From Stentor roeselii (lineage: Eukaryota > Ciliophora > Heterotrichea > Heterotrichida > Stentoridae), in assembly GCA_006503475.1 (NCBI GenBank), contig RSEH01000200.1, positions 1 to 64,000 of the forward strand: a DNA stretch of 64,000 bases, in the 5' to 3' direction. The notes under the pieces were generated by a model. The model searched no databases, was not told the DNA's origin, and saw only the letters and a program-made list of their open reading frames with translations. Numbering within the stretch: the first letter of the stretch is position 1; every line of letters starts with the position of its first letter. Position numbers and translations under genes: made by a program. Below, one piece after another: positions 1 to 64,000 of this stretch.

Positions 1-3000
1 TAGCTTCAGGATCCGATGACAAAACAGTAAAAGTGTGGAATTTAAAAGAAAAACGAGAAGAGTTTACTGGAAACCATGAAGGATCTGTTACTTCAGTTTG
101 TTTTTCATCTGATGGGATTTTCGTAGCTTCAGGATCTAAAGACAAAGAGAATTCAATTTTTAATATTAAGAAGAAGAACGAAGAATATGCTGGTAGTAGA
201 TCAGACACTGAAAGGTACTTTTTTTCTTCAAATTTAGATTTATTCGCATCAGGAAATTCATCGAAAAATTCGATAAGAATTTCCAAACTTGCAAAAATCA
301 ATTTCTTTAGGGATTTTAAAGGCCATCCTGAATCTACAAGCTTCTCAAATGATGGAAAGATGATTGCATTTGGGTTATGCAATCATGATATAGGACTATT
401 TAATATTCAAGAAAATAAAGAAATTCAATATATTCCATATCAAAGCCAGGTGATTTCAACTTGTTTCAGTAATTTAGGAAAATATTTGGCTTCAGGTTCT
501 GAAGATAGAATAGTTACACTTTGGGAAATTGAAGATAAAATAAAAGATTTTCCACTAACAAAACATGAATCCCCAGTGATAGCTTTGTGCTTTTCATTCG
601 ATGATGAATTTCTAGCTTTTGGTTCAGTTAATGGGTACATAGAAGTATGGAATGTGCAAAAGATGAGAGTAAAATTTAAGTTTGATGAACACAAAAATCG
701 CGTGAATTCAATTTGTTTTTCAGCCAATCGAAATTTTATTGCTTCAGGATCATCTGACAGCACAGTGAAACTCTGGAGTATTGGAAGTGAATTAAATATT
801 GAAAGCGAGTCGATAATTGAGAGGCAAACTCCTTTAGATTCTTTCCCTGATCATCAAAACGGGGTCATTTCAATATCAATATCTAAAGATGATGATCTAT
901 TGATCTCAGCTTTCGATAAAACTTTAAAAGTATGGGATATTAAAACTAAAGAACTATTACGTACTGAAAATTATTCAAGTTTCGTTAAATGTGTTTGTTT
1001 TTCAAGGAATGATCAAGTTTTTGCTGTTGGACTTAGTGAAGGAGCTATCAAGAAATGGAAATATAAAAAAATCTATAAAAATGAAAACCAAACAAATAAA
1101 AATATTGAAGAAGAGAAAAAAATAATTAACGATCATAAATATTCACAAGCTAGCAATACTAAAAATATTTTAGATATAACCTCTGAGTATGATGAACCAA
1201 TAAAATTTACTTTTCCAGAATCAGAGTCTTTGCTATTTGATAAGCAAGTAGAAGTAAAAACTGAATCAAAGGATCTACTCAATCAACAACAAAGACAAAA
1301 TAAAAAAAAACATGAAAATGGTAATTATAAAATTGAAAATGGTCATTATAAAATTGTTTACAGTAATTTTGGCTTCGAAATATTTTGTTCAAATGAGAAG
1401 CTGCAATATTTTAAAATCCAAAAATATGAAGATTTTGAGCTAAAACTTCTTGTTAATTCAGTAAGTGTTACATTTATTTTAGATAAACCTCTAATTCAAA
1501 ATAAAATATATAAAGATCTACTAAGCTATCAAAAAATGAACAACTCTATTATAGATATTGACTCGAAAGTTATTCCTTCAGATGGTCTGATGTTAAGACC
1601 ATACTCTGTTAGTGACTACTTTTACTACGAAGCAGCTACATATCATTTTGCATTGGAAGCAATTAAATCTAAAAATTACACAAAACTAGTACAAAAACAT
1701 TGCAATATTTTGATTTCTGAATACAAATATACTATAGTGCACTTTATTTGTTTTGATGGTGATTCTACATCATTGGAAAAATTGCTTAATCACGATAGTA
1801 AAGAAAAAGTAGTAATTATGGCAGATATTTTTGGGAAATCCCCAATATTCTATGCAATTACAAATAAACAGATAGTTTGCTTTGAAATTGTGCTATCGTA
1901 TTTGATTAAGTATGATGTGAAAGATAAAGACAAACTAATCATCAGTTTACATTCAACAAGAAATGACTTTTTATTAATCATAGAAAGTTCATCTATAAAT
2001 GTTCCAGACTATTTATCTAAAATAGTTCTGGAGGCAAAAAGTAAGTTGCCAGTACCTAACTCACTAAATCTCCCTATTTATTTACTCAAGCAGACATTAA
2101 ATCCCAAATTCGAAGAATTCAAAGAAAAACACAAAAAAAAATTTAATGAAAATACAAATAACATATTTATGAGTAGTATCCTGAAGTTTACTGCAATAAG
2201 ATTACCAATACAACCTTATTCAAAAGAAAATATAGAAGCACTATATATTATATTGAAATGTACTAATAAAAAAATTTATAATGATCCTCTCATACAATAC
2301 TTCATAGAATATAATTGGGAATCAGTTTATAAATGGAATCTCATGTATTCAATAATAATATGGGTTCACATAATTTTTTATAGCTTATCTTTTATTGACA
2401 TTACCTCATTTTATTATATGATCCCATTCTGTTTAACCCATTGTTTAATATTTATTTGGGAAGTTATACAGATCAAATCTAACAAAAAAAATTATTTGCC
2501 TAATTTATGGAATATCATTGATGCTATGCTCTTAATTTGGACACCTGTTTGTATTACTTTTAGAATTATGAGAATTGACTATTTGTATGCAGATTTGATT
2601 CTTGCTTCGCTCTTGATGGTCAAAGGAATAGCTTCATTTAAAATAATCGATGGAACTAGACATTGCATTCATTTAATCTTCCAGTCATTAAAGAATATTA
2701 AATACTTTTTGATGATATTTATTTATTCTACCTTGTTTTTCTCATTCCTCTTATACATCATTCTCTTGAATGATCAAGAAGAAGATTCAAACTACTTCGA
2801 TGTGCTGAAAAAATCAGGGGCTCTTAGTGTTGGAGGAGATACTAAAATAGAAAGTCAATATGGGATTATCTTTGTTATCGTTATTTTGTCAACAATTTTG
2901 AATTTAATTCTCATGTTGAATATGCTTATTTCAATACTTGGAGATAGCTACGATCAATTTTCTTTAGATAAAAATGCAATTGATTATAGGGAACGAATTT

Positions 3001-3335
3001 CTCTTGTACTAGAAGTTCAGACTGCTCTATTTTGGAAAAAACAGTTGAATAATTCTCATTTTGTTCACTTTCTTGAAAGTCAATTTGATAATAGACAAGA
3101 AAATGAAGACTGGCAAGGAAGATTATTGTATGCAGAGCAAAGACAAGAGAAAAGAATTGAAGATATTGGGATCATGATTAATCAGGTCAATAAAAAGATG
3201 AATGAAAAAATTGATGAGAACACTAAAAAGATGAATGAAAAAATTGATGAGAACACTAAAAAGATGAATGAAAAAATTGATGAGATCAATTCCCAGTTGT
3301 CTGAGTTACTAGAAATCATGAAGCCAAAAAAATAA
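1..3335 (+). CDS. WD40-repeat / ankyrin-like / TRP-type ion channel fusion (5' end outside window)
   Basis: The frame is open from base 3, in the middle of a WD40 blade, so the true start lies upstream. Residues about 1-350 are consecutive WD40 repeats with the usual ASGS..D.TVK.W pattern. A charged linker follows, then about 570-640 resembles two ankyrin repeats (VHFICFDGD...LEKLL, DIFGKSPIFYAI). Residues about 775-975 hold roughly six hydrophobic segments ending in LILMLNMLISILGDSY, as in TRP/polycystin-type cation channels, with a possible pore loop at SGALSVGGD. The C-terminus is a short coiled coil of 11-residue repeats. It is probably a cation channel carrying a cytoplasmic WD40 scaffold. 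The topology and ion channel call follow from the hydropathy and family pattern; selectivity cannot be read. It ends with TAA; the next gene is 1.1 kb away. Confidence 0.85.
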   Translation, partial: ASGSDDKTVKVWNLKEKREEFTGNHEGSVTSVCFSSDGIFVASGSKDKENSIFNIKKKNEEYAGSRSDTERYFFSSNLDLFASGNSSKNSIRISKLAKINFFRDFKGHPESTSFSNDGKMIAFGLCNHDIGLFNIQENKEIQYIPYQSQVISTCFSNLGKYLASGSEDRIVTLWEIEDKIKDFPLTKHESPVIALCFSFDDEFLAFGSVNGYIEVWNVQKMRVKFKFDEHKNRVNSICFSANRNFIASGSSDSTVKLWSIGSELNIESESIIERQTPLDSFPDHQNGVISISISKDDDLLISAFDKTLKVWDIKTKELLRTENYSSFVKCVCFSRNDQVFAVGLSEGAIKKWKYKKIYKNENQTNKNIEEEKKIINDHKYSQASNTKNILDITSEYDEPIKFTFPESESLLFDKQVEVKTESKDLLNQQQRQNKKKHENGNYKIENGHYKIVYSNFGFEIFCSNEKLQYFKIQKYEDFELKLLVNSVSVTFILDKPLIQNKIYKDLLSYQKMNNSIIDIDSKVIPSDGLMLRPYSVSDYFYYEAATYHFALEAIKSKNYTKLVQKHCNILISEYKYTIVHFICFDGDSTSLEKLLNHDSKEKVVIMADIFGKSPIFYAITNKQIVCFEIVLSYLIKYDVKDKDKLIISLHSTRNDFLLIIESSSINVPDYLSKIVLEAKSKLPVPNSLNLPIYLLKQTLNPKFEEFKEKHKKKFNENTNNIFMSSILKFTAIRLPIQPYSKENIEALYIILKCTNKKIYNDPLIQYFIEYNWESVYKWNLMYSIIIWVHIIFYSLSFIDITSFYYMIPFCLTHCLIFIWEVIQIKSNKKNYLPNLWNIIDAMLLIWTPVCITFRIMRIDYLYADLILASLLMVKGIASFKIIDGTRHCIHLIFQSLKNIKYFLMIFIYSTLFFSFLLYIILLNDQEEDSNYFDVLKKSGALSVGGDTKIESQYGIIFVIVILSTILNLILMLNMLISILGDSYDQFSLDKNAIDYRERISLVLEVQTALFWKKQLNNSHFVHFLESQFDNRQENEDWQGRLLYAEQRQEKRIEDIGIMINQVNKKMNEKIDENTKKMNEKIDENTKKMNEKIDEINSQLSELLEIMKPKK
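3192..3290 (+). repeat. 33-nt in-frame tandem repeat (about 3 copies)
   Basis: Two identical 33-nt units (3192-3224, 3225-3257) and a nearly full third encode KKMNEKIDENT three times at the C-terminus of the channel protein. The period of 11 residues suits a coiled coil that could oligomerise the channel. Copy number may vary between alleles. Confidence 0.9.
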
Positions 3336-4433
3336 ATATCTAATCTTAGTTTAGTAATCTCGATTTAATTTCTTCCCTGGATAATACATATTGAATTCAA
3401 TAAATACTTTTATTTAGATTTTTAAGTTGTTTCTTATCAGTTCAGATACCAAACATCGAATCCGAATAAAGAATTCTTAGTACTTCACAATTGTTTCTTA
3501 AATCAAAAGAATGAATGATCATTAAAAATATGCTTCGTTATTGATTTTGCTTCTTCAAAAAATTATGACTTAAAAAGGTTGAGAAAGATGAACATTTCTG
3601 TTTAAATATAAAAAATATAAAAAAAAAGGTTTCCAGACTTGAGGAATATTTAAAGTAGCAGTAACGTTATTCATTACATCTTTTGATACTATCCTTTAAA
3701 AATAAGAAGTTTTTAATCCTTTACTTTCTATGTTATAATAAATTATTGATACCTATATTGGATTCATATCTTGTTATAATTACACTCAATAATCCTCTTA
3801 AAATTAAAGTAATTTGCAGTGATGAATATAATTAAAGTCTCTATGCTTTGATATCTTCAGAGTTAAGGTTTCTCATTATAAGAAATAATCTTTAAATATT
3901 AAATAAAACTTTAATAATCTCAAATAAAAGTTAATTATGATATGTTTTTTTCCCAGTACAGGAAGATCATAAAATCTTCAAAATCTAGGGATTTTAGTAT
4001 TGATCTCCCATTTTTTTTAATGAATAATATAAGAATTACTAAAGTTTATAGCAAATATACAATTAAGACATTCTCAGTCCTATCTTATTAAACTTGAAAA
4101 TCATTTATTTGAAGTACGCTTGTGGGCAACTATCCATTTTTAAGGTATTAATACGTTTTTTCCTGATATTAGATCTCTCGGAAAGTTATAAGAATATTCA
4201 AATTCATTTCTTTCAACTTAATATGAGTCCTTCTTAACTATTAACTTGATTTGGCCTCTTTTGAATTCAAGATTTGAATCCAATAGAACATACACAGAGG
4301 TCAAAATAATATCATAAAAATCATTACCTATAATCACGTTTGATTAATAGTTCTTTTTAACCAGATAGAAGGTAATATTCAAGATCTCAGAACTTCACAT
4401 AATCATTGAATTAATCCCCAATTATAAACTCAA
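3336..4433. other. AT-rich intergenic region, no gene seen
   Basis: About 1.1 kb with stops in all frames. I see no ORF of gene-like composition, no tRNA-like arms and no clear repeat. It separates two same-strand genes and must hold the 3' end signal of the channel gene and the promoter of the next one. It is one of the two longest gene-free stretches here. Confidence 0.6.
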
Positions 4434-5699
4434 ATGATAAATTTGAACCCTTTTTCATTAGCAACAAACAGATTAATTTCAGAAAGTTCTGACTCTTCAG
4501 ACCTTTCCTACCAATTCAAAGCGGATCAAATCAAATTCTTCCCAACATCTCCTCGTAACCCAGACAAGATCCTAGAAAGCATGATAAAGCATTTCCGAAT
4601 CCACAAGACAATCCCAGCGTCCTTTTTAACAGACTTGCCTCTAGAGACATGCAAGATAATCGTTGAAAAGCTTCTTCAAGAAAGACAAGCTTACCAAGAA
4701 GAAAACTTTTTAAAACACGAGGAAAGTGCAGATGAAGAAAAAGAATACGAGCGTCCTTCCCTTGCCCGACAAGGTTCTTCAGGGCAGCTGAAGAAGCTCC
4801 AGGCGTTCCGAGCGATAGAAAACGTGTCTCCAATCGAAAAAGACGACAGCGAACGATACACGAACTACAACATCAACAGTCTCGCCCTGACCCCTCACGA
4901 AGAGACTGTCGTCAACCCGATTTCAGTGAAGGTGAAAAAATACGAAGACTACAAACGAGAAATCCTGAAACTTGCAAATGAATTGAAAGAACTCACTTCT
5001 TATAACCAGGCCTTGTCACTCATCATTTCTTTGGACAAGGAAAACGAACTGGACCAGCTCAAGCAGCAAGTCTCTGAAAAAATCAATCTTCTCGACAAGT
5101 TTTCCGCAAAAGTAAGTGAAAACCTTCGAAATCTCAAAAAAACTATTGAACCTAATGAAGGGTTTTTGGAACATCTTCCAATGCATCGGCAGGAACTGAA
5201 AATTTTAACTGAAATGATTGGATTTGATAGAAAATTGACTTGTAAGCCTTCGGAAATGCAGATTATTAATAAGGTCATGGACTGCTGTATTGAAGATCCT
5301 GATAATTTGGAGAAGTTTATTGATAATCTCCTTGCTGGACATGATGTTGCTGAAATTTCTTTGATGTTGGTCAAGTATATCAAGTATCTCGAGGACCAGT
5401 CATCTGTGGCGCTTAAATCTGAGGCTTTGAATTGTCTTATCACTGAGATTAGGAATGACTTGGCTTTGGAGGAAAATTTGAATCAATCTTTAGCACTTTT
5501 TAAGGATATTCAAACGCTCAAGGCACAGAAAAATAGGCTGGAGTATGAGCAGAAGAAGAGAAATCGGAAAGAACAGGTCAGGATCAGAGAAAGTCCTCAA
5601 AGGACTGAAAAAAATAAATGGAAACTTCCTCAGTCTATGGAAAATTTAACTGGAGCAGAGTTGTATTCAAAGGCTTTGGCTGTAATTAAGAGAAAGTAG
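4434..5699 (+). CDS. hypothetical coiled-coil protein, 421 aa
   Basis: Not recognised. The start is the first ATG after an AT-rich leader (ctcaaATGA) and the gene ends in TAG. The first 150 residues are Ser/Glu-rich and probably disordered. Residues about 165-245 form a charged heptad-like segment (KYEDYKREILKLANELKEL...), followed by an alpha-helical region to about 350 and a basic Lys/Arg/Gln tail (LEYEQKKRNRKEQVRIRE). There is no signal peptide, membrane segment or catalytic motif. Codon choice shifts along the gene from C-ending to T/G-ending codons, part of the window-wide skew pattern. A cytoskeletal or adaptor role would be a guess. Confidence 0.8.
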   Translation: MINLNPFSLATNRLISESSDSSDLSYQFKADQIKFFPTSPRNPDKILESMIKHFRIHKTIPASFLTDLPLETCKIIVEKLLQERQAYQEENFLKHEESADEEKEYERPSLARQGSSGQLKKLQAFRAIENVSPIEKDDSERYTNYNINSLALTPHEETVVNPISVKVKKYEDYKREILKLANELKELTSYNQALSLIISLDKENELDQLKQQVSEKINLLDKFSAKVSENLRNLKKTIEPNEGFLEHLPMHRQELKILTEMIGFDRKLTCKPSEMQIINKVMDCCIEDPDNLEKFIDNLLAGHDVAEISLMLVKYIKYLEDQSSVALKSEALNCLITEIRNDLALEENLNQSLALFKDIQTLKAQKNRLEYEQKKRNRKEQVRIRESPQRTEKNKWKLPQSMENLTGAELYSKALAVIKRK

Positions 5700-6017
5700 C
5701 TTACGAGTTTTTTTTTTATTTTTTTTGATAAATAGGCTTTAAACTGGAGATAGGATTTTATTTATTGAAAGACCTCAAGTTCTGATACTAGATTTCGCAA
5801 AGATTTTTAAGAACAAAAAATTTGAGTAAAAATTATTGACTGCTTGATAAAATCGATTGAAGTTATTTTCATTCATTTTATAAATATTTTCAATATCATG
5901 CCGCATTAACTTTCACAGGTTAAGTTCATCATTAATCACTTCAGCTAAATAACTTAAAACCAACTATTCCTAAAATCTTCTAATAAAAGTTAGTCTATTC
6001 CAAAGTGATCTCGATAA
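5700..6017. other. short intergenic region with poly-T tracts
   Basis: 318 nt between same-strand genes. Two long T runs (about 5708-5727) lie just after the upstream stop codon and may belong to its 3' end signal. The downstream end has the motif GATAAATG at the RMC1 start. Nothing else is visible. Confidence 0.5.
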
Positions 6018-7841
6018 ATGGAAATCAAAGAAATAGGAAAATGGGACCCAAACGAGACAACAGAACTTTATTTCGATAAAGTGTTCCAACACTACATAAT
6101 AAAAAAGGACTCACTGATAATCCTGAAGCCGATCGACCAGACCTTTTCTCTTCAAATTTCCTTAGACAAGCAGATCGAAGAGCTCTGCAGTCAAAAATTC
6201 GTCCGTCTGCGAATTTTCTTCCAAAAGAGCCTGATGTGTTGTTTGACCGAAGAAAATCGTTTCGTAAAAGATACTTAGCTGCTTTTTCGTTACAAAGACT
6301 TCAAAAAATTCAAAACAGACACAAAAAAAGAGAAAATCCTCGGCTTCCAGTTCCTTTCCAACCCAGACATCGAGTGTTTTTTCTTTTTAGTGACTGACAC
6401 TCGAGTGATTCTCTACAAGATGAACTTCAAATCTTACTCCTTCAAACAGTTAAAGTATTTCTCAGTGAAAATCACTGAATTTTCATTCGAAGAAAAAGAT
6501 GGAGTCCTTGCAACATTTTCGCCTTCAGGCAAAGTAACTCTTTTTTACCTGTACCAGCCGAAAAACTCAAAAAGCTACCAAGGACCGTCATTTGACCTGA
6601 GCTGTGAAAAGTTGCTTTGTTGGAACATCTCCTGCGGGGCAAAGTCTCGGAACCTTCTGAGTTACAACCCGAAAGTGGACTGCAACCAAGTCTTTGTCTT
6701 TAAAATCTACGACGAGTGCTTCGTGGTCCACCTGGACAACCTCGTCGGTAAACTCTTCCTGTACAAGATCCAAAAAGACGAAGACCCTTCCCTGTTCTGC
6801 GAGTTTCGCATCCATTCAGGGATTTTCGGCCTGGGGATATCAGAAAACTTGATAATTCTGCAGAGTTACACCGTTCAAGAAACATTCATCTACGACATTC
6901 AGAGTCAAATCAACGACTATGTCATTAAAATCAGCCACTTTGAATATGAAAACAGAAAAAGTCGCTCTAGGACTTCTGCTGAGTTTTCAATGAAAGCTGA
7001 GTTAAACTGTGAGTCTTACTTCGTCGCGGACGCGATGACTATCGACATCAGGTCCTGCAGCTTCAAGACACTCAAGATAAACCCGAGTCTTCTTATTGAG
7101 AACCACCCTGACGACGAGAAAATCATTTTGTTTTTACTGAGAAGAGACAACTGCAAGTCGAAAGTGCTGGCAAAGCTGAAAGAAAGCCTGCTGCAATACA
7201 CCCCTATCAAAAAACTAGAGGTCATTTTTTCCACCCTCGCTTCGGCCTACGCGCTGTTAAGGGACGAGAGGAAAAATATCAAGAAAATCAGAGCTTTAAG
7301 CGACTATTTTCAGCACCTCGAGCTTACCACCACTGACATCAACCCTCACGACGAGATGAAGACTGAAAATGGAGTCACTGTTTTAATGCAGTCTGATATT
7401 TACTTCTTCGTATTCGACCCTGTGTATAAAATGACTGCAGATATTCGGTACTTTGCTGACTCACTTTTTTCCTTTGTTTATTTTTTCATGCAATCAGGAG
7501 TTTCAGTCCACTTCAGCATCCAGTACTTGCTTTTCAAAGTGCTCATCAAGATCGAGGACTTTAAAAAGGTCCAGAACTTGGTGGAAAACAAGTTTTTCAC
7601 GGATAGTCAGGATATTGCGCTTTTTCTCACTAGTCTGGGAAAAACTGAGATTTCGAAGAAGTTCCCAGCTTGTTTCAACCTGGGCGTCGACATGCTTCAA
7701 AGACTGAAACTTCCAGACCTGATCGCGCAAGAACTGAGTGACCAAGACTATTACTTCGAAGCACTAGACCTCAACGAGTCGACTCCAATCGACCAGAAGT
7801 TGTTAAAAAACATAATTCAGAAGTTTGAATTAACTAACTAA
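6018..7841 (+). CDS. RMC1: RMC1/Mic1-like subunit of the MON1-CCZ1 Rab7 GEF
   Basis: CDS is join(6018..6263, 6279..7841), 602 aa. Without the 15-nt intron the frame stops at TAG in 6276-6278; with it removed the protein reads through ENRF-LLFRYKDF. The layout is that of RMC1 (C18orf8/Mic1): a beta-propeller-like N-terminal half (ILGFQFLSNPDIECFFFLVT, ATFSPSGKVTLFYL) and the C-terminal helical Mic1 domain, with FLLRRDNCKSKVL, QSDIYFFVFDP, HFSIQYLLFKVLIK and LGVDMLQRLKLPDLIAQEL aligning to conserved stretches of the family. RMC1 supports Rab7 activation on late endosomes and lysosomes; a Rab7 gene lies 30 kb away. The stop codon overlaps that of the convergent giant gene. Family assignment is from remembered sequence patterns. 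Confidence 0.82.
6264..6278 (+). other. 15-nt spliceosomal intron (phase 0) in RMC1
   Basis: The sequence gtaaaagatacttag has GT...AG ends and carries an in-frame TAG. Its removal joins two frames into one RMC1-like protein. Confidence 0.93.
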
Positions 7842-10800
7842 AGTCCTCTTCTTGGAGTAGACATTTTGAATCGAGGGTTTATGATTTCCTCTCCTGCACT
7901 GGGAAGGGTTCCGGTGTATTTGAAGTCATGCACGCTGTCGGTCCTTTCCCATTCAGGTTCGAAGACTCCAGGCTCTGCGGTGTATTTCATTGGAGTCGGT
8001 CCTGATTGTTTTTTCTTACCTTCGAGTCTCTGCAGGTAGATATCTTCAAGACCTTTCATCCTCACAGGGTCGGCGTTGGGGATCTTTCTGATTTTCTTTT
8101 TCTTTTTTCGTGGTTTCTTACGGTCAATCACGGGGAAGTCTTCAGGCTCGAAATTGTCTTCCCTGAACTCGGGGGCGTAGACAGAATCCAGGTCAACATT
8201 ATGATAAAGCGTCTTGCGCTGAGGACGGATCGATCGGTCATCATCCGAGCTTTCTGAAACAAACTGGTACGGTTCTCCATGCCAATCTTTTTCCTCTTCC
8301 AAATCATCAATCAAGTTTGCCAAGTTAGCCAGTTTGCGTCTATCATAACTTTCATCAATCTTCGGTGTGACCGCGATAGGCCTCAGAGGTTTTTTCGGTG
8401 ACTGCTTCGGTGACTTCTTCTTAATATCAGCAGGAGTGATCCACCCGAAGTCTCCTCCGATGTCATCATCAGACAAAGAAGGACTCAGTGGTTCAGGTTC
8501 GTCGCTTTTTTCGCTCACAGTGGCCATGGCCTTGGGAAACTCGGCCTTCCGCTCAAGGTCGACGATCTTCGCGCCTCTGAAGGTCCTTCGGACCTTCACC
8601 TTCTGGTTCGTCACTTTGTGCTTCAAAGTCGCCAAATGAACGTCGTCCTTGTCAACGATTGTCTTCGGGATGTCGTAGTCGTTTCGGTCGATACCCGGCG
8701 CGTTCGGAATCGGCTCTCCGGCTTCGTCGACTATTTGAGCACCTTGGAAGGTTTTTCGAACTTTGACGTCTTCTCCTGTTTCGTTGTGCATCACGACTAC
8801 GACTTCTGGGTCGTCTGGGTCTGGATAGGCGTTGCTGAACTGGAAGTCGCTTTCGTTTTTTATTGACTGACCGATTAGATAAGCGTGGGGGTGACTCACT
8901 TTTTTCTCAAGGTCGACGATTCGTGCGCCTTTGAAGGATCTTTTTACTCTTACCCTTTCCCCTGTTTTCGCAGTCATTGTCGCGTACCGCACGTCGCTAT
9001 CGTCAACAACAGTTTTACCTGACTCAAACTTTTTCGGGTCAATAGGCGGAAGAGTATCGATGACTTTATTTTCCAAGTTAACAATCCTGGCACCTTTGAA
9101 GCCCTTTCGAACGGTGACCCTCTGCCCAGTGCCCTTATGGAAGACACTTACCAGTTTCGGATCTTTGGGGTCAGCAACAGCTCTATCAAGATCCAGATCT
9201 TTTTCTTCACCGACCTTCCCCAAATCCTTCAAAAGTTCCACTTTATCATCACTATCTTCTCCTGAACTTTCAATTAAATTAGCCTTGCTCATTTGAGGTG
9301 ATTCAGCCACATGCTCAGCATCAAACTCTTCAACTTCTTTCTCTTTCTTAACTCCTTCAATTCCTTTAATTCCTTCAATTTCTTTAATCCCTTCAATTTC
9401 TTCAAATCCTTCAACCTCTTCATTCTCTTCTTTGATCGGAACGATTTTTTCTTCCTCGCTCGGCTCGTCCTCTTCAGTAAAGGCAACAATTTCAGTGAAT
9501 TCCTGAAAATTCGTTTCAATTTCAATAGGCGAGTAGTTCAGGATAGTCGATCTGGAGACCGGCGCCTTGGATTCAGTGAAAGTCACTTCGAATTCTTTAG
9601 GTTCTTCAGGTTCTTCAGGTACTTCAGGGACTTCTTCGATGATCATGGTGAGTTCATCGTTGTCGTATTTTTCATCACTTTTGTTGAGGATTTCTTCGCC
9701 GAAGGGTTCTTCGTCAGGGACTTGAGGGGGTTCAGGAGGTCTAAGTGCTTCTGGCTTGATCTCAACTTCATCAGTTTTCAGCAGAGGGAAAGACCCGCAG
9801 CGTTTCAGCGAGTTTCCTTTGGGACTGCTCACAGGTGACTGTGTTGCTGAAATCGAAATTCCTTTCTTGATAGGTCTTTTCGTGGTCGGCTCGAGAGGGA
9901 TCAAACTTTTGAAGTCCAGTTGGGGAAACATGTCGATCAGGTCCTTGACAGAGTCAGAAGACCTCATCAGTTCTTCTCCTTCTAAAGGCAGAGGACCCAG
10001 TTGCTTTTCTAGTTCGTAGGTCAGCAGTTCCTTTTCCCGTCGTTTCAGGTCGACAAGAATGAGAACTCCCAGGAAAAAGGTAAGGAACAGCGAGTCTAAA
10101 GTGAACATCCAAAGCCACAGCCAGACGTCGAGAGCAGTCAAAACAAGAATTTCAGCAATGAAAATAGGGACAAAAGTGCAGAGGATGCTGATATAACCGT
10201 ATTTTATCAGAGGCTTGTAAACCCTGCCTCGATTTTCGTAGGTCACTTTGAAGCCGTCGTAGTTGCAGAGCCCGCAGAAGAGGAACCTGATGCAATGAAA
10301 GGAAACAACGTAGCTTAGAACAATCGACATTAAATTCACCTTCGAATGAGATTTTTTCCAGTAGGCGTAAGTTTTGTCTTTTTTTGAAACTTTGAAGTAG
10401 TAGGAGAGTGAAAACAAGATGTTGCAGATAACATGGAAGATAAGTCCGCCGAGAATGAGGAAAAAGGCAACTGTTAATACTGCGTTTCCCCCGACAGCGT
10501 CGACGTTAGTGAGTCGTCGTCGATAGTCCCCGTTGTCGCCTTGGTCAGGGATGTACCCAGCTAAGAAGACCCAGGAAGTGAATGAAAGGACTCCCCAGAC
10601 TGAAATAGTTGAAGGCACAAAATGAACTCCAGAAGAAGTCAACTTGGTCACAGCCACGACTCCTCCAGTCAAAATAGAAACTCCACTAAAAGGGAAAGGG
10701 ACAGGCTTTCCTTCAAACTTATGAGTAGTACTTGAGTTACTTGAAGATGAAATGTTTCCAGTTGAATTCGAAGATGAAGAAGGAGCAATTTCAGAACAGT

Positions 10801-13800
10801 TATTCGGGTTGTAGCACTTTTCACAGGTATCAACCACCAGGGTGTACCCTTTCGGACAGTTCACCACACAAGTAGTAAGATACAGATAAGTATTATTCGG
10901 ACACAAAGTGCAGGTATAAGGAGATTTTTCACAAAATTCACATTTCGAGTTACAATCAACGCACTTGCCATTGACTTCAACTGTAACATTCTGAGGACAT
11001 TCAGGAATACATTGATTTTGATAGAGTTTCATATTCGAATTCGTTGGGCAAGACGTGCAGTTTTTCGCTGACTTGCTGCATTCTTTGCAGTCTGACGAGC
11101 ACGGCTCACACGGGTCAGAACTTCTGATCCTCAAATAGCCGGACGGGCAAGGTTCGACACAAACTCCGTCGTCCATGAGAACATCAGTTGAATTTGCGCA
11201 GCTAGTGCAAAATATCGAAGTTTTATAACAAGTGTTGCAGTTTTCATCGCATGGTTGACAAACCCCTCCATCAGAAAACTGCCCAGGAGGACAGACATAT
11301 TCGCAGGTTTCTCCAATAAGACGGTATCCAGTGTTGCATGTGATGCATGTTGTTGACTTCGACGTGCATTCCTTGCAAATCGATGCGCATGGCTGGCAAC
11401 CGCCGCCTGAGACATAATAACCTGTTGGGCAAGAGTCCACGCAAGTGTTGTCGTAGACTATGCCTGATGAACACGATGTGCACTGATCCACTGCACCTGA
11501 GCATGTCTTGCATGATGGTGAACAAGGTTCACATGATAAACCTACTTGCATATATCCTGATTCGCAATCAATCACGCATATGCCATTTTTTAAAGTCGCT
11601 CCATCGATGCAACTTGTACAGAATGAAGCACTTGTCTTGCATGTCACACAAAGATTAGAACATTCTGTGCACGTGTTTCCTGAGAGATAATAACCGTCTT
11701 GGCACTCTTCACATGTGGTTGCTGATGAAAAGCATTTTGTGCATTTGCTATCGCAAGAATAGCAAGTGTTCGAAGATAGATATTTTCCATCGTCGCAGCT
11801 GGTGCATTGAGATTTTTTCACAGAACAGGTCAGGCATGGGGAGTCGCAAACTTCACAAATTCCACTGATAAGAGAAGTGCCTGTATAACAAGTTGTGCAA
11901 TTTGTTTCTACTCCCAAACAAGTCTTACAGTTAGTGTTGCATGGAAGACACTTATTGTCTGTCAAGTATCTTCCATCATTACACGAAGTGCAGGTCGAAT
12001 ATGAGTTTGCACAGGTTTTACAGTAGTTAGTACATGATGCACATATTCCATTGATTAAAGTATGGTTTCCTTTACAGCTTCCACATGTATTAAAATCTCC
12101 ACTGCAGGTATCACAAGTTGAATTGCAGACTCCACATTTGTCATTAACTAAAACTAGTCCCGTGTTGCAAGCAGTGCATAAAGTACTTGAGCCTTCACAT
12201 TCTTTGCAAGTTGAACTACAAGAAACACAAACTCGATCAGCATTAACATATTTTCCTGTTGTGCAGGAAGTGCAGTTGGTCGCTTGAATACTGCAAGTAT
12301 AACAGTTAGAATTGCACTGTGAACAAGAGCTTCCTGTCAAATAATATCCAACTTTGCAGTCTATGCAGTTGGTCTTTGTAGTCAAGCACTCGCCACAGTT
12401 CGAATCACATTCTTGGCAAATTGATCCTGACAAAAAAAGCCCAGTTTTGCATGAAGTACAAAAAGAAGCTGAATCTTTGCATGTCTTGCAGCTTGCTGAA
12501 CATGAAGCGCAGGTTTTTGATGATGAAACAAGATAGTTCCCATCCGAGCAAGTGGTACATGTTTTAGCTGTTCCTGAACAAGTGAGGCAATTTAAATCGC
12601 AAGATTTGCAAGTTCCGCCCGTTAAATAAAATCCATCTTCACATGACGTGCAGGTACTTATTGAGTCTTTGCATGTCAAGCAGGTATCACTGCAATCTTT
12701 ACATATTGACAAAGAACTTGAAGTAGTAGTTTGACCATCAGGACAAGTTGCAGCAACTTGACATTTATTGTAGCTGTTTAGACTTTTGCCATCAGTGCAG
12801 GCAGTGCAATTGTCGATTTTTGTCTCACATTCTGCACAGTTAGAACTACAAGCGGAGCATTTGGTTGGGTAAGTCGAAATTACAGTGTACCCTGGAGGGC
12901 AGGTCTCTAAACATTGGTTTTCATGAAGATAATGTCCTGAATTGCAAGAAGTGCAAAAGGTTTCACTGCCTAAACAAGTTTTGCATCCAGTACAAGCCAC
13001 ACATAGACCATTTGAAATATCAGTAGTTGTATATCCATCAAGACATTCAGAAATACAGGTACTTGAGCTAAGCACTGCTCCAGAGGGACACTTAGTGCAA
13101 GTAGTAGTTGTTCCTGAACATTCTTTACAATTTTCGTCACAATCAAGACAAATTCCATCTTTTTCAACAGTTGTTGCGAGTGGACAGCTGGTTTTGCATA
13201 CTCCATTGTAGAGCTTTTTTCCAGTTGGGCATGAAGTGCAAGTTGTGGAAGATCCTGAGCATTGATTGCAGTTAGAATCACATGATTTGCATTGAATCCC
13301 GCTTTTATAGGTGCCGTTAGGACAGGTCTCATAACAATCACCATCGTAAAGAAGCATTTGAACAGTCTCAACTTTACAGGAAAGACAATACGTTGCAGAA
13401 GAGCAAGTGTTACATTTACCGACACAAGCGGTGCATACAGTCCCGTCCAAATATTGGCCGTTACTGCAGACTGAAGGAGTTTCGCAGTAACCATTATCAT
13501 AGAGACAATCTTCAGTATTACAAAATTTGTCACAGTCTGAGTTGTATAAAAGCTCTTTAGTGCAACCTTCAGCGCAGTATGCTGTGCATACACCGAGACG
13601 GCTTTCATAACCGCTGGGACAGGTTAACAGGCATTGGGTTCCGAAAAGACTGTAACCACTTATACATAGAGTGCACTCAGTTACTGAATTCGCGCAATTC
13701 ATGCATGGACTTGTGCATGGAAGGCAGCTGGAGCCTGATAAAATCGTTGTTGATTCCGGACAATTAGAAATACAGCTTGTCCCCGATAAGTATTTACCAT

Positions 13801-16800
13801 TTTTACATGAAGTACATTTGTATGTCTCTTCAGAACATGTAAGACAATCTCCTGTGCAAGATTGGCAAGTAGTTGGAAAGTTGGTTGTTGTAGTATAACC
13901 TGATGAGCAAGAAGATACACATGTTGTCCCTTGCAACAACATTCCACTTGCACAGCTCAGACATTTATCATTAGTTCCAGAGCAGGTAATACAATTACTC
14001 GAGCATGGGATACAATTCGTACCTGACACCACAGTATATAAACTCGGGCAACTCGCTACACAAGCACCATTATACAAATAAAGTCCAGAATTACAACTCA
14101 GACAAGTAGTAACCGAGCCTAGGCACGTTTTACAGTTGGAGTCACATTGAGAGCAGTAAACACCAACCTGGGTATACCCATTAATGCAATCATCCTGTTC
14201 AACGCAAGAAGTCCCTTTAAGCAAAAGTAATAACCCAGTAGTAATTGACTTCTGACAAGATCTGCAAGAAGTTTCAGACGTGCATTGTGAACAGGGATAA
14301 ATACAATCAGCACAATTGTTGCTCGAGTCTGTGTATTTTCCAGAACCACAGGATCCATAAGTGCCGCACTCAAGGTTGTCATAGTTGCAGGCAAAGTTAT
14401 CACAAAGAGAGTCACATTTTCCATTCGTTAGCAAAGTTTCAGAACAGCCGGATGAGCAGGTGGTTTTTGTTGTATTTAATACACAGATTCCGGAAGAGTC
14501 GATATAACCTGTTGGGCATACTGATACGCACGCCCCTGAATATAAATACGATCCTGATGGGCAAGTGTCACAACTTGAAGCCTCGGAGCAACTAAAACAG
14601 CTGGAGCCACATTTTTCACATGTTGATGTTGAAGCATAAGTTCCTACTGGACATGAAGATACACATTTTCCTTCATAAACTAAAAGACCTGATGAGCATG
14701 TCGTGCAAGTTGTTGCTGTTCCTGAACATTCTTTACATCCAGAACAGATTTTGCAAATTCCTGAGTCGCTATAATATCCAGAACTGCAATAAGTTGTGCA
14801 AGTTGTTCCTTGCAAGACCATTCCTGAGTTGCATGCAGTGCAGTTGTCAAATGATATTGAACAGTATTTGCAGTTAGATGAACAATCTGAACATGTCTGG
14901 CTGTCTATTTGAACTGAGGTGCTGCCAGGACAATTGACCACGCATTGATTATTGTATATCTTGTAGGGTGAAACACATGAAGTGCATGTCGAACTAGATA
15001 AAGCGCAAGTTGCACATCGAATATCACAGTCAATACAAACCAATCCAGTCTGATAAGTTTTAGTTGGACATGTCGGATAGCAATTGCTATTGTAAAGGTA
15101 CTGTTGTGCTCCAGAAGATGCATCAGGTTTACAAGATGTGCAAGTAGTTGAAGTTGAAACACAATTGCTACATGGGTACACACATGATGAGCATGTCGTT
15201 CCCGTCAAATATTTCCCTGATCCACAAGTAATTTCCGTCATATTACAGTATCCATTATCATAAGCACAAGCAAAAACATTACAAACATTATCACAGTCAT
15301 TATTATTCAGTATCGAACTATTACATCCAGAGTTGCAATCCCCTGAATCAATAATCTCAACACAAGTTTTTCCACTAGCAACAAAATTCTGAGGACAAGT
15401 ACTTACACAAGTTGTTTCATAGAGGTACTTCCCTGCTTCACATGAAGTGCAGTTCGAAGTAGTCACTGAACAAGTAAAGCAGGCAGAGTTGCATTGAGAA
15501 CATTGACTATTCAGCAAAATATATCCGAATGAACAGGAGTCAACACATTTTCCATCTTCCAAGTAGTAGTTGTTGTTACAAGATGTGCAAGTGTTTATAG
15601 TTCCTGAACATGTTTTGCAGTTTGTATTGCATGATTGGCATTCGTTTCCGACGAGAACAGTGATTCCTGTCGTGCATTGAGACACACAAGTTCCTGCATA
15701 GAGATACATTCCAGATGTGCAACTTAAACAATTATTAATATTTCCTGAACATGTTACACATGGAGATGCACAAGCATTACACACACCTGCGCTAGGCACG
15801 TAATCACCTGAAGGACAGGAAGTTACACAGGTACTTGATAAGAGATACTTTGGATTACTGCAGGATGTGCACAAGGTCGATCCACCTGAGCAGGTGGCAC
15901 ATGAAGAGTCACATTTCGCACATTCATACCCAGATAGATAATATCCAGTACTGCAGGTCGTTACACAAGAAGATATTTGAAGATAATAATTATCAATACA
16001 AGTTGTGCAAGTACTTTGAGATCCTTTGCATTCTTCACAAGGACTAGTACACTGTCTGCACTTAGTGTAAATAGCTACCCACCCAGCTGGACAGGTTTGA
16101 GTACACGAAGTTAAATATAAGTAATAGTTCGTAATGCAGGACTTACAAGTTGTAGTATCTCCTTCACATGTATAGCATGGCGAAATACAAGCATCACACG
16201 ATGTTGATGTTTCAATATAAGTTCCATCCGCAATGCACTTCGATACACAAATTGTTCCTTGGAGTTTGTAAGGCGAAACACATGAAGTGCAGGTACTTGT
16301 TGTTGTTGAGCAAGTTTTGCAGAGGCCAACGCATTGGTCACAGATATTTGTAGTTGAGTTCCCGGTATAACCGTCAGGACAAGTTTGATAGCAAGTCCCT
16401 TCATGCAAGTAAGTCTGCTTTCCTGTTGAAGAATGTATATCACAAGTCAAACATGTTGAAGCACTACTACAAGTTTTACAAGGATTGGTACATAAGGTGC
16501 ATACACTGCCGTCTCCCCAATATCCAGTTAAACATTTATCATTACAAGTATCTGAGTACAAGTAAGGATATCCTGAAGTACTCGAACACGACGTGCACTT
16601 TGTAATAGTTCCTGAGCAAGTCTTGCACAAAGAGTTGCATTGAACACAAACTTTATCAGAAGTAGAAGTTTCATCAGTATACCCATCTTTGCATGTTGCG
16701 TAACAAGAAGAGTCATAAAGATAAGGGTACCCTGAGGATGAACTACAAGAAGTGCAAGTTGACGATAAAGTGGTGCATGTCAAGCATATCGAATCACAAC

Positions 16801-19738
16801 TGAATGAACTCGTTACAGTATCTGACCTGTCAATCAAGTAGTTATCAGAAGTAACACTCGACAACACCCATGCAGAAGTAGTGATTTGACTCGTCGGGTT
16901 CGTAAACCCTGTCAATTTCAAAGATACAGTAAAAGCTGCCGAAACATCTGAGGCAAAAGCTGAACTAATAGTCACACTTCTTCCACTCACCAGACAAGTC
17001 ATCGAATCACTTAAAACTGAACTGGCTTTACTACAAGTTACTGTCCCTAAAGTAAATTGACTAGGAATCGTGATGAACAGAACAGTCCCTGCGGGATGTG
17101 CGTTTATTGGGACATAAGTGATGATATAGTTTGTACTTGCAGCGATTTTTGGATCCTCAGCAGCGATGGTGATAGTTGTGATGGTAGCAGCAGTGGTGGT
17201 TGCAATGGTGATTCCAGATTCCTTCTTATCAATCTTGTACCCTCCACTAGTATAAGAGTAAATCTTAAACGAGTCCGTAGGCTTCGTAGTTCCCGGGTTT
17301 TTCACTCCAGCAACACTGAAAGAAACACTTGTATCAGCAGAAATCGACCCAGAGTTCGTCAGCACAGCTCTTAAACTACTAGAACTCTCATAAGTGCAAG
17401 TCACAGATGAAAACCCTGAAACCACTGAGCATGTAGGCGAACTAGGAAGAGTCACAGTGCTAGGAGCCTCTAAAATGACATAAGAAGCACTTGGAGTGAT
17501 GTTCTTCAACTTGATAACAACTGTATAACTGCAAGAATTTCCGTTGATCAAGCTACTTGGAGTCACTGAAGCCGATGTGAAGACATTCGCTGTTGTTAGC
17601 GTCACGAGGATCCCTGAGGACTTCATGTCGATCACATTCCCTGAAGAGTCATAAGTCACGATAGTGAAACTAGAGGAAGGCGCTGTTGAGAAAGTGTTTT
17701 TAATGAAACCCATCGTCCATTCCAAAGTTCCTGGCGAGAAAAGACCTGAGGAAAACCCGTGAATTGTAACAACTGACGATGAGATGCTGCAGGTGATGGA
17801 CGATGTGAAACCAGTCACTCCTGAACATGAACTCGCTGCTGAAGAACTATCGCTGAAGCTGATTTCTGATGGAAACGTTACTTTTAAGTACCCGTTTGTA
17901 GTAATTGTGTTCTTCGTCACTACTGTGAAGGTGTAAGTCGATACATCTCCAGTGATGTAGGAACTCGGAGTCACTGAAGCGCTTACTAAAGCTGCTGGGG
18001 CTGCCGTGAAAGTGATTCCAGTAGTTTTACTGTCTATGAAATAAGTCCCTGCTGAACTGGTCGATGAATAAAATTTAAAAGTAGAGGTCGTCGCGTTACT
18101 TGAAGGATTCGTCACTCCACTCAACGTGAAAGAAACTCTTCCACCTGAAAAGTCAGACGTAAATCCTCCAATAACAGTTAAAACCCTCGAAGAAACCTGA
18201 CATTTCGCAGCAGAATTCAACCCAGCAACAACTGAAGTACAAGAAGTGCTAGAATCTCTATCAGTCACCGTGATTTCCGATGGAAAATTGATGATAATCG
18301 CTCCTCCAGTGGCGATAGGATGTGAGATCCACATATCAAATACATAAGTAGTAGAAGCTCCAACAGTGAGATCATTAGCAGTGACAAAAGCATTATTAGA
18401 ATATGCGTAAATCGTTCCAACCTTTGCAGTAGTCGAGCCTCCAGTGCCAGTATCAATAGGGTTTCCATTGGGAGACTTAGTCGTGATCGTGAAAGTTCCT
18501 GTTGGAGTTGTGGAAGACGCGGTAGTGATCGGGTCGACTTTGATACTGACGGAAGTCTTGTAAGTGTAACTTGACCACCCATTAGTGATCTTTATAACAT
18601 TTGAAGAAATCGTGTAAGCCATTCCTGAAGTCGCAATATTTGAAACTCCAGATACAGTCGCTGAAGACCCTACAACGATATCTGAAGGAAAAGTCACTTC
18701 TAAGATAACTGAAGCGTATGTCGGGTTCGTTAAAGTAAATGAAAGGAAACCACTGGCACTGGTAGCGACTGTACTGTTACTCGCTGAAAACGCGTTGCTT
18801 TTCACTTCAATGCTATTCGCAGTTGATACTTTCACTGTTAGTGAAGAGGAAGTTGTTAAAAACTGGTTGCTGTTTGAATCGTAAATCAAAATGTTGAAGT
18901 CGGTTATTGAATCTGCTGTTGGAGGGTTGTAAATGTTTGAAACGCTCCAGGATATTGAACCTGTTTTACTTGATACGAAACCACTGCGGATCTCTAAGGT
19001 TCTTGTGCTGCTTGTAAATGTGGCACTTAGAGGAGAGTCGATGTTTAATACACTGCTTGAAGATGGGGTCGTCACTCGGATGTACTGAAGTTGATCTGCT
19101 GAAGATGTTGCCCCGATGTAACTGTTCCATAGTGGGAAAGATACTTGGATGTAAGAAGAGGCTGGAATCGTGTAAGCCGTACTTATTGTAAAGGTCCAGG
19201 TCGTTTGAGCACCGATCACTGTTGAAGAAGGAGAAATCGAAGCTGAGTCAAAATAAGCCGCTGAAGCAGTTATTTTAAGGTTGTCGTTCGAAATTAAGGA
19301 CTCAGCGACTACAGAAGATGATGAGTAAATTGCTAAGTCAACAGCATTCGCAGTTTTCTTGGTACTCGAAGGATTTGTCACTCCAGGCAAAGTAACAGTG
19401 ATGGGGAGAGACGATGACTCAACATCATCTGAAGTAGTTCCAAAGATCCCGTTGACAGTGAAAACCCGACTGGCCACGGAGCAAGAGACTCCTGAACTTG
19501 ACGGGTTGTAGATCTGGCTGACAACAGTGCAAGCGACACTATCAGAGTCAGTTATGGTCACTTCTGATGGAAATGAAAATTTCATGACTGAATTCCCTGG
19601 AATCGTCGTGTCGAATGTAAAGGAAATCGAGTACGTCGCTGATGCTGATATCGTCGTCGGCGTAAAGGATAAGACCGGGTTCGACAAGCCGGCAACAAAA
19701 GCCAGTGACGAGAGAAGAATGAAAGGACGAACACTCAT
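7838..19738 (-). CDS. giant cysteine-rich multi-domain transmembrane surface protein with LNR modules
   Basis: 3,966 aa. The ATG at 19738 is chosen because it begins a signal peptide (MSVRPFILLSSLAFVAGLS) and follows AATAAAAATG; the longer frame has only a GTG start inside the divergent gene. Residues ~25-980 are Ser/Thr-rich beta repeats of ~110 aa. Residues ~985-2980 are dozens of furin/growth-factor-receptor-like Cys repeats (CKTC..., CTSC..G.YL). Three Notch-type LNR modules lie near 1480, 1780 and 2070 (pattern CxxxC...L..N..CD..CN..AC.YDNG.C). An N-glycan-rich Ser linker leads to about six hydrophobic segments (~3025-3230). The tail has four ~38-residue repeats (RV.VR..FKGARIV.LE) at ~3520-3730 and acidic and Lys-rich ends. 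Probably a cell-surface receptor, adhesin or cortical protein; the ligand is unknown. Its stop overlaps that of RMC1. Confidence 0.9.
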   Translation of the reverse strand: MSVRPFILLSSLAFVAGLSNPVLSFTPTTISASATYSISFTFDTTIPGNSVMKFSFPSEVTITDSDSVACTVVSQIYNPSSSGVSCSVASRVFTVNGIFGTTSDDVESSSLPITVTLPGVTNPSSTKKTANAVDLAIYSSSSVVAESLISNDNLKITASAAYFDSASISPSSTVIGAQTTWTFTISTAYTIPASSYIQVSFPLWNSYIGATSSADQLQYIRVTTPSSSSVLNIDSPLSATFTSSTRTLEIRSGFVSSKTGSISWSVSNIYNPPTADSITDFNILIYDSNSNQFLTTSSSLTVKVSTANSIEVKSNAFSASNSTVATSASGFLSFTLTNPTYASVILEVTFPSDIVVGSSATVSGVSNIATSGMAYTISSNVIKITNGWSSYTYKTSVSIKVDPITTASSTTPTGTFTITTKSPNGNPIDTGTGGSTTAKVGTIYAYSNNAFVTANDLTVGASTTYVFDMWISHPIATGGAIIINFPSEITVTDRDSSTSCTSVVAGLNSAAKCQVSSRVLTVIGGFTSDFSGGRVSFTLSGVTNPSSNATTSTFKFYSSTSSAGTYFIDSKTTGITFTAAPAALVSASVTPSSYITGDVSTYTFTVVTKNTITTNGYLKVTFPSEISFSDSSSAASSCSGVTGFTSSITCSISSSVVTIHGFSSGLFSPGTLEWTMGFIKNTFSTAPSSSFTIVTYDSSGNVIDMKSSGILVTLTTANVFTSASVTPSSLINGNSCSYTVVIKLKNITPSASYVILEAPSTVTLPSSPTCSVVSGFSSVTCTYESSSSLRAVLTNSGSISADTSVSFSVAGVKNPGTTKPTDSFKIYSYTSGGYKIDKKESGITIATTTAATITTITIAAEDPKIAASTNYIITYVPINAHPAGTVLFITIPSQFTLGTVTCSKASSVLSDSMTCLVSGRSVTISSAFASDVSAAFTVSLKLTGFTNPTSQITTSAWVLSSVTSDNYLIDRSDTVTSSFSCDSICLTCTTLSSTCTSCSSSSGYPYLYDSSCYATCKDGYTDETSTSDKVCVQCNSLCKTCSGTITKCTSCSSTSGYPYLYSDTCNDKCLTGYWGDGSVCTLCTNPCKTCSSASTCLTCDIHSSTGKQTYLHEGTCYQTCPDGYTGNSTTNICDQCVGLCKTCSTTTSTCTSCVSPYKLQGTICVSKCIADGTYIETSTSCDACISPCYTCEGDTTTCKSCITNYYLYLTSCTQTCPAGWVAIYTKCRQCTSPCEECKGSQSTCTTCIDNYYLQISSCVTTCSTGYYLSGYECAKCDSSCATCSGGSTLCTSCSNPKYLLSSTCVTSCPSGDYVPSAGVCNACASPCVTCSGNINNCLSCTSGMYLYAGTCVSQCTTGITVLVGNECQSCNTNCKTCSGTINTCTSCNNNYYLEDGKCVDSCSFGYILLNSQCSQCNSACFTCSVTTSNCTSCEAGKYLYETTCVSTCPQNFVASGKTCVEIIDSGDCNSGCNSSILNNNDCDNVCNVFACAYDNGYCNMTEITCGSGKYLTGTTCSSCVYPCSNCVSTSTTCTSCKPDASSGAQQYLYNSNCYPTCPTKTYQTGLVCIDCDIRCATCALSSSTCTSCVSPYKIYNNQCVVNCPGSTSVQIDSQTCSDCSSNCKYCSISFDNCTACNSGMVLQGTTCTTYCSSGYYSDSGICKICSGCKECSGTATTCTTCSSGLLVYEGKCVSSCPVGTYASTSTCEKCGSSCFSCSEASSCDTCPSGSYLYSGACVSVCPTGYIDSSGICVLNTTKTTCSSGCSETLLTNGKCDSLCDNFACNYDNLECGTYGSCGSGKYTDSSNNCADCIYPCSQCTSETSCRSCQKSITTGLLLLLKGTSCVEQDDCINGYTQVGVYCSQCDSNCKTCLGSVTTCLSCNSGLYLYNGACVASCPSLYTVVSGTNCIPCSSNCITCSGTNDKCLSCASGMLLQGTTCVSSCSSGYTTTTNFPTTCQSCTGDCLTCSEETYKCTSCKNGKYLSGTSCISNCPESTTILSGSSCLPCTSPCMNCANSVTECTLCISGYSLFGTQCLLTCPSGYESRLGVCTAYCAEGCTKELLYNSDCDKFCNTEDCLYDNGYCETPSVCSNGQYLDGTVCTACVGKCNTCSSATYCLSCKVETVQMLLYDGDCYETCPNGTYKSGIQCKSCDSNCNQCSGSSTTCTSCPTGKKLYNGVCKTSCPLATTVEKDGICLDCDENCKECSGTTTTCTKCPSGAVLSSSTCISECLDGYTTTDISNGLCVACTGCKTCLGSETFCTSCNSGHYLHENQCLETCPPGYTVISTYPTKCSACSSNCAECETKIDNCTACTDGKSLNSYNKCQVAATCPDGQTTTSSSLSICKDCSDTCLTCKDSISTCTSCEDGFYLTGGTCKSCDLNCLTCSGTAKTCTTCSDGNYLVSSSKTCASCSASCKTCKDSASFCTSCKTGLFLSGSICQECDSNCGECLTTKTNCIDCKVGYYLTGSSCSQCNSNCYTCSIQATNCTSCTTGKYVNADRVCVSCSSTCKECEGSSTLCTACNTGLVLVNDKCGVCNSTCDTCSGDFNTCGSCKGNHTLINGICASCTNYCKTCANSYSTCTSCNDGRYLTDNKCLPCNTNCKTCLGVETNCTTCYTGTSLISGICEVCDSPCLTCSVKKSQCTSCDDGKYLSSNTCYSCDSKCTKCFSSATTCEECQDGYYLSGNTCTECSNLCVTCKTSASFCTSCIDGATLKNGICVIDCESGYMQVGLSCEPCSPSCKTCSGAVDQCTSCSSGIVYDNTCVDSCPTGYYVSGGGCQPCASICKECTSKSTTCITCNTGYRLIGETCEYVCPPGQFSDGGVCQPCDENCNTCYKTSIFCTSCANSTDVLMDDGVCVEPCPSGYLRIRSSDPCEPCSSDCKECSKSAKNCTSCPTNSNMKLYQNQCIPECPQNVTVEVNGKCVDCNSKCEFCEKSPYTCTLCPNNTYLYLTTCVVNCPKGYTLVVDTCEKCYNPNNCSEIAPSSSSNSTGNISSSSNSSTTHKFEGKPVPFPFSGVSILTGGVVAVTKLTSSGVHFVPSTISVWGVLSFTSWVFLAGYIPDQGDNGDYRRRLTNVDAVGGNAVLTVAFFLILGGLIFHVICNILFSLSYYFKVSKKDKTYAYWKKSHSKVNLMSIVLSYVVSFHCIRFLFCGLCNYDGFKVTYENRGRVYKPLIKYGYISILCTFVPIFIAEILVLTALDVWLWLWMFTLDSLFLTFFLGVLILVDLKRREKELLTYELEKQLGPLPLEGEELMRSSDSVKDLIDMFPQLDFKSLIPLEPTTKRPIKKGISISATQSPVSSPKGNSLKRCGSFPLLKTDEVEIKPEALRPPEPPQVPDEEPFGEEILNKSDEKYDNDELTMIIEEVPEVPEEPEEPKEFEVTFTESKAPVSRSTILNYSPIEIETNFQEFTEIVAFTEEDEPSEEEKIVPIKEENEEVEGFEEIEGIKEIEGIKGIEGVKKEKEVEEFDAEHVAESPQMSKANLIESSGEDSDDKVELLKDLGKVGEEKDLDLDRAVADPKDPKLVSVFHKGTGQRVTVRKGFKGARIVNLENKVIDTLPPIDPKKFESGKTVVDDSDVRYATMTAKTGERVRVKRSFKGARIVDLEKKVSHPHAYLIGQSIKNESDFQFSNAYPDPDDPEVVVVMHNETGEDVKVRKTFQGAQIVDEAGEPIPNAPGIDRNDYDIPKTIVDKDDVHLATLKHKVTNQKVKVRRTFRGAKIVDLERKAEFPKAMATVSEKSDEPEPLSPSLSDDDIGGDFGWITPADIKKKSPKQSPKKPLRPIAVTPKIDESYDRRKLANLANLIDDLEEEKDWHGEPYQFVSESSDDDRSIRPQRKTLYHNVDLDSVYAPEFREDNFEPEDFPVIDRKKPRKKKKKIRKIPNADPVRMKGLEDIYLQRLEGKKKQSGPTPMKYTAEPGVFEPEWERTDSVHDFKYTGTLPSAGEEIINPRFKMSTPRRGL

Positions 19739-19767
19739 TTTTATTAGAACTGATTGACTTGTAATTA
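19739..19767. promoter_or_regulatory. 29-bp divergent inter-start region
   Basis: Start codons of the giant minus gene (19738) and the plus GAF gene (19768) lie 29 bp apart. Both leaders and any core promoter elements must fit here or overlap the coding regions. The segment is AT-rich, and both starts are preceded by AATAA/TTAA-like bases. Promoter function is inferred from position only. Confidence 0.5.
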
Positions 19768-21243
19768 ATGAAAAACAACCCGTTAAGACACTCACTTGAT
19801 TTGAACAGGTTTTCTAGACTTCAGGATACTCCTAATTTAAAAGGACTCAAGTTGCAGGTTAATGAACTACAAACTGTCAATCAGAACTATAGGGAAAGGA
19901 ATAAAATGCTGGAAAGGCAGATTGAGGAATTGAACTCTGAAATTAATAACTTGCTGAAATTGAATAGGAAACTTGCTAGTAGTTATGGAAATGTACAGCT
20001 TCAAGAATTAGAGCAAGTCTGTGAAGGCATATACAAAAAGCAAATGAACGATTCATTCACAACAATCGACCATCTGAAGCAAGATCTTGACCGTTTCAAA
20101 CAAATAGTCCAAATGTTACGAGAAGAAAACACACATCTAAAAACCAAGCTTTTCCACTACCGTAGTTACGTAGTCCAATTATCATCCTCACAAGAAATCC
20201 CAATATTCACCTCCCCAACAGTCGAAATCTGGAAAGACTCAATCGATTCTCTTCCATCTCTATCAAAAAGCAAGTCAGTCTCCGAAGCCTTCGACAATTT
20301 TTCAACAGTCCTAAAGCCCTTAAGCCAAAAATCATTATTTTTCATAAATTCGCCTTCTCTGTTAAAACTCTACAATTCAACCCTTTCATCTCCAAAAGAC
20401 CGAACAAAAGTCGGGCGACTTTCCCTTTTAATCCACGGCGACCTTTCAACAGAAAAAGCTTTTTTTTCCTCTAAAGAAGAAGTTCAACAAGCTTGTTATT
20501 CAAAAGACTTCCTTCTTTTTCCAATAACTCTTCAAAAAGATCTTGATTTAATAGTTCAATGCAGTCAACCTTCAAGAGGCTGCTTCGAAGAAGCAGACTT
20601 AAAAATTCTTTCACTTTTCACATCTTTTCTCTCAAAAACTTTGAAACTTTTGCAGAGTAAGTCACAAGAAAAGCTAAGAAAAAACAACATGCAAAAAATG
20701 ATTCAACTTGTAGCGACTCTAGTCACTGCCAGGTCACTTGATACTTTCGCTAACTTGCTTGACGAGCACCTTTCAAGTATTTTCGAGTTCCAAGAAGCCG
20801 GGATAGTCTTTGTGGACCATAAAGTGAATCAATTCTTTGTTTATGGATATTCTCCTAAAGCCAATGTGAAGTACTGCAATGAAGTCATTCGTCTTCCTAT
20901 CAACATGGGCTTCACTGGAGAGGTCTTTAAAGGAGATTCGATTCGAGTTTTTGAGAACTTGAAGAATAAAGCTGGATTTAATCAAGATATTGACAATACT
21001 GCATCCACTGGAGATATTAAACAGTGTCTTATGGTTAAACTTCCTGGACCTGATGGGATTTTCACTGGAGTTTTACAACTTAATAATAAAGTTTCAGGGA
21101 AAATCACAAAAAATGACTTGAAAATCGTTCAGGAATTTGCACCTCTTCTTGGAAATATTATTTTTGGAATTTCTCATTTTGAAGAAGCTTTTGATTTGAC
21201 TTTAAGGATGAAAAATTCACTTAACTTTTTGCAGGGAAAGTAA
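19768..21243 (+). CDS. coiled-coil protein with tandem GAF-like domains, 491 aa
   Basis: Residues about 25-135 form a coiled coil (LQVNELQTVNQNYRERNKMLERQIEEL). The C-terminal half looks like two GAF domains. The first (about 175-300) is weak. The second (about 305-475) is clearer: TARSLDTFANLLDEHLSSIFEFQEAGIVFVD, LPINMGFTGEVFKGDSIRV, FNQDID, CLMVKLPG..G.FTGVLQLNNK and FAPLLGNII match the order seen in GAF domains of phosphodiesterases and related signalling proteins. GAF domains bind cyclic nucleotides or other small ligands; no catalytic domain follows, so this may be a ligand-sensing scaffold. The next gene starts 7 nt after its TAA stop. Confidence 0.75.
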   Translation: MKNNPLRHSLDLNRFSRLQDTPNLKGLKLQVNELQTVNQNYRERNKMLERQIEELNSEINNLLKLNRKLASSYGNVQLQELEQVCEGIYKKQMNDSFTTIDHLKQDLDRFKQIVQMLREENTHLKTKLFHYRSYVVQLSSSQEIPIFTSPTVEIWKDSIDSLPSLSKSKSVSEAFDNFSTVLKPLSQKSLFFINSPSLLKLYNSTLSSPKDRTKVGRLSLLIHGDLSTEKAFFSSKEEVQQACYSKDFLLFPITLQKDLDLIVQCSQPSRGCFEEADLKILSLFTSFLSKTLKLLQSKSQEKLRKNNMQKMIQLVATLVTARSLDTFANLLDEHLSSIFEFQEAGIVFVDHKVNQFFVYGYSPKANVKYCNEVIRLPINMGFTGEVFKGDSIRVFENLKNKAGFNQDIDNTASTGDIKQCLMVKLPGPDGIFTGVLQLNNKVSGKITKNDLKIVQEFAPLLGNIIFGISHFEEAFDLTLRMKNSLNFLQGK

Positions 21244-21250
21244 TTTAATA

Positions 21251-22075
21251 ATGAATAAATTTCTGATTATTTTTCAACAACTTGAGGAAAATAACCAGGA
21301 TTCGGAAAAAATTGAGATACTTAAGAGGATGATTGGTCGGTTTAGATGTTATAGGATGGAAAAGGAACAGCAAGAGGATGAATTTAGAAGGGATTCGTTT
21401 AGGAACTGTATTATTGTCGAGTCGCCTACTTTGCATAATGGATCATTTGCTTCTGTTAGGACTCCTGTGAGAAAACCTGGGAAACATTTTACTTTTTTTA
21501 GCAAGAAGCAGACCTGTATCACTTAATCAGACCGTCCAGAAGAACTAGAGTTAATCAAGTCCTCATTCAAACAACTAGTAACCTTACACCACCCCAACGA
21601 AAACATGCAAGAACAAGCGAAACTCCACCTTCCACATTTCACACAATTCCTACTAGACTGTTCAATAGTTTCTCATCACTTCATGTCCCTGATGCTTCTT
21701 CCATTGGGAAAAGAAAAATGGATAACAATAGAAAAGTTTATCCTTTCAATAGAAAGCATTCACAAGATGTCCTTCGAAAAAGCTTCTTTTTTCTATCAAG
21801 AAAGAGACTCTTTGTTCAAAAAAAATGCAGTTATTCAAAAAATGATCTGTAAGAAAAATTCAGTTTTCTTTAAAATGGTTGAAAGTTACTGTGGAGGATC
21901 TCTCGAAGAGTCAGACCTCGCATTCGTTTTAAGCATGGCTCTGAAAGACAAGAAAAAAATCAATGACTTCAGAGCTCTTGCCAAGAAAACCTTCGACCGC
22001 CTCGAAGCCAAGTCAGGAAAAAGAAAAGATCTGATAAGTTCTGAAGAGTTTTTGAATTTATTAATCAACACTTAA
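21251..22075 (+). CDS. hypothetical protein, 269 aa, with one 15-nt intron
   Basis: CDS is join(21251..21515, 21531..22075). The first frame ends at TAA within the intron; splicing joins KKQT to YRPEELELIKSSF and restores one helical protein. It begins 7 nt after the GAF gene. The C-terminal half is alpha-helical and charged (MALKDKKKINDFRALAKKTFDRLEAKSGKRKDLISSEEFLNLL is vaguely EF-hand-like, but the calcium ligands are not convincing). Function is not recognised. The strongest skew reversal of this region falls at the intron: G-rich before it, C-rich after. An alternative would be two separate small ORFs, but the exact 15-nt GT...AG unit argues against that. Confidence 0.8.
21516..21530 (+). 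other. 15-nt spliceosomal intron (phase 1)
   Basis: The sequence gtatcacttaatcag contains the TAA that would end the first frame. Removal gives a continuous 269-residue protein. Confidence 0.88.
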
Positions 22076-22168
22076 AACTTCTGATAAACTTTTCTTTATA
22101 TTCTTCAAACAGTTAAATATTTTTCATCAACTTTCATTCAACCATCTCTATTCAAGGAGTCTTAATAA

Positions 22169-22804
22169 ATGAATCCCAACGGTGGTGAAGAAGAATACGA
22201 CTTTTTATATAAAATTGTCCTTGTAGGGGATTCAAATGTGGGAAAAACCAACTTGATTTCTCGGTATATCAAAAATACCTTACCTAAGAACTCTAACCCA
22301 ACTATTGGAGTTGAGTTCGCCACTCGCGTTGTTCCTCTCAAGTCGGGCGGGACTGTCAAAGCTCAGATCTGGGATACTGCAGGGCAGGAAAGGTATTATG
22401 CTATTGTCTCTGCTCACTACAGAAGAGCCATTGGGGCATTGCTGGTTTATGATGTGACCAACTTGAAAACATTCACTAATGCTGAAAAGTGGATTAAAGA
22501 ACTCAAGAGCAAGGCCGAGCCCGACATAGTCATCATGCTGGTTGGAAACAAAATCGACTTAGTAGAAAAAAACCCTGAAAAGCGAGAAGTTGCTGTCCAA
22601 CAGGCTGAATCTTTTGCGGCCAGGGAAAAACTTTTGTTCATTGAAACCTCAGCCTTCACATCACACAAGGTGAAAGAAGCATTTGAAACTTTATTAGAAG
22701 AAATATATAAAGGAACTAGGTCTAAGAGCAATAAAAGGCCAGATCACGGAGAAAACCTAGACCCAATGGCTCAACCTCCCAGATCCTCCGGATGCTGCGC
22801 ATAA
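22169..22804 (+). CDS. RAB11: Rab11-family small GTPase
   Basis: 211 aa, of typical Rab length. The P-loop GDSNVGKTN lies at 20-28, the switch I stretch PTIGVEFATR near 44-53, WDTAGQE at 68-74 with the catalytic Gln, VGNKID near 125-130 and ETSA near 155. EYDFLYKIVLVGDS and TIGVEFATR are hallmarks of the Rab11 branch. The C-terminus SGCCA carries two cysteines one residue from the end, suitable for double geranylgeranylation. Rab11 directs recycling endosomes; in ciliates it also serves food-vacuole and contractile-vacuole trafficking (family knowledge). The start sits in CTTAATAAATG. Nothing seems missing. Confidence 0.95.
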   Translation: MNPNGGEEEYDFLYKIVLVGDSNVGKTNLISRYIKNTLPKNSNPTIGVEFATRVVPLKSGGTVKAQIWDTAGQERYYAIVSAHYRRAIGALLVYDVTNLKTFTNAEKWIKELKSKAEPDIVIMLVGNKIDLVEKNPEKREVAVQQAESFAAREKLLFIETSAFTSHKVKEAFETLLEEIYKGTRSKSNKRPDHGENLDPMAQPPRSSGCCA

Positions 22805-22882
22805 ATAGTTATAGGTTATTCGGTATCATAAATTTAAAAGTCTCTCAAATTTCGTGTTGACTGATAAATGGCCCAATAATAA

Positions 22883-24739
22883 TTAATAAAAATACTCCTC
22901 CATCATAGAATACACATCTTTCGCCATTTTCGAATGCTGACTTAATTCCTCATCAGACTCTTCACTTTTCCCTCCATTTCTCTTGAAACTATCACTAAAA
23001 GCTTCCTCATCCTGCAATTTTCTTTCAAGAAAGTAAATTTTTTTCTCATAACAATCCTGAAGTTCTTTAAGTCTAATCATTTCCTTCTGAATCATAGGAA
23101 TAAACTCCTGTGCATAAGGATGTTTTATCCACTGATCATGAATTTCTTTTTCTCTTCTCGCGATTTCAGCTTCTTTTTCCGCGATTCGTTCTTCTCTCAT
23201 CAGCAAAGATTTCGTATAGGCCAGATTTGAGCAGTCGTTTTGGATCTTTGATGAACGTCTGTAAATTGGAGGCTTTGGCAAGTTAAAGTTTTGAGTTTTT
23301 CTATTCGTTGAAAAAGAATTTTCTATGTTTTTGGGACTTGAGCGCAAGGATTGAGAAATTTTTAAGGAAAGGTTTGACTTGACTTGCTTTATGTCTCGGG
23401 TCGGGTCTTCGAGACTGTCACCTGAAAGTTCGAAATTTTGGAAACTTTCTGAGGATGATGAGGAGTTACTGTTTTTGGTTACTTTTATTGATGGAGATAG
23501 ATTGATTGTCCTGGATGTGTACATCGTCGGTTTAACATCGATACTCTTATTAATTTCTTCAATCTTATCATTGATAACATTCTTCATCTTTTCCAACTTC
23601 TTCTTCGACTCCTCAAACTGAGCCTGGTCAGCCAATAACTTTTTTTCTCTCTCCTGAAGAGCACGAATCGAATCCTGATACTGAAGATTCAACCTTTTTA
23701 AATCCTGACTGCGAAAATTAAGTTCTCCTTCTTGTTTAAGAACATTTTTCAACTTAGTCCTTAGATGATTATTCATAACCTGAGTTTCAGCATTTTGCCA
23801 TTCAAGGGCCCTACAATTAAATTCACATTTTTTAAACAAATTTCTAAATTTTTTGCTATTTTCCCAAATTTTCCAGTCATTTTCTCCATTTTCAATTTGC
23901 CGAAAATCATAAATCTCATCATTTTCCTTAAAAATTTCCTTCTCACAAAACTCTAAAACCTTCAAATTTTCACTTTTTTCTCCAATTTTCCTATAATTAA
24001 AAAAGCCCCCTTTTTCAAATCCATTGCAATAAACTTCATGAAATTTTTTTTTCATATCATTTTCAAGTCTCAATGCAAATTTTTCCATAAAACTTTTGGG
24101 AATAGCAGCATTTTTCCTCAATTCAATCATTTCCGAAGTGATTTTTTCCTTTTCACAATTCCATCGAAACTCTTCAGGAAACATGATTTGTGCAAGTTTA
24201 TCCTTCGTAGGAAATTCAAATCCAAAAACATGAAAATAAAAAGAAACATTGCAAAACTTCAAGTGTCCAGAAAAAGTTTCTCCAGATTCAACTTGTTTGA
24301 TGATATTTTTTACTTTTTTTTCAAGGTGGTAAAGTTCTTTGATGTGAATTTCTTCGCCATGCAAGACGCTTGCGGCTTCTGAGATGAAACTTGAAGGATT
24401 TTCAGTCAAGTTGAGTGTTTCAGTTGTTTTCATAGCAGCTGAGCGGATATCTTCAAGTTTCATGCAAAGTTCTGACCATCGTTGAAAGAACGGGTTTGAA
24501 ATCAAGGAGTCTTCATTCAGGTCTCGGTCGTCAGGTTCGAGGTATAAGTCAAGGTTTTCATTTCCAGTGAAAAAAGCAGGTCGAAAGTCGTCAGAGATTT
24601 GAGAGTCTTTTTGTAGATGCTTGTTTTTGTTTATCACGCTGATGACTTTGTCGTTCAACTGGTCCAGGCGGGTTTCAATGGAACTTCTGAAGTTTTTTTT
24701 AAATCTTGAAGCAGTGTCATCCATAATAATCCTAAACAA
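22883..24739 (-). CDS. hypothetical coiled-coil protein, about 618 aa
   Basis: Not recognised. Either Met1 or Met6 (MDDTASRFKKNF, at 24724) could be the start; the second gives a more usual soluble N-terminus. Residues ~330-420 (LKRLNLQYQDSIRALQEREKKLLADQAQFEESKKKLEKMKN) and ~510-590 (LLMREERIAEKEAEIARREKEI...YEKKIYFLERKLQDEEAF) are strong coiled coils, separated by a Ser/Asn-rich linker. The C-terminus is HSKMAKDVYSMMEEYFY. There is no catalytic motif or membrane segment. It converges on Rab11 with 78 bp between stops. A cortical or basal-body structural role is possible but not shown. Confidence 0.82.
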   Translation of the reverse strand: MFRIIMDDTASRFKKNFRSSIETRLDQLNDKVISVINKNKHLQKDSQISDDFRPAFFTGNENLDLYLEPDDRDLNEDSLISNPFFQRWSELCMKLEDIRSAAMKTTETLNLTENPSSFISEAASVLHGEEIHIKELYHLEKKVKNIIKQVESGETFSGHLKFCNVSFYFHVFGFEFPTKDKLAQIMFPEEFRWNCEKEKITSEMIELRKNAAIPKSFMEKFALRLENDMKKKFHEVYCNGFEKGGFFNYRKIGEKSENLKVLEFCEKEIFKENDEIYDFRQIENGENDWKIWENSKKFRNLFKKCEFNCRALEWQNAETQVMNNHLRTKLKNVLKQEGELNFRSQDLKRLNLQYQDSIRALQEREKKLLADQAQFEESKKKLEKMKNVINDKIEEINKSIDVKPTMYTSRTINLSPSIKVTKNSNSSSSSESFQNFELSGDSLEDPTRDIKQVKSNLSLKISQSLRSSPKNIENSFSTNRKTQNFNLPKPPIYRRSSKIQNDCSNLAYTKSLLMREERIAEKEAEIARREKEIHDQWIKHPYAQEFIPMIQKEMIRLKELQDCYEKKIYFLERKLQDEEAFSDSFKRNGGKSEESDEELSQHSKMAKDVYSMMEEYFY

Positions 24740-24746
24740 TTAATAT

Positions 24747-24935
24747 CTAATAATCTCTTTCTCTCTTCAGTCCTCGGTGCTTTACAGCGAATTTTTCTAT
24801 CATCAAATCTCTTTGCTCAGCGATTTTTTGGTAATCTTCTTTTAAAATTTCAATCTCTTCTTTAATTCTTCTATTTTTCACAGTTAACTCTCTCATAACA
24901 CCCAATTTCTCACTTTCACTAAGATTTTTCCTCAT
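24747..24935 (-). CDS. small coiled-coil protein, 62 aa
   Basis: A short ORF that lies directly upstream of the 618-aa coiled-coil gene on the same strand (7 nt between stop and next ATG). It starts 13 bp from the divergent RCC1-like gene. The sequence is highly charged and helical (KNRRIKEEIEILKEDYQKIAEQ), unlike a random AT-rich ORF. No 15-nt GT...AG unit can join it to the downstream gene in frame, so I keep it separate. It could still be a 5' exon of the next gene joined by an intron I cannot identify. Confidence 0.5.
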   Translation of the reverse strand: MRKNLSESEKLGVMRELTVKNRRIKEEIEILKEDYQKIAEQRDLMIEKFAVKHRGLKRERDY

Positions 24936-24948
24936 TATTTCGAATAAA
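24936..24948. promoter_or_regulatory. 13-bp divergent inter-start region
   Basis: Only 13 bp (tatttcgaataaa) separate the start codons of the small minus gene and the RCC1-like plus gene. If the 62-aa ORF is not a gene, the upstream space for the RCC1-like gene is larger. Confidence 0.35.
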
Positions 24949-27621
24949 ATGCAAAAAGACCTTCCGATTTTCCAGGTTTTCTCAAAAAAATCTGGTTTTT
25001 TTTCAAGACCCTTGTCAAAGTTTTCACCTCTTCAATCGATATGCTCAAGTTGCGAGAAGTATTTTTTCTTATCAGAAAGCGGTCAAGTTTTTATCTTATC
25101 TTCAGGAAGTATTTCAAGACTATCTCTTCCCGTGAAAATCCGAAAGATCTGCGGAAGTAAAGAAAGTGTATTTTTTTTACCAGATCAAGGACTTTACTTC
25201 CAAGGATACGATTTGTTGTCTTCAGAGTTTTCTGCTTTTCCAGCTCTTGTTGAGAGTTTTGGCCAAGTGCCTTTGAAGGACGTGAGCCTTGGACTGACTC
25301 ATGCTGCCGGCATCGATGATGCCGGGACTCTTTACATCTGGGGAGGAAGTTATGGAGTTCCTCGGGGGGTCAGCAAGGCCTTCACTTGTTCAAAGGTGCT
25401 TTGCGGTGACTTTCTGACGGCAGTTGCGACGTCAGGAGGATATTTTTACACTTATGGCTGGTTTAACACCCTGGATTCAACTTTAAGTGCTTTTTCCTTC
25501 CCTGAGCTGGAAAAGTACTTTGTGATTGACTTTTGCATTGGAAATAACTTTTGCGTTGTTTTCAGTGATGATGGAACTGTTGTTGTTTTTGACTCGAGTC
25601 ACTGTCTTCTGCATTTGAAGAACTTGAATGGCTTTCGCAGTGCTTATGCGGTTTCGAATGGACTTTTCGTGTTTACTTTGAATGCGGTTTATAAGTGGAC
25701 TGGCAATGGGATCCGTGATTGGGTGTTAGAAGTTTTAGTGGACAGGGGGAATGCCAGGGTGTTAGGGTGTTACTTGAACTCCTTGCTTGTACAGGGAGAA
25801 ATTGACTGGGAAGTAAAAACAGAACTAGGAAAAAGTGAGTCTTTTGAAAAAATCCTGTCACCGAAAAGTTTGACTACTGAAAAAAAAGTCTATTCTCAGT
25901 ATTTTCCACAAGATAACAGCTTTAATAAGATTCTTGAATATCGAAAACAACATAAAATAGCGGGTCGGATTTCTCAGTTTGTTCAACCGCTTTGCTTACC
26001 ATGGCTTAGATTTGCTTGGGAACAGCTTTGGAGGTTCAGTCAGATTAAAAAGTTGCAGAGTAGGTCCAGGGCTTTGTCACAGTTGCCGGTTCTTACTGCA
26101 AAAGTTATACAAAAAGCGATTTATCTTGATTTTTCTTTTGCTTTTGAAAAAATTTTCAGGTTTACTATTGCGCAGGTTAGGGAAGAAGCTGAGGATTTTG
26201 AGATTAATGTAAACAAGGCTAGGAGTAGAAGAGAGAAATTTTTTGAATGCTTTAAAAAGCTGAAAAATAAGGAAATTGTTAGATATGGAGAAATTTTCAT
26301 AGGGTCTATCAAATTTTTACTGAAAATCATGAAAAAAAGAGAAAATTCCATTAAAAAAATCTTTATTTACGCGAAAAAGGCAGATCGAAGTGCTGTTTCT
26401 TTAAAGTTCTATAAATGGCTGTTAATATACGAGCGGTCTTTAGACCTTTTTAAAGCCTCTCACATATTTTCTCATCTTTTTTTAAAGAAACATGGCGGAC
26501 ACGCCATGCGACTTCTAAAGTCTTATCATTTTTACCGAAAATTCCAACTAAGCAAGTTAAAAAGTGCGATATTATTATTATACAAAAGGCGCTACATCAG
26601 TTCAATAATCAAGCCCTTCAACAAATGGTCTCAAATCGGTATCAAGTCCTCAGTACTCAAAGAAAAATCCCTAAGTCTCTACAAGTCCTTAGCCAAAAAC
26701 ATCTACTCAGTTCTTCATTTAAAGCTTCGATCATCTTTAAAGTTTTCCTTTTCCCATCTCCTTCAAAATTCCCTGCATAAAAAACGTGTAAAGCTTTTTC
26801 GAAACCCTTTCCTTTACTTCTCGACAGTATTTTCTAAAATCATCTGCCGTTTAAAGTTCTCAACGTTTTCCATTCTTTCAAGAACACGTGAAAAAACAAG
26901 TTTCACGATTAACCTTGACTCATCTGGAAGACTTACAAGTTTGGGCTTCGTGATAGAAAAAATTTACTCAGAACAACTGAGACACGCTTTTGAAAAACTG
27001 GAAATTTCTGCGAAATTGAAGAAAAAATTAAAAAAAAATGTAAAGAATGAAGATTTTCATGAACAAACTCTTACTTTTTTCAATTCTCCTCCTGATGACT
27101 ATCAAAATCCTTTTGTTTTAAATCAGACTGTGCCCAAGTTGCAGCTTGGAAATGTTGAAAATATGAAAAAACCGCCGATTTCTTCGAGAAATTCTAAATA
27201 TTATGTCAAGGTCAAACCTAAACCTCCTTCTAGGTCTGGATCTTTCACTGCTAATGATAATCGAGAAGACTCTTTGTCTAGAAGAAAAAATTATGACAAC
27301 CAACTTAGGAAAAAAATTAAAGATTTGGATAAAACTTCTCAGAGACATAATTCGGTTAAAAGTGTTGAAAAGTTACTTGCGAAAAAACCACCGAAGAGGA
27401 AGTATATTGAAAATAGAGGTGAAAGAGAGACTCCTAAGAATAATGAAGAGTTTTTTAAGGTTTCTTTAGCGGTTTTGGGAATCAGGAAGTTTTTTGAAAA
27501 AAATGAGTTTACACTTTTAATGTCGACATTTAAGATATTGAAAACCTGTTTCAAGTACTCAAAAAACCCATACTCCCGTTGTTTCCGATACTCCCCAGAC
27601 AAATCCAATATTTTTAACTAA
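24949..27621 (+). CDS. RCC1-like propeller fused to a W/K-rich helical region, 890 aa
   Basis: Residues 1 to about 300 resemble RCC1 repeats: VSLGLTHAAGIDDAGTLYIWGGSYG, VLCGDFLTAVATSGGYFYTYGWF, FCIGNNFCVVFSDDGTVVVFD. Residues about 345-640 are a long run of basic aromatic helices (RFAWEQLWRFSQIKKLQSRSRAL, FYKWLLIYERSLDLFKASHIF, IKPFNKWSQIGIKSSVL) that look like Sfi1-type centrin-binding repeats. The last 220 residues are Lys/Arg-rich and disordered. RCC1 propellers act as exchange factors or binding platforms; Sfi1-type helices bind centrin in contractile or basal-body structures, which would fit a ciliate. The RCC1 part is fairly sure; the Sfi1 comparison is inference. Confidence 0.75.
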   Translation: MQKDLPIFQVFSKKSGFFSRPLSKFSPLQSICSSCEKYFFLSESGQVFILSSGSISRLSLPVKIRKICGSKESVFFLPDQGLYFQGYDLLSSEFSAFPALVESFGQVPLKDVSLGLTHAAGIDDAGTLYIWGGSYGVPRGVSKAFTCSKVLCGDFLTAVATSGGYFYTYGWFNTLDSTLSAFSFPELEKYFVIDFCIGNNFCVVFSDDGTVVVFDSSHCLLHLKNLNGFRSAYAVSNGLFVFTLNAVYKWTGNGIRDWVLEVLVDRGNARVLGCYLNSLLVQGEIDWEVKTELGKSESFEKILSPKSLTTEKKVYSQYFPQDNSFNKILEYRKQHKIAGRISQFVQPLCLPWLRFAWEQLWRFSQIKKLQSRSRALSQLPVLTAKVIQKAIYLDFSFAFEKIFRFTIAQVREEAEDFEINVNKARSRREKFFECFKKLKNKEIVRYGEIFIGSIKFLLKIMKKRENSIKKIFIYAKKADRSAVSLKFYKWLLIYERSLDLFKASHIFSHLFLKKHGGHAMRLLKSYHFYRKFQLSKLKSAILLLYKRRYISSIIKPFNKWSQIGIKSSVLKEKSLSLYKSLAKNIYSVLHLKLRSSLKFSFSHLLQNSLHKKRVKLFRNPFLYFSTVFSKIICRLKFSTFSILSRTREKTSFTINLDSSGRLTSLGFVIEKIYSEQLRHAFEKLEISAKLKKKLKKNVKNEDFHEQTLTFFNSPPDDYQNPFVLNQTVPKLQLGNVENMKKPPISSRNSKYYVKVKPKPPSRSGSFTANDNREDSLSRRKNYDNQLRKKIKDLDKTSQRHNSVKSVEKLLAKKPPKRKYIENRGERETPKNNEEFFKVSLAVLGIRKFFEKNEFTLLMSTFKILKTCFKYSKNPYSRCFRYSPDKSNIFN

Positions 27622-27729
27622 CTTGTTATCCCTACCAGTACGAATCCAAAACCCAACCAATTCAAACCAAAAAAAATTCAAAGTCCTAAATCTAATCAAA
27701 TAATTTCATTATTCACTTAAATCATTCAT

Positions 27730-27960
27730 CTATTCGACACACTTCACACTAAGCGAGTAGCTAGCTGCGGCTTTCTTGATTTCTTGAATCGAGAAAAAAT
27801 TTTCAGAAGATTGACTTGAAGGCTGAGTCGGAGAAGGTCTTTTTCTATTCTGACGACGTTTTTTTTTCGATTCCTTTCTCTTATTCAGTTGCCAAGACTT
27901 AGAATACTCGGCCCATTCCTTAGAGAGTTTTGAATTAGGTTCGAGGTAAGTGTATTTCAT
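27730..27960 (-). CDS. small basic hypothetical protein, 76 aa
   Basis: It starts with ATTAAATGAAATAC, the start context common in this window. The middle is strongly basic (KRKESKKKRRQNRKRP) followed by a Ser/Pro/Gln stretch. Trp, Tyr and Glu are spaced as in a real protein (EWAEYSKSWQLNKR). It sits alone in a gap between two plus-strand genes, and there is no larger frame opposite it. The basic run could be a nuclear localisation or RNA-binding segment. Function unknown. Confidence 0.55.
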   Translation of the reverse strand: MKYTYLEPNSKLSKEWAEYSKSWQLNKRKESKKKRRQNRKRPSPTQPSSQSSENFFSIQEIKKAAASYSLSVKCVE

Positions 27961-28134
27961 TTAATGGCTATTATATTTCATTTTCCTAACAACCCAAGTA
28001 AGCATCGACTTAACCTCTCTATTGAAAATGAGTCAAATTCACTACCTTGACATTTTTTCACTCCCTCTTCATATTCCCCCTATCATCAAGTCCTTCTCCC
28101 TCCTAATCTTCCTTCATTCCAATACTTTTCATTC

Positions 28135-29769
28135 ATGGCTGACAAGTCAAAAAAACCTGAAGACGTTAATCAAATAGAAAAACACTTAAACAGCAAACTT
28201 TTTCAGAAATTTCTTCAAAAAGAAGGCGACAAGTTGACAGAAGCGAATCTTGTCCCTCGGGCAGAACCGCTTTCGAAGCCTGTTAAAAGAGCAGAGCCTG
28301 AGACTCGTCAAGTGGCTTTAAAACAACGACAGGCACCTGACCCTGACTATTGGCCTGAGTCTCGAAGTAAGGACGACTGGAGAAGATTTGAAGAAGTTTC
28401 TGAACCTCCTGTTAAGACCCGGTCGAAATTCATGGAAGAAGAAGAAGTTTATGTACAGCCTCAAAGGTTTAACCCTGAACCTCCTGAGACTTTCTTTAGA
28501 CAGTCTTCGATTAGGTCTCCTCAGATTGATGAAAGACCTTCTAGGAGCAGGTGGCAGGATGATCCTTATCAAGGGGGTAGGGAAGATGATGGGTTTCCTA
28601 GAGACTCTGAACTTAAGGGATTCTCGGATTATATACCGCCTGGAGAAAGCTTTGTTTATTTTGAACCGGTTCCGGAAAACCCAGCTCCTAAACCGAAACC
28701 TAATTTATCAAATTATTACCCGGATCCGTTAGTTTCCTTGACATCATCCAACCAGCAACTTCAAGACCTCGAAGACCGTTTGCGTTCAAAAGAAATAGAA
28801 ATAAGCCAATACAAGCAAGACATAGACCACCTGAAGTCCGACCTTCAAGACCTCGAAGAAAAGCTCGACAGCAAGTCTGACTTAGAAAGAAGACTAAAAA
28901 ACCTCCGAGTGGAAAAAGAGATGCACGAGCGTAAATCCCGAGGACTCGAAGAAGAAAACAACGAATTAAAGCGTCAACTCGACATGCTTCGAGAAGACGT
29001 GGAAAACGCTCGATTTAAGGCAGACGACGTAGAAAGAGCCTCAAAGTTAAAAATTCAAGACCTTGAGCGTGAACTGAGGTCTTCAAGAGAAAGAATAAGT
29101 GACTTAGAACGAGAACTAACAAGAGAAAAAGGAAAATCTCGGAAGACTTACCAAGATGACTACCAGGACTATGACAGGAACTACTACGAAGATGATAAAA
29201 AAAACAAATGGGACTACCCGGAAGAGCCGCGAAGAGGGAAAAGAGACGATTTTTACTATGAAGAACCTCGCAAAGGCAACAAGCGGCAGGACTACTACGA
29301 GGAAGACACCCGCAAGACTAAAAGGCAGGACTACTACGACGAAGAACCTAGAAAAAATAAACAAAATGACTGGTACCAAGACCCTTATCAAGATAAAAAA
29401 AATAGAAAAGAAGAACCTTACTCTGATCGTGGATTTAATGAAAAAAATGATGAATTTCGCCCTGATAAAATTAAAGAACAGGTCAAAGCTCGCATTGGAG
29501 CAACTAATTCTTCTTCGGTCTCTTCGGCTTTGAATTGGGGAGAAAAACCACGAAAAAATGGGGAAATACTTAATTTGGAAAATCAGATACTTGCTTTACA
29601 AACTGATAAAAAAAGATTTGAAGAGGAACTCGCGAAAATACCGGAACATGGCAAAAAAATCGCTTTGATTAGAAGAAGAGAAGAAATTGAAAATGAACTT
29701 GTTGGGATTCATTCTAAGATGGCTAATCTTAAAATTAGGGTCAAGCAGCTACAATCGAAAGATAATTAA
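28135..29769 (+). CDS. coiled-coil protein with charged Tyr-rich repeats, 544 aa
   Basis: The first 200 residues are Pro/Arg/Glu-rich and probably disordered. Residues ~205-340 are a long coiled coil (LEDRLRSKEIEISQYKQDIDHLKSDLQDLEEKL). Residues ~345-430 are imperfect repeats around DYYEE.PRK.K (four to five copies). The last 60 residues form a conserved-looking helical hairpin (LENQILALQTDKKRFEEELAKIP...RRREEIENELVGIHSKMANLKIRV), the type of terminal module seen in several centrosomal and ciliary proteins; I cannot name the family. It ends at TAA, and the next ATG follows 6 nt later in the same frame. Confidence 0.82.
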   Translation: MADKSKKPEDVNQIEKHLNSKLFQKFLQKEGDKLTEANLVPRAEPLSKPVKRAEPETRQVALKQRQAPDPDYWPESRSKDDWRRFEEVSEPPVKTRSKFMEEEEVYVQPQRFNPEPPETFFRQSSIRSPQIDERPSRSRWQDDPYQGGREDDGFPRDSELKGFSDYIPPGESFVYFEPVPENPAPKPKPNLSNYYPDPLVSLTSSNQQLQDLEDRLRSKEIEISQYKQDIDHLKSDLQDLEEKLDSKSDLERRLKNLRVEKEMHERKSRGLEEENNELKRQLDMLREDVENARFKADDVERASKLKIQDLERELRSSRERISDLERELTREKGKSRKTYQDDYQDYDRNYYEDDKKNKWDYPEEPRRGKRDDFYYEEPRKGNKRQDYYEEDTRKTKRQDYYDEEPRKNKQNDWYQDPYQDKKNRKEEPYSDRGFNEKNDEFRPDKIKEQVKARIGATNSSSVSSALNWGEKPRKNGEILNLENQILALQTDKKRFEEELAKIPEHGKKIALIRRREEIENELVGIHSKMANLKIRVKQLQSKDN

Positions 29770-29775
29770 CTAAAA

Positions 29776-30369
29776 ATGTCTTTAGAATCTAGGCAGGGGG
29801 AACAGGCTTATTTGAAAATTGTGGAAAATCTTGTTGCTTTGATGGCGGATAGGATTATGAAAACTTTTATGTTTCAAAGTTTTGATGAGAGTATTTTTCC
29901 TATGCAGTTTTTAGAACTTTATAAGAAACTTGTGAAGATTGAAGCGAATCGGATGACTTTCCCAAAATTTTCCCAAGGAATTCAAAGTTTAACAACATTC
30001 CTATTATCCAAATACCCTCAAGACACTGAATCCGAGTCATCAAACTCGAGATCGGAAACCTTTTCTCCAGGTTTCGAGCAAGTTCACACAGCAAAAGGTT
30101 ATTTCTGGGGAAACAAAGGTCAACTAGAAGACATCGAAGAAGAAGACCACACCAAGCTCCAAGACGTGAGATTTCACAGTCAGCCCCGAAAAGCAAGAGA
30201 CCCAAGTCCCACAAAGTCAACATTTAAATACAGCCTTGCAAGAAACTTCGGAAAAGACGACGTGTTAGGAAGGTACAATAAAATGACTGAAAAATTTTTA
30301 GACAGGAAGAAAGGGACGAAAGAAGACTCTCTTCTTTTCAGTAACGGGATTTTTTTCCATGTTCCTTAA
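29776..30369 (+). CDS. hypothetical protein, 197 aa
   Basis: Its ATG follows the stop of the previous gene by 6 nt in the same frame, so the two ORFs differ only by one TAA and two codons. No 15-nt GT...AG unit covers that stop. The N-terminus (YLKIVENLVALMADRIMKTFMFQSFDESIFPMQFLELYKKLVKIEANRMTFPKFSQGI) is helical; the rest is Ser/Lys-rich and includes PSPTKSTFKYSLARNFG. Function is not recognised. It could be the C-terminal extension of the upstream protein if the TAA is read through, but its own Met start and close gene packing elsewhere favour a separate gene. It converges on the next gene with 9 bp between stops. Confidence 0.72.
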   Translation: MSLESRQGEQAYLKIVENLVALMADRIMKTFMFQSFDESIFPMQFLELYKKLVKIEANRMTFPKFSQGIQSLTTFLLSKYPQDTESESSNSRSETFSPGFEQVHTAKGYFWGNKGQLEDIEEEDHTKLQDVRFHSQPRKARDPSPTKSTFKYSLARNFGKDDVLGRYNKMTEKFLDRKKGTKEDSLLFSNGIFFHVP

Positions 30370-30378
30370 TGTAATTAA

Positions 30379-31830
30379 TTAGTCGGATTCACTCTCGACT
30401 GTTTCTGAGTCTTCTTGATGACTGGACTCCGGAGGCTCTTCAAGGATTATGTCGAGTTTTGACCTGTTTTGAGTTTGGAGATGCTTTTGGAATCGATCGG
30501 CTAAGAACTCGAGCTCGGACTTTTGAAATTTTAAAGTTGTTATTAGGTTGATCAGTTCTGATGATTTTAACTTTAAGTCTTGCATTGTTTTTGAGGTGAA
30601 GGCTTTTAGATGGGACTGGGATTCTGAGAGACTTTCGAAGATTTTAGAGTATTGATGGTATTTTTCGTTTAGGAGATTTGAGAGATTGGATAATTCGGAT
30701 TCTCGGTGTTGGAGAGATTGCTCTTTGGCTTCGAAATCTTGGTTTATCTTTTCGATTTTCTCGTTTAATTCGATGTAGGCTATGTCAAGTTCTTTCTGAT
30801 TTTCAATAGATTTATTTTCAAAAGGTGAAATAGCCTCAGTAGGTGAGTTTAAAGGGCTAAAGTCAGAAAAACTCAAAATATGATCTGATTCTAACCGAGT
30901 AGTCCTACTACCAATTTTTTCTTTAATTTTTTCTAACTTTTCTTGAAGAAACAATGACTTTTCTTTTTCAAACTCTGCTTTTTCTTCAGCAAAATTAGAT
31001 ATTTTCATCTGAAACATCGATTCTTTAGTCTCCATCTCAGAGATTCTTGTAGAAAGTTCCCATTGAGCCTTTTCCAACTTAAGAATCTCGGAATTAATAT
31101 AATTCTGTTTTTGATTTGAAGAACATTCCAGATCCTTAAAATATTTTTCATATTCAGCAACTTTTAGTATCATTAGATTTTCCTGACTTTCCAGCTGAGC
31201 TTTTTTATGTTCCAACTCAGCTAAAACCTGACCAATCAATTCTTTTTGTCCATTTAAAACTTTTCTATCACTTTCAAATAGTTTTTCTTCCTCTTCTTTA
31301 AAAATTTCCCAAGATTTTTTATCATTTTCTAAGTTTTTCACTAATTTCTTTAATTTTAACAGCTCGTTTTTTACTGTTTGAGCTTTGTTTTTTACTTTAA
31401 TTTCTCTTATTTTCAAGATTTTTTCAAATTTCATCAGATTTTTAAGAGTTTCTTTTGCCTTGATTCGCGATTGTTCTTCTAAATCGTTTTTTGAAGAAAA
31501 GCTTGTAAGACTTGTTTGTTTTTGATGTAAAACTAGCTGATTTGAGTGTTTTTCCAGGAATTCATCGACTGATTGCTTGAACATGGAAAGGATTTGATCT
31601 AAAAACGAGCCGGATTCTTTTGAAAAGTTGAAAGTTGGGGAAATTCTTCTTATTTCTATTAACAGTGATGTGCAGAATTTGGAATAGGAGAGATTGGGTG
31701 AATTTTTCTCTAAGGTGTATGAAAATAAACGCTTGTGGGTTGTGAATCTTTCAAAGAAGGGTGAATGGTCATTTGAATACTTATCAGGCTTTCTCAATGA
31801 ATGAGGAACTTCTGGAGTTTTATCTGCCAT
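30379..31830 (-). CDS. long coiled-coil protein, 483 aa
   Basis: Start MADKTPEVPHSLRKP. After about 95 residues, nearly the whole protein is coiled coil (KLVKNLENDKKSWEIFKEEEEKLFESDRKVLN, EFEKEKSLFLQEKLEKIKEKI), with a Ser-rich hinge near 310-335 and an acidic C-terminus (EEPPESSHQEDSETVESESD). No enzymatic motif is present. Such proteins are abundant in the ciliate cortex, but nothing identifies this one. Its stop codon lies 9 bp from that of the convergent plus gene. Confidence 0.82.
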   Translation of the reverse strand: MADKTPEVPHSLRKPDKYSNDHSPFFERFTTHKRLFSYTLEKNSPNLSYSKFCTSLLIEIRRISPTFNFSKESGSFLDQILSMFKQSVDEFLEKHSNQLVLHQKQTSLTSFSSKNDLEEQSRIKAKETLKNLMKFEKILKIREIKVKNKAQTVKNELLKLKKLVKNLENDKKSWEIFKEEEEKLFESDRKVLNGQKELIGQVLAELEHKKAQLESQENLMILKVAEYEKYFKDLECSSNQKQNYINSEILKLEKAQWELSTRISEMETKESMFQMKISNFAEEKAEFEKEKSLFLQEKLEKIKEKIGSRTTRLESDHILSFSDFSPLNSPTEAISPFENKSIENQKELDIAYIELNEKIEKINQDFEAKEQSLQHRESELSNLSNLLNEKYHQYSKIFESLSESQSHLKAFTSKTMQDLKLKSSELINLITTLKFQKSELEFLADRFQKHLQTQNRSKLDIILEEPPESSHQEDSETVESESD

Positions 31831-32633
31831 TGTTGGGATTATTAGGGTGTTAACCGAATCAATCAGCAGATTGAAGATGAATGGGTTTTTTAGGTTTGAT
31901 TTGGATGAATAGTGGAATTTTTTGAGGTGTATTAAATTTTTAGTTTATTTCATATTTTTGAGCTGAAATTTTATTTAAACATCTTCTATATAATACTTTT
32001 TAAGATACCCTTGTCAAAATAATTTCATAAAGTGCTTCAGCCTTTACTCCTTCTCGTGAAAATCTTGTAATTAAACCAAAAATCTAATATTTTAAATTTC
32101 CTGACTACTCTCAAATCATTTATCCCATTCAAAATTTTTTTTTTTAAAATAACCAATAATATAAATTTTCCTAATAATAAAACTCTTGCATTGGCTTAAA
32201 GTTTAATCAATTTACTATTTAATGTAATTTCGATAAATCTCGTGATTATCTGTGAAGCTTAATAAACATAAATTTTTATAAATTTTCTATTATAAGCCAG
32301 AAGTGTTTCCAAGTGTACAGATCCCAGAGATACGAAAAGATTTTCTCAGTTTCAGAGATCTACTTCATAATTATGTAAACGATCTTGAATTCAATTTTAT
32401 CACAATTATTACAATATTCTTAATAAGAGAAAAATTTAATTTCAAGATAGCTGGTAACCGAGTTGTTTTTGGTTGAATGGATAAGGATTGGAACTCTAAC
32501 ATTAAGTAAATAATCATTTGATTTTTGTTGAATAAATATTTTTCATGAATAATCACACATTAATACTTAAAACTCTAAAACAAAAAAGATCAATTTTGTC
32601 CTATTTATTATCTTACCAAAAGACCTTAATAAA
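31831..32633. other. intergenic region between divergent genes, no gene seen
   Basis: 803 nt between the coiled-coil gene (minus) and the tandem kinase gene (plus). The left part is G/T-rich on the + strand and the right part A/T-rich. I find no convincing ORF, tRNA or repeat. It presumably holds both promoters; the kinase start lies in CTTAATAAAATGG. Confidence 0.5.
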
Positions 32634-35063
32634 ATGGAAAAAAAAAATCAGCCAAGTTCTACATTTAAGCACTCGTCTACATTAACAACTGAAAAAAACA
32701 CTTACTTAATTCAGCAACTTCTGCCTTCACGTTCTGATATCCAGTTATTCAGATGTTCGAGAGATGATCACTTCTACCTTCTTAAAGTCTACCAAGACAC
32801 AAACCACCTCGCCTTACTCCAAAGAGAAAATATTTTCGTCAATCAAATGATATTCGAAAGTCAAGAAGCTGAACTTTCATTAAAAATCGTCGATAAAAAC
32901 ATATCAGATCCCCCCTTCTTCTTAATATACGATCTAGAAGACTTCACTTGCCTATCAAGCAGTTTGGCATCACTGAACCCAGAGGTTCACACACAGTTAA
33001 TCAAAAACCTTTTAAAACTCCTAAGACGACTTTTTTCCTTGGAACTTATTCATTCAAACCTGAACCTTGAAAGCATTTTCATCAATAAAAAATTTCAAGT
33101 CAAGGTGATCGGCTTTGAAAATTGCATAAAATTAGAACAATTAAAAGAAAAAAACACTAAAACTTTTTTTTTTATTCAAGAAGAAACTTTTAAAGCCCCT
33201 GAACTGCTGAACTCAGGATATCCTGTTGGAAGGATGATTGATGTCTGGAGTTTGGCTTGTATTATAATGAAAATAATTCTTCCTTTACATAAATGTCATT
33301 CCGCCGCATGGATCAAGAGCTTTCTTGCAAAAATTAATGAAAGTCAAGTTATTCATGAAAATATTAAAAAAATGATCGATTCCATGCTTTTATCTGACCC
33401 GCTTTTGAGACCTACTCCGAAAACTCTTCTAATAGCGATGGATCTGGCGGAACCTAGATTAAACACTCGAAATTCAAATAAAAATACCTCTAGTCTTGTA
33501 AAGATTATTATTGATGATAAAATTAAATATACACATTGTGACTTGGGTCAAGAGTTAGTTCGGAGAATCACTGAAAGACCTGAAAGGATTAAAAAGCTTG
33601 ATGGTTGTCTTCTTGGGTTCAAATTCAAAAATTTTTCACAGGTTTTAAGAGGATTTTTTGTTTTGCAAGTGATTTGTTTTGGCTTGGATATCAAATTGAT
33701 TAAACAGGATATTCAGAATATTGTGAATTCGTTTTGTAATAAGAATTTTGAAAGAGTTAGAGAGAGGGAGTTTTTTTATATTGTGGATATTTATCGAGGA
33801 GTTGTTCAGATGAAAAATGATTTGTGCTTTAATCAGAATTTCAAATTTAACTTAACCGCAACCAATAAAACAGTCATCAATTACAACAAAATTAAAAAAT
33901 ATTCCAATATTTTATTAGAGCTCATTCAAAATATCTTATTTCGTTTAAATCTCCAAGACTATAAAAAAATAATAAAGCAGTCAATAAAAGAAATACTAAT
34001 TCTTTCACAACATTTCCTAACTTCAGAAGACCTTCAAAACGATCCTAACACCCTTGAAAAATTCTTAATATTCAGGAAAAGGTTTTCGAAAACTCTTCAA
34101 TCCGTTTACAAAAAATACGGCTTCATTAATTTAGACCCAGCCCCTCTTCAATTAGTCCAAAACTACTTCAGTGACCACATAATAGATTCAATAAAATATA
34201 TAAACCCATTTAAAATAGAAGTGAAATACCAAATAGGGCATGGAGCCTTTAGTTTTGTGATGAAAGGATTGTATAAAACCCAACCAGTTGCTTTAAAAAT
34301 TCTAAAGAAAAAATTTGGTATTAAAGATAAAAAAGCTTCATTAATAATAAAAAGAGAAATCAAATTGCTTCAATCATTCAATCATGAAAACATCACTTTT
34401 TTTTTCGGAGTATTCAAAACAACTAAAAATATTTTCGAGATTAAATCAATTCAAGAGTTTTTACCAATTAAACTTACTATCCTTGTTTTAGAATATTGTG
34501 ATGGAGGAAGCTTAGAAAACTTCATTTATAGCACTAAAAGTTTCATTACTTTTAAACAAAAATTTAAGATTTTAAGAGATATTGTCAATGGAATGGTTTA
34601 TCTTCACTCTCATGATCCTCCGATTATTCATAGAGATTTAAAGCCGCAGAATATTTTGCTTGTAAAAAGCATTTTATCAAAAAAAGACATCCCACAAGTG
34701 AAAATCACTGATTTTGGGATCTCAAAGTGCTTTGACGAAAATATGACCACAAGACAAGGAACTCAAGAGTATATGGCTCCTGAAGTGATGGAGTCTAAAA
34801 GATATGATAGCAAATGTGATGTTTATTCATTTGGAATTATTCTTTGGCAGCTTTTTAGTGGACGACTTCCGTACAGTGATTTGCCAGGATTTAATATTTA
34901 TTCTGTTTTTCAGAAAAATGTAAGACCGAATATATCTGAATTGCCAAGTGAGGTGCCTGATTATATTAAAGTATTAATGAGTAAATCGTGGGATCCCAAC
35001 CCGGACATGAGACCATCTTTTCAAGAAATACATGAGATTATAGAGGCAGTAACAATTGAATGA
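32634..35063 (+). CDS. pseudokinase-kinase tandem protein (TKL-like), 809 aa
   Basis: The N-terminal half (~20-285) has a kinase fold by pattern. It keeps FYLLKVYQ (VAIK-like Lys), FKAPELLNSGYPVGRMIDVWSLACII (APE and D.WS.G-like) and a RPTPKTLL end. The catalytic loop reads LIHSNLNLESIFI instead of HRD..N, and DFG is replaced by IGFEN, so it should be inactive. The C-terminal domain (~525-805) is complete: GHGAFSFV, VALKILKK, IIHRDLKPQNILL (~666), ITDFGIS (~690), GTQEYMAPEV and DVYSFGIILWQLFSG, most like TKL kinases. This order resembles the JAK arrangement, in which the pseudokinase restrains the kinase; that comparison is by architecture, not homology. TGA stop. Tandem repeats follow it. 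Confidence 0.88.
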   Translation: MEKKNQPSSTFKHSSTLTTEKNTYLIQQLLPSRSDIQLFRCSRDDHFYLLKVYQDTNHLALLQRENIFVNQMIFESQEAELSLKIVDKNISDPPFFLIYDLEDFTCLSSSLASLNPEVHTQLIKNLLKLLRRLFSLELIHSNLNLESIFINKKFQVKVIGFENCIKLEQLKEKNTKTFFFIQEETFKAPELLNSGYPVGRMIDVWSLACIIMKIILPLHKCHSAAWIKSFLAKINESQVIHENIKKMIDSMLLSDPLLRPTPKTLLIAMDLAEPRLNTRNSNKNTSSLVKIIIDDKIKYTHCDLGQELVRRITERPERIKKLDGCLLGFKFKNFSQVLRGFFVLQVICFGLDIKLIKQDIQNIVNSFCNKNFERVREREFFYIVDIYRGVVQMKNDLCFNQNFKFNLTATNKTVINYNKIKKYSNILLELIQNILFRLNLQDYKKIIKQSIKEILILSQHFLTSEDLQNDPNTLEKFLIFRKRFSKTLQSVYKKYGFINLDPAPLQLVQNYFSDHIIDSIKYINPFKIEVKYQIGHGAFSFVMKGLYKTQPVALKILKKKFGIKDKKASLIIKREIKLLQSFNHENITFFFGVFKTTKNIFEIKSIQEFLPIKLTILVLEYCDGGSLENFIYSTKSFITFKQKFKILRDIVNGMVYLHSHDPPIIHRDLKPQNILLVKSILSKKDIPQVKITDFGISKCFDENMTTRQGTQEYMAPEVMESKRYDSKCDVYSFGIILWQLFSGRLPYSDLPGFNIYSVFQKNVRPNISELPSEVPDYIKVLMSKSWDPNPDMRPSFQEIHEIIEAVTIE

Positions 35064-35094
35064 TAATATGTTCATTAAAATATCATAATTTTAC

Positions 35095-35480
35095 ATAAAA
35101 ATTAATCGTATAATCCCTTTAAATAAATCATCTCTAATATAAAGATCAAGGGATTATACCAACGAACTATTTAATAAACCATCCATAATATTAAGTTCAT
35201 AAATTCTTATCAACAAACCAATCAATATAATCCCATTAAATAAAGCATCCATAATATAAAGATCATAAGCTTCCATCAACCATCTATTAAATAAATTCAA
35301 AAAAATATAATCAAAATAATAAACTCTCATCAAAAAATAAATCCCTATAATCCCCATAAAAAAACAATCCATAATATAAAAATCAAAAGCATCCATCACC
35401 CAATTCATAAATAAATAATCCACTAACCATAAATTCCCATAAACAAACTAATCCATATTAACCCATTAAATAAGACCCAT
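35095..35480. repeat. degenerate ~60-66-nt tandem repeats
   Basis: Five to six diverged units share the core ATTAAATAAA.CATCCATAATATAAAGATCA and a CATCAAC/CATCACC end. Units begin near 35110, 35168, 35233, 35288 and 35350, with a partial one near 35460. The block is A/C-rich on the + strand. The minus frame is open across it and would encode a hydrophobic repeat (YIMDALFNG..., YIMDCFFMG...), but with such low-complexity DNA I treat that as a by-product. It lies between the 3' ends of the kinase and phosphatase genes. Confidence 0.7.
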
Positions 35481-36206
35481 CTACAGTAACTCCGAGTCTA
35501 AAATCTCACAATTCTGCATCCACCGATACATCTTCTCCCCATTAACCCACTTCATCGAGTAAAACTTAAAAAAATTCGAATGAGCAACAAGAGCCACATT
35601 TCCATTCTCAGCCTGTTTTTTCCAAATCTCCTTACTTTCCTGAGTCCTTTTAAACATATCATCCGCCTTTTCAATCTTCTCAGGCTGTAACCTTTCCATT
35701 TCTTCCAACAACTTTCCAGGAATTTCATCAATACAAACTTTCGATAATCTTTCAGTAGTCGAATTTTTTACAATATCAAACAAAAAGTAATTCGAATTAA
35801 ACAAACTCCAGTCAAATTTCCTAAACTGATTAAAAGGAATTCCTCGATAAACAGAAACATCTGGAGCATTTTTTAACTTCTCAGCAAGCTGAGGGTGGAC
35901 CACGATTCTTGGCTGGTCTGGATGAGTCTCGAAAAGTATCTGAGCAGTTCTCAAGGCTCTTCTGAGAGGAGACACGAAGACAGTCTTGACTCGAAGACGA
36001 TGAGCAGCGGCCTGGGCTTGTTCAGCTTGACGTTCACCGAAGTCAGAAAGTTCGACATCGATGTACCTGGGCTGCCATTTCAAACTACGGATCTCTGATT
36101 TTTTGCCGATGTTTTCAAGGTCTTGACAGGCTTGGTTGTAAGAACTCTGAGCATGACGGATCAGAAAGACTTTTCCTTCTGTCTGAACTGATTCAGAGTC
36201 ATCCAT
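35481..36206 (-). CDS. histidine phosphatase superfamily (phosphoglycerate mutase-like) protein, 241 aa
   Basis: The catalytic motif LIRHAQS is at 15-21 (His18 accepts phosphate). VFVSPLRRALRTAQI at 76-90 supplies the second phosphate-binding Arg, and VALVAHSNFFKFY near 204-217 the second catalytic His. RHG is RHA here, which occurs in many branch-1 members. The size and the ELSDFGERQAEQA stretch fit the plant/protist PGAM-like phosphatases rather than glycolytic mutase. The substrate cannot be told. Its start is 154 bp from that of the divergent CaaX gene. Confidence 0.9.
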   Translation of the reverse strand: MDDSESVQTEGKVFLIRHAQSSYNQACQDLENIGKKSEIRSLKWQPRYIDVELSDFGERQAEQAQAAAHRLRVKTVFVSPLRRALRTAQILFETHPDQPRIVVHPQLAEKLKNAPDVSVYRGIPFNQFRKFDWSLFNSNYFLFDIVKNSTTERLSKVCIDEIPGKLLEEMERLQPEKIEKADDMFKRTQESKEIWKKQAENGNVALVAHSNFFKFYSMKWVNGEKMYRWMQNCEILDSELL

Positions 36207-36360
36207 GTTTGTTGGGTGGAAGAAGAGACTTTGAAGTTAGAGATTGAAAAACATGGAAGTTTAAAAAGTGGATTTTTAGGGATTTTGGTGGAGATTTTAA
36301 GGTTTTTATTCAGGGTGTTAAAAGTGATTTGGAAAGTAGTGTTTTTTAGAGAAGGTTATA

Positions 36361-37170
36361 ATGGTCGAGGAAAATGGAAGTCTTCAATCAGTGGAATTCA
36401 CTGATTTAATAACTAAGACTTGTGCAGAGCAAGAAGAAAATTATGAGTCTTGGCTTCTGCAGGATAATAAACTTCTGAATGAATACGTGTTGATACAAAC
36501 TTTCCAATCAGAAGAACTGGTTCAAAGCAACTGGACCAGGTTTTCCTTTCCAGAGCCGAGAGACTATTCAAGTATCTACCTGTTAGAAGAGCCAGTGAAC
36601 AAGCCTCTAACAATAGACGAAGAAGGTCTTTCATTATCAGACTCTTTTATTTTTCCTCATCTTTCTCTAAACCTTCGCAGTTTGGCCTGCGACATGCGAC
36701 TTAAACTGAAACTAGCAAAACAAAGCACCTTTGAAATGATCCTCAGATGTGAAGACCGTCTAAGTGACTTCTGCCCAGTTGTACGTATTTCTAAAGATGT
36801 GAATCTTCGAGGTTTCTTTTTGCATTTGGGGACTTTAAACATGGTGACTAATTCTTTTCAAGTGAAAAAACAATTTCAATTACCTGAAAGTCAAGTTTCT
36901 TCTGATGACTTTCAAGAGTTTGAAGTACTTGTGACTGACAATGGAGATGAAAACTTGTTTATTAACTTGTCGGATTATTCGAAAACAAGTCTTTCGAAGC
37001 AGTTTTCAGCGGCTTGTTCAAGATTTTTACCGAAAATAACACCGGCAAGGCTTTGTTTGACTGGGTCAGGGTCACTTTGCATTTTGAAGTCGATTATTAT
37101 CAAGTATCGCCCAAGAACTGTGAAAAAAGTGAAGAAAAGAGGAAAAGATTGTGTTTGCGCTATTTTCTAA
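36361..37170 (+). CDS. hypothetical CaaX-ended protein, 269 aa
   Basis: No known domain recognised. The body is beta-rich by eye (FEMILRCEDRLSDFCPVVRISKDVNLRGFFLHLG, FQEFEVLVTDNGDENLFINLSD), possibly a lectin-like or C2-like sandwich. The C-terminus is a polybasic run (RPRTVKKVKKRGK) followed by DCVCAIF. CAIF fits a CaaX prenylation box, and Phe in the last position usually directs geranylgeranylation, so membrane attachment is predicted. The stop codon is 6 bp from that of the convergent Rab7 gene. Confidence 0.78.
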   Translation: MVEENGSLQSVEFTDLITKTCAEQEENYESWLLQDNKLLNEYVLIQTFQSEELVQSNWTRFSFPEPRDYSSIYLLEEPVNKPLTIDEEGLSLSDSFIFPHLSLNLRSLACDMRLKLKLAKQSTFEMILRCEDRLSDFCPVVRISKDVNLRGFFLHLGTLNMVTNSFQVKKQFQLPESQVSSDDFQEFEVLVTDNGDENLFINLSDYSKTSLSKQFSAACSRFLPKITPARLCLTGSGSLCILKSIIIKYRPRTVKKVKKRGKDCVCAIF

Positions 37171-37176
37171 TTTTAA

Positions 37177-37803
37177 CTAACAACATTTCCCACCTTCACT
37201 CTTCTTGCTTGTCTTTTTTAAGTCGATGTTCGGCTTGAAGTCTTCTTCTTCTTTCACTTGACTTAAGGCTTTTCTTGCGATTGCTTGGAAGGCTTCGTCT
37301 ACGTTTAATGCTTCTTTTGCTGAAGTCTCGTAAAAGGGGATGTTACCGTTAGTGTTGCACCATTGAGATGCTTTTGAGGCTGGAACTTTTCGGTCGGGTT
37401 CTCTGTCTAGCTTGTTGCCTAGAACGACGAATGGGAAGTTGTCAGGATCTTTCGGGTTCGACTGGTTCAAAAACTCATCCTTCCACGAGGCCAACGATTC
37501 AAAGGTTTTGACAGCAGTGATATCATAGACCATGACACAGCAGTCAGCCCCTCTATAAAACGCGACACCAAGGCTTTGAAACCTTTCTTGTCCAGCAGTA
37601 TCCCAGATCTGCAGAGTGACAAGCTTATCATCTATCATGACTTCTTTCGTCAAGAAGTCAGCGCCAATGGTCGCTTTGTACTGCTGAGAAAAACGTTTAT
37701 TCACATACTGATTCATTAGAGAAGTCTTTCCAACTCTACTTAATAATTACGCTGAGTCTCCAAGGATAATTACTTTGAGAAGATGCTTTCGACCTGTTGA
37801 CAT
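37177..37803 (-). CDS. RAB7: Rab7-family small GTPase, one 15-nt intron
   Basis: CDS is complement(join(37177..37735, 37751..37803)), 203 aa. The first exon supplies [17 protein letters not shown] and the intron interrupts the P-loop codon for Ala18 (GDSAVGKTS); without splicing the GTPase would lack its P-loop. Switch [25 protein letters not shown] is the Rab7 signature; GNKLD (with the long [11 protein letters not shown]) and ETSAKEA are present. C-terminus GGKCC allows double geranylgeranylation. Rab7 governs late endosome/lysosome and phagosome maturation. The RMC1 gene in this window belongs to its exchange-factor complex. Confidence 0.95.
37736..37750 (-). other. 15-nt spliceosomal intron (phase 2) in Rab7
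   Basis: Coding-strand sequence gtaattattaagtag splits the P-loop. Removal restores GDSAVGKTS, an unambiguous proof of splicing from protein conservation. Confidence 0.97.
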
Positions 37804-37967
37804 ATTTATTTCGCTGGGTTCGAAACACGCTTAAATCATCGGAAAAACTTAAAAAATTGAAGAAAATTCTTGAAAAGGTTTAAATCCTGAAGTAAAATCG
37901 ATTTTTTCCTCTTTTATTCCACTTTATAGAAAAATTTTAAATTTTCAGATTTTTCTTTCAACATCGC

Positions 37968-40900
37968 ATGAAAAGTGTTAAATTAATAATGGATGAAGAA
38001 AATATATTCAAATCGGCTGACATCCTTGAGTCACAACTTGACAAAATTCGAGAACTGTATCTTTTACTAAAAGAACTGAAAAGTCGCCATGAAGTCACAA
38101 TGGACCCCAGGATGAAAACGCGAAGTCAAAAGTTGGTTTATTGTTCAAAGCAAGAAAATCCTCTTATAAAAGACCCAGACTCCCAAAAAGTCCACCGCGA
38201 GCAACTTATCAATAAAATCAGTGAAATCCCTTCATTGAAGCCAGTCGCTTTCTACGCAGATCAACTTTTTTCAGAGTACCTTTCAAGTGAGTTGAAAGCC
38301 AGTCCTTCTGACATCCGAAAGGTGGTCTCAGATCATTTTTTCAACAAGATTCGTTACTTACAACAGTTAAAATTTAAAATACTTTTAAACTGGGGCCACC
38401 AGGCTGAAGAAAGTCAAGAAGTTCATACAAAAGACTTAGAAATTCAATTAAAAGTCCTTCAAAAGCAAATCGAGGACTCAATTTCACGTTTTGAGCGACT
38501 TCGATACGACGAAGAATACGACAACACCCGTGCAAGGCCTTCTCCAAAGACTGAAGACGGTACAAACTTATTCCATGAAGAGCCAGTAGTAGCTTTCAGT
38601 AACCTTTCAAAAGACGACCTTCAGATTTACATCGAGGATGAAGTTTCCAGTCTTAAATCAAAGCGGCACTTATCACGTTTTCAATCTCGACTCACTTGGC
38701 TGTGGGTAGGTCAGCGAGTGAACATCTGGAAAGCCTCCATGGTTTACCTTAACACCCTACACAAAAAGTCCCTTACCCGAATGTTCCGCATAAAAGGCAA
38801 GGCCTTAGAGATGCCGACGGATCATCGCGAAAACATCGACATGCCCCCCACGATTATCACTTCTACTCAACAGCTCCAAGTCCTTCTTAACAGCATCGGG
38901 GAAGAATTCGGACTGAAGACTGACCTGGAGTTAGATGACGGTCACTCTTTAGCCTATCAAGTCACTCACCTCCTTCCTGAACTCTTCGAACTGCAGAGGC
39001 AAAGACTTGACTGGAACCCGACTGGCTCTCCAGAAGAAAGAGAAAAGGCAGAAATTCGATTCGCTAATTTACAGTCTTTAAAAGTCCATCGACTTTCAGC
39101 TATTCGCAAAGCTAATTCAGTTTCACAACCTGGAGGCGCTGAAGATACTACTTTAATCAGGCCTTTCAAAATGCTTGATGCGAAAAATGCTGAATGGCTC
39201 GGGTTCATCAAGTTGAAACCTCAGGTCAGCTCTTGGGAAAGACGACAACGGGCGAGACTTGACTGTTGTAAAAGAGATCAACTGCTTGAAAATGCTTTTA
39301 ATGTGCTTAACTTGCAGGACTTGCCTACTGTTAATAAGCTTTTAGAAGAGTTCGCTGTTGGATATGCTGATAGGGCTAATCGGATTTTAAAGGTCAAGCC
39401 AGAGCAGGTGAGATCTGAAGGGAGTGACTTGGGAGTATGCAGCAGTTACTTCACGAATATTATTATTGAGAGAAATTTAGACCCGAAGGTTGTGAGTGAA
39501 GGTGTTAACCTCCCTTCACAATGTATCAAGTCTTTGTACACCTTGAGTATGATTAAAAGTCGAAATAAAAAACAAGAACTTTTCAATATTTTAAATGTTT
39601 TTAGAGCTGTGCAGAAAAGACTTGCTTTTGATATCGCTGATCTTGGAACTCGAGAAGAGGTCAGACCTGATGAGCCTAGGACTGAACCTCCTCAGGTTAA
39701 AAAAGGATTTAATCCGTGTTTGGGTTACTCAGAAGGAGAAGTTATTGAATTCAGGACTAAGGCTTTTTTAGGGTTGAATGGCAGACGAGATACTATTGAG
39801 ACCTTGTATGGAGATTATTATGTCAGGAATAATAGAGGAGTGCATATTGTTTACTCTATCATCGACAAGGACTACTCAGAACTAGTAGAAGAACTTATTA
39901 AAATTGGAAGTTATTTCATTGAAAAGTACGAACAAAGTGACTCCAACTCTTTCATTGATCGAGATTTTTTTGCTTCGGAACTTTTAGAAGCTGAAGTTGA
40001 CTTCCAGACAACTAAACTACAGCTGGTGTTGATTTACCTGCAGATGTATGAACACGCTGTAGACAACCAGGCTGAAATCGCTCAGAAAATCACGAATCTT
40101 ATGAGCATGAGACCGCGACTTCATCTAAGAAGTACTTATTTCAGCCAAAGCTACTGGGCACATATCGATTCTTTAAAGTCTCAAATCGTCCTGCTTAACA
40201 CCCTGATCGACGTGAAAAACAATGAAAATCAATTCGACCCTCATATGTCAGGTCTCGTTCAAATCTCAGCAAATATTGATAAAAACTTATCCGAAATGAA
40301 TCTTTTAATGGAAATTGAATCTCCACTTCATTTTTCCGCTTTTGAAATGGCGACTTGGAATCAATGTTTGTATGAATGGAAAGTTTCTCAGTGTTACTCT
40401 TTGGTCTTGTTTGATGATGGAGTTCTTGTTGATAAGCCGTCTTTTATTCTGAGTCTTGCAAGAGAATTGAGTTTTGAAGTTCAGTCGGGAAATATCATTA
40501 ATTTTCCTATTGTTCCTCCTGGATTTTATGAGGGAAAAAAAGTTAAAATTCTCTCAGCTTGTCCTAGTGAATTAACTATTTGTTGCAATTATTTTGAATT
40601 GTGGAGACTTAGAAAATTACTGGAAAATTGTCTTATTGAATGTATGGTTCTTGAAGAGATTTATAAAAAACAGTCTTCTTTGATGAAAAAAGATATTCAT
40701 ACTGTTGAACATGCTGATCTTGGAATGGGATTGAGACATTTTCCTGAAGTTGATGATGGACCTGGAACTAAGGAGGATTATTGGCTCCCTGCTTTTGAAT
40801 TTGACTCGAAACTTAAAGCGCATTTTCATTTGTCTAGTATTCCAGCGGTTAAGTACTTAATGCTTCCCTGGGGAATAGAAGAGATGAGATCAATATATGC

Positions 40901-43900
40901 ATACCAAGTGATGCACAAGCACTTACTCTCCATCGCGATCCAACAAAACCAATTCGTTCTTGACAAATTCCTAAAAAACGTAGCAGAAATCGAGTTATTC
41001 CGAGACCATTCCCTAGTAAGTTCCAGTTTCACCTTCCCAGTGCGTTCTCTCTACCAAGACCACAAATTAAACCTCGAAAAAACCGATTCCGAAATAAAAA
41101 AAATCTTCTCTAAAATCGTAGTCGACGCTTCAAAAAACTACTTCGACACAAAATCCCGTAAAATGCGAAACCGCCAAAGAATGGAAGGCGCTTACAAAAG
41201 AATAGCAGAGAAATTTAAGTCCTTTTTCTTAGAAACCGACCATATCGGAATCCTTATCCGTAATCTGCGAGTTTTAATCATCGACGGGTACTGCCGCGAA
41301 GTACTTCGAGACGCTTACCACGACGCGATCCGAGTTCAACTATGTAAAATTTCACATGAATACAAAAGAATTTTGAAACTTGTACCGATGGATGTTTTGA
41401 ATGATACTTTTGAAGCTTCTGATGATAGACCGAAATCGATTCTAGATGGAGAAGTTGTTAATGTTGAATTTATTTTAACTGTTGATGAAATCATGAAAAT
41501 TAAAGGTTTTCGTGAAGAGGACAGGGAACACTGGAGGGGCTGGGAAGGGTTTATCAAGGCTGAGACTTCTGACGTGCTTAGTACTTATCGACCGCTGAAG
41601 ACCAGAGAGGCAGTGGTTTCTAATATGGTCTTTAAAAATGACTGGGAATTTAAATCGCAGTTGAGAACTGTTTTAGAAGTTTTTGTTTCTGTTGTGCAGG
41701 TTTTGCAGATCTGGACTTTTCTTAACTTGTTAGGAGAAAAAGTCTCTGAAGTTATGAATATGCAGGATTCTACACTTGCTGGGGAAAATTATTGGGGAGT
41801 TGATGTTACGAATGTTGGGGAAAAGTCGAAAAAGAAGATTTTGGATGAAATGCTTGATACTCAGAATCCGAAGTATTTACTTGAAGAAGCTATTAAAAGG
41901 TCTCTTAGCAATCTTAAAGTTATGTCGTTACAGTTTAGTGAGCTGCCGAGGACTGATGATATTCCCATGTCTATCTTTCAGGCTAGAAGAGCGTTTTATA
42001 TACTTGCACTTGCTTTGTTTCAGTCGTATCATCATAGTTTGATGCATGAAAAAAATCGTGACTCGGATAAGGTTATTGATTTCATTTCACATCTTTTTAG
42101 ACTTTCTAGGACTCGAGTACAGGTGAATTCCTTGCCAGTAGCATGTTTATTTTCAGACCCATCATGTGAAGTTCTAGAAAAAGTCCAAAGTAAAATCTTC
42201 ATCTGCAACGACATAGACGAGTTCCTTCCAGGGTGTTACATTTACGAGTTCGAATGGGGTATGTTAGAAGCAACATCAGAAGAGCGAAACCACACTTTAG
42301 CCACCACAACCGCAATGCAACTAAAACTTGAAAACCTTCTTTCCCTCCGCAGTTCAGCCAAGGGTTACTCCTCATTAGAAATCGCTCAATCAACCTGCAA
42401 CTACATGTCTCCAGAGCTAGAAGCCTGGCGTCTTAAAACATCTTTATTCGTGTTAAAATCCGGAGACCTAATCCGAGACCCTTCCCTTTACGAGAAACTT
42501 TTATCACAATTCAAAGACGTCCTCGAATGGCGTTCAAACAAGTCCTTCACTTCAGACACAGACGACCATGTCAGAAATCCAGTGATTTCAGAAGTAGTCC
42601 TTCTTCGAGAAATCTTCAACTCGAAGCTCTGCAACAGTTCAATTCATTTCATGCAGACTGTCGCTGACCAACTCTCCCGGGCGACGTCAGTCGACGCGCC
42701 TTGTGTAAGTACAGAAAACTTCACTTGTAACATTTTAAAGCCATTTACAGATATCAATCGAAAAGTAGGAGTTCTTCATAATTTTCTCAATGTTCTTAGA
42801 AATCGAGGGTCTATCGTTGATGCCCCGGTGACTGGGAAGGCCCTGGTGTTTTCAATGAAAGACTTGACACAACTTACGAAAAGATTCACTGAACAGATAT
42901 TGAGATATGTTGACAGTGAGTTCAGGGTCCAGGCGGAAAATCAAGAAATCGAACTTGTGAAGATCACGGCTGAAGTGATGAAGAGGAATAAAGAGATTCA
43001 TGTGTTTAAAAGGAATATTAAAGCCTTGCAAGAAAGTATTATCAACTTGGTCAGTTCACAACTGGCTCAAAAAGGAACTCAGCTTATTTATGAACTTGAT
43101 ATTTCTTTTAGACAACTCAGTGAAATCAGAGATAATAGTAAAAACCTTGAAAATCAACTGGTTTCTTTGATAAGGACTGAACTTTCAGATAAAATTCGCA
43201 GACAACAGCAGAAAATCAGAAGCCTTGAAGAAAAATTCACAGAGTTCAGAGAACAGGTGGCCCAGGAGATAAAAACTGACATCGAAAGCAAGAAAAATGA
43301 AGCACTTAACGAGCTAAAGGGCAGTGCAGGGAAGTACAAAAACATAAACACTTCAGAAGTGAAAGAATCAGTCAAAAACCCGAAAAGCAAGAGAACTCTT
43401 GTAAGGATTCAAGAAATGATAAAAAAAATGCTGCAACAAAATCAATGGGCTAGATTGAAAACTACTCAAAATTACGATAAACATCTACAGGACCTGAAAT
43501 CGCAACTTAGCTCTAATCAGTACCTCTGGGAACAGCTGAATGAGTCTCAAAGAAGAGAAAACTTATTGAAACAAGAACTTTCTTACACACAACAAGCTCT
43601 GTCAGCTGCTGAAAAACTCGCTGAAAAGCTTCAGACTCAAATCGAAGACATGAACAATCAACGCCTACGCCTTCAGCAGTACAAAGCGAATAAAGGAAAA
43701 AGACTGTCAGAACTTGAAGACCAGGTGAAGCAGTTTGAGAAAATCGAATATTTAGACAATCAGAAGCTTCTTAGTAGTTATATTAAACAGCAGAGAAGGA
43801 TTCAAATACAGAAAAATGGAGAAATGGACAGTTTTAATCAGTATTTAAGTCAACATAAAGGCTTTCAAAGGGAAATCAATGAATTAAAGCAAAAGATTAA

Positions 43901-44204
43901 GAAAGAGAGAAGACTGAAAATGGAAGCTTATGACCAGCTCAGCTTGTTTAAAGAAGAAATGCAGGGAATTGAACAGGACCAAGACCCCAGTCTTAAGCTC
44001 TGGCAAAGCAGGTATCATGAAATTTTAGATGAAATTCGCAGCAGTAAGGAAGAAAATATCAAATTGAGAGAAAGGATCTCTGACCAGGGAGACTATGAGT
44101 TTATTGACAAGTTTCCTGACTTGATTAGACCTAAAAGCAACTTGTCTTTACCAAGTGTTCATCTAAGGACCCCACGGTCTTCATCATTTAGAAGTAATCA
44201 TTAA
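37968..44204 (+). CDS. very large conserved-looking protein with C-terminal coiled coil, 2,078 aa
   Basis: The first or second ATG (MDEENIFKSAD, 9 codons... downstream near 37989) may start it. The single open frame of 6.2 kb has no introns that break it. Residues 1 to ~1,600 are largely alpha-helical and rich in Trp, Tyr and Arg, which suggests an ordered conserved fold (RLRYDEEYDNTRARPSP, WLWVGQRVNIWKASMVY, LVLFDDGVLVDKPSFILSLARELSF). Residues ~1,680-2,030 are coiled coil. I tentatively think of the large, poorly characterised CCDC162/DUF4549-type proteins, but I cannot confirm this from memory. No catalytic or membrane motif. A ciliary or cytoskeletal role is a guess. Confidence 0.85.
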   Translation: MKSVKLIMDEENIFKSADILESQLDKIRELYLLLKELKSRHEVTMDPRMKTRSQKLVYCSKQENPLIKDPDSQKVHREQLINKISEIPSLKPVAFYADQLFSEYLSSELKASPSDIRKVVSDHFFNKIRYLQQLKFKILLNWGHQAEESQEVHTKDLEIQLKVLQKQIEDSISRFERLRYDEEYDNTRARPSPKTEDGTNLFHEEPVVAFSNLSKDDLQIYIEDEVSSLKSKRHLSRFQSRLTWLWVGQRVNIWKASMVYLNTLHKKSLTRMFRIKGKALEMPTDHRENIDMPPTIITSTQQLQVLLNSIGEEFGLKTDLELDDGHSLAYQVTHLLPELFELQRQRLDWNPTGSPEEREKAEIRFANLQSLKVHRLSAIRKANSVSQPGGAEDTTLIRPFKMLDAKNAEWLGFIKLKPQVSSWERRQRARLDCCKRDQLLENAFNVLNLQDLPTVNKLLEEFAVGYADRANRILKVKPEQVRSEGSDLGVCSSYFTNIIIERNLDPKVVSEGVNLPSQCIKSLYTLSMIKSRNKKQELFNILNVFRAVQKRLAFDIADLGTREEVRPDEPRTEPPQVKKGFNPCLGYSEGEVIEFRTKAFLGLNGRRDTIETLYGDYYVRNNRGVHIVYSIIDKDYSELVEELIKIGSYFIEKYEQSDSNSFIDRDFFASELLEAEVDFQTTKLQLVLIYLQMYEHAVDNQAEIAQKITNLMSMRPRLHLRSTYFSQSYWAHIDSLKSQIVLLNTLIDVKNNENQFDPHMSGLVQISANIDKNLSEMNLLMEIESPLHFSAFEMATWNQCLYEWKVSQCYSLVLFDDGVLVDKPSFILSLARELSFEVQSGNIINFPIVPPGFYEGKKVKILSACPSELTICCNYFELWRLRKLLENCLIECMVLEEIYKKQSSLMKKDIHTVEHADLGMGLRHFPEVDDGPGTKEDYWLPAFEFDSKLKAHFHLSSIPAVKYLMLPWGIEEMRSIYAYQVMHKHLLSIAIQQNQFVLDKFLKNVAEIELFRDHSLVSSSFTFPVRSLYQDHKLNLEKTDSEIKKIFSKIVVDASKNYFDTKSRKMRNRQRMEGAYKRIAEKFKSFFLETDHIGILIRNLRVLIIDGYCREVLRDAYHDAIRVQLCKISHEYKRILKLVPMDVLNDTFEASDDRPKSILDGEVVNVEFILTVDEIMKIKGFREEDREHWRGWEGFIKAETSDVLSTYRPLKTREAVVSNMVFKNDWEFKSQLRTVLEVFVSVVQVLQIWTFLNLLGEKVSEVMNMQDSTLAGENYWGVDVTNVGEKSKKKILDEMLDTQNPKYLLEEAIKRSLSNLKVMSLQFSELPRTDDIPMSIFQARRAFYILALALFQSYHHSLMHEKNRDSDKVIDFISHLFRLSRTRVQVNSLPVACLFSDPSCEVLEKVQSKIFICNDIDEFLPGCYIYEFEWGMLEATSEERNHTLATTTAMQLKLENLLSLRSSAKGYSSLEIAQSTCNYMSPELEAWRLKTSLFVLKSGDLIRDPSLYEKLLSQFKDVLEWRSNKSFTSDTDDHVRNPVISEVVLLREIFNSKLCNSSIHFMQTVADQLSRATSVDAPCVSTENFTCNILKPFTDINRKVGVLHNFLNVLRNRGSIVDAPVTGKALVFSMKDLTQLTKRFTEQILRYVDSEFRVQAENQEIELVKITAEVMKRNKEIHVFKRNIKALQESIINLVSSQLAQKGTQLIYELDISFRQLSEIRDNSKNLENQLVSLIRTELSDKIRRQQQKIRSLEEKFTEFREQVAQEIKTDIESKKNEALNELKGSAGKYKNINTSEVKESVKNPKSKRTLVRIQEMIKKMLQQNQWARLKTTQNYDKHLQDLKSQLSSNQYLWEQLNESQRRENLLKQELSYTQQALSAAEKLAEKLQTQIEDMNNQRLRLQQYKANKGKRLSELEDQVKQFEKIEYLDNQKLLSSYIKQQRRIQIQKNGEMDSFNQYLSQHKGFQREINELKQKIKKERRLKMEAYDQLSLFKEEMQGIEQDQDPSLKLWQSRYHEILDEIRSSKEENIKLRERISDQGDYEFIDKFPDLIRPKSNLSLPSVHLRTPRSSSFRSNH

Positions 44205-44230
44205 GTTGTTTCCATAAGAAACTTATAAAA

Positions 44231-44692
44231 ATGATAGGGAGATCTTTGCGCCGATTATTCGCAGAAGCAGCCAAAAACGAAGGCCTGCTGGTGAGAATGT
44301 ACTCCCCGACCTTAACTCTTTACCACAACTCAACAAACGTGGAAACCATGATCTTCGAGTCACTTGACGGTGGAAAGGGACTTCTGAACAGTCAATTCAT
44401 GACATTCCAAACAACTTTAAGCCCAGGTATAATCGAGGTTCATTTGAAGGGAGGTTCAGTGAAGAAGTACTTGCACGTCGGAGGAATTCTTCAAAAGAAC
44501 CCAGACAACTCTGTAGACTGTGCATTATTCGAGGTGTACAACAAAGATGATATTGACTGGGAAGCACTAAAGAAAAGTGACGCGTTTGCACAAGAGCCGG
44601 TGGGTGACTCTTCTCCAGAAGCAGAGTTTTTGAGGAAACTGGGATTGAGCCTTAGAGAAGACGTGGTCTCAGCGTCAGTGAGTTTGGTTTAA
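44231..44692 (+). CDS. mitochondrial F1-ATPase delta/epsilon-type subunit-like protein, 153 aa
   Basis: The N-terminus MIGRSLRRLFAEAAKNEG looks like a mitochondrial targeting peptide. The body has the order of the beta-sandwich of mitochondrial delta (bacterial epsilon): VRMYSPTLTLYHNSTNVETMIFESLDGGKGLLNSQFMTFQTTLSPGIIEVHLKGGSVKKYLHVGGIL. This subunit sits on the central stalk of ATP synthase and couples rotation to the c-ring. The usual C-terminal helical hairpin is only partly recognisable. Sequence is divergent, as ciliate ATP synthase subunits often are. It follows the large gene by 26 nt and ends 19 bp from the stop of the convergent coaE. Confidence 0.68.
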   Translation: MIGRSLRRLFAEAAKNEGLLVRMYSPTLTLYHNSTNVETMIFESLDGGKGLLNSQFMTFQTTLSPGIIEVHLKGGSVKKYLHVGGILQKNPDNSVDCALFEVYNKDDIDWEALKKSDAFAQEPVGDSSPEAEFLRKLGLSLREDVVSASVSLV

Positions 44693-44711
44693 GGCTAGTT
44701 AATAGGATAGC

Positions 44712-45545
44712 TTATTTAGTAACCTTCAGCTGTCTCATGATTCTTTCTACTTCTCCTTCAAGTTGGTAGAAACTTCCTGTGTTGTTTATCACCAGATCAC
44801 TCATACGCACTTTGTCTTCTATCGGCATCTGGCAACCAATTTTGTTTTTCGCTTGCTGGGATGGGATCAAGTCTCTTTGACAAAGACGAGAAATCCACAA
44901 GTCCTTATCTTGAATGTAAACAGTTATTATAGGACAACAGAAAATAGGCATGATTTTTGACTCGAATAACAAAGGCGCATCACAGATCACTACTCTTACA
45001 CCTTTCAATCGAAAAGTTAAGATTTTCTTTAAAATTTCCCAAAAGATTATCGGCTGCATTATTCGGTTTAACTTTTTACGTGATTTTGGGTCATCAAATA
45101 TCAACTCTCCTAAACGTTCTCGGTTGATGTGTCCGTCGATTTGAAGGAAGTCTTTTCCGAATTGTTTTATGATTTCGTTGTAAGCTTTTCGCCCTGGACG
45201 AACGATTTCTCTGGAAATTTGGTCACAGTCGATTATTCCCACGGTTTTGAAGCGGTCACGAATTATGTTGACTACTGAACTTTTACCGCAACCTACACCA
45301 CCTGTTAGACCTGTCATTTGTAGGTTACGGCCGATGATGTTGAAAATTACTAGGACTGAAGATAGAGATATCATTTTGTTACGAGTTGATTTGAAGTACT
45401 TGAATATCGCTCCTTGCATGAAACCTAGACTGCAGAGGATTATTATTGATTTCGCACGAGATGAACGCTTCACTCGCTCTGAAGTCAGACCTGCAATGAA
45501 GGAAATAACAGAAAGACCTAAGGATAAACCAATTTCAGCGTACAT
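44712..45545 (-). CDS. coaE: dephospho-CoA kinase with N-terminal membrane segments, 277 aa
   Basis: The kinase domain starts near 76: MTGLTGGVGCGKSS (P-loop 79-90), IIDCDQISREIVRPG, FGKDFL...GHINRERLGELIFDDP, VVICDAPLLFESK and RMSDLVINNTGS follow the CoaE order exactly. It transfers phosphate from ATP to the 3'-OH of dephospho-CoA, the last step of CoA synthesis. The first 75 residues are an extra stretch with two to three hydrophobic segments (IGLSLGLSVISFIAGL, SIIILCSLGFMQGAIF, ISLSSVLVIFNIIG). The animal protein DCAKD carries a hydrophobic segment at its C-terminus instead. The N-terminal part may anchor the enzyme to mitochondria or ER. Confidence 0.93.
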   Translation of the reverse strand: MYAEIGLSLGLSVISFIAGLTSERVKRSSRAKSIIILCSLGFMQGAIFKYFKSTRNKMISLSSVLVIFNIIGRNLQMTGLTGGVGCGKSSVVNIIRDRFKTVGIIDCDQISREIVRPGRKAYNEIIKQFGKDFLQIDGHINRERLGELIFDDPKSRKKLNRIMQPIIFWEILKKILTFRLKGVRVVICDAPLLFESKIMPIFCCPIITVYIQDKDLWISRLCQRDLIPSQQAKNKIGCQMPIEDKVRMSDLVINNTGSFYQLEGEVERIMRQLKVTK

Positions 45546-45719
45546 TTTAAGACTATTATCAAAACATAGATTTTCTAACTCCTAAAACAATTTTCTATTT
45601 TCAATAAAGTTTTCCGTCTTCTCATCAAGAATTCATAAACTTTAAACTATTCTCCATCATATCTTCACCTTCACACAGTTCTTTGAATATAATTTAAATC
45701 CTGAACTATATTCCTATAA

Positions 45720-46256
45720 ATGTCTAAAAGCAAAGTAATCGAAATCAATTCCTTAGAAGATCTAGAAGACCAAGTCGATATTCTAAAGTCCTTATCAGAA
45801 AACCTTAAAAAGGCAGGTCTTGCGCGATCTGAATTAGAAGTGGTACTTAAAACTTAGTATATGAATGAGTACATCATTCTTGAAGATACTATTCATCAAG
45901 GCATAAAAATTTTAGATAAAAGCTTGAAAATTGCTCTAGAAAGACAAGCCTTTGATGGCCAAATCGAACTTTTCAATACTCTTACTTGTGACTTTCAAGA
46001 TAGCTGGAATGATGAATACTGGGCTTGCTATGAAATGATCCGAGAAGGAGATGCTTTTACAAAAAAGGTCAGAAATTCGGATGAGCAAATCAACCGACTT
46101 CAAAATTTGGCGATTATTTTAAATAAAGACTCAAAAGATGATAAAAAAGAAGAAAGCAAAGCACTAGAAGAAGTTGATGAACTTTCAAAAAAATACAAAC
46201 CTGGCAACCATTCAGAGCCGATAAATAGAAAATGTTGTGACTGCTTAATTATGTAA
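45720..46256 (+). CDS. hypothetical CaaX-ended helical protein, 178-residue class (about 173 aa), one 15-nt intron
   Basis: CDS is join(45720..45842, 45858..46256). The first exon (MSKSKVIEINSLEDLEDQVDILKSL) is open for only 41 codons and runs into the intron; splicing joins SELEV to YMNEYIILEDTIHQ. The start lies in CCTATAAATG. The protein is helical and acidic-basic, without a known domain. It ends in NRKCCDCLIM; CLIM is a CaaX box whose final Met favours farnesylation, with further cysteines next to it for palmitoylation. I infer a small membrane-tethered adaptor. Starting instead at the internal Met 45861 would drop the first exon. Confidence 0.8.
45843..45857 (+). other. 15-nt spliceosomal intron (phase 0)
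   Basis: gtacttaaaacttag, with GT...AG ends and a terminal in-frame TAG. It links an upstream ATG-initiated 41-codon exon to the downstream frame. Confidence 0.88.
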
Positions 46257-46431
46257 CAATTATTCACTGTTATAATATCTCTAAAATCCTTCAAATTTTT
46301 TCATAAAATTCAAATAATTCTCAAAAAAACCTGAAAAACCTAAAATCCTGAAACTTCCTCAAAATTCCAAAAAACTTTCTCAATTTTCTAAATCTCGCTT
46401 TAATTTTTTTCTAACATTCAAACTAAACAAA

Positions 46432-47460
46432 ATGGACCTTAAAGTAGGAGGAAAATATCGTCTAGGCCGAAAAATCGGTCACGGTTCATTTGGAGACATT
46501 TACCTGGCAGTGAATATCCAGAACAACGAAGAAGTAGCCGTGAAGTTAGAAAAGGTGCGTTCAAGTCATCCCCAGCTTCTATACGAGTCACGAGTGATCC
46601 GGTCCTTGCAAGGAGGAGCAGGAATTCCAAACATTCACTGGTACGGCGTAGAGGGCGACTACAACGTGATGGTCATGGAGTTGTTAGGTCCTTCCTTAGA
46701 AGACCTGCTTCAGTACTGCAAGCCACACCTTTCAGTGAAGACTGTCTTGATGTTGGCAGATCAGATGATAGCGCGAGTCGAATACGTCCATTCCAAGAAC
46801 TTCATTCATCGCGATATAAAACCTGACAACTTCATTATTGGACTTGGACAAAAGGCTCATTTGGTCTATATTATTGACTTCGGCCTCTCGAAGAAGTACC
46901 GAGACTCGAAAACTAATCAACATATTCCTTATCGAGAAGGAAAAAGTTTGACTGGTACTGCTCGGTACGCCTCTATTTTCACTCATCTTGGAATTGAACA
47001 GTCAAGACGTGATGACTTGGAAGGTCTCGGGTATGTCATGATCTATCTGCTTAAAGGTCTTTTACCCTGGCAAGGGCTTAAAGGGGACACGAAGAAGGAA
47101 AAGTACCAGAATATCACTGAAAAGAAAACAAGCACTGCTGTTGAAGTACTTTGTGCGGACTTGCCTATTGAGTTCTCTAATTATATCAACTATTGCAAAA
47201 GTCTTAGGTTTGAAGATAGACCTGATTATGCACTTTTAAGGAGAAACTTTAAAGATTTGTTTGGAAGACTTGGCATGGCTGTGGATTATATGTATGATTG
47301 GTGCCTGCTTAAACAAAATGAACAGGAAAGTAAAAAAGTTGAAGCTGCTCAGAATACGGCACAGGAAGAATATAAACAGCCCAGGCCCAGACCTACACAA
47401 AAACAAGGAGCTGGACCTACTCCAAAAATAGTGACTATACCGAGTCGGGCATTAAAATAA
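46432..47460 (+). CDS. CSNK1: casein kinase 1 (delta/epsilon-like), 342 aa
   Basis: A complete CK1 catalytic domain: [11 protein letters not shown] at 16-26, VAVKLE with Lys38, HRDIKPDNF (Asp128, Lys130), [10 protein letters not shown] (Asp149), TGTARYASI and [30 protein letters not shown]. The RYAS/SRRDD elements are specific to CK1, which lacks the APE motif. The tail after 300 is short and rich in Gln, Pro and Thr. CK1 is a constitutively active Ser/Thr kinase acting in trafficking, axonemal regulation and timing. It is the canonical copy; a diverged paralogue lies at 60918-61976. Confidence 0.97.
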
Positions 47461-47906
47461 TTTCGCTTAATAATTTTTAAGATAGGAGAGAAAATTTAGA
47501 AGGGTTTTAGGAATTATTTTAAGTTTGGTTTATGAGTGAAAGATGGGTGGTTTAGATTTTGGTTTATGTTGAAGGTCAATTATGATTGAGTTTTTCTAAA
47601 TTTATTAGAATTAGGAATGTAATCAATTTATTTAGCCTTTTTGATTCACAGATGATAAATGCCTTTAGGTTAAAGTAAAAAATTCATGAACTAAGTAAAG
47701 GATTATACCAAAATTCATAGTTTTTTAATTTGGTGTCAAAGAAAAAACATCTAAATTTAAAAAATTGAATTCAGAAGATCAAGTCTACAAATTAACTAAA
47801 AAGGTGACTTCTATTAATTGTTTAGTATTACTACCCAGAAGCTTAATCTTCTAGAAGACTGTTGAGAAAATATCAATAGTTAAGTAGGAAAAGAATTAAT
47901 ATTATC
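47461..47906. other. intergenic region, G/T-rich start, no gene seen
   Basis: 446 nt after CK1. The first 150 nt are G/T-rich on the + strand (3' flank of CK1), the rest AT-rich. I see no ORF, RNA gene or repeat. Confidence 0.5.
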
Positions 47907-48140
47907 TTAAATGTCTGTAGGCAAATTCGAACTGATTTGCGAAAATCTTTTATTTCTGAGTTGATTCAGCTCTAAATGTAAAATCGGAGCTTTTGAATCT
48001 TTTTGCAAAAAAATCATATGTCGGATCTTCGGGTCTTTGAAATCATTTTCTTTTTGCCAGTCATGAATAATAATTGCTGTTGGCCTCAAAACTTTCCTGT
48101 TAGTTACTCCAGACTTATTCTTGGCAGCGCAGGATCCCAT
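47907..48140 (-). CDS. small protein with predicted N-myristoylation site, 77 aa
   Basis: Starts MGSCAAKNKSG in the context AATATAAATGGG. Gly2 with Ser at position 6 region and Cys4 is the usual N-myristoylation plus palmitoylation arrangement for membrane anchoring. The rest (TAIIIHDWQKENDFKDPKIRHMIFLQKDSKAPILHLELNQLRN) has balanced composition with Trp and His and ends naturally at TAA, unlike random AT-rich frames. It lies isolated between two intergenic stretches. Too short to assign; treat as a candidate gene. Confidence 0.58.
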   Translation of the reverse strand: MGSCAAKNKSGVTNRKVLRPTAIIIHDWQKENDFKDPKIRHMIFLQKDSKAPILHLELNQLRNKRFSQISSNLPTDI

Positions 48141-48595
48141 TTATATTCAACGAGAGAAACAGAATTTATCTTAAAATATGGAATCACTTTTAAATTTTGA
48201 GTAAATATGTTGAAGTCAGAGATCCCTGAATAATTTTCAATTGCTGAGAAAACGTAAGGTAACTGTTTTATTTTGCGAATATGAAAAGGTAAGAAATAGT
48301 TGAATAAATAATTTTTTAAAGTAAGTTGATGTGATTTTTGCGGTTTAAAAATGTGAGGTTTGACAAGATTTAAGACTTTTTATTATTTTTTGTGCCTGGT
48401 TATTCATGAAAACGACTTTAAAATAGTTGATTGAACTTCTTTTTAATCCTGTTAATTCTTTCAAGGTGAATAGTCTTTAAATTCAATTATAGCCTTTTCG
48501 GTTAAATCGAAATTCAATCCATGCTAATAATTTAAACACTCCAAAGCACTTACTCCCTGATTACCTCCATTATTAATCTAAATCTTTCCAAATAA
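48141..48595. other. intergenic region, no gene seen
   Basis: 455 nt between the divergent small minus gene and the plus coiled-coil gene. AT-rich with poly-T runs. It should hold both promoters. The right border is the start motif AAATAAATG. Confidence 0.5.
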
Positions 48596-49579
48596 ATGAT
48601 TTTTTCCAAGAAATCAGAAATTGACTTATTCAAAAAGCACCAGGCTGAACTAATCCGAGAAGAAAAGCGTTTAATGAAAGAACTTCAAGAGCAAGAACAT
48701 CTTTCCAAGCAGAAGTCGAGAGACCTTCACACGCAGAAAATAAAAGACTTGGAAGACCGTCTTTTTGAAGAATTATCTTCAAGAGCTAGTAGAAAGTCTC
48801 GTCATTCAAGTCTAGACATTCCTCCTTCGATTAATACATCATTTCGATCTAATCTTTCTCAAAACGATCATCTTGACAAGCTGAAAGAACTGCAAGAAAA
48901 AGCAAAAAATCTCCTAAATCCTCAGACTGTGCTTGAAAAAATACCTGAAAGACCTGTTCAACAGTCCCCTTCCGTTTCTCCTTTGAAGATTCCTGTGATG
49001 ATTCCGCAGTCGATGATGAGAAAAGCTCAGCATCTTCCACCTCCTACTGTTCAAAGAGTGATGAAAAATGGAGATGTTGTAACAGTTCATCTCTTATCAG
49101 ACAAATCAAGAATAAACGACCCTCTAGTCAAGGCCGAGGCTCAAATCGACGGTGACGATATCAACGCGATGACGAAGCAAATGAAAGGAAAAAACATGAA
49201 CCAGATAATATCAGAGATTCAAAACCAGTTCGTGGACAAGAATCCGAAAAAGGTGAGAGCAGAAAGCATGCCACTGAAGAGAAAATACAAAATTTCCAGC
49301 ATTCAACTGCCTGACGCTGAGATTCCTGAAGACCGTCTCGCTGATACTCCGAAGGGAAAACCTGAATATTATAATTTTAGAGACCTTGCACTTGATATGG
49401 TCAGTCAACAAACTGCCAGAAGTTGGGTCGTTCAGAGGATGAAGCAGTATTCGGATAAGGTTAAGAAACAGTTTATTCCGAAGACTAGTGAAAAGAAAGA
49501 ACTTGAATTGGCCTTGATGATGGAAAAAATGAAAAAAGGAGGCATGCAGAATGCGAGTAGAGTCAAACTACTTGAATGA
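48596..49579 (+). CDS. hypothetical coiled-coil protein, 327 aa
   Basis: Start context AAATAAATG; TGA stop. Residues 1-65 are coiled coil (KKHQAELIREEKRLMKELQEQEHL). The middle is Ser/Pro-rich (RASRKSRHSSLDIPPS, RPVQQSPSVSPLKIP). Residues ~145-240 look more ordered (PPTVQRVMKNGDVVTVHLLSDKSRINDPLVKAEAQIDGDDI), and the end is helical and basic (RDLALDMVSQQTARSWVVQRMKQYSDKVKKQF). No known domain, signal or membrane segment. Its neighbours do not suggest a role. Confidence 0.78.
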   Translation: MIFSKKSEIDLFKKHQAELIREEKRLMKELQEQEHLSKQKSRDLHTQKIKDLEDRLFEELSSRASRKSRHSSLDIPPSINTSFRSNLSQNDHLDKLKELQEKAKNLLNPQTVLEKIPERPVQQSPSVSPLKIPVMIPQSMMRKAQHLPPPTVQRVMKNGDVVTVHLLSDKSRINDPLVKAEAQIDGDDINAMTKQMKGKNMNQIISEIQNQFVDKNPKKVRAESMPLKRKYKISSIQLPDAEIPEDRLADTPKGKPEYYNFRDLALDMVSQQTARSWVVQRMKQYSDKVKKQFIPKTSEKKELELALMMEKMKKGGMQNASRVKLLE

Positions 49580-49988
49580 GGGTTAGTATGTTTATTATTG
49601 TATTTGGAGTGAATTTTAAAGGTTTAGGGAAGAATTTAGAAATTTTATGGGAGTGATTTTTTAGAATTCGGATTTTATAATGAGAGAATTTTAAGAGAAT
49701 TTGATTTAAATTGAAGTAGATTATTTTGAAACAGATATTGAATGGATAGATTGATTATAGTTTAATGACACAAATATAGTTATTTGGGTTAGATATTACT
49801 ATAGTTAATTCAATTATTTGATACTTTAAGCATTATATTAGTATAATTAAGAAATTATAATCATCATTTAATTTAGACTCATTTGATAAAGCTTATATTA
49901 ATGATACTTTAGCTTATTGATGAAATAGCATCATTAAGATTAAATCTATAATAAACACACAAATAAATTTGTAAACCTTAACTTAAAT
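49580..49988. other. intergenic region between convergent genes, carries a skew switch
   Basis: 409 nt. The left part is strongly G/T-rich on the + strand (49621-49680: 15 G, 1 C), and the right border flips to C/A-rich at the BUD31 3' end (49981-50040: 5 G, 20 C). No ORF, RNA gene or repeat seen. Confidence 0.55.
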
Positions 49989-50432
49989 CTAATCTCCCGA
50001 AGCACATCCTCTACATCCACAATGCCGACACTCAAAAAGTCTACCTTCATCAAGTCGATCCTTCGGCACCCTACAAATACAAGTAGTTCCAAAATTTTGA
50101 TTACTATTCTGAATACACATCAAACAACACAACTTTTCAAATCCAGGTTTTTTCCACTTAGCAATAAGTACCGGATCCACATATTTCTCCCTAATACAAA
50201 ATTCATAAACTTCCTTAGAAATCTCTTTCCTTTTATAAAACATTTCAAAAACAAGTCTGGACCTCTGATGATTAATTTTATGAATCGGTCTCATCGCCTC
50301 AACTTTCCGATTAAGTTCAGTGGGAGTGATTTCAACATCCCTCATCCTTTTCTCAAACTCTTCCATCGCATCACAAATGACTTCCCATCCTTGAGGAGGT
50401 TTTTTTGTCCTGTTCGTTCTGATCTTTGGCAT
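49989..50432 (-). CDS. BUD31: BUD31/G10 pre-mRNA splicing factor
   Basis: 147 aa, the normal length for the family. The start is the Met of MPKIRTNRTKKPPQGWEVI (context ATATAAATATG); an upstream extension in the same frame overlaps the next gene and is not credible. HKINHQRSRLVFEMFYKRKEISKEVYEFCI and LIAKWKKPGFEKLCCLMCIQ are near-universal BUD31 stretches. The C-terminal Cys-rich zinc knot (CICRVPKDRL, CRHCGCRGCASGD) is intact. BUD31 is part of the spliceosome (Prp19/NTC-related), relevant to a genome that must splice 15-nt introns. It starts 7 bp after the CNNM stop. Confidence 0.98.
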   Translation of the reverse strand: MPKIRTNRTKKPPQGWEVICDAMEEFEKRMRDVEITPTELNRKVEAMRPIHKINHQRSRLVFEMFYKRKEISKEVYEFCIREKYVDPVLIAKWKKPGFEKLCCLMCIQNSNQNFGTTCICRVPKDRLDEGRLFECRHCGCRGCASGD

Positions 50433-50439
50433 ATTTATA

Positions 50440-51621
50440 TTATTCAATATCGAGATAACTAAGAACATCTTTCGACTTCGTGATAGGCTGGTCAAGATCT
50501 TCAATTTCAAATGAAAGAGTTTGTTTTTTTGAGAATCTTCCTGAGAGACTTTCGCTGCTTTCATCGTTGTGATTAGTGTCAAGCATTTCTCGCCTGTAAA
50601 TGATTTTCTTTGTTTTGATCAAGTATCTGAAGATGTCATTTTGAGTGATCAGGCCTACAATGTGATTAGAGTCTTCTTGGGTTATCAAGGCAATCCTTGT
50701 TTTATTGATTTTGAATCGAGAAAGGACAAAATAAGGTGACAAAAATTCATTGCATAACAATATCGACTTGCAGGAATAGTCTTTAACTGTTTTCTCCCGA
50801 TCAGCGAAAATCAAGTCCTTAACATTGACGATCCCAACATAAGCACCTTTCACATTTTTAACCGGAAGGGAAGTAAAGCCGGTATCTTGTATTTGAATAA
50901 GATTTTCCTGAGTAAGCTGCAAGTCTTCATAAACAAAAGCAATCCGATGAATGGGTGTAAAGATCTCCCAGAGGATATTTTCCTTCAAATCAATAGCCTT
51001 GTGTATCAAACTGACCTGAGAATGAGTGAAAAGTTTGCTTTCCGGACTTGAGTGAATCAAAAACATTGTCTTCAGCTCTTCACCAGTCATCGACCTGCCC
51101 TCCGAGTGGCCTATGAGCCTGTCCAACATCCTGGCAAGAGGGTAACTGAAAGGCCAGAAGACAATCATCAAGAACCTGACAAGATTCGCAAAGGCACTCG
51201 CGATAGGGACCTGAAAACGACTGGTGCACAGTGCAAGAGGAATGACTTCACTAAAGATCAAAGTCAGAACCACTCCGACTATGCACGCATTTAACCTGCC
51301 CAATAAAATTTCAAGCACAATTGGAAGAGACTCTAAAGAAATCGCATTCGCAAGTAATAAAGTTACTAACAACAAGTGATGATCTTCAAGAAGACTTAAA
51401 ATTCGCTTTGCGTATATTTTTTCTGATGGAGTTCCTGAGTTCTTTAAGGCTGTTAAGGATAATTTGTCTATTCCCATCAGGCCTACTGTGAGACCTGACA
51501 TTACCCCCGCGAATATTGAGAGAAAGAGAGAGAGAATGGGGATTATGATGAAGTCTTCCCAGGGTAGAGGGTAGAACACAAAGGCCTGAACGTTGACGAG
51601 TAGTAACAAGAAGAAAATCAT
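50440..51621 (-). CDS. CNNM: CNNM/ACDP-type membrane protein (DUF21 plus CBS pair), 393 aa
   Basis: Begins with a signal-like hydrophobic segment (MIFFLLLLVNVQAFVF). The DUF21 membrane domain (~25-180, three to four membrane helices) has SGLTVGLMGIDKLSLTALKNSGTPSEKIYAKRILSLLEDHHLLLVTLLLANAISLESLPIVL and FSEVIPLALCTSRF, matching the CNNM family. Two CBS-like modules follow (~210-340; PVKNVKGAYVGIVNVKDLIF, HIVGLITQNDIFRYLI). CNNM proteins transport or regulate Mg2+. The usual C-terminal cyclic-nucleotide-like domain is absent, leaving a short Ser-rich acidic tail. Confidence 0.93.
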   Translation of the reverse strand: MIFFLLLLVNVQAFVFYPLPWEDFIIIPILSLFLSIFAGVMSGLTVGLMGIDKLSLTALKNSGTPSEKIYAKRILSLLEDHHLLLVTLLLANAISLESLPIVLEILLGRLNACIVGVVLTLIFSEVIPLALCTSRFQVPIASAFANLVRFLMIVFWPFSYPLARMLDRLIGHSEGRSMTGEELKTMFLIHSSPESKLFTHSQVSLIHKAIDLKENILWEIFTPIHRIAFVYEDLQLTQENLIQIQDTGFTSLPVKNVKGAYVGIVNVKDLIFADREKTVKDYSCKSILLCNEFLSPYFVLSRFKINKTRIALITQEDSNHIVGLITQNDIFRYLIKTKKIIYRREMLDTNHNDESSESLSGRFSKKQTLSFEIEDLDQPITKSKDVLSYLDIE

Positions 51622-51759
51622 TAATATTTGCTTATTAGAATGATTTTCTTTTCCACATTTTTAAGGTTTAAACTTTGATGCCTTCATCAATGAAAGTTGA
51701 AGTTACATTGTTTTAACTAGTCTATGACTTATACTTTTAGGTATTGATTATTTTATAAG

Positions 51760-52662
51760 CTACCCGTCGTATGTCCCTGGACCTGGAGTGTCGATTATTT
51801 GACTTAAAGGAGGACGCACTGACTTCCCCATTATCGGCCCTGACTTCAAAGTTCCAGACAATTCATAAGACCCAGGACCAGGACGGTCTGAAAACCTTAC
51901 CTTTAAATGGTTTGACTTCGAAAAAGAGAATTTACCTGAAGTTTCTGTAGTTGTTGGAAAATAAGCTCCTGGACCGGGACTACCTTTTTTTGATGCTGAA
52001 GACCTGCGCACGTTCATTGAATATCGGGGAGTCACTGGCTCTGAGCAGATTGAGTAACTACCCGGACCGGGACTTACTTCTTTTTGGCTTTTTGAGTACC
52101 TTCCGGCTTTTGATATTGAGAAAATGGGACCTTGCTGAGATATGTCTGGGTTGTAAGACCCTGGACCTGGAAGTTGGGAAAAGTCACGGAACCAACTGTT
52201 TCTTCTTGCTTTTGGAACTGAGTAAAAAACTTTTGTTTCTGATGATTTTGGACTGTATTGACCTGGGCCTGGAGCTCTGCTCAGAGTTTGGATTGGGTTG
52301 GCTAAGGGAATTTTATACTTTGGTGAACCATCATGATTTTTCGGTTCATAAGTTCCAGGTCCAGGATTAAGTGTCGTTAAATGAATTTCTCTTCTCTTTT
52401 CTTTAGGAAATCTAAATAAACCCTACACAGTCTTCGGAGGACTAATCAAAGTCTGTTCAGGTGAATACTCTCCAGGTCCAGGGTTAGAAAACCTGATTTT
52501 CGCCATGAGTCGATTGGAGGTCCCGATTCTAACAGCAGGACAAGACTCATAGTTAAACATGGTAGGCGAGTAAGTTCCCGGCCCAGGGCCAAGTTTATTC
52601 ACTTTCAAAGGTTTTCTTCCTCGAAAAGACCAGGAAGGGGAGGTCTGTCTAAAGTAACTCAT
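51760..52662 (-). CDS. STPGR / SHIPPO-type PGPG-repeat protein, one 15-nt intron
   Basis: CDS is complement(join(51760..52411, 52427..52662)), 295 aa. Nine PGPG(x)Y motifs recur at about 30-residue spacing: GPGPGTYSP, NPGPGEYSP, NPGPGTYEP, APGPGQYSP, LPGPGSYNP, SPGPGSYSI, SPGPGAYFP, RPGPGSYEL, TPGPGTYDG. Splicing creates PPKTVFPKEKRREIHLTTLNPGPGTY, a typical family stretch, from two frames. STPGR proteins bind microtubules and include axonemal inner-junction or luminal proteins and cortical microtubule binders, so a ciliary or cortical microtubule role is likely. It starts 17 bp after the stop of the upstream minus gene. Confidence 0.92.
52412..52426 (-). other. 15-nt spliceosomal intron (phase 2) in the STPGR gene
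   Basis: Coding-strand sequence gtagggtttatttag. The 17-nt alternative starting 2 nt upstream runs into TAA at once; the 15-nt unit restores the repeat frame. Confidence 0.93.
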
Positions 52663-52679
52663 AATTAATTATTCGAAAA

Positions 52680-53186
52680 TCACTTGCTTGCCTTCGGATA
52701 GTTCCTCGACACTCTTATTTTCGATGACGTGTATCGATGCTGGCTCATTGGAGAATGGCTGAAGTCATGACGTGGAAGTTTAGAAAAACCTGAAGTCGAA
52801 GTCGATGAGTCCTTATTTGAACTTTGATCTGATGGAGACGCGATTCGAATTGCTCTTGATTTTAAAGGAGTTGCTGGAATGTCTGGTTTTTTTTTGCATT
52901 GACATTGCTTTTCTAAGGATTTTGTTGCAACTTTTGATAGGAACTCGATTTGAAGGTTTTTTAGAAGGATTTGGGATTTTAGGAATTGAAGGGATTCGTT
53001 TTCTTTTAGCAAACGTCGACGGTCCTCGTTTATTAGCTCTAGCTCGGAAAGGAGTTCTGAAAGTTTTAGGTCTTGGCTTGGGTGGAAGGTTTCTTCTTCT
53101 TCTTTTATGCAACTCATTAGGGCTGAGTCGTTTATTAGGTAAGAATCGAGAGCGTTTGGTTCTTTGGTGTAGTTGTTTTTTTGCAT
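52680..53186 (-). CDS. hypothetical protein, 168 aa
   Basis: Start context TTTTTAAATGC. Residues ~40-95 form a coiled coil (LKLSELLSELELINEDRRRLLKENESLQFLKSQILLKNLQIEFL) followed by a Cys/Lys patch (QCQCKKKP) and a Ser-rich tail (SSNKDSSTSTSGFSKLPRHDFSHSP). The tandem position just upstream of the STPGR gene suggests nothing more than close packing. Not recognised. Confidence 0.7.
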   Translation of the reverse strand: MQKNNYTKEPNALDSYLINDSALMSCIKEEEETFHPSQDLKLSELLSELELINEDRRRLLKENESLQFLKSQILLKNLQIEFLSKVATKSLEKQCQCKKKPDIPATPLKSRAIRIASPSDQSSNKDSSTSTSGFSKLPRHDFSHSPMSQHRYTSSKIRVSRNYPKASK

Positions 53187-53593
53187 TTAAAAAGATATAA
53201 TGAATGAAGTTTTTTCGATATTTTTTGGAATGTCAAGAAAGATGGGTTGTGGAAAGTTTTGATGTTTTTTATGACTTTAGTGAAAAGTTTTGATTAAGAT
53301 AGTTTTGAGTAAGGTGTAATAATTTTGATATTAAATAGAATTATTTGAGTTGATGGTTATGAATTTTTATCCAGACCTTTATTCTTTGAAATAGTTGAAA
53401 TTTGGTAAAAGAAGAAAGATAATCATGATCAGTTCAACTAAAGCTACACTTTTTCAAGTAACATGCTACTTATAACTATTTCCTTCTCTAAAAACATACC
53501 ACAAGAATTAACTACCATAAATACCCAAAAATGAAATCCTACATCTTAAACCCAACTCTTATTCCTCCTCTCATATAAACCCCTAAACCTAAT
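53187..53593. other. intergenic region with a sharp skew switch
   Basis: 407 nt between two minus genes. At 53221-53280 the + strand has 16 G and 2 C; at 53461-53520 it has 2 G and 15 C. No ORF or RNA gene is visible, so the skew change here is not a codon-usage effect. Confidence 0.6.
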
Positions 53594-56500
53594 TCAAGCA
53601 ATCGACTTATTTAAAGCAGGTAATTTCCTCTGTCTCACCTTATCACTAAGTCCTCTAAACTGATTTTTACCCAAAAGACTCTCATCACCAACAACATTAG
53701 CCAAAATAGGAATAGTATAAATTTCACTTTTACACAAAACCTCAAATTCCGCAGCGATTTTTCCAACATCTTTCGAACTAAGCTCAACAATGAACTTGGT
53801 GATCATTCCAGGTGCGATAGGTCCAGGTCTATAAACAACTCTAACTTCCTTAACAATAGGTTGTTTAACAGCGAACCTAACAAGAGTACAGTCTTCATTT
53901 TTCACCATGAGTATTAAAGAAGCGACTTGTCCAACCATGACATTTCCGAAGTTTGCAGTATCAGGAGTGATTTCAAGAAGTCTCTTAAACGGGTCGTTTA
54001 CATAGTCTTGAATAAAAACTGATTTTGATAGTCCAGGGTTGCTTTCGCGTCTGTGAGTTATTGAGTTCGGCTGCTTGAATATGCTTCTTCGGGTCTGAGA
54101 TATGGTTTTTATCTTGGTTTCAGTCATCAGGTCAGTGGACAAGTACTTCAAGTTTATCTTCGAAGTCGCTGGAGAAGTGCTGCGAAGGGCTGAAACATGA
54201 GGAAGAGACTTTCGAAGCCCTCCGATTAAGTCAAAATTCATGTTCTTTGACATGTGGTACTCTTCTGATATTGTTCTTTCTGAGGACTCTCGTAGTTTTT
54301 GAAGCTTTTCAACCTGGGAATAAACGCTGGGACCTGAAACTGGCTTTAAGACCACTTTTTTACCTGCTTTTGAGGTTAGAGAGATGAATGGGTTCTCTTC
54401 GAAGGACTCGTTTAGGTCTTTTTCGTCTCTTGAGGTTTTGGCTTCGCGGTCTTTTGAAAGTTTGATTTTTTCTTGGGTTTCTTTTTCAATTTTTTCTAAT
54501 TTTTCCATTTTTTCCTGGTTTTCTGATGTTTTTTGAATGGTTTCAGAAGACTTTCTAGGAATTTCCGGAGATTTCACATAAGACGCGAAGGACAAATCAA
54601 CACCTTCAGGTGACTTGAAGTAGTTAAAAGAATGCATAGTTGAGCTAACACTTCGACTATCAAAAGTAAATTTTCTTGACTTTTCATGTCGAACAGGACT
54701 TTCACAGACCCTTTCAAGTCCTTCTTCAACTTTAACTAGAGTTTTTTTACGTTGAGAAGAAAATCCATGAGTTTCAACGAGTTTCCTGATGATTTCTTCA
54801 GGGTCATTTTTTTCAGTCTTAAGTTGCAAAGACTGGCTTCTCTCTCGAATCAATTTCAAATGAATTCGAAAAGAAACAAGAGAAAATTCTGAACATCCAA
54901 ATTCTCTGTCTTGGTTTTGCTTTGACTGCCATTCGATGTAATTTTTGTACTTTTCTTTGAAATTTTCTCTTCGGTTTAAGTCGAATTTCGGGTATTTTTC
55001 GAAGAATCTGAAGCCGAGATAAGTGGTTTCATCGGATTTCAAGAAGACTGGAGATGGTTTAATCATTTGAAAGACTGAAGAATATTCGTAGTTGGAGAGA
55101 AGACTGTCTGGAAGATGACCTTTTTCAAGGCTTTGCTTGTTTAAAGGACGGTAAAAAACGGAAAAAGTCTTGTCTTCAACCTGGCATTCAAGTTTTTCAC
55201 TTGAGGGACTCAGGAAGTTTTTTAAATTTTCTGATGAAAAAATTTCTACACCTGAACCTGACTCGTCTATCGCGAAAAGACGAGGAAAATCGTTGAAAGA
55301 GTTACTTTTTTGAATTATTTGTTGACTGGGTTCTTGATTCAGTCCTATTTGAAAAGAGTTTCCTAAAGAGTCTTCACAACTGATAGTAGACATTGACAGG
55401 TCAATAACAAAATCAGATAAAACCAGGAAATTTTTGTGAAAAGTGACTTTTTCTTGTTGATTTTTCAGGAAAATTTCAATTTTTTCATTATTTTTTCGTA
55501 TTTGAGTCATTTCATCAACAATGACCAGATATTCAAGATTTTTTTTTATTTTCACAGGTGCATAACCAGGAGATTCAACCAGGTACTCCTCCTGCGTAGT
55601 AAGAATTTTCGTCCCGTCATGAAACTCAACAATAGTATGTCCTGAATAATATAAAATAACAGTCCCATCATCCCGAAAGACAGTCCTAAGTCCAGTTTTC
55701 GGATCAGTGACTGAAGCGCAAGGCACAAGTCCGACTTCCCTTCCTTCACTGAAAAGATTTCCTTTATTATTAGTGACGACCCACTTTCCATCATAGTTCG
55801 AAATATTTCCATTTGCGTATAAGACCTGAATGGACCCGTCTTCAAAGTACCGAATGACTGAAGCTTTTCCAGTCACCACCCTGTTCTTTTCAAAAGACCC
55901 TCCAAATGAAACCCTTTCTTTCATGCGAGTTTCAGTCAACTCAAGTAGCACTTCTTCCAAGGTGCTTGAAATGACCTGTCCTTTCGATGTGAGTTTCACT
56001 GAACATAAATCAGCAGAAATGCGATATCCTGGAATTACTGCAAAAGCTTCATTGCCTGAATCTTGAAGACCGAAAATCCAGTCTTTAAACAGCCCAATAC
56101 ATCTTTTTAGTGACTTCTGGGCGACTGAGTACTTTATTTGCTTTAAAACTCCTCCGTTGGATGGGTAAAGATTAAACTCTTGGCTGCTGATTTGACCGAT
56201 TTTTAACTCGTCAACGTCGTAGAAGTCTGAAGGGTACATGTTGAATTCTTTCCAGTCCTGGAAGTTGGGTCTTATTTTTTTTGAATGCTCCCAGAGAGTG
56301 CTGGGGACACCTGAAGAATCATATAAAAATCCAAGTAATGTCACTCCGTCATGTTTACAAAACACAACATCAGGCATGTATTTTAAAAGACTTTGAATAG
56401 TCGCGTTGAGAACAGGTCTTGAAAGACGTTCCCCGTATTCCCTGTCAAGGATGATATTTTTCCCAGTCTTACCTGAGATAACCTCTTCAAATCGATTAAT

Positions 56501-57874
56501 GATCATCATCCACCTGAGCTCTTGTTTTTCAATAGAAAAGAAAAAATTTGCATTATCACTGGAAATCACCTGATTACTTCTATCAGCAGTGATTGGAAAG
56601 TTAAAATTATCATACAAGTCATAAAGTGCCTGACAAGCAGGCCGGCCTAGAAGGCCGGCGGTGGTATAAGGAAGTGCTAAGAAGTCATTTTCATTCAGGA
56701 GATTTTCAGACTGAAGAATTTCGATTTCAGCAGAACTTTGAAGGTAATTCTGAGAGTTGAGCAGTTGTTCAACGAGACAAACTAAAAAATACTCAACAGT
56801 GGCAGCCTCGTCAGCAGTTTGAGAGAAGAGATGGTCGAAGACTCGAAAGTCCCAAGCTTTGGCTGCATCGTCAAGACTTGGCAGGTCAAAGTGCCTTCCG
56901 AATTCGCCGTTATAAGAAACAGTTGTGTTTGAAGTGGTTTCTAAGACCTCATGAACGATATATGAAGGAAATAAAGGCCTGCAGGGTGCTGTTTCTTTCC
57001 AAATCAGGTATTTTACATAGAGAACTCCAGTTTCTAAGATGTTTTTCACTAGTTCTGCGATGAATAACTTGCGAAGGTCGGGTTGAGAAGGTGTTTGGAC
57101 TTCTTCTTTCACTTCTTTCACGGTTTTTTTCATTGTTTTGCTTGATCTTAGCTGTTTTTCTGTCTCTTGTTGCATTGTTGACTCGGTTTTGTCGAGTTTT
57201 GTTTCTTCGAGCTTTGCAACTTCGCTTTCCATTCCTTGGTACTTGCTTAGGTCGTAGGTTATTGTTTTTTCTAAAAAGGTTCTTAACGGCGAGTTCTTGT
57301 CTGATTTTTGGAAGGCTTCTCGGAAGTGAGGAAGAATTGAACTTGAACCTGGTGATGACTCATTTCGGATGTAGAAAAAGAACTCGATGTTTATACCGTA
57401 TCTTGCTGTTGTTGTTATTTCTTCGTAGGTTTTAGGGAAGTTTAGCAAGATGTAGGTCCTGTCAGGTTTAATAGGATAGTTGTTAGGTACAGAGACTTCC
57501 GTAAAGACCTGAGAAGTCTGCCTGGATTCAGTCCTCTGAGGTCGATCTTGAACTTCAAGCCTCTGAATTTGGTCTCTTTTTGCTTTTCTCGCCTGCAAGT
57601 CCATAGAATTAACTTTTTCACTCAAAGACTTGGCCAAGGTCTGAATAGGAACAGTTGCTTCAGTGATATTGTTGGCAATATACCCTTTTTCTTTGCTGTA
57701 GTTGAATAAATCCGACCTGGTTATCAGCGAAAATTGAAAGATAGGAAATAATGAAGCTACTTCTGAGAGACTCGCATCCCATTCAATCATTGTGAAGACT
57801 GAAATCCAAGGAGGCAGGGTGGAAAGGTCAATGTCTTCTTCTTGCTTTTTCTCTTCTTTGCGCTTAGCTGGCAT
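53594..57874 (-). CDS. SPAG17: SPAG17/PF6-like axonemal central-pair protein, 1,426 aa
   Basis: The N-terminal part (MPAKRKEEKKQEEDIDLSTLPPWISVFTMIEW, ILLNFPKTYEEITTTARYGINIEFFFYI) and long middle fit the SPAG17/PF6 layout. Residues ~680-780 contain the family's beta-rich sheet-like repeats (SVIRYFEDGSIQVLYANGNIS, FRDDGTVILYYSGHTIVEFHDGTKI). The C-terminus (~1310-1400) is an MSP/ASH domain (LEITPDTANFGNVMVGQVASLILMVKNED, RPGPIAPGMITKFIVEL). PF6 is a scaffold of the C1a projection of the central pair and is required for ciliary beating. At 1,426 residues it is well below the roughly 2,200-2,300 of animal and algal proteins. Confidence 0.82.
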   Translation of the reverse strand: MPAKRKEEKKQEEDIDLSTLPPWISVFTMIEWDASLSEVASLFPIFQFSLITRSDLFNYSKEKGYIANNITEATVPIQTLAKSLSEKVNSMDLQARKAKRDQIQRLEVQDRPQRTESRQTSQVFTEVSVPNNYPIKPDRTYILLNFPKTYEEITTTARYGINIEFFFYIRNESSPGSSSILPHFREAFQKSDKNSPLRTFLEKTITYDLSKYQGMESEVAKLEETKLDKTESTMQQETEKQLRSSKTMKKTVKEVKEEVQTPSQPDLRKLFIAELVKNILETGVLYVKYLIWKETAPCRPLFPSYIVHEVLETTSNTTVSYNGEFGRHFDLPSLDDAAKAWDFRVFDHLFSQTADEAATVEYFLVCLVEQLLNSQNYLQSSAEIEILQSENLLNENDFLALPYTTAGLLGRPACQALYDLYDNFNFPITADRSNQVISSDNANFFFSIEKQELRWMMIINRFEEVISGKTGKNIILDREYGERLSRPVLNATIQSLLKYMPDVVFCKHDGVTLLGFLYDSSGVPSTLWEHSKKIRPNFQDWKEFNMYPSDFYDVDELKIGQISSQEFNLYPSNGGVLKQIKYSVAQKSLKRCIGLFKDWIFGLQDSGNEAFAVIPGYRISADLCSVKLTSKGQVISSTLEEVLLELTETRMKERVSFGGSFEKNRVVTGKASVIRYFEDGSIQVLYANGNISNYDGKWVVTNNKGNLFSEGREVGLVPCASVTDPKTGLRTVFRDDGTVILYYSGHTIVEFHDGTKILTTQEEYLVESPGYAPVKIKKNLEYLVIVDEMTQIRKNNEKIEIFLKNQQEKVTFHKNFLVLSDFVIDLSMSTISCEDSLGNSFQIGLNQEPSQQIIQKSNSFNDFPRLFAIDESGSGVEIFSSENLKNFLSPSSEKLECQVEDKTFSVFYRPLNKQSLEKGHLPDSLLSNYEYSSVFQMIKPSPVFLKSDETTYLGFRFFEKYPKFDLNRRENFKEKYKNYIEWQSKQNQDREFGCSEFSLVSFRIHLKLIRERSQSLQLKTEKNDPEEIIRKLVETHGFSSQRKKTLVKVEEGLERVCESPVRHEKSRKFTFDSRSVSSTMHSFNYFKSPEGVDLSFASYVKSPEIPRKSSETIQKTSENQEKMEKLEKIEKETQEKIKLSKDREAKTSRDEKDLNESFEENPFISLTSKAGKKVVLKPVSGPSVYSQVEKLQKLRESSERTISEEYHMSKNMNFDLIGGLRKSLPHVSALRSTSPATSKINLKYLSTDLMTETKIKTISQTRRSIFKQPNSITHRRESNPGLSKSVFIQDYVNDPFKRLLEITPDTANFGNVMVGQVASLILMVKNEDCTLVRFAVKQPIVKEVRVVYRPGPIAPGMITKFIVELSSKDVGKIAAEFEVLCKSEIYTIPILANVVGDESLLGKNQFRGLSDKVRQRKLPALNKSIA

Positions 57875-58328
57875 TTTTATAACTGGCTTAATTTGAATCA
57901 GGTTTGGCAGGATTTTAGATAAGGAATGATTAGAGGTTGGAATTTTTAGAGGATTTTTCAGTGAGTTGATTGAATTTTATGGTTTTGATGTTTTTATTTT
58001 TAGGTGATTATGTTTTTTGGGTTAATTATTTGAAGTTTTAAGAGAATTTGGTTTGAATTATTTAAATTATTTTTTGGGTGAGAATGTGATTGAGTTTTGA
58101 AGAAATAAATATGATTTAGAAATAAGAATAATGTACTCGTAAAATTTTCAAAATTATTTTAGGTTTGCCTAAGCCTTTTAAAATGATAATAAATAAGATT
58201 ACTCAATATCTAGTTTAATTATATTTCCTTAACCTAAAAATACTCAAACCTGAATCAAGATCCCTAAAAATACTAAAACCTAATCTAGACCCCTAAAAAT
58301 ACTTAAATAAATAATAAAAAATATCAAA
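57875..58328. other. divergent intergenic region with a sharp skew switch
   Basis: 454 nt between the SPAG17 start (minus) and the AKR start (plus). 58021-58080 has 13 G and no C on the + strand; 58261-58320 has 1 G and 12 C. The right end contains a short tandem repeat (separate entry). No ORF seen. Confidence 0.6.
58233..58309 (+). repeat. 29-30-nt tandem repeat, about 2.6 copies
   Basis: Units start at 58233, 58263 and 58292, each with CCTAAAAATACT followed by a variable A/C-rich part containing ACCTGAATC or ACCTAATCT. It ends 20 bp before the AKR start codon. It could be a promoter repeat or replication slippage. Confidence 0.75.
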
Positions 58329-59222
58329 ATGAAACTAAACTCTGGCTTCATCATGCCGAATCTAATCTTCGGTACCTACAAAATAAAAGGCTCAGAAGTG
58401 ATTCCATGTTTAACATCAGCTTACAACTCAGGTTTCCGACACATCGACACAGCAAGTCTCTACGAAAACGAAGAAGACATAGGATCATGGTTAGAATCAA
58501 GTAAAACTCCTCGAGATTCTCTTTTTTTAACAACAAAAATATGGCCAACAGACTATCGTCGAATCTCAGAGGCCTGTTCAACTTCTTTAAAAAAGCTTAA
58601 AACGTCTTATCTTGACCTGCTGTTGCTTCACTGGCCAGTATCACTGAAAGTAAACGCAAGTGCATCAACAATTGTTTCTTTTGACCACATCGACCGTTTT
58701 CCTTTGAGTCAAGCGTGGAGTCAAATGGAGGACCTTTTATCTTCAGGTAAAGTGAGAAGTATTGGAGTGTCTAACTGGAATGTTTCACTTTTAAATGACT
58801 TGTTGAGTACTTGCAGGGTGCCTCCTGCGTGCAATCAAATAGAAATGCATGCTTATAACCAGAAAAAAGAACTTATTGCTTTTTGTCAGGCTTTTCATGT
58901 TGCTCCTGTTGTTTATCGAGTCATTTTTCGACCTCCCGCCAATGAATTTAAATATAAACTTAGGGAATCGCCTTCTGATGATCAAGTTATAAGGAATCTT
59001 GCTTTGAAATATCAGGTTTCCCCTCAACAGCTTTTAATCAAATGGGCATTACAGAGAAATTGTGGTGTTGTTATTAAATCTGCAAATCCGATTAGAATTA
59101 AAGAGAATTGGGATGCTCAGAAGTTTTGTATATCTGATAGTGATATGCAGATAATAAGCGAAATCCCGCACCGAGGAGTATTCACAAACACAGAGAAACT
59201 ACTCGGTCTTTATATCGAATAA
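58329..59222 (+). CDS. aldo-keto reductase, 297 aa
   Basis: The catalytic tetrad is complete: Asp40 and Tyr45 in HIDTASLYENE, Lys70 in TTKIWP and His101 in LLLLHWP. GKVRSIGVSNW, NQIEMHAYNQKKELIAFC and the C-terminal VVIKSANPIRIKEN (cofactor loop) complete the TIM-barrel signature. It reduces aldehydes or ketones with NADPH; the substrate is not predictable. The usual TPLG/YSPLG stretch after strand 7 is altered to APVVYRVIF, which may change the active-site loop. TAA stop; the next gene starts 33 nt later. Confidence 0.95.
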   Translation: MKLNSGFIMPNLIFGTYKIKGSEVIPCLTSAYNSGFRHIDTASLYENEEDIGSWLESSKTPRDSLFLTTKIWPTDYRRISEACSTSLKKLKTSYLDLLLLHWPVSLKVNASASTIVSFDHIDRFPLSQAWSQMEDLLSSGKVRSIGVSNWNVSLLNDLLSTCRVPPACNQIEMHAYNQKKELIAFCQAFHVAPVVYRVIFRPPANEFKYKLRESPSDDQVIRNLALKYQVSPQQLLIKWALQRNCGVVIKSANPIRIKENWDAQKFCISDSDMQIISEIPHRGVFTNTEKLLGLYIE

Positions 59223-59255
59223 TCCAATTCATCCCACAATATCCAAATAAAGTTA

Positions 59256-59690
59256 ATGGAAACAAGTAAAACTCCAGCCATGCCTTCCTCATCAACCAGT
59301 AATTTATTCGAATCTCCATCAAGTCAGAATCTCGGGTCTCCAATAATAAGAAACATTCCAGAACTCAGAACTTCTGAAGGCTTTCAGTTCAGTTTTAACG
59401 AAACTTCAAAAGAGGAATGTAAATGTTCCTGGGAACCTTCTCCTTCCCCTAAACCTGAAAGAGACTTGAATAGTTTTTCATTGGTTGATGAACTATCAAG
59501 CATGCAGAATCAAATCAAGATGATCAACTGGAAACTACACAAAAATATCGAGGTTTTGAAGGAAAAGGAAAAGAAAAATAACAGACTTAAGGAAATTATT
59601 TCTAAACATGAAGCCAAGTCCACCATGCCTACTGACGAAAGTCTGCTTGAAGGAAGATGTTCTTGCAATGACTTTTGTAAAATAAGCTAG
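59256..59690 (+). CDS. hypothetical small coiled-coil protein, 144 aa
   Basis: Lies between the AKR gene (33 nt) and PEX5 (19 nt) on the same strand. The first 70 residues are Ser/Pro-rich and disordered. Residues ~75-125 form a coiled coil (LVDELSSMQNQIKMINWKLHKNIEVLKEKEKKNNRLKEII). There are two cysteine clusters, CKCSWEP and the C-terminal GRCSCNDFCKIS, which might bind a metal or be lipidated. TAG stop. Not recognised. Confidence 0.72.
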   Translation: METSKTPAMPSSSTSNLFESPSSQNLGSPIIRNIPELRTSEGFQFSFNETSKEECKCSWEPSPSPKPERDLNSFSLVDELSSMQNQIKMINWKLHKNIEVLKEKEKKNNRLKEIISKHEAKSTMPTDESLLEGRCSCNDFCKIS

Positions 59691-59709
59691 GATTTATGGG
59701 TTTAATTAA

Positions 59710-60921
59710 ATGGAACCTGGCAAGCTGGAAAATCATGAAATCAGTCAAGTGCTTGATTCTATTCTGACGGGGCCGGAGTATTTGCCAATTAATGAGCATA
59801 TGAATCAGTTTGAAGATGCTTGGGAAGAAGCTCAGGCTGGAGAAAATTGGTCACATCTTGACTCAGCATGGAAAGAAGCGGAAAATCATCACGAAAATAA
59901 TCCCTGGGTTCAGTCAAAACAGATGAGCCAAGATGAGTTTTGTGAGTTTTGGCAGCATTTATGGCCATCCGAAAACTTCCAAGAGATCGAATACACCTTC
60001 GACGAATCAAACCCATTCCTAGGCCGTTCAGACCTTTCAGAATGTCTCTCATCCTCTCTATTATCCGGTCAAATCTCAGAGAGTATCCAAATCCTAGAAG
60101 CCCTAGTCCTAAAGGACCCTTCAAGCTCTGAATGTTGGATCCTTCTCGGCAAGTTAAACGCTGAAAACGACGAAGACAACCATTCAATATCCGCTCTAAA
60201 GCGTGGATATTCGCTGAGCCCATCAGACCCAGAAGCAAAGGCAGCTTTAGGAATCGGTTTAATAAACGCCAAGCAAGGTGAGAGCGCAATGCATCTTTTA
60301 ACCTCTTGGCTCTTATCAAACCCGATCTTCCAGTCCCTGACCTCGTCAAGCGTAGACTTAAAGGACCGTACAATAGACCTGCTGATTCAAGCAAGTAGTT
60401 TAAAGCCAGAAGACTCGAGTCTGCAGCAGGTCCTGGGCTCCTTGTACTTCATGATGAAAGACTACGACTTGGCAGTCAGTGCCTTTGAGAACTCAGTGGC
60501 TCTTGACCCGCAGAATTATTACTCTTGGAATCGACTCGGAGCGGCCTTGGCTCATCAAGGGCAAAATGAAAAAGCGGTCCAAGCTTATCATAAAGCCATT
60601 GAAATCAGGCCGAATTATGTCAGGGCTTGGGCAAATTTGGGAATCGCTCATGCAAATATGGATCGAATGGTTGAAGCTTGTCAGTTTTACTTGTGTGCTT
60701 TGAAATTGAATCCTAAAGCTTTTCATGTTTGGAATTATTTGGTTACTGCTTTTACTTGCTTGAGTAAGGGATAGGTAGGAAGGTTTGATTTGATGGAAAT
60801 GGTGAAAAATTTTGATGTTTTGAGCTTTCAGAATGAGTTTCAGTTTTTGCAGTTTTTAAATTTGAATGATGGGAAAGTTGCTGAGGAATGGGTGGAAGAG
60901 TTTGGGAAGTTACATAATTAG
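59710..60921 (+). CDS. PEX5: PEX5 peroxisomal import receptor, one 15-nt intron near the 3' end
   Basis: CDS is join(59710..60763, 60779..60921), 398 aa. The C-terminal TPR array (from ~125) contains NPFLGRSDLSECLSSSLLSGQISESI, the 7-TPR spacing and YYSWNRLGAALAHQGQNEKAVQAYHKAIEIRPNYVRAWANLGIAHANM, the best-conserved PEX5 stretch. Splicing adds RRFDLMEMVKNFDVLSFQNEFQFL, the usual terminal helices, so the frame's early TAG at 60774 is within the intron. The N-terminal part is short (~120 aa) with two or three W-rich motifs (FEDAWEEAQ, LDSAWKEAE, FWQHLW). PEX5 binds PTS1 cargo and docks at the peroxisome. Its stop overlaps the stop of the convergent CK1 gene. Confidence 0.93.
60764..60778 (+). 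other. 15-nt spliceosomal intron (phase 1) in PEX5
   Basis: gtaagggataggtag, containing the in-frame TAG. Splicing restores a canonical PEX5 C-terminus. Confidence 0.94.
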
Positions 60922-61976
60922 ATTATTGTGCATTTTGATTTTAGGTCTTCTTCTTTGGATGGAGGGAGTTGAGGGTTGCTTGTGTCTTGCAGTTCGACCA
61001 TACTTTCATCTTGAACAACTTTACTCTCATTCAAAAGGTTATTATTCCTAAGATCTTCAATCAACTTGCTCCTAAGAGGTTTATTTTTCCGATAATTCCT
61101 CACAGTCCAGTCAAAAATAAAATCATTCGCCATTTTTTCCTTACTAAGCAAGCTCTTAACAAGTCCTTTCAAATATCCATAATCCGGTTTTTCTTCAAAC
61201 TTAAGCGATCTCGAATAGCTAAAAATCGCTAAAATTTCCTGAGGCAGTTCATTCAAACTTCCATCAACAGTCAAATTTTTCTTCATTTCTAAGATTTTCG
61301 CATATTTTTCTTCTTTACTTCCAGTCAACCCCTGCCAAGGCAGACATCCATTCAACAAATAAGCAAGAACATAAAACAAGCTTTCAATATCATCTCTTCT
61401 CGAAACTTCAATTCCCATGAGTCCAGCAGCAGAAGCATATCGAGCAGTCCCAAGTAGTTTTTTTCCTTGTTTGATTGGAATATGAGCTAAACTTTTAGTA
61501 TCTCTAAACTTTTTCGACAGTCCAAAGTCGACGAGGTAGATGACATGGCTTCTCTGTCCAAGACCTATGAGGAAGTTTTCAGGTCTAATGTCTCGATGAA
61601 CGAAGTTCTTTCCATGAAGTCCTTCAATACGAGAAAAAAGCTGCTCCGCAATCATCAAAACCGTTTTCAAAGAGAATTTTTGGTTGCAGTAAGTAAAAAG
61701 ATCCTCAAGTGAAGGACCGAGAAGGTCCATGACCATGACATTGTATTCACCTTCACTTCCAAACCAAAAAACATTAGGAATTCCTTCAACATCCTGAAGC
61801 ATTTTCAAAATTTTCGCCTCATAAGAAAGTTGAAGTTTAACTACATCCACCGACTCCAACTTCACAGCAACTTCTTCCCCATTTTGAACATTACAAGCTT
61901 GAAAAACCTCAGAAGACGTACCTTTCGCGATTCTCCTTCCAAGCCGGTACTTTGATCCAACTCTAACCTCCAGCAT
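60918..61976 (-). CDS. divergent CK1 paralogue with C-terminal CaaX box, 352 aa
   Basis: Similar to the CK1 at 46432 over the whole kinase domain. It keeps VAVKLE (Lys39), DFGLSKKFRD (Asp150), LGTARYASA and IEVSRRDDIESLFYVLAYLLNGCLPWQGL. Differences are telling: the glycine loop is IAKGTSSEVFQ (CK1 copy: [11 protein letters not shown]), and the catalytic loop is HRDIRPENF with Arg131 in place of the usual Lys. Activity may be altered or lost. The tail ends in SKCTII, a CaaX box, which I infer to be prenylated for membrane anchoring; in animals CK1 gamma is membrane-anchored by palmitoylation instead. Confidence 0.92.
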   Translation of the reverse strand: MLEVRVGSKYRLGRRIAKGTSSEVFQACNVQNGEEVAVKLESVDVVKLQLSYEAKILKMLQDVEGIPNVFWFGSEGEYNVMVMDLLGPSLEDLFTYCNQKFSLKTVLMIAEQLFSRIEGLHGKNFVHRDIRPENFLIGLGQRSHVIYLVDFGLSKKFRDTKSLAHIPIKQGKKLLGTARYASAAGLMGIEVSRRDDIESLFYVLAYLLNGCLPWQGLTGSKEEKYAKILEMKKNLTVDGSLNELPQEILAIFSYSRSLKFEEKPDYGYLKGLVKSLLSKEKMANDFIFDWTVRNYRKNKPLRSKLIEDLRNNNLLNESKVVQDESMVELQDTSNPQLPPSKEEDLKSKCTII

Positions 61977-61987
61977 TTCTAATAAAA
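61977..61987. promoter_or_regulatory. 11-bp divergent inter-start region
   Basis: The start codons of the CK1 paralogue (minus) and DNAI4 (plus) are separated by 11 bp (ttctaataaaa). Any shared promoter must overlap the coding sequence. Both gene calls are strong, so the spacing is secure unless one true start is further in. Confidence 0.6.
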
Positions 61988-64000
61988 ATGCAGCCGACGC
62001 AATTAAAAGCTCCTTCTCAAAACAAAATCCCGATGACCAGTTCTAAAAAGTTACCGGTCAACACAGGGACAGTGAAAAACACGGCAACTTCAGGGAAAAA
62101 CCGCATTTCAAAGAAAACTCGTGGAAAGTTTTCAACAACTACTCAAAACCAGACAAATACCAAAGAAATCTTTGTTGACAAGGACGGAAACGAAATCGAT
62201 GTCACTCCAAAGCCTTTAATTCTCAGTCCTGAAGAGATTAAACAAGAAAAAAAAGACGAGTCTGAAAAAAGTTCAGTCAAAGTCGCTTCAAGTGCCTCTG
62301 AAAAAAGAGACGACGCGCCAAGTGGGTCTTTTTCAAGAGACCGCTCGGAAGCTGGAGCAAGTTCAATTTTAAAGAGCTCTGATCAAAGTGAAGTCCTTTC
62401 AGAAGCCAGTGATGATACCGGCAAGGCTCGCGTAACTGAAGAGCCGAAAGACGAGTATAAAGGACTTAAAGATGAGGACCTTGACAAGTTCATTGAAATT
62501 GACTTGAGAGAAACAGAGACTTTCACGATTTTTTACATTCCAAGCATCGCGGTTAGTGCAAAAGCGGAAAATCGTGAAGAGGTTGATAAAGCGAATGCGG
62601 AGTATAAAAATTTGTTGAAGGAAAAAGTTGGAAGTGATAATTTCAAGGGAAGACCTGCACAGACTTTGAATTTGATGCAGAAAATAAAGGAATGTTGCAC
62701 TGATACTATCAAAAAACATGAGTTTGAGTGTGAGGTTACTAATTGGATGCTGCATGATGCTTTTTTGGAAAATCCGAAACCTAATCATGAGATTGTTGCT
62801 GATTTGTTTGAACAGGAAGTTAAGGCGAGTTTAACTGATCAGCTGAAAAATAGAGGGACTTTACTTGATCCTGAGAAAAGTTTAACTGAAACTCATAATA
62901 GTGTTAGTGTGTCACAAAGCCAAGTAACCAACAAAGAAACAACAAACTCCCGAGTAAAAAGTTCCAAACGAATCGACAAAAGCAGTCACAGCGTTCAATC
63001 AAGTTCATCAATAACCCAAAGCAAGCACTCACAAGGTTCGGCTCGTCAAGAAGTAGAAGTAACTCCATTCAAAGCTCCAGAAAACATCCTTCTTCCAGAG
63101 TCTCTTCTAAACAAATTCAACATAGTAGAGCGAATCCTGACTCAAAACCGTTACCTTGACCAGCAGATCCTTTACCGAAACTACCCAAAAGTCGAATTCC
63201 AAAAAAACGTCGAAGAAGAGAAAAACCAAGACAAGGGTGGAATCGGTGCCCGTTTCAAATACGCGATAAAAAAAGACGTAGAAAAAAAAGAAGAGGTTAA
63301 AGAAGAAGAAGTAGATAAAGACTCCCCACACATGGTAGACCTTTTCAAATACACCTGCACTGAAGTCGCTGACCGACTCGTCAGTTGTGCGGATTGGAAC
63401 AGTCCAAATCCGGACTTATTAGCAGTTTCATATGGAGAATACAATCACTTATCAGAAAGGGTTCAAAACAAGGACTCTTTTTCACATAAACCTGGACTTT
63501 TACTGTTTTGGACACTTAAGTCACCGAAGTTCCCAGAAAGGATCATTCGAGCACCTTCTGGAATTATTTCTTGTCACTTCTCGAAAAAGAACCCTTGGCT
63601 TATCGCGACTGGCAGTTGTGATGGAGTCGTCGCTATTTATGACTTGAGGAAAAAAGGAGATAAACCTGCTGCGGAGTCAAGTCAAATGCTTGAAAAACAT
63701 ATTGATACTGTTTGGGAAGTCAAGTGGCATGATCAGGGATCGGAACATGGAGAAAATTTGATATCGATTTCTAGTGATGGAAGAATTGTTGAGTGGAGTA
63801 TTAAAAAAGGACTGGAATGCAGAGATCTTATTAATTTGAAAAAACCGACTAATCCGAATCAGAAGGAAGATAAAGAAGCTGCTGTTTTTAGGAATTCGGT
63901 TGGGTTTTCAGTTGATTTTCCTAGGGATCAGTATATGCTTTATCTGGCCAGTACTGAGGAAGGGACTGTTCATAAGTGCAGCTTTAGTTATAATGATGAG
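61988..64000 (+). CDS. DNAI4: DNAI4/WDR78 (IC138-like) axonemal dynein intermediate chain, 5' part
   Basis: The frame is open from ATG 61988 (context AATAAAAATG) to the right edge, 671 codons, and continues outside. The N-terminal ~400 residues are Lys/Ser-rich and disordered, with IDLRETETFTIFYIPSIAV as a short conserved element and FKYAIKKDVEKKEEVKEE. WD40 blades then start: GLLLFWTLKSPKFPERIIRAPSGIISCHFSKKNPWLIATGSCDGVVAIYDLRK, LEKHIDTVWEVKWHDQG and LISISSDGRIVEWSIKKGLE, the last a hallmark of WDR78/IC138. IC138 is the regulatory intermediate chain of inner-arm dynein I1/f and is controlled by phosphorylation, for which CK1 is a known axonemal kinase. Confidence 0.88.
   Translation, partial: MQPTQLKAPSQNKIPMTSSKKLPVNTGTVKNTATSGKNRISKKTRGKFSTTTQNQTNTKEIFVDKDGNEIDVTPKPLILSPEEIKQEKKDESEKSSVKVASSASEKRDDAPSGSFSRDRSEAGASSILKSSDQSEVLSEASDDTGKARVTEEPKDEYKGLKDEDLDKFIEIDLRETETFTIFYIPSIAVSAKAENREEVDKANAEYKNLLKEKVGSDNFKGRPAQTLNLMQKIKECCTDTIKKHEFECEVTNWMLHDAFLENPKPNHEIVADLFEQEVKASLTDQLKNRGTLLDPEKSLTETHNSVSVSQSQVTNKETTNSRVKSSKRIDKSSHSVQSSSSITQSKHSQGSARQEVEVTPFKAPENILLPESLLNKFNIVERILTQNRYLDQQILYRNYPKVEFQKNVEEEKNQDKGGIGARFKYAIKKDVEKKEEVKEEEVDKDSPHMVDLFKYTCTEVADRLVSCADWNSPNPDLLAVSYGEYNHLSERVQNKDSFSHKPGLLLFWTLKSPKFPERIIRAPSGIISCHFSKKNPWLIATGSCDGVVAIYDLRKKGDKPAAESSQMLEKHIDTVWEVKWHDQGSEHGENLISISSDGRIVEWSIKKGLECRDLINLKKPTNPNQKEDKEAAVFRNSVGFSVDFPRDQYMLYLASTEEGTVHKCSFSYNDE

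Follow-up and report, generated by a model that had tools for sequence, protein, structure and literature searches.

In a 64,000-nucleotide window of Stentor roeselii contig RSEH01000200.1 (positions 1 to 64,000, assembly GCA_006503475.1), a first-pass annotation had described repeated abrupt switches from G-rich to C-rich sequence, raising the question of how these switches relate to genes and which process generates them. The switches are real and are also present beyond the window. The base counts on which the description drew were exact for G and C in 11 of 12 60-base lines; the exception was 58021–58080, where we count G12/A17 instead of the G13/A16 reported.

Polarity of the abrupt skew steps

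We detected steps in GC skew between 120-base flanks separated by a 60-base gap, with thresholds expressed in standard deviations (SD). At 4 SD, the window held 14 G-to-C versus 2 C-to-G steps (13 versus 2 with another SD estimate), more than the approximately 0.5 steps in each direction seen in Markov controls. The statement that all switches run in the same direction is true of the strongest steps only: lowering the threshold to 3 SD gave 35 G-to-C and 31 C-to-G steps (33 versus 23 with the other SD estimate). The G-to-C excess was repeated in DNA that had not been part of the initial description, both in 22 other loci (39 versus 18) and in the remainder of the contig, C116, beyond the window (8 versus 6). 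T/A had been said to move along with G/C, but T/A steps taken alone in the window were unpolarised (14 versus 14 at 3 SD). Nor do the data support a polarity specific to the + strand, as had been proposed: reverse-complementing a G-to-C step returns a G-to-C step, which reads alike on either strand, so constant polarity along the + strand is uninformative about that strand.

The sawtooth is best described as a mosaic whose strand-asymmetric blocks span a few hundred bases each, one strand carrying fewer C and more T than the other. Its described shape, a steep fall followed by a slower recovery, was borne out by an HMM and by cross-correlation. The following keto and amino blocks were called by the HMM around switch sites in the window, with the size and position of the accompanying step in parentheses:

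20911–22210: keto 20911–21400 then amino 21561–22210, switch at ~21501 in the gap before ORF 21605–22075 (+) (step 55 at 21501)
23291–24300: keto 23291–23520 then amino 23521–24300, switch within ORF 22883–24739 (−) (step 43 at 23474)
26801–27750: keto 26801–27520 then amino 27521–27750, switch 52 bases ahead of the stop of ORF 24949–27621 (+) (step 53 at 27569)
31511–32420: keto 31511–31970 then amino 31971–32420, switch ~180 bases upstream of ORF 30379–31830 (−) (step 45 at 32009)
33321–34330: keto 33321–33810 then amino 33811–34330, switch deep within ORF 32634–35063 (+), a kinase by Pfam (step 45 at 33886)
49431–50060: keto 49431–49920 then amino 49921–50060, past the stop of ORF 48596–49579 (+) (step 42 at 49868)
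52841–54010: keto 52841–53420 then amino 53421–54010, in the gap between ORFs 52680–53186 (−) and 53594–57874 (−) (step 63 at 53416, the window's strongest)
57771–58580: keto 57771–58170 then amino 58171–58580, in the divergent gap between ORFs 53594–57874 (−) and 58329–59222 (+) (step 48 at 58163)
60641–62000: keto 60641–61010 then amino 61011–62000, switch within ORF 60918–61976 (−), ~120 bases from its 3′ end (step 53 at 61036)

Among 12 re-examined switch sites, six lay over 300 bases into an ORF and six at most 180 bases from an ORF start or stop. The segment 21541–21600, previously placed inside a + gene, lies outside called ORFs, in the gap between ORFs 19768–21243 and 21605–22075. Skewed HMM blocks were GC-poorer than unskewed blocks.

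Since the emissions and transitions of the HMM are partly circular and tied by strand symmetry, the polarity claim rests on tests that use neither the HMM nor any segmentation. We paired T-for-C at position x with A-for-G at x+L, taking random swaps within 3-kb chunks as the null for the 22 loci and the outgroups. The signed cross-correlation reached z 7.1 over all bases (z 6.5 in a separate computation) and was above zero in 21 of the 22 other loci; the order in standing composition is C-to-T on the left of the switch and G-to-A on its right. At rightward distances of 300–480 bases, the association of T-for-C with A-for-G was +0.026 to +0.030 (SE 0.002), whereas leftward pairing gave −0.005 to +0.004 (SE 0.004). 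The only named outgroups, E. coli and phage T4, yielded no polarity in the same pipeline.

Skew steps and gene boundaries

Genes were taken as mechanical ATG ORFs of at least 130 amino acids without introns, and positions are relative to ORF ends rather than transcript ends. The switches had been described as independent of gene orientation and as crossing genes of both strands. That they ignore genes is not supported: averaged over 147 gene junctions, the step was 6.18, compared with 0.04 in a circular-shift null (SD 1.26, maximum 4.43 of 2000 shifts), while 90 gene midpoints gave no mean step. Across C116 and the 22 loci, down and up steps deep in ORFs numbered 24/24 at the lowest threshold and 14/9 and 8/4 at higher ones, as against 80/45, 51/22 and 28/12 outside ORF interiors. 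HMM keto-to-amino transitions likewise outnumbered amino-to-keto transitions between ORFs (118 versus 47) and were balanced inside them (163 versus 175). A keto-then-amino boundary is thus favoured in intergenic gaps.

The G-to-C excess outside gene interiors arises from the make-up of gene ends, with C in excess at the 5′ end of the coding strand and G at its 3′ end. Over 169 ORFs, coding-strand GC skew was −0.17 immediately before starts, −0.03 to −0.05 at 50–300 bases inside starts and between +0.13 and +0.15 around stops. When intergenic bases alone were counted, the skew stayed negative as far as 200 bases upstream and positive as far as 150 bases downstream. In the averaged gene profile, TA change was weak, with 5′ ends mostly A-rich and 3′ ends weakly T-rich. 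Upstream skews scattered widely, being negative in 63% of 116. Codon positions carry strong skews of their own, and from the first to the last fifth of genes GC skew moved from −0.198 to −0.036 at position 2 and from +0.189 to +0.274 at position 1. Given such gene ends, tandem, convergent and divergent gaps on average step alike, whichever strand is read: the left half was G-richer than the right in 42/53 tandem, 11/16 convergent and 15/19 divergent gaps. With fixed 200-base halves, only 9/19 divergent and 53/88 total gaps had a positive GC step, with means still positive, and the averaged step in divergent gaps was 0.5 (SE 1.5, n = 27).

When trained on one set, a gene-position model predicted the skew track of the other set with r = 0.25–0.34 (null SD 0.03–0.07), but the averaged model reproduced few of the steps, about 2 down and 2 up compared with 65 and 31 observed. 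We therefore rejected gene-position composition as a full explanation; it predicts the track in part but not the strong steps.

Keto/amino variation between genes and at fourfold sites

The earlier suggestion of a strand-asymmetric, mutation-like process gained support from the axis along which composition varies. Between genes, variance over 200 bases was 1041 on the keto/amino (K-M) axis against 200 expected, compared with 461 against 294 on the purine/pyrimidine (R-Y) axis, and fourfold sites behaved likewise (K-M: 0.0862 versus 0.0356 expected, R-Y: 0.0470 versus 0.0351 expected), exceeding a null conditioned on codon family 2.4-fold. Over whole coding sequence, the keto axis was not outstanding (K-M: 915 versus 227 expected, R-Y: 856 versus 301). 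G-C and T-A differences were correlated both between genes (+0.39, expected −0.21) and at fourfold sites (+0.32, expected 0.01). Fourfold K-M was −0.077 (SE 0.031) in the first 75 bases of genes and +0.063 (SE 0.035) in the last 75; the first 75 bases of genes with a divergent neighbour showed no bias (+0.009, SE 0.053). By quintile, fourfold GC skew ran from −0.04 to +0.04 with overlapping intervals, which taken alone do not resolve a gradient.

Blocks did not stop at ORF edges (r = 0.436, n = 172; 0.26–0.38 within strata), and strong blocks of both signs occurred deep in genes, including at fourfold sites. K-M autocorrelation was already negative at 400–1000 bases. Polarity inside genes had the same sign as overall in three tests (z 1.7, 1.5–2.6 and 0.8–2.3, the last with the gene mean subtracted, which itself lowers autocorrelation), and a third-moment test at fourfold sites was null. 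We rejected a firm 1.05-kb period, which appeared in long genes but was absent from 1.5–2.7-kb genes and from loci outside C116. Together, the keto/amino axis, the involvement of synonymous and intergenic sites, the alternation within genes and the crossing of gene edges suggest strand-specific transition mutation as the source of the variation.

Candidate causes and known systems

We tentatively favour a mosaic of strand-asymmetric blocks, with boundaries preferred between genes, that was produced by mutation, likeliest via transcription. Our first choice of cause is transcription at gene ends, where initiation and termination may subject the two strands to unequal damage or repair. Both-sign blocks deep in genes are not predicted by transcription of one strand, and because a gene-end process leaves the balanced alternation inside long genes unexplained, a second, gene-independent contribution would be needed.

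A possible though unlikely alternative is recurrent double-strand breaks, favoured between genes and resected 5′ to 3′, whose exposed cytosines become T. The + strand would be exposed to the left of the break and the − strand to the right, giving keto left and amino right on either strand. This is the polarity measured in APOBEC yeast, where, in the portion of PMC6786661 covered here, single-switch clusters have mutated C on the left and mutated G on the right, and the reverse is absent or very rare. The rightward pairing of T-for-C with A-for-G agrees with this geometry, as does the sign of polarity inside genes, which a gene-end gradient alone would make opposite, and a Spo11/Topo VI-A type domain was found. 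Against this, eight tandem paralogue pairs, namely the eight longest of 23 self-matches after setting aside one inverted match within C116 and the shorter, mostly tandem-repeat matches, showed no strand-coordinated transition runs (Stouffer z −0.9, 0.4 and 0.6; pair L004 alone, z 2.4) and held 916 transitions versus 1012 transversions. C depletion was independent of sequence context (odds 0.17–0.26 in all eight neighbour classes) and carried no deaminase motif, a uracil-DNA glycosylase domain is present, and the fourfold third-moment test was null. An APOBEC2-type deaminase was rejected as the agent for want of a match; four PF00383 domains were found. In S. cerevisiae, promoters are broken in meiosis. 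Despite this, gene-end skew is weak there and in S. pombe, according to the part of PMC3315797 considered here.

Selection on RNA would keep A/C-rich leaders unstructured, use G/U-rich trailers for structure or 3′ processing and draw codon choice along; this appears distinctly improbable to us. On the sense strand, upstream sequence is enriched in A- and C-rich words and downstream sequence in words containing G/T, and, as A does not pair with C, keto versus amino is the axis along which RNA self-pairing also runs; however, fourfold sites deep in genes vary along this axis with both signs, and the signal runs on across ORF edges. In many genomes the leading strand is rich in keto bases, and replication termini would give a keto-to-amino step, but replication, which the first-pass annotation had offered, is highly improbable as a cause in the form of fork strand bias from closely spaced origins or termini. 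Fork geometry makes an origin jump in the opposite direction, and the sharp jumps would need termini, not origins, about every kilobase; skew was 0.003 across the entire 89,577-base (89.6-kb) contig, without replicon-scale persistence, and the K-M autocorrelation had turned negative within a kilobase. Chance, assembly artefact or codon usage alone is scarcely credible: the many weaker bidirectional steps and the strong codon-position skews would fit it, but held-out loci repeat the pattern, the fourfold codon-family null is exceeded and E. coli and T4 lack polarity in the same pipeline. Intact long ORFs traverse the blocks, which argues against sequencing damage. Among single causes we rejected one motif, as only general A/C-rich words occur upstream; inverted repeats at junctions (own score 15.8 versus 15.1 mismatched, with 1 of 59 reaching or exceeding the 99th percentile); and C5 methylation, with no DNA methylase domain at E up to 0.001 and C depletion not restricted to C before G. 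The initial observation is confirmed in part, and its interpretation supported in part.

Mutation at gene ends via transcription, the cause we favour, has been proposed for unicellular fungi, in which, in the portion of PMC3315797 covered here, coding strands are C-biased at the 5′ end and promoter and G-biased at the 3′ end into the 3′ flank, with an intermediate middle. The likeness extends to C-biased upstream and G-biased downstream regions and to the amino-acid positions affected. In contrast, fungal AT skew changes little along genes, a result that those authors take as evidence against C-to-T deamination, whereas TA and GC skew vary together here, both between genes and at fourfold sites; sign-alternating blocks within genes are not described in that portion. 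A C-over-G excess on the coding strand upstream of and near gene starts is also reported for plants and fungi in the part of PMC555766 covered, for transcription start sites only, whereas ours concerns ORF starts. The clusters of PMC6786661, alike in order, each record one event in a sequenced strain that carries an introduced deaminase, and show that enzyme's motif, in contrast to a standing composition without motif or clusters between paralogues. Human replication origins, as covered from PMC9645720, likewise have a local mutation process at recurrent sites shaping base skews, but show a local GC rise where our skewed blocks are GC-poorer.

The portion of PMC3315797 covered leaves the choice between mutation and selection open for the fungal skews. 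Here, transition-axis variation at fourfold and intergenic sites, crossing gene edges, favours mutation, and we infer an origin by mutation more than by selection. The S. roeselii pattern goes beyond the fungal precedent in being mainly keto/amino, in its presence at synonymous and intergenic sites, in alternating within genes and in crossing their edges. The signed cross-correlation offers a measure that needs little or no annotation. It is unlikely, but conceivable, that mostly intergenic breaks, resected so that oppositely exposed strands lose C, created the C-rich 5′ and G-rich 3′ gene ends, and maybe the fungal skews too; if breaks were the cause, standing base composition would map where a genome breaks.

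Strong switches in base composition

We analysed 309.6 kb, comprising the whole contig (89,577 bases, with the window at 1-64000) and 22 further 10-kb loci of the 44.4-Mb, 522-contig genome, with 169 mechanically called ORFs taken as genes (69% of this DNA). Skew steps were scanned with two 120-base flanks separated by a 60-base gap, at thresholds of 4 and 3 SD. At 4 SD, the window held 14 G-to-C steps (G-rich, then C-rich) versus 2 C-to-G steps, the remainder of the contig 8 versus 6, and the 22 other loci 39 versus 18; Markov controls gave 0 to 0.5 steps per direction, so the switches reported in the first-pass annotation exceed chance. At 3 SD, counts were near-balanced (35 versus 31 in the window, 95 versus 93 in the 22 loci), and the claim that all switches run one way thus holds for strong steps only. 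The base counts quoted in support were correct for G and C in 11 of 12 lines recounted; 58021-58080 has G12 and A17, not G13 and A16.

Because the reverse complement of a G-rich-then-C-rich sequence keeps that order, such a switch is strandless, and its constant direction is uninformative about the chemistry of the + strand. The proposed fixed polarity of that strand therefore lacks support. The informative feature is that G-to-C changes are sharp and C-to-G changes gradual, a property of the DNA seen from both sides.

Keto/amino variation and its polarity

The transition axis was the more variable at synonymous and intergenic sites, and AT skew co-varied with GC skew, as had been noticed. In intergenic 200-base windows, K-M (keto, G+T, minus amino, A+C) varied 5.2 times as much as under a Markov model, versus 1.6 times for purine minus pyrimidine. 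At fourfold-degenerate sites with codon family fixed, excess variation was 2.4-fold on the keto and 1.3-fold on the purine axis (E. coli: 1.36, 1.31; phage T4: 1.23, 1.24). Over coding sequence as a whole, which also reflects protein composition, these ratios were 4.0 and 2.8, and the keto axis was not prominent. Fourfold K-M correlated with K-M at other codons' first (r = 0.14) and second (r = 0.13) positions (n = 779), twofold T/C (0.52), twofold G/A (0.34) and adjoining intergenic DNA (0.44, n = 172); this sharing argues for a DNA-level asymmetry of transitions.

An HMM applied to intergenic and fourfold sites gave keto blocks of A 0.326, C 0.077, G 0.190, T 0.407 and neutral blocks of A 0.303, C 0.197, G 0.197, T 0.303, a difference indicating C loss on one strand with G nearly constant. 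Expected direct transitions numbered ~372 keto-to-amino versus ~270 amino-to-keto, and routes via neutral blocks were chiefly amino-neutral-keto (139 and 142 versus 42 and 39).

Polarity (keto left, amino right) was also measured HMM-free, by multiplying T-for-C at x by A-for-G at x+L. This product was +0.026 to +0.030 (SE 0.002) for L of 300-480 and -0.005 to +0.004 (SE 0.004) for L of -300 to -480. Summed polarity was positive in the window (p = 0.0005), in 21361-62960 (p = 0.0105) and in the rest of the contig (p = 0.016), with p = 0.0605 for bases 1-21360 alone. It was likewise positive in the 22 other loci, equalled by 0 of 2000 swaps, and in 21 of them singly (exception: L030). Under one pipeline, polarity z was 6.7 for the genome sample (all bases 7.1), -0.6 (-0.2) for E. 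coli and 1.0 (0.9) for T4.

By place, z was 5.0 in intergenic and 1.7 in coding DNA; within genes it was 1.5-2.6 by subset and 0.8-2.3 once gene means were removed. A third-moment test reached significance in intergenic DNA (z = 2.9-3.9) and gave no signal at fourfold sites. Polarity thus resides chiefly in the gaps between genes, with faint indications of it within them. Sign-alternating blocks occur in both: fourfold K-M autocorrelation at 480 bases was about -0.027 (SE 0.006) in 44 genes of at least 1.5 kb, and negative in the contig and the other loci alike.

Skew relative to genes

Protein matches in the window were to WD40, Ras-type GTPase, protein kinase, HYDIN/CFA65-like Ig and VSP-like sequences, a set that suggests a eukaryote and probably a flagellated protist; ARAGORN found zero tRNA genes in 1-64000. 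Selected ORFs are:

33-3335, + strand: WD40-repeat ORF at the contig start
7838-19795, - strand: single ORF of 3985 aa with Giardia VSP-like (E 6e-21) and furin-like cysteine-rich matches
46432-47460, + strand, and 60918-61976, - strand: a pair of oppositely oriented, related kinase ORFs sharing 66.75% DNA identity across 400 bases
53594-57874, - strand: ORF of 1426 aa with flagellar PapD-like and HYDIN/CFA65-like Ig matches, which may hint at an organism with cilia or flagella

Stretch 1-3400 has 239 genome matches, 7 of which exceed 2 kb (77-83% identity), as well as many repeats of ~145 bases. The 3' part of the 3985-aa ORF is overlapped by bases 6001-10660, a GC-richer segment that the HMM assigned as neutral. 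A DNA search with 46000-48600 listed 28 further genomic places, the nearest at 80%.

Independence of the switches from genes is not supported: at 147 junction midpoints the mean step was 6.18, versus 0.04 (SD 1.26) under circular shifts, and 90 gene midpoints showed no mean step. Switches preferentially reset between genes, irrespective of gene orientation; the left half was richer in G than the right in 42/53 tandem, 11/16 convergent and 15/19 divergent gaps. Two results weaken this link: fixed 200-base halves about gap midpoints gave a positive GC step in 53/88 gaps (9/19 divergent), and the averaged step over whole divergent gaps was 0.5 (SE 1.5, n = 27). On the coding strand of the 169 ORFs, GC skew was -0.17 immediately upstream of starts, about -0.03 to -0.05 between 50 and 300 bases into the ORF, +0.06 to +0.08 at 400 bases and further in, and +0.13 to +0.15 around stops, falling below zero more than 150 bases past the stop. 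Intergenic bases alone were negative up to 200 bases upstream and positive up to 150 bases downstream of genes.

Sources of the asymmetry

The closest precedent is in fungi, where PMC3315797 describes the same 5'/3' gene-end pattern and leaves mutation versus selection undecided; AT skew is flat there, whereas here it moves with GC skew. Skew at start sites has also been described for plants (PMC555766). A search of a literature collection without most subscription papers turned up neither opposite skews at the two gene ends beyond the fungi nor gene-end skew tied to breaks, which does not establish novelty.

Break-and-resection predicts the observed polarity (PMC6786661) and would act within genes too; a Spo11/Topo VI-A type domain makes programmed breaks possible, nothing further. 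However, eight paralogue pairs lack strand-coordinated runs, C depletion has no sequence context, and the genome encodes a uracil glycosylase domain. For these reasons we place this second, as a rather unlikely source, behind transcription-linked strand asymmetry, which would tentatively be the leading candidate at somewhat below even chances. Selection at the RNA level comes third and seems improbable; remaining explanations have a small or unknown share. Of the strand-asymmetric mutation process suggested initially, the transition-axis variation at synonymous and intergenic sites stands as observed, and we infer that mutation rather than selection is its main source.
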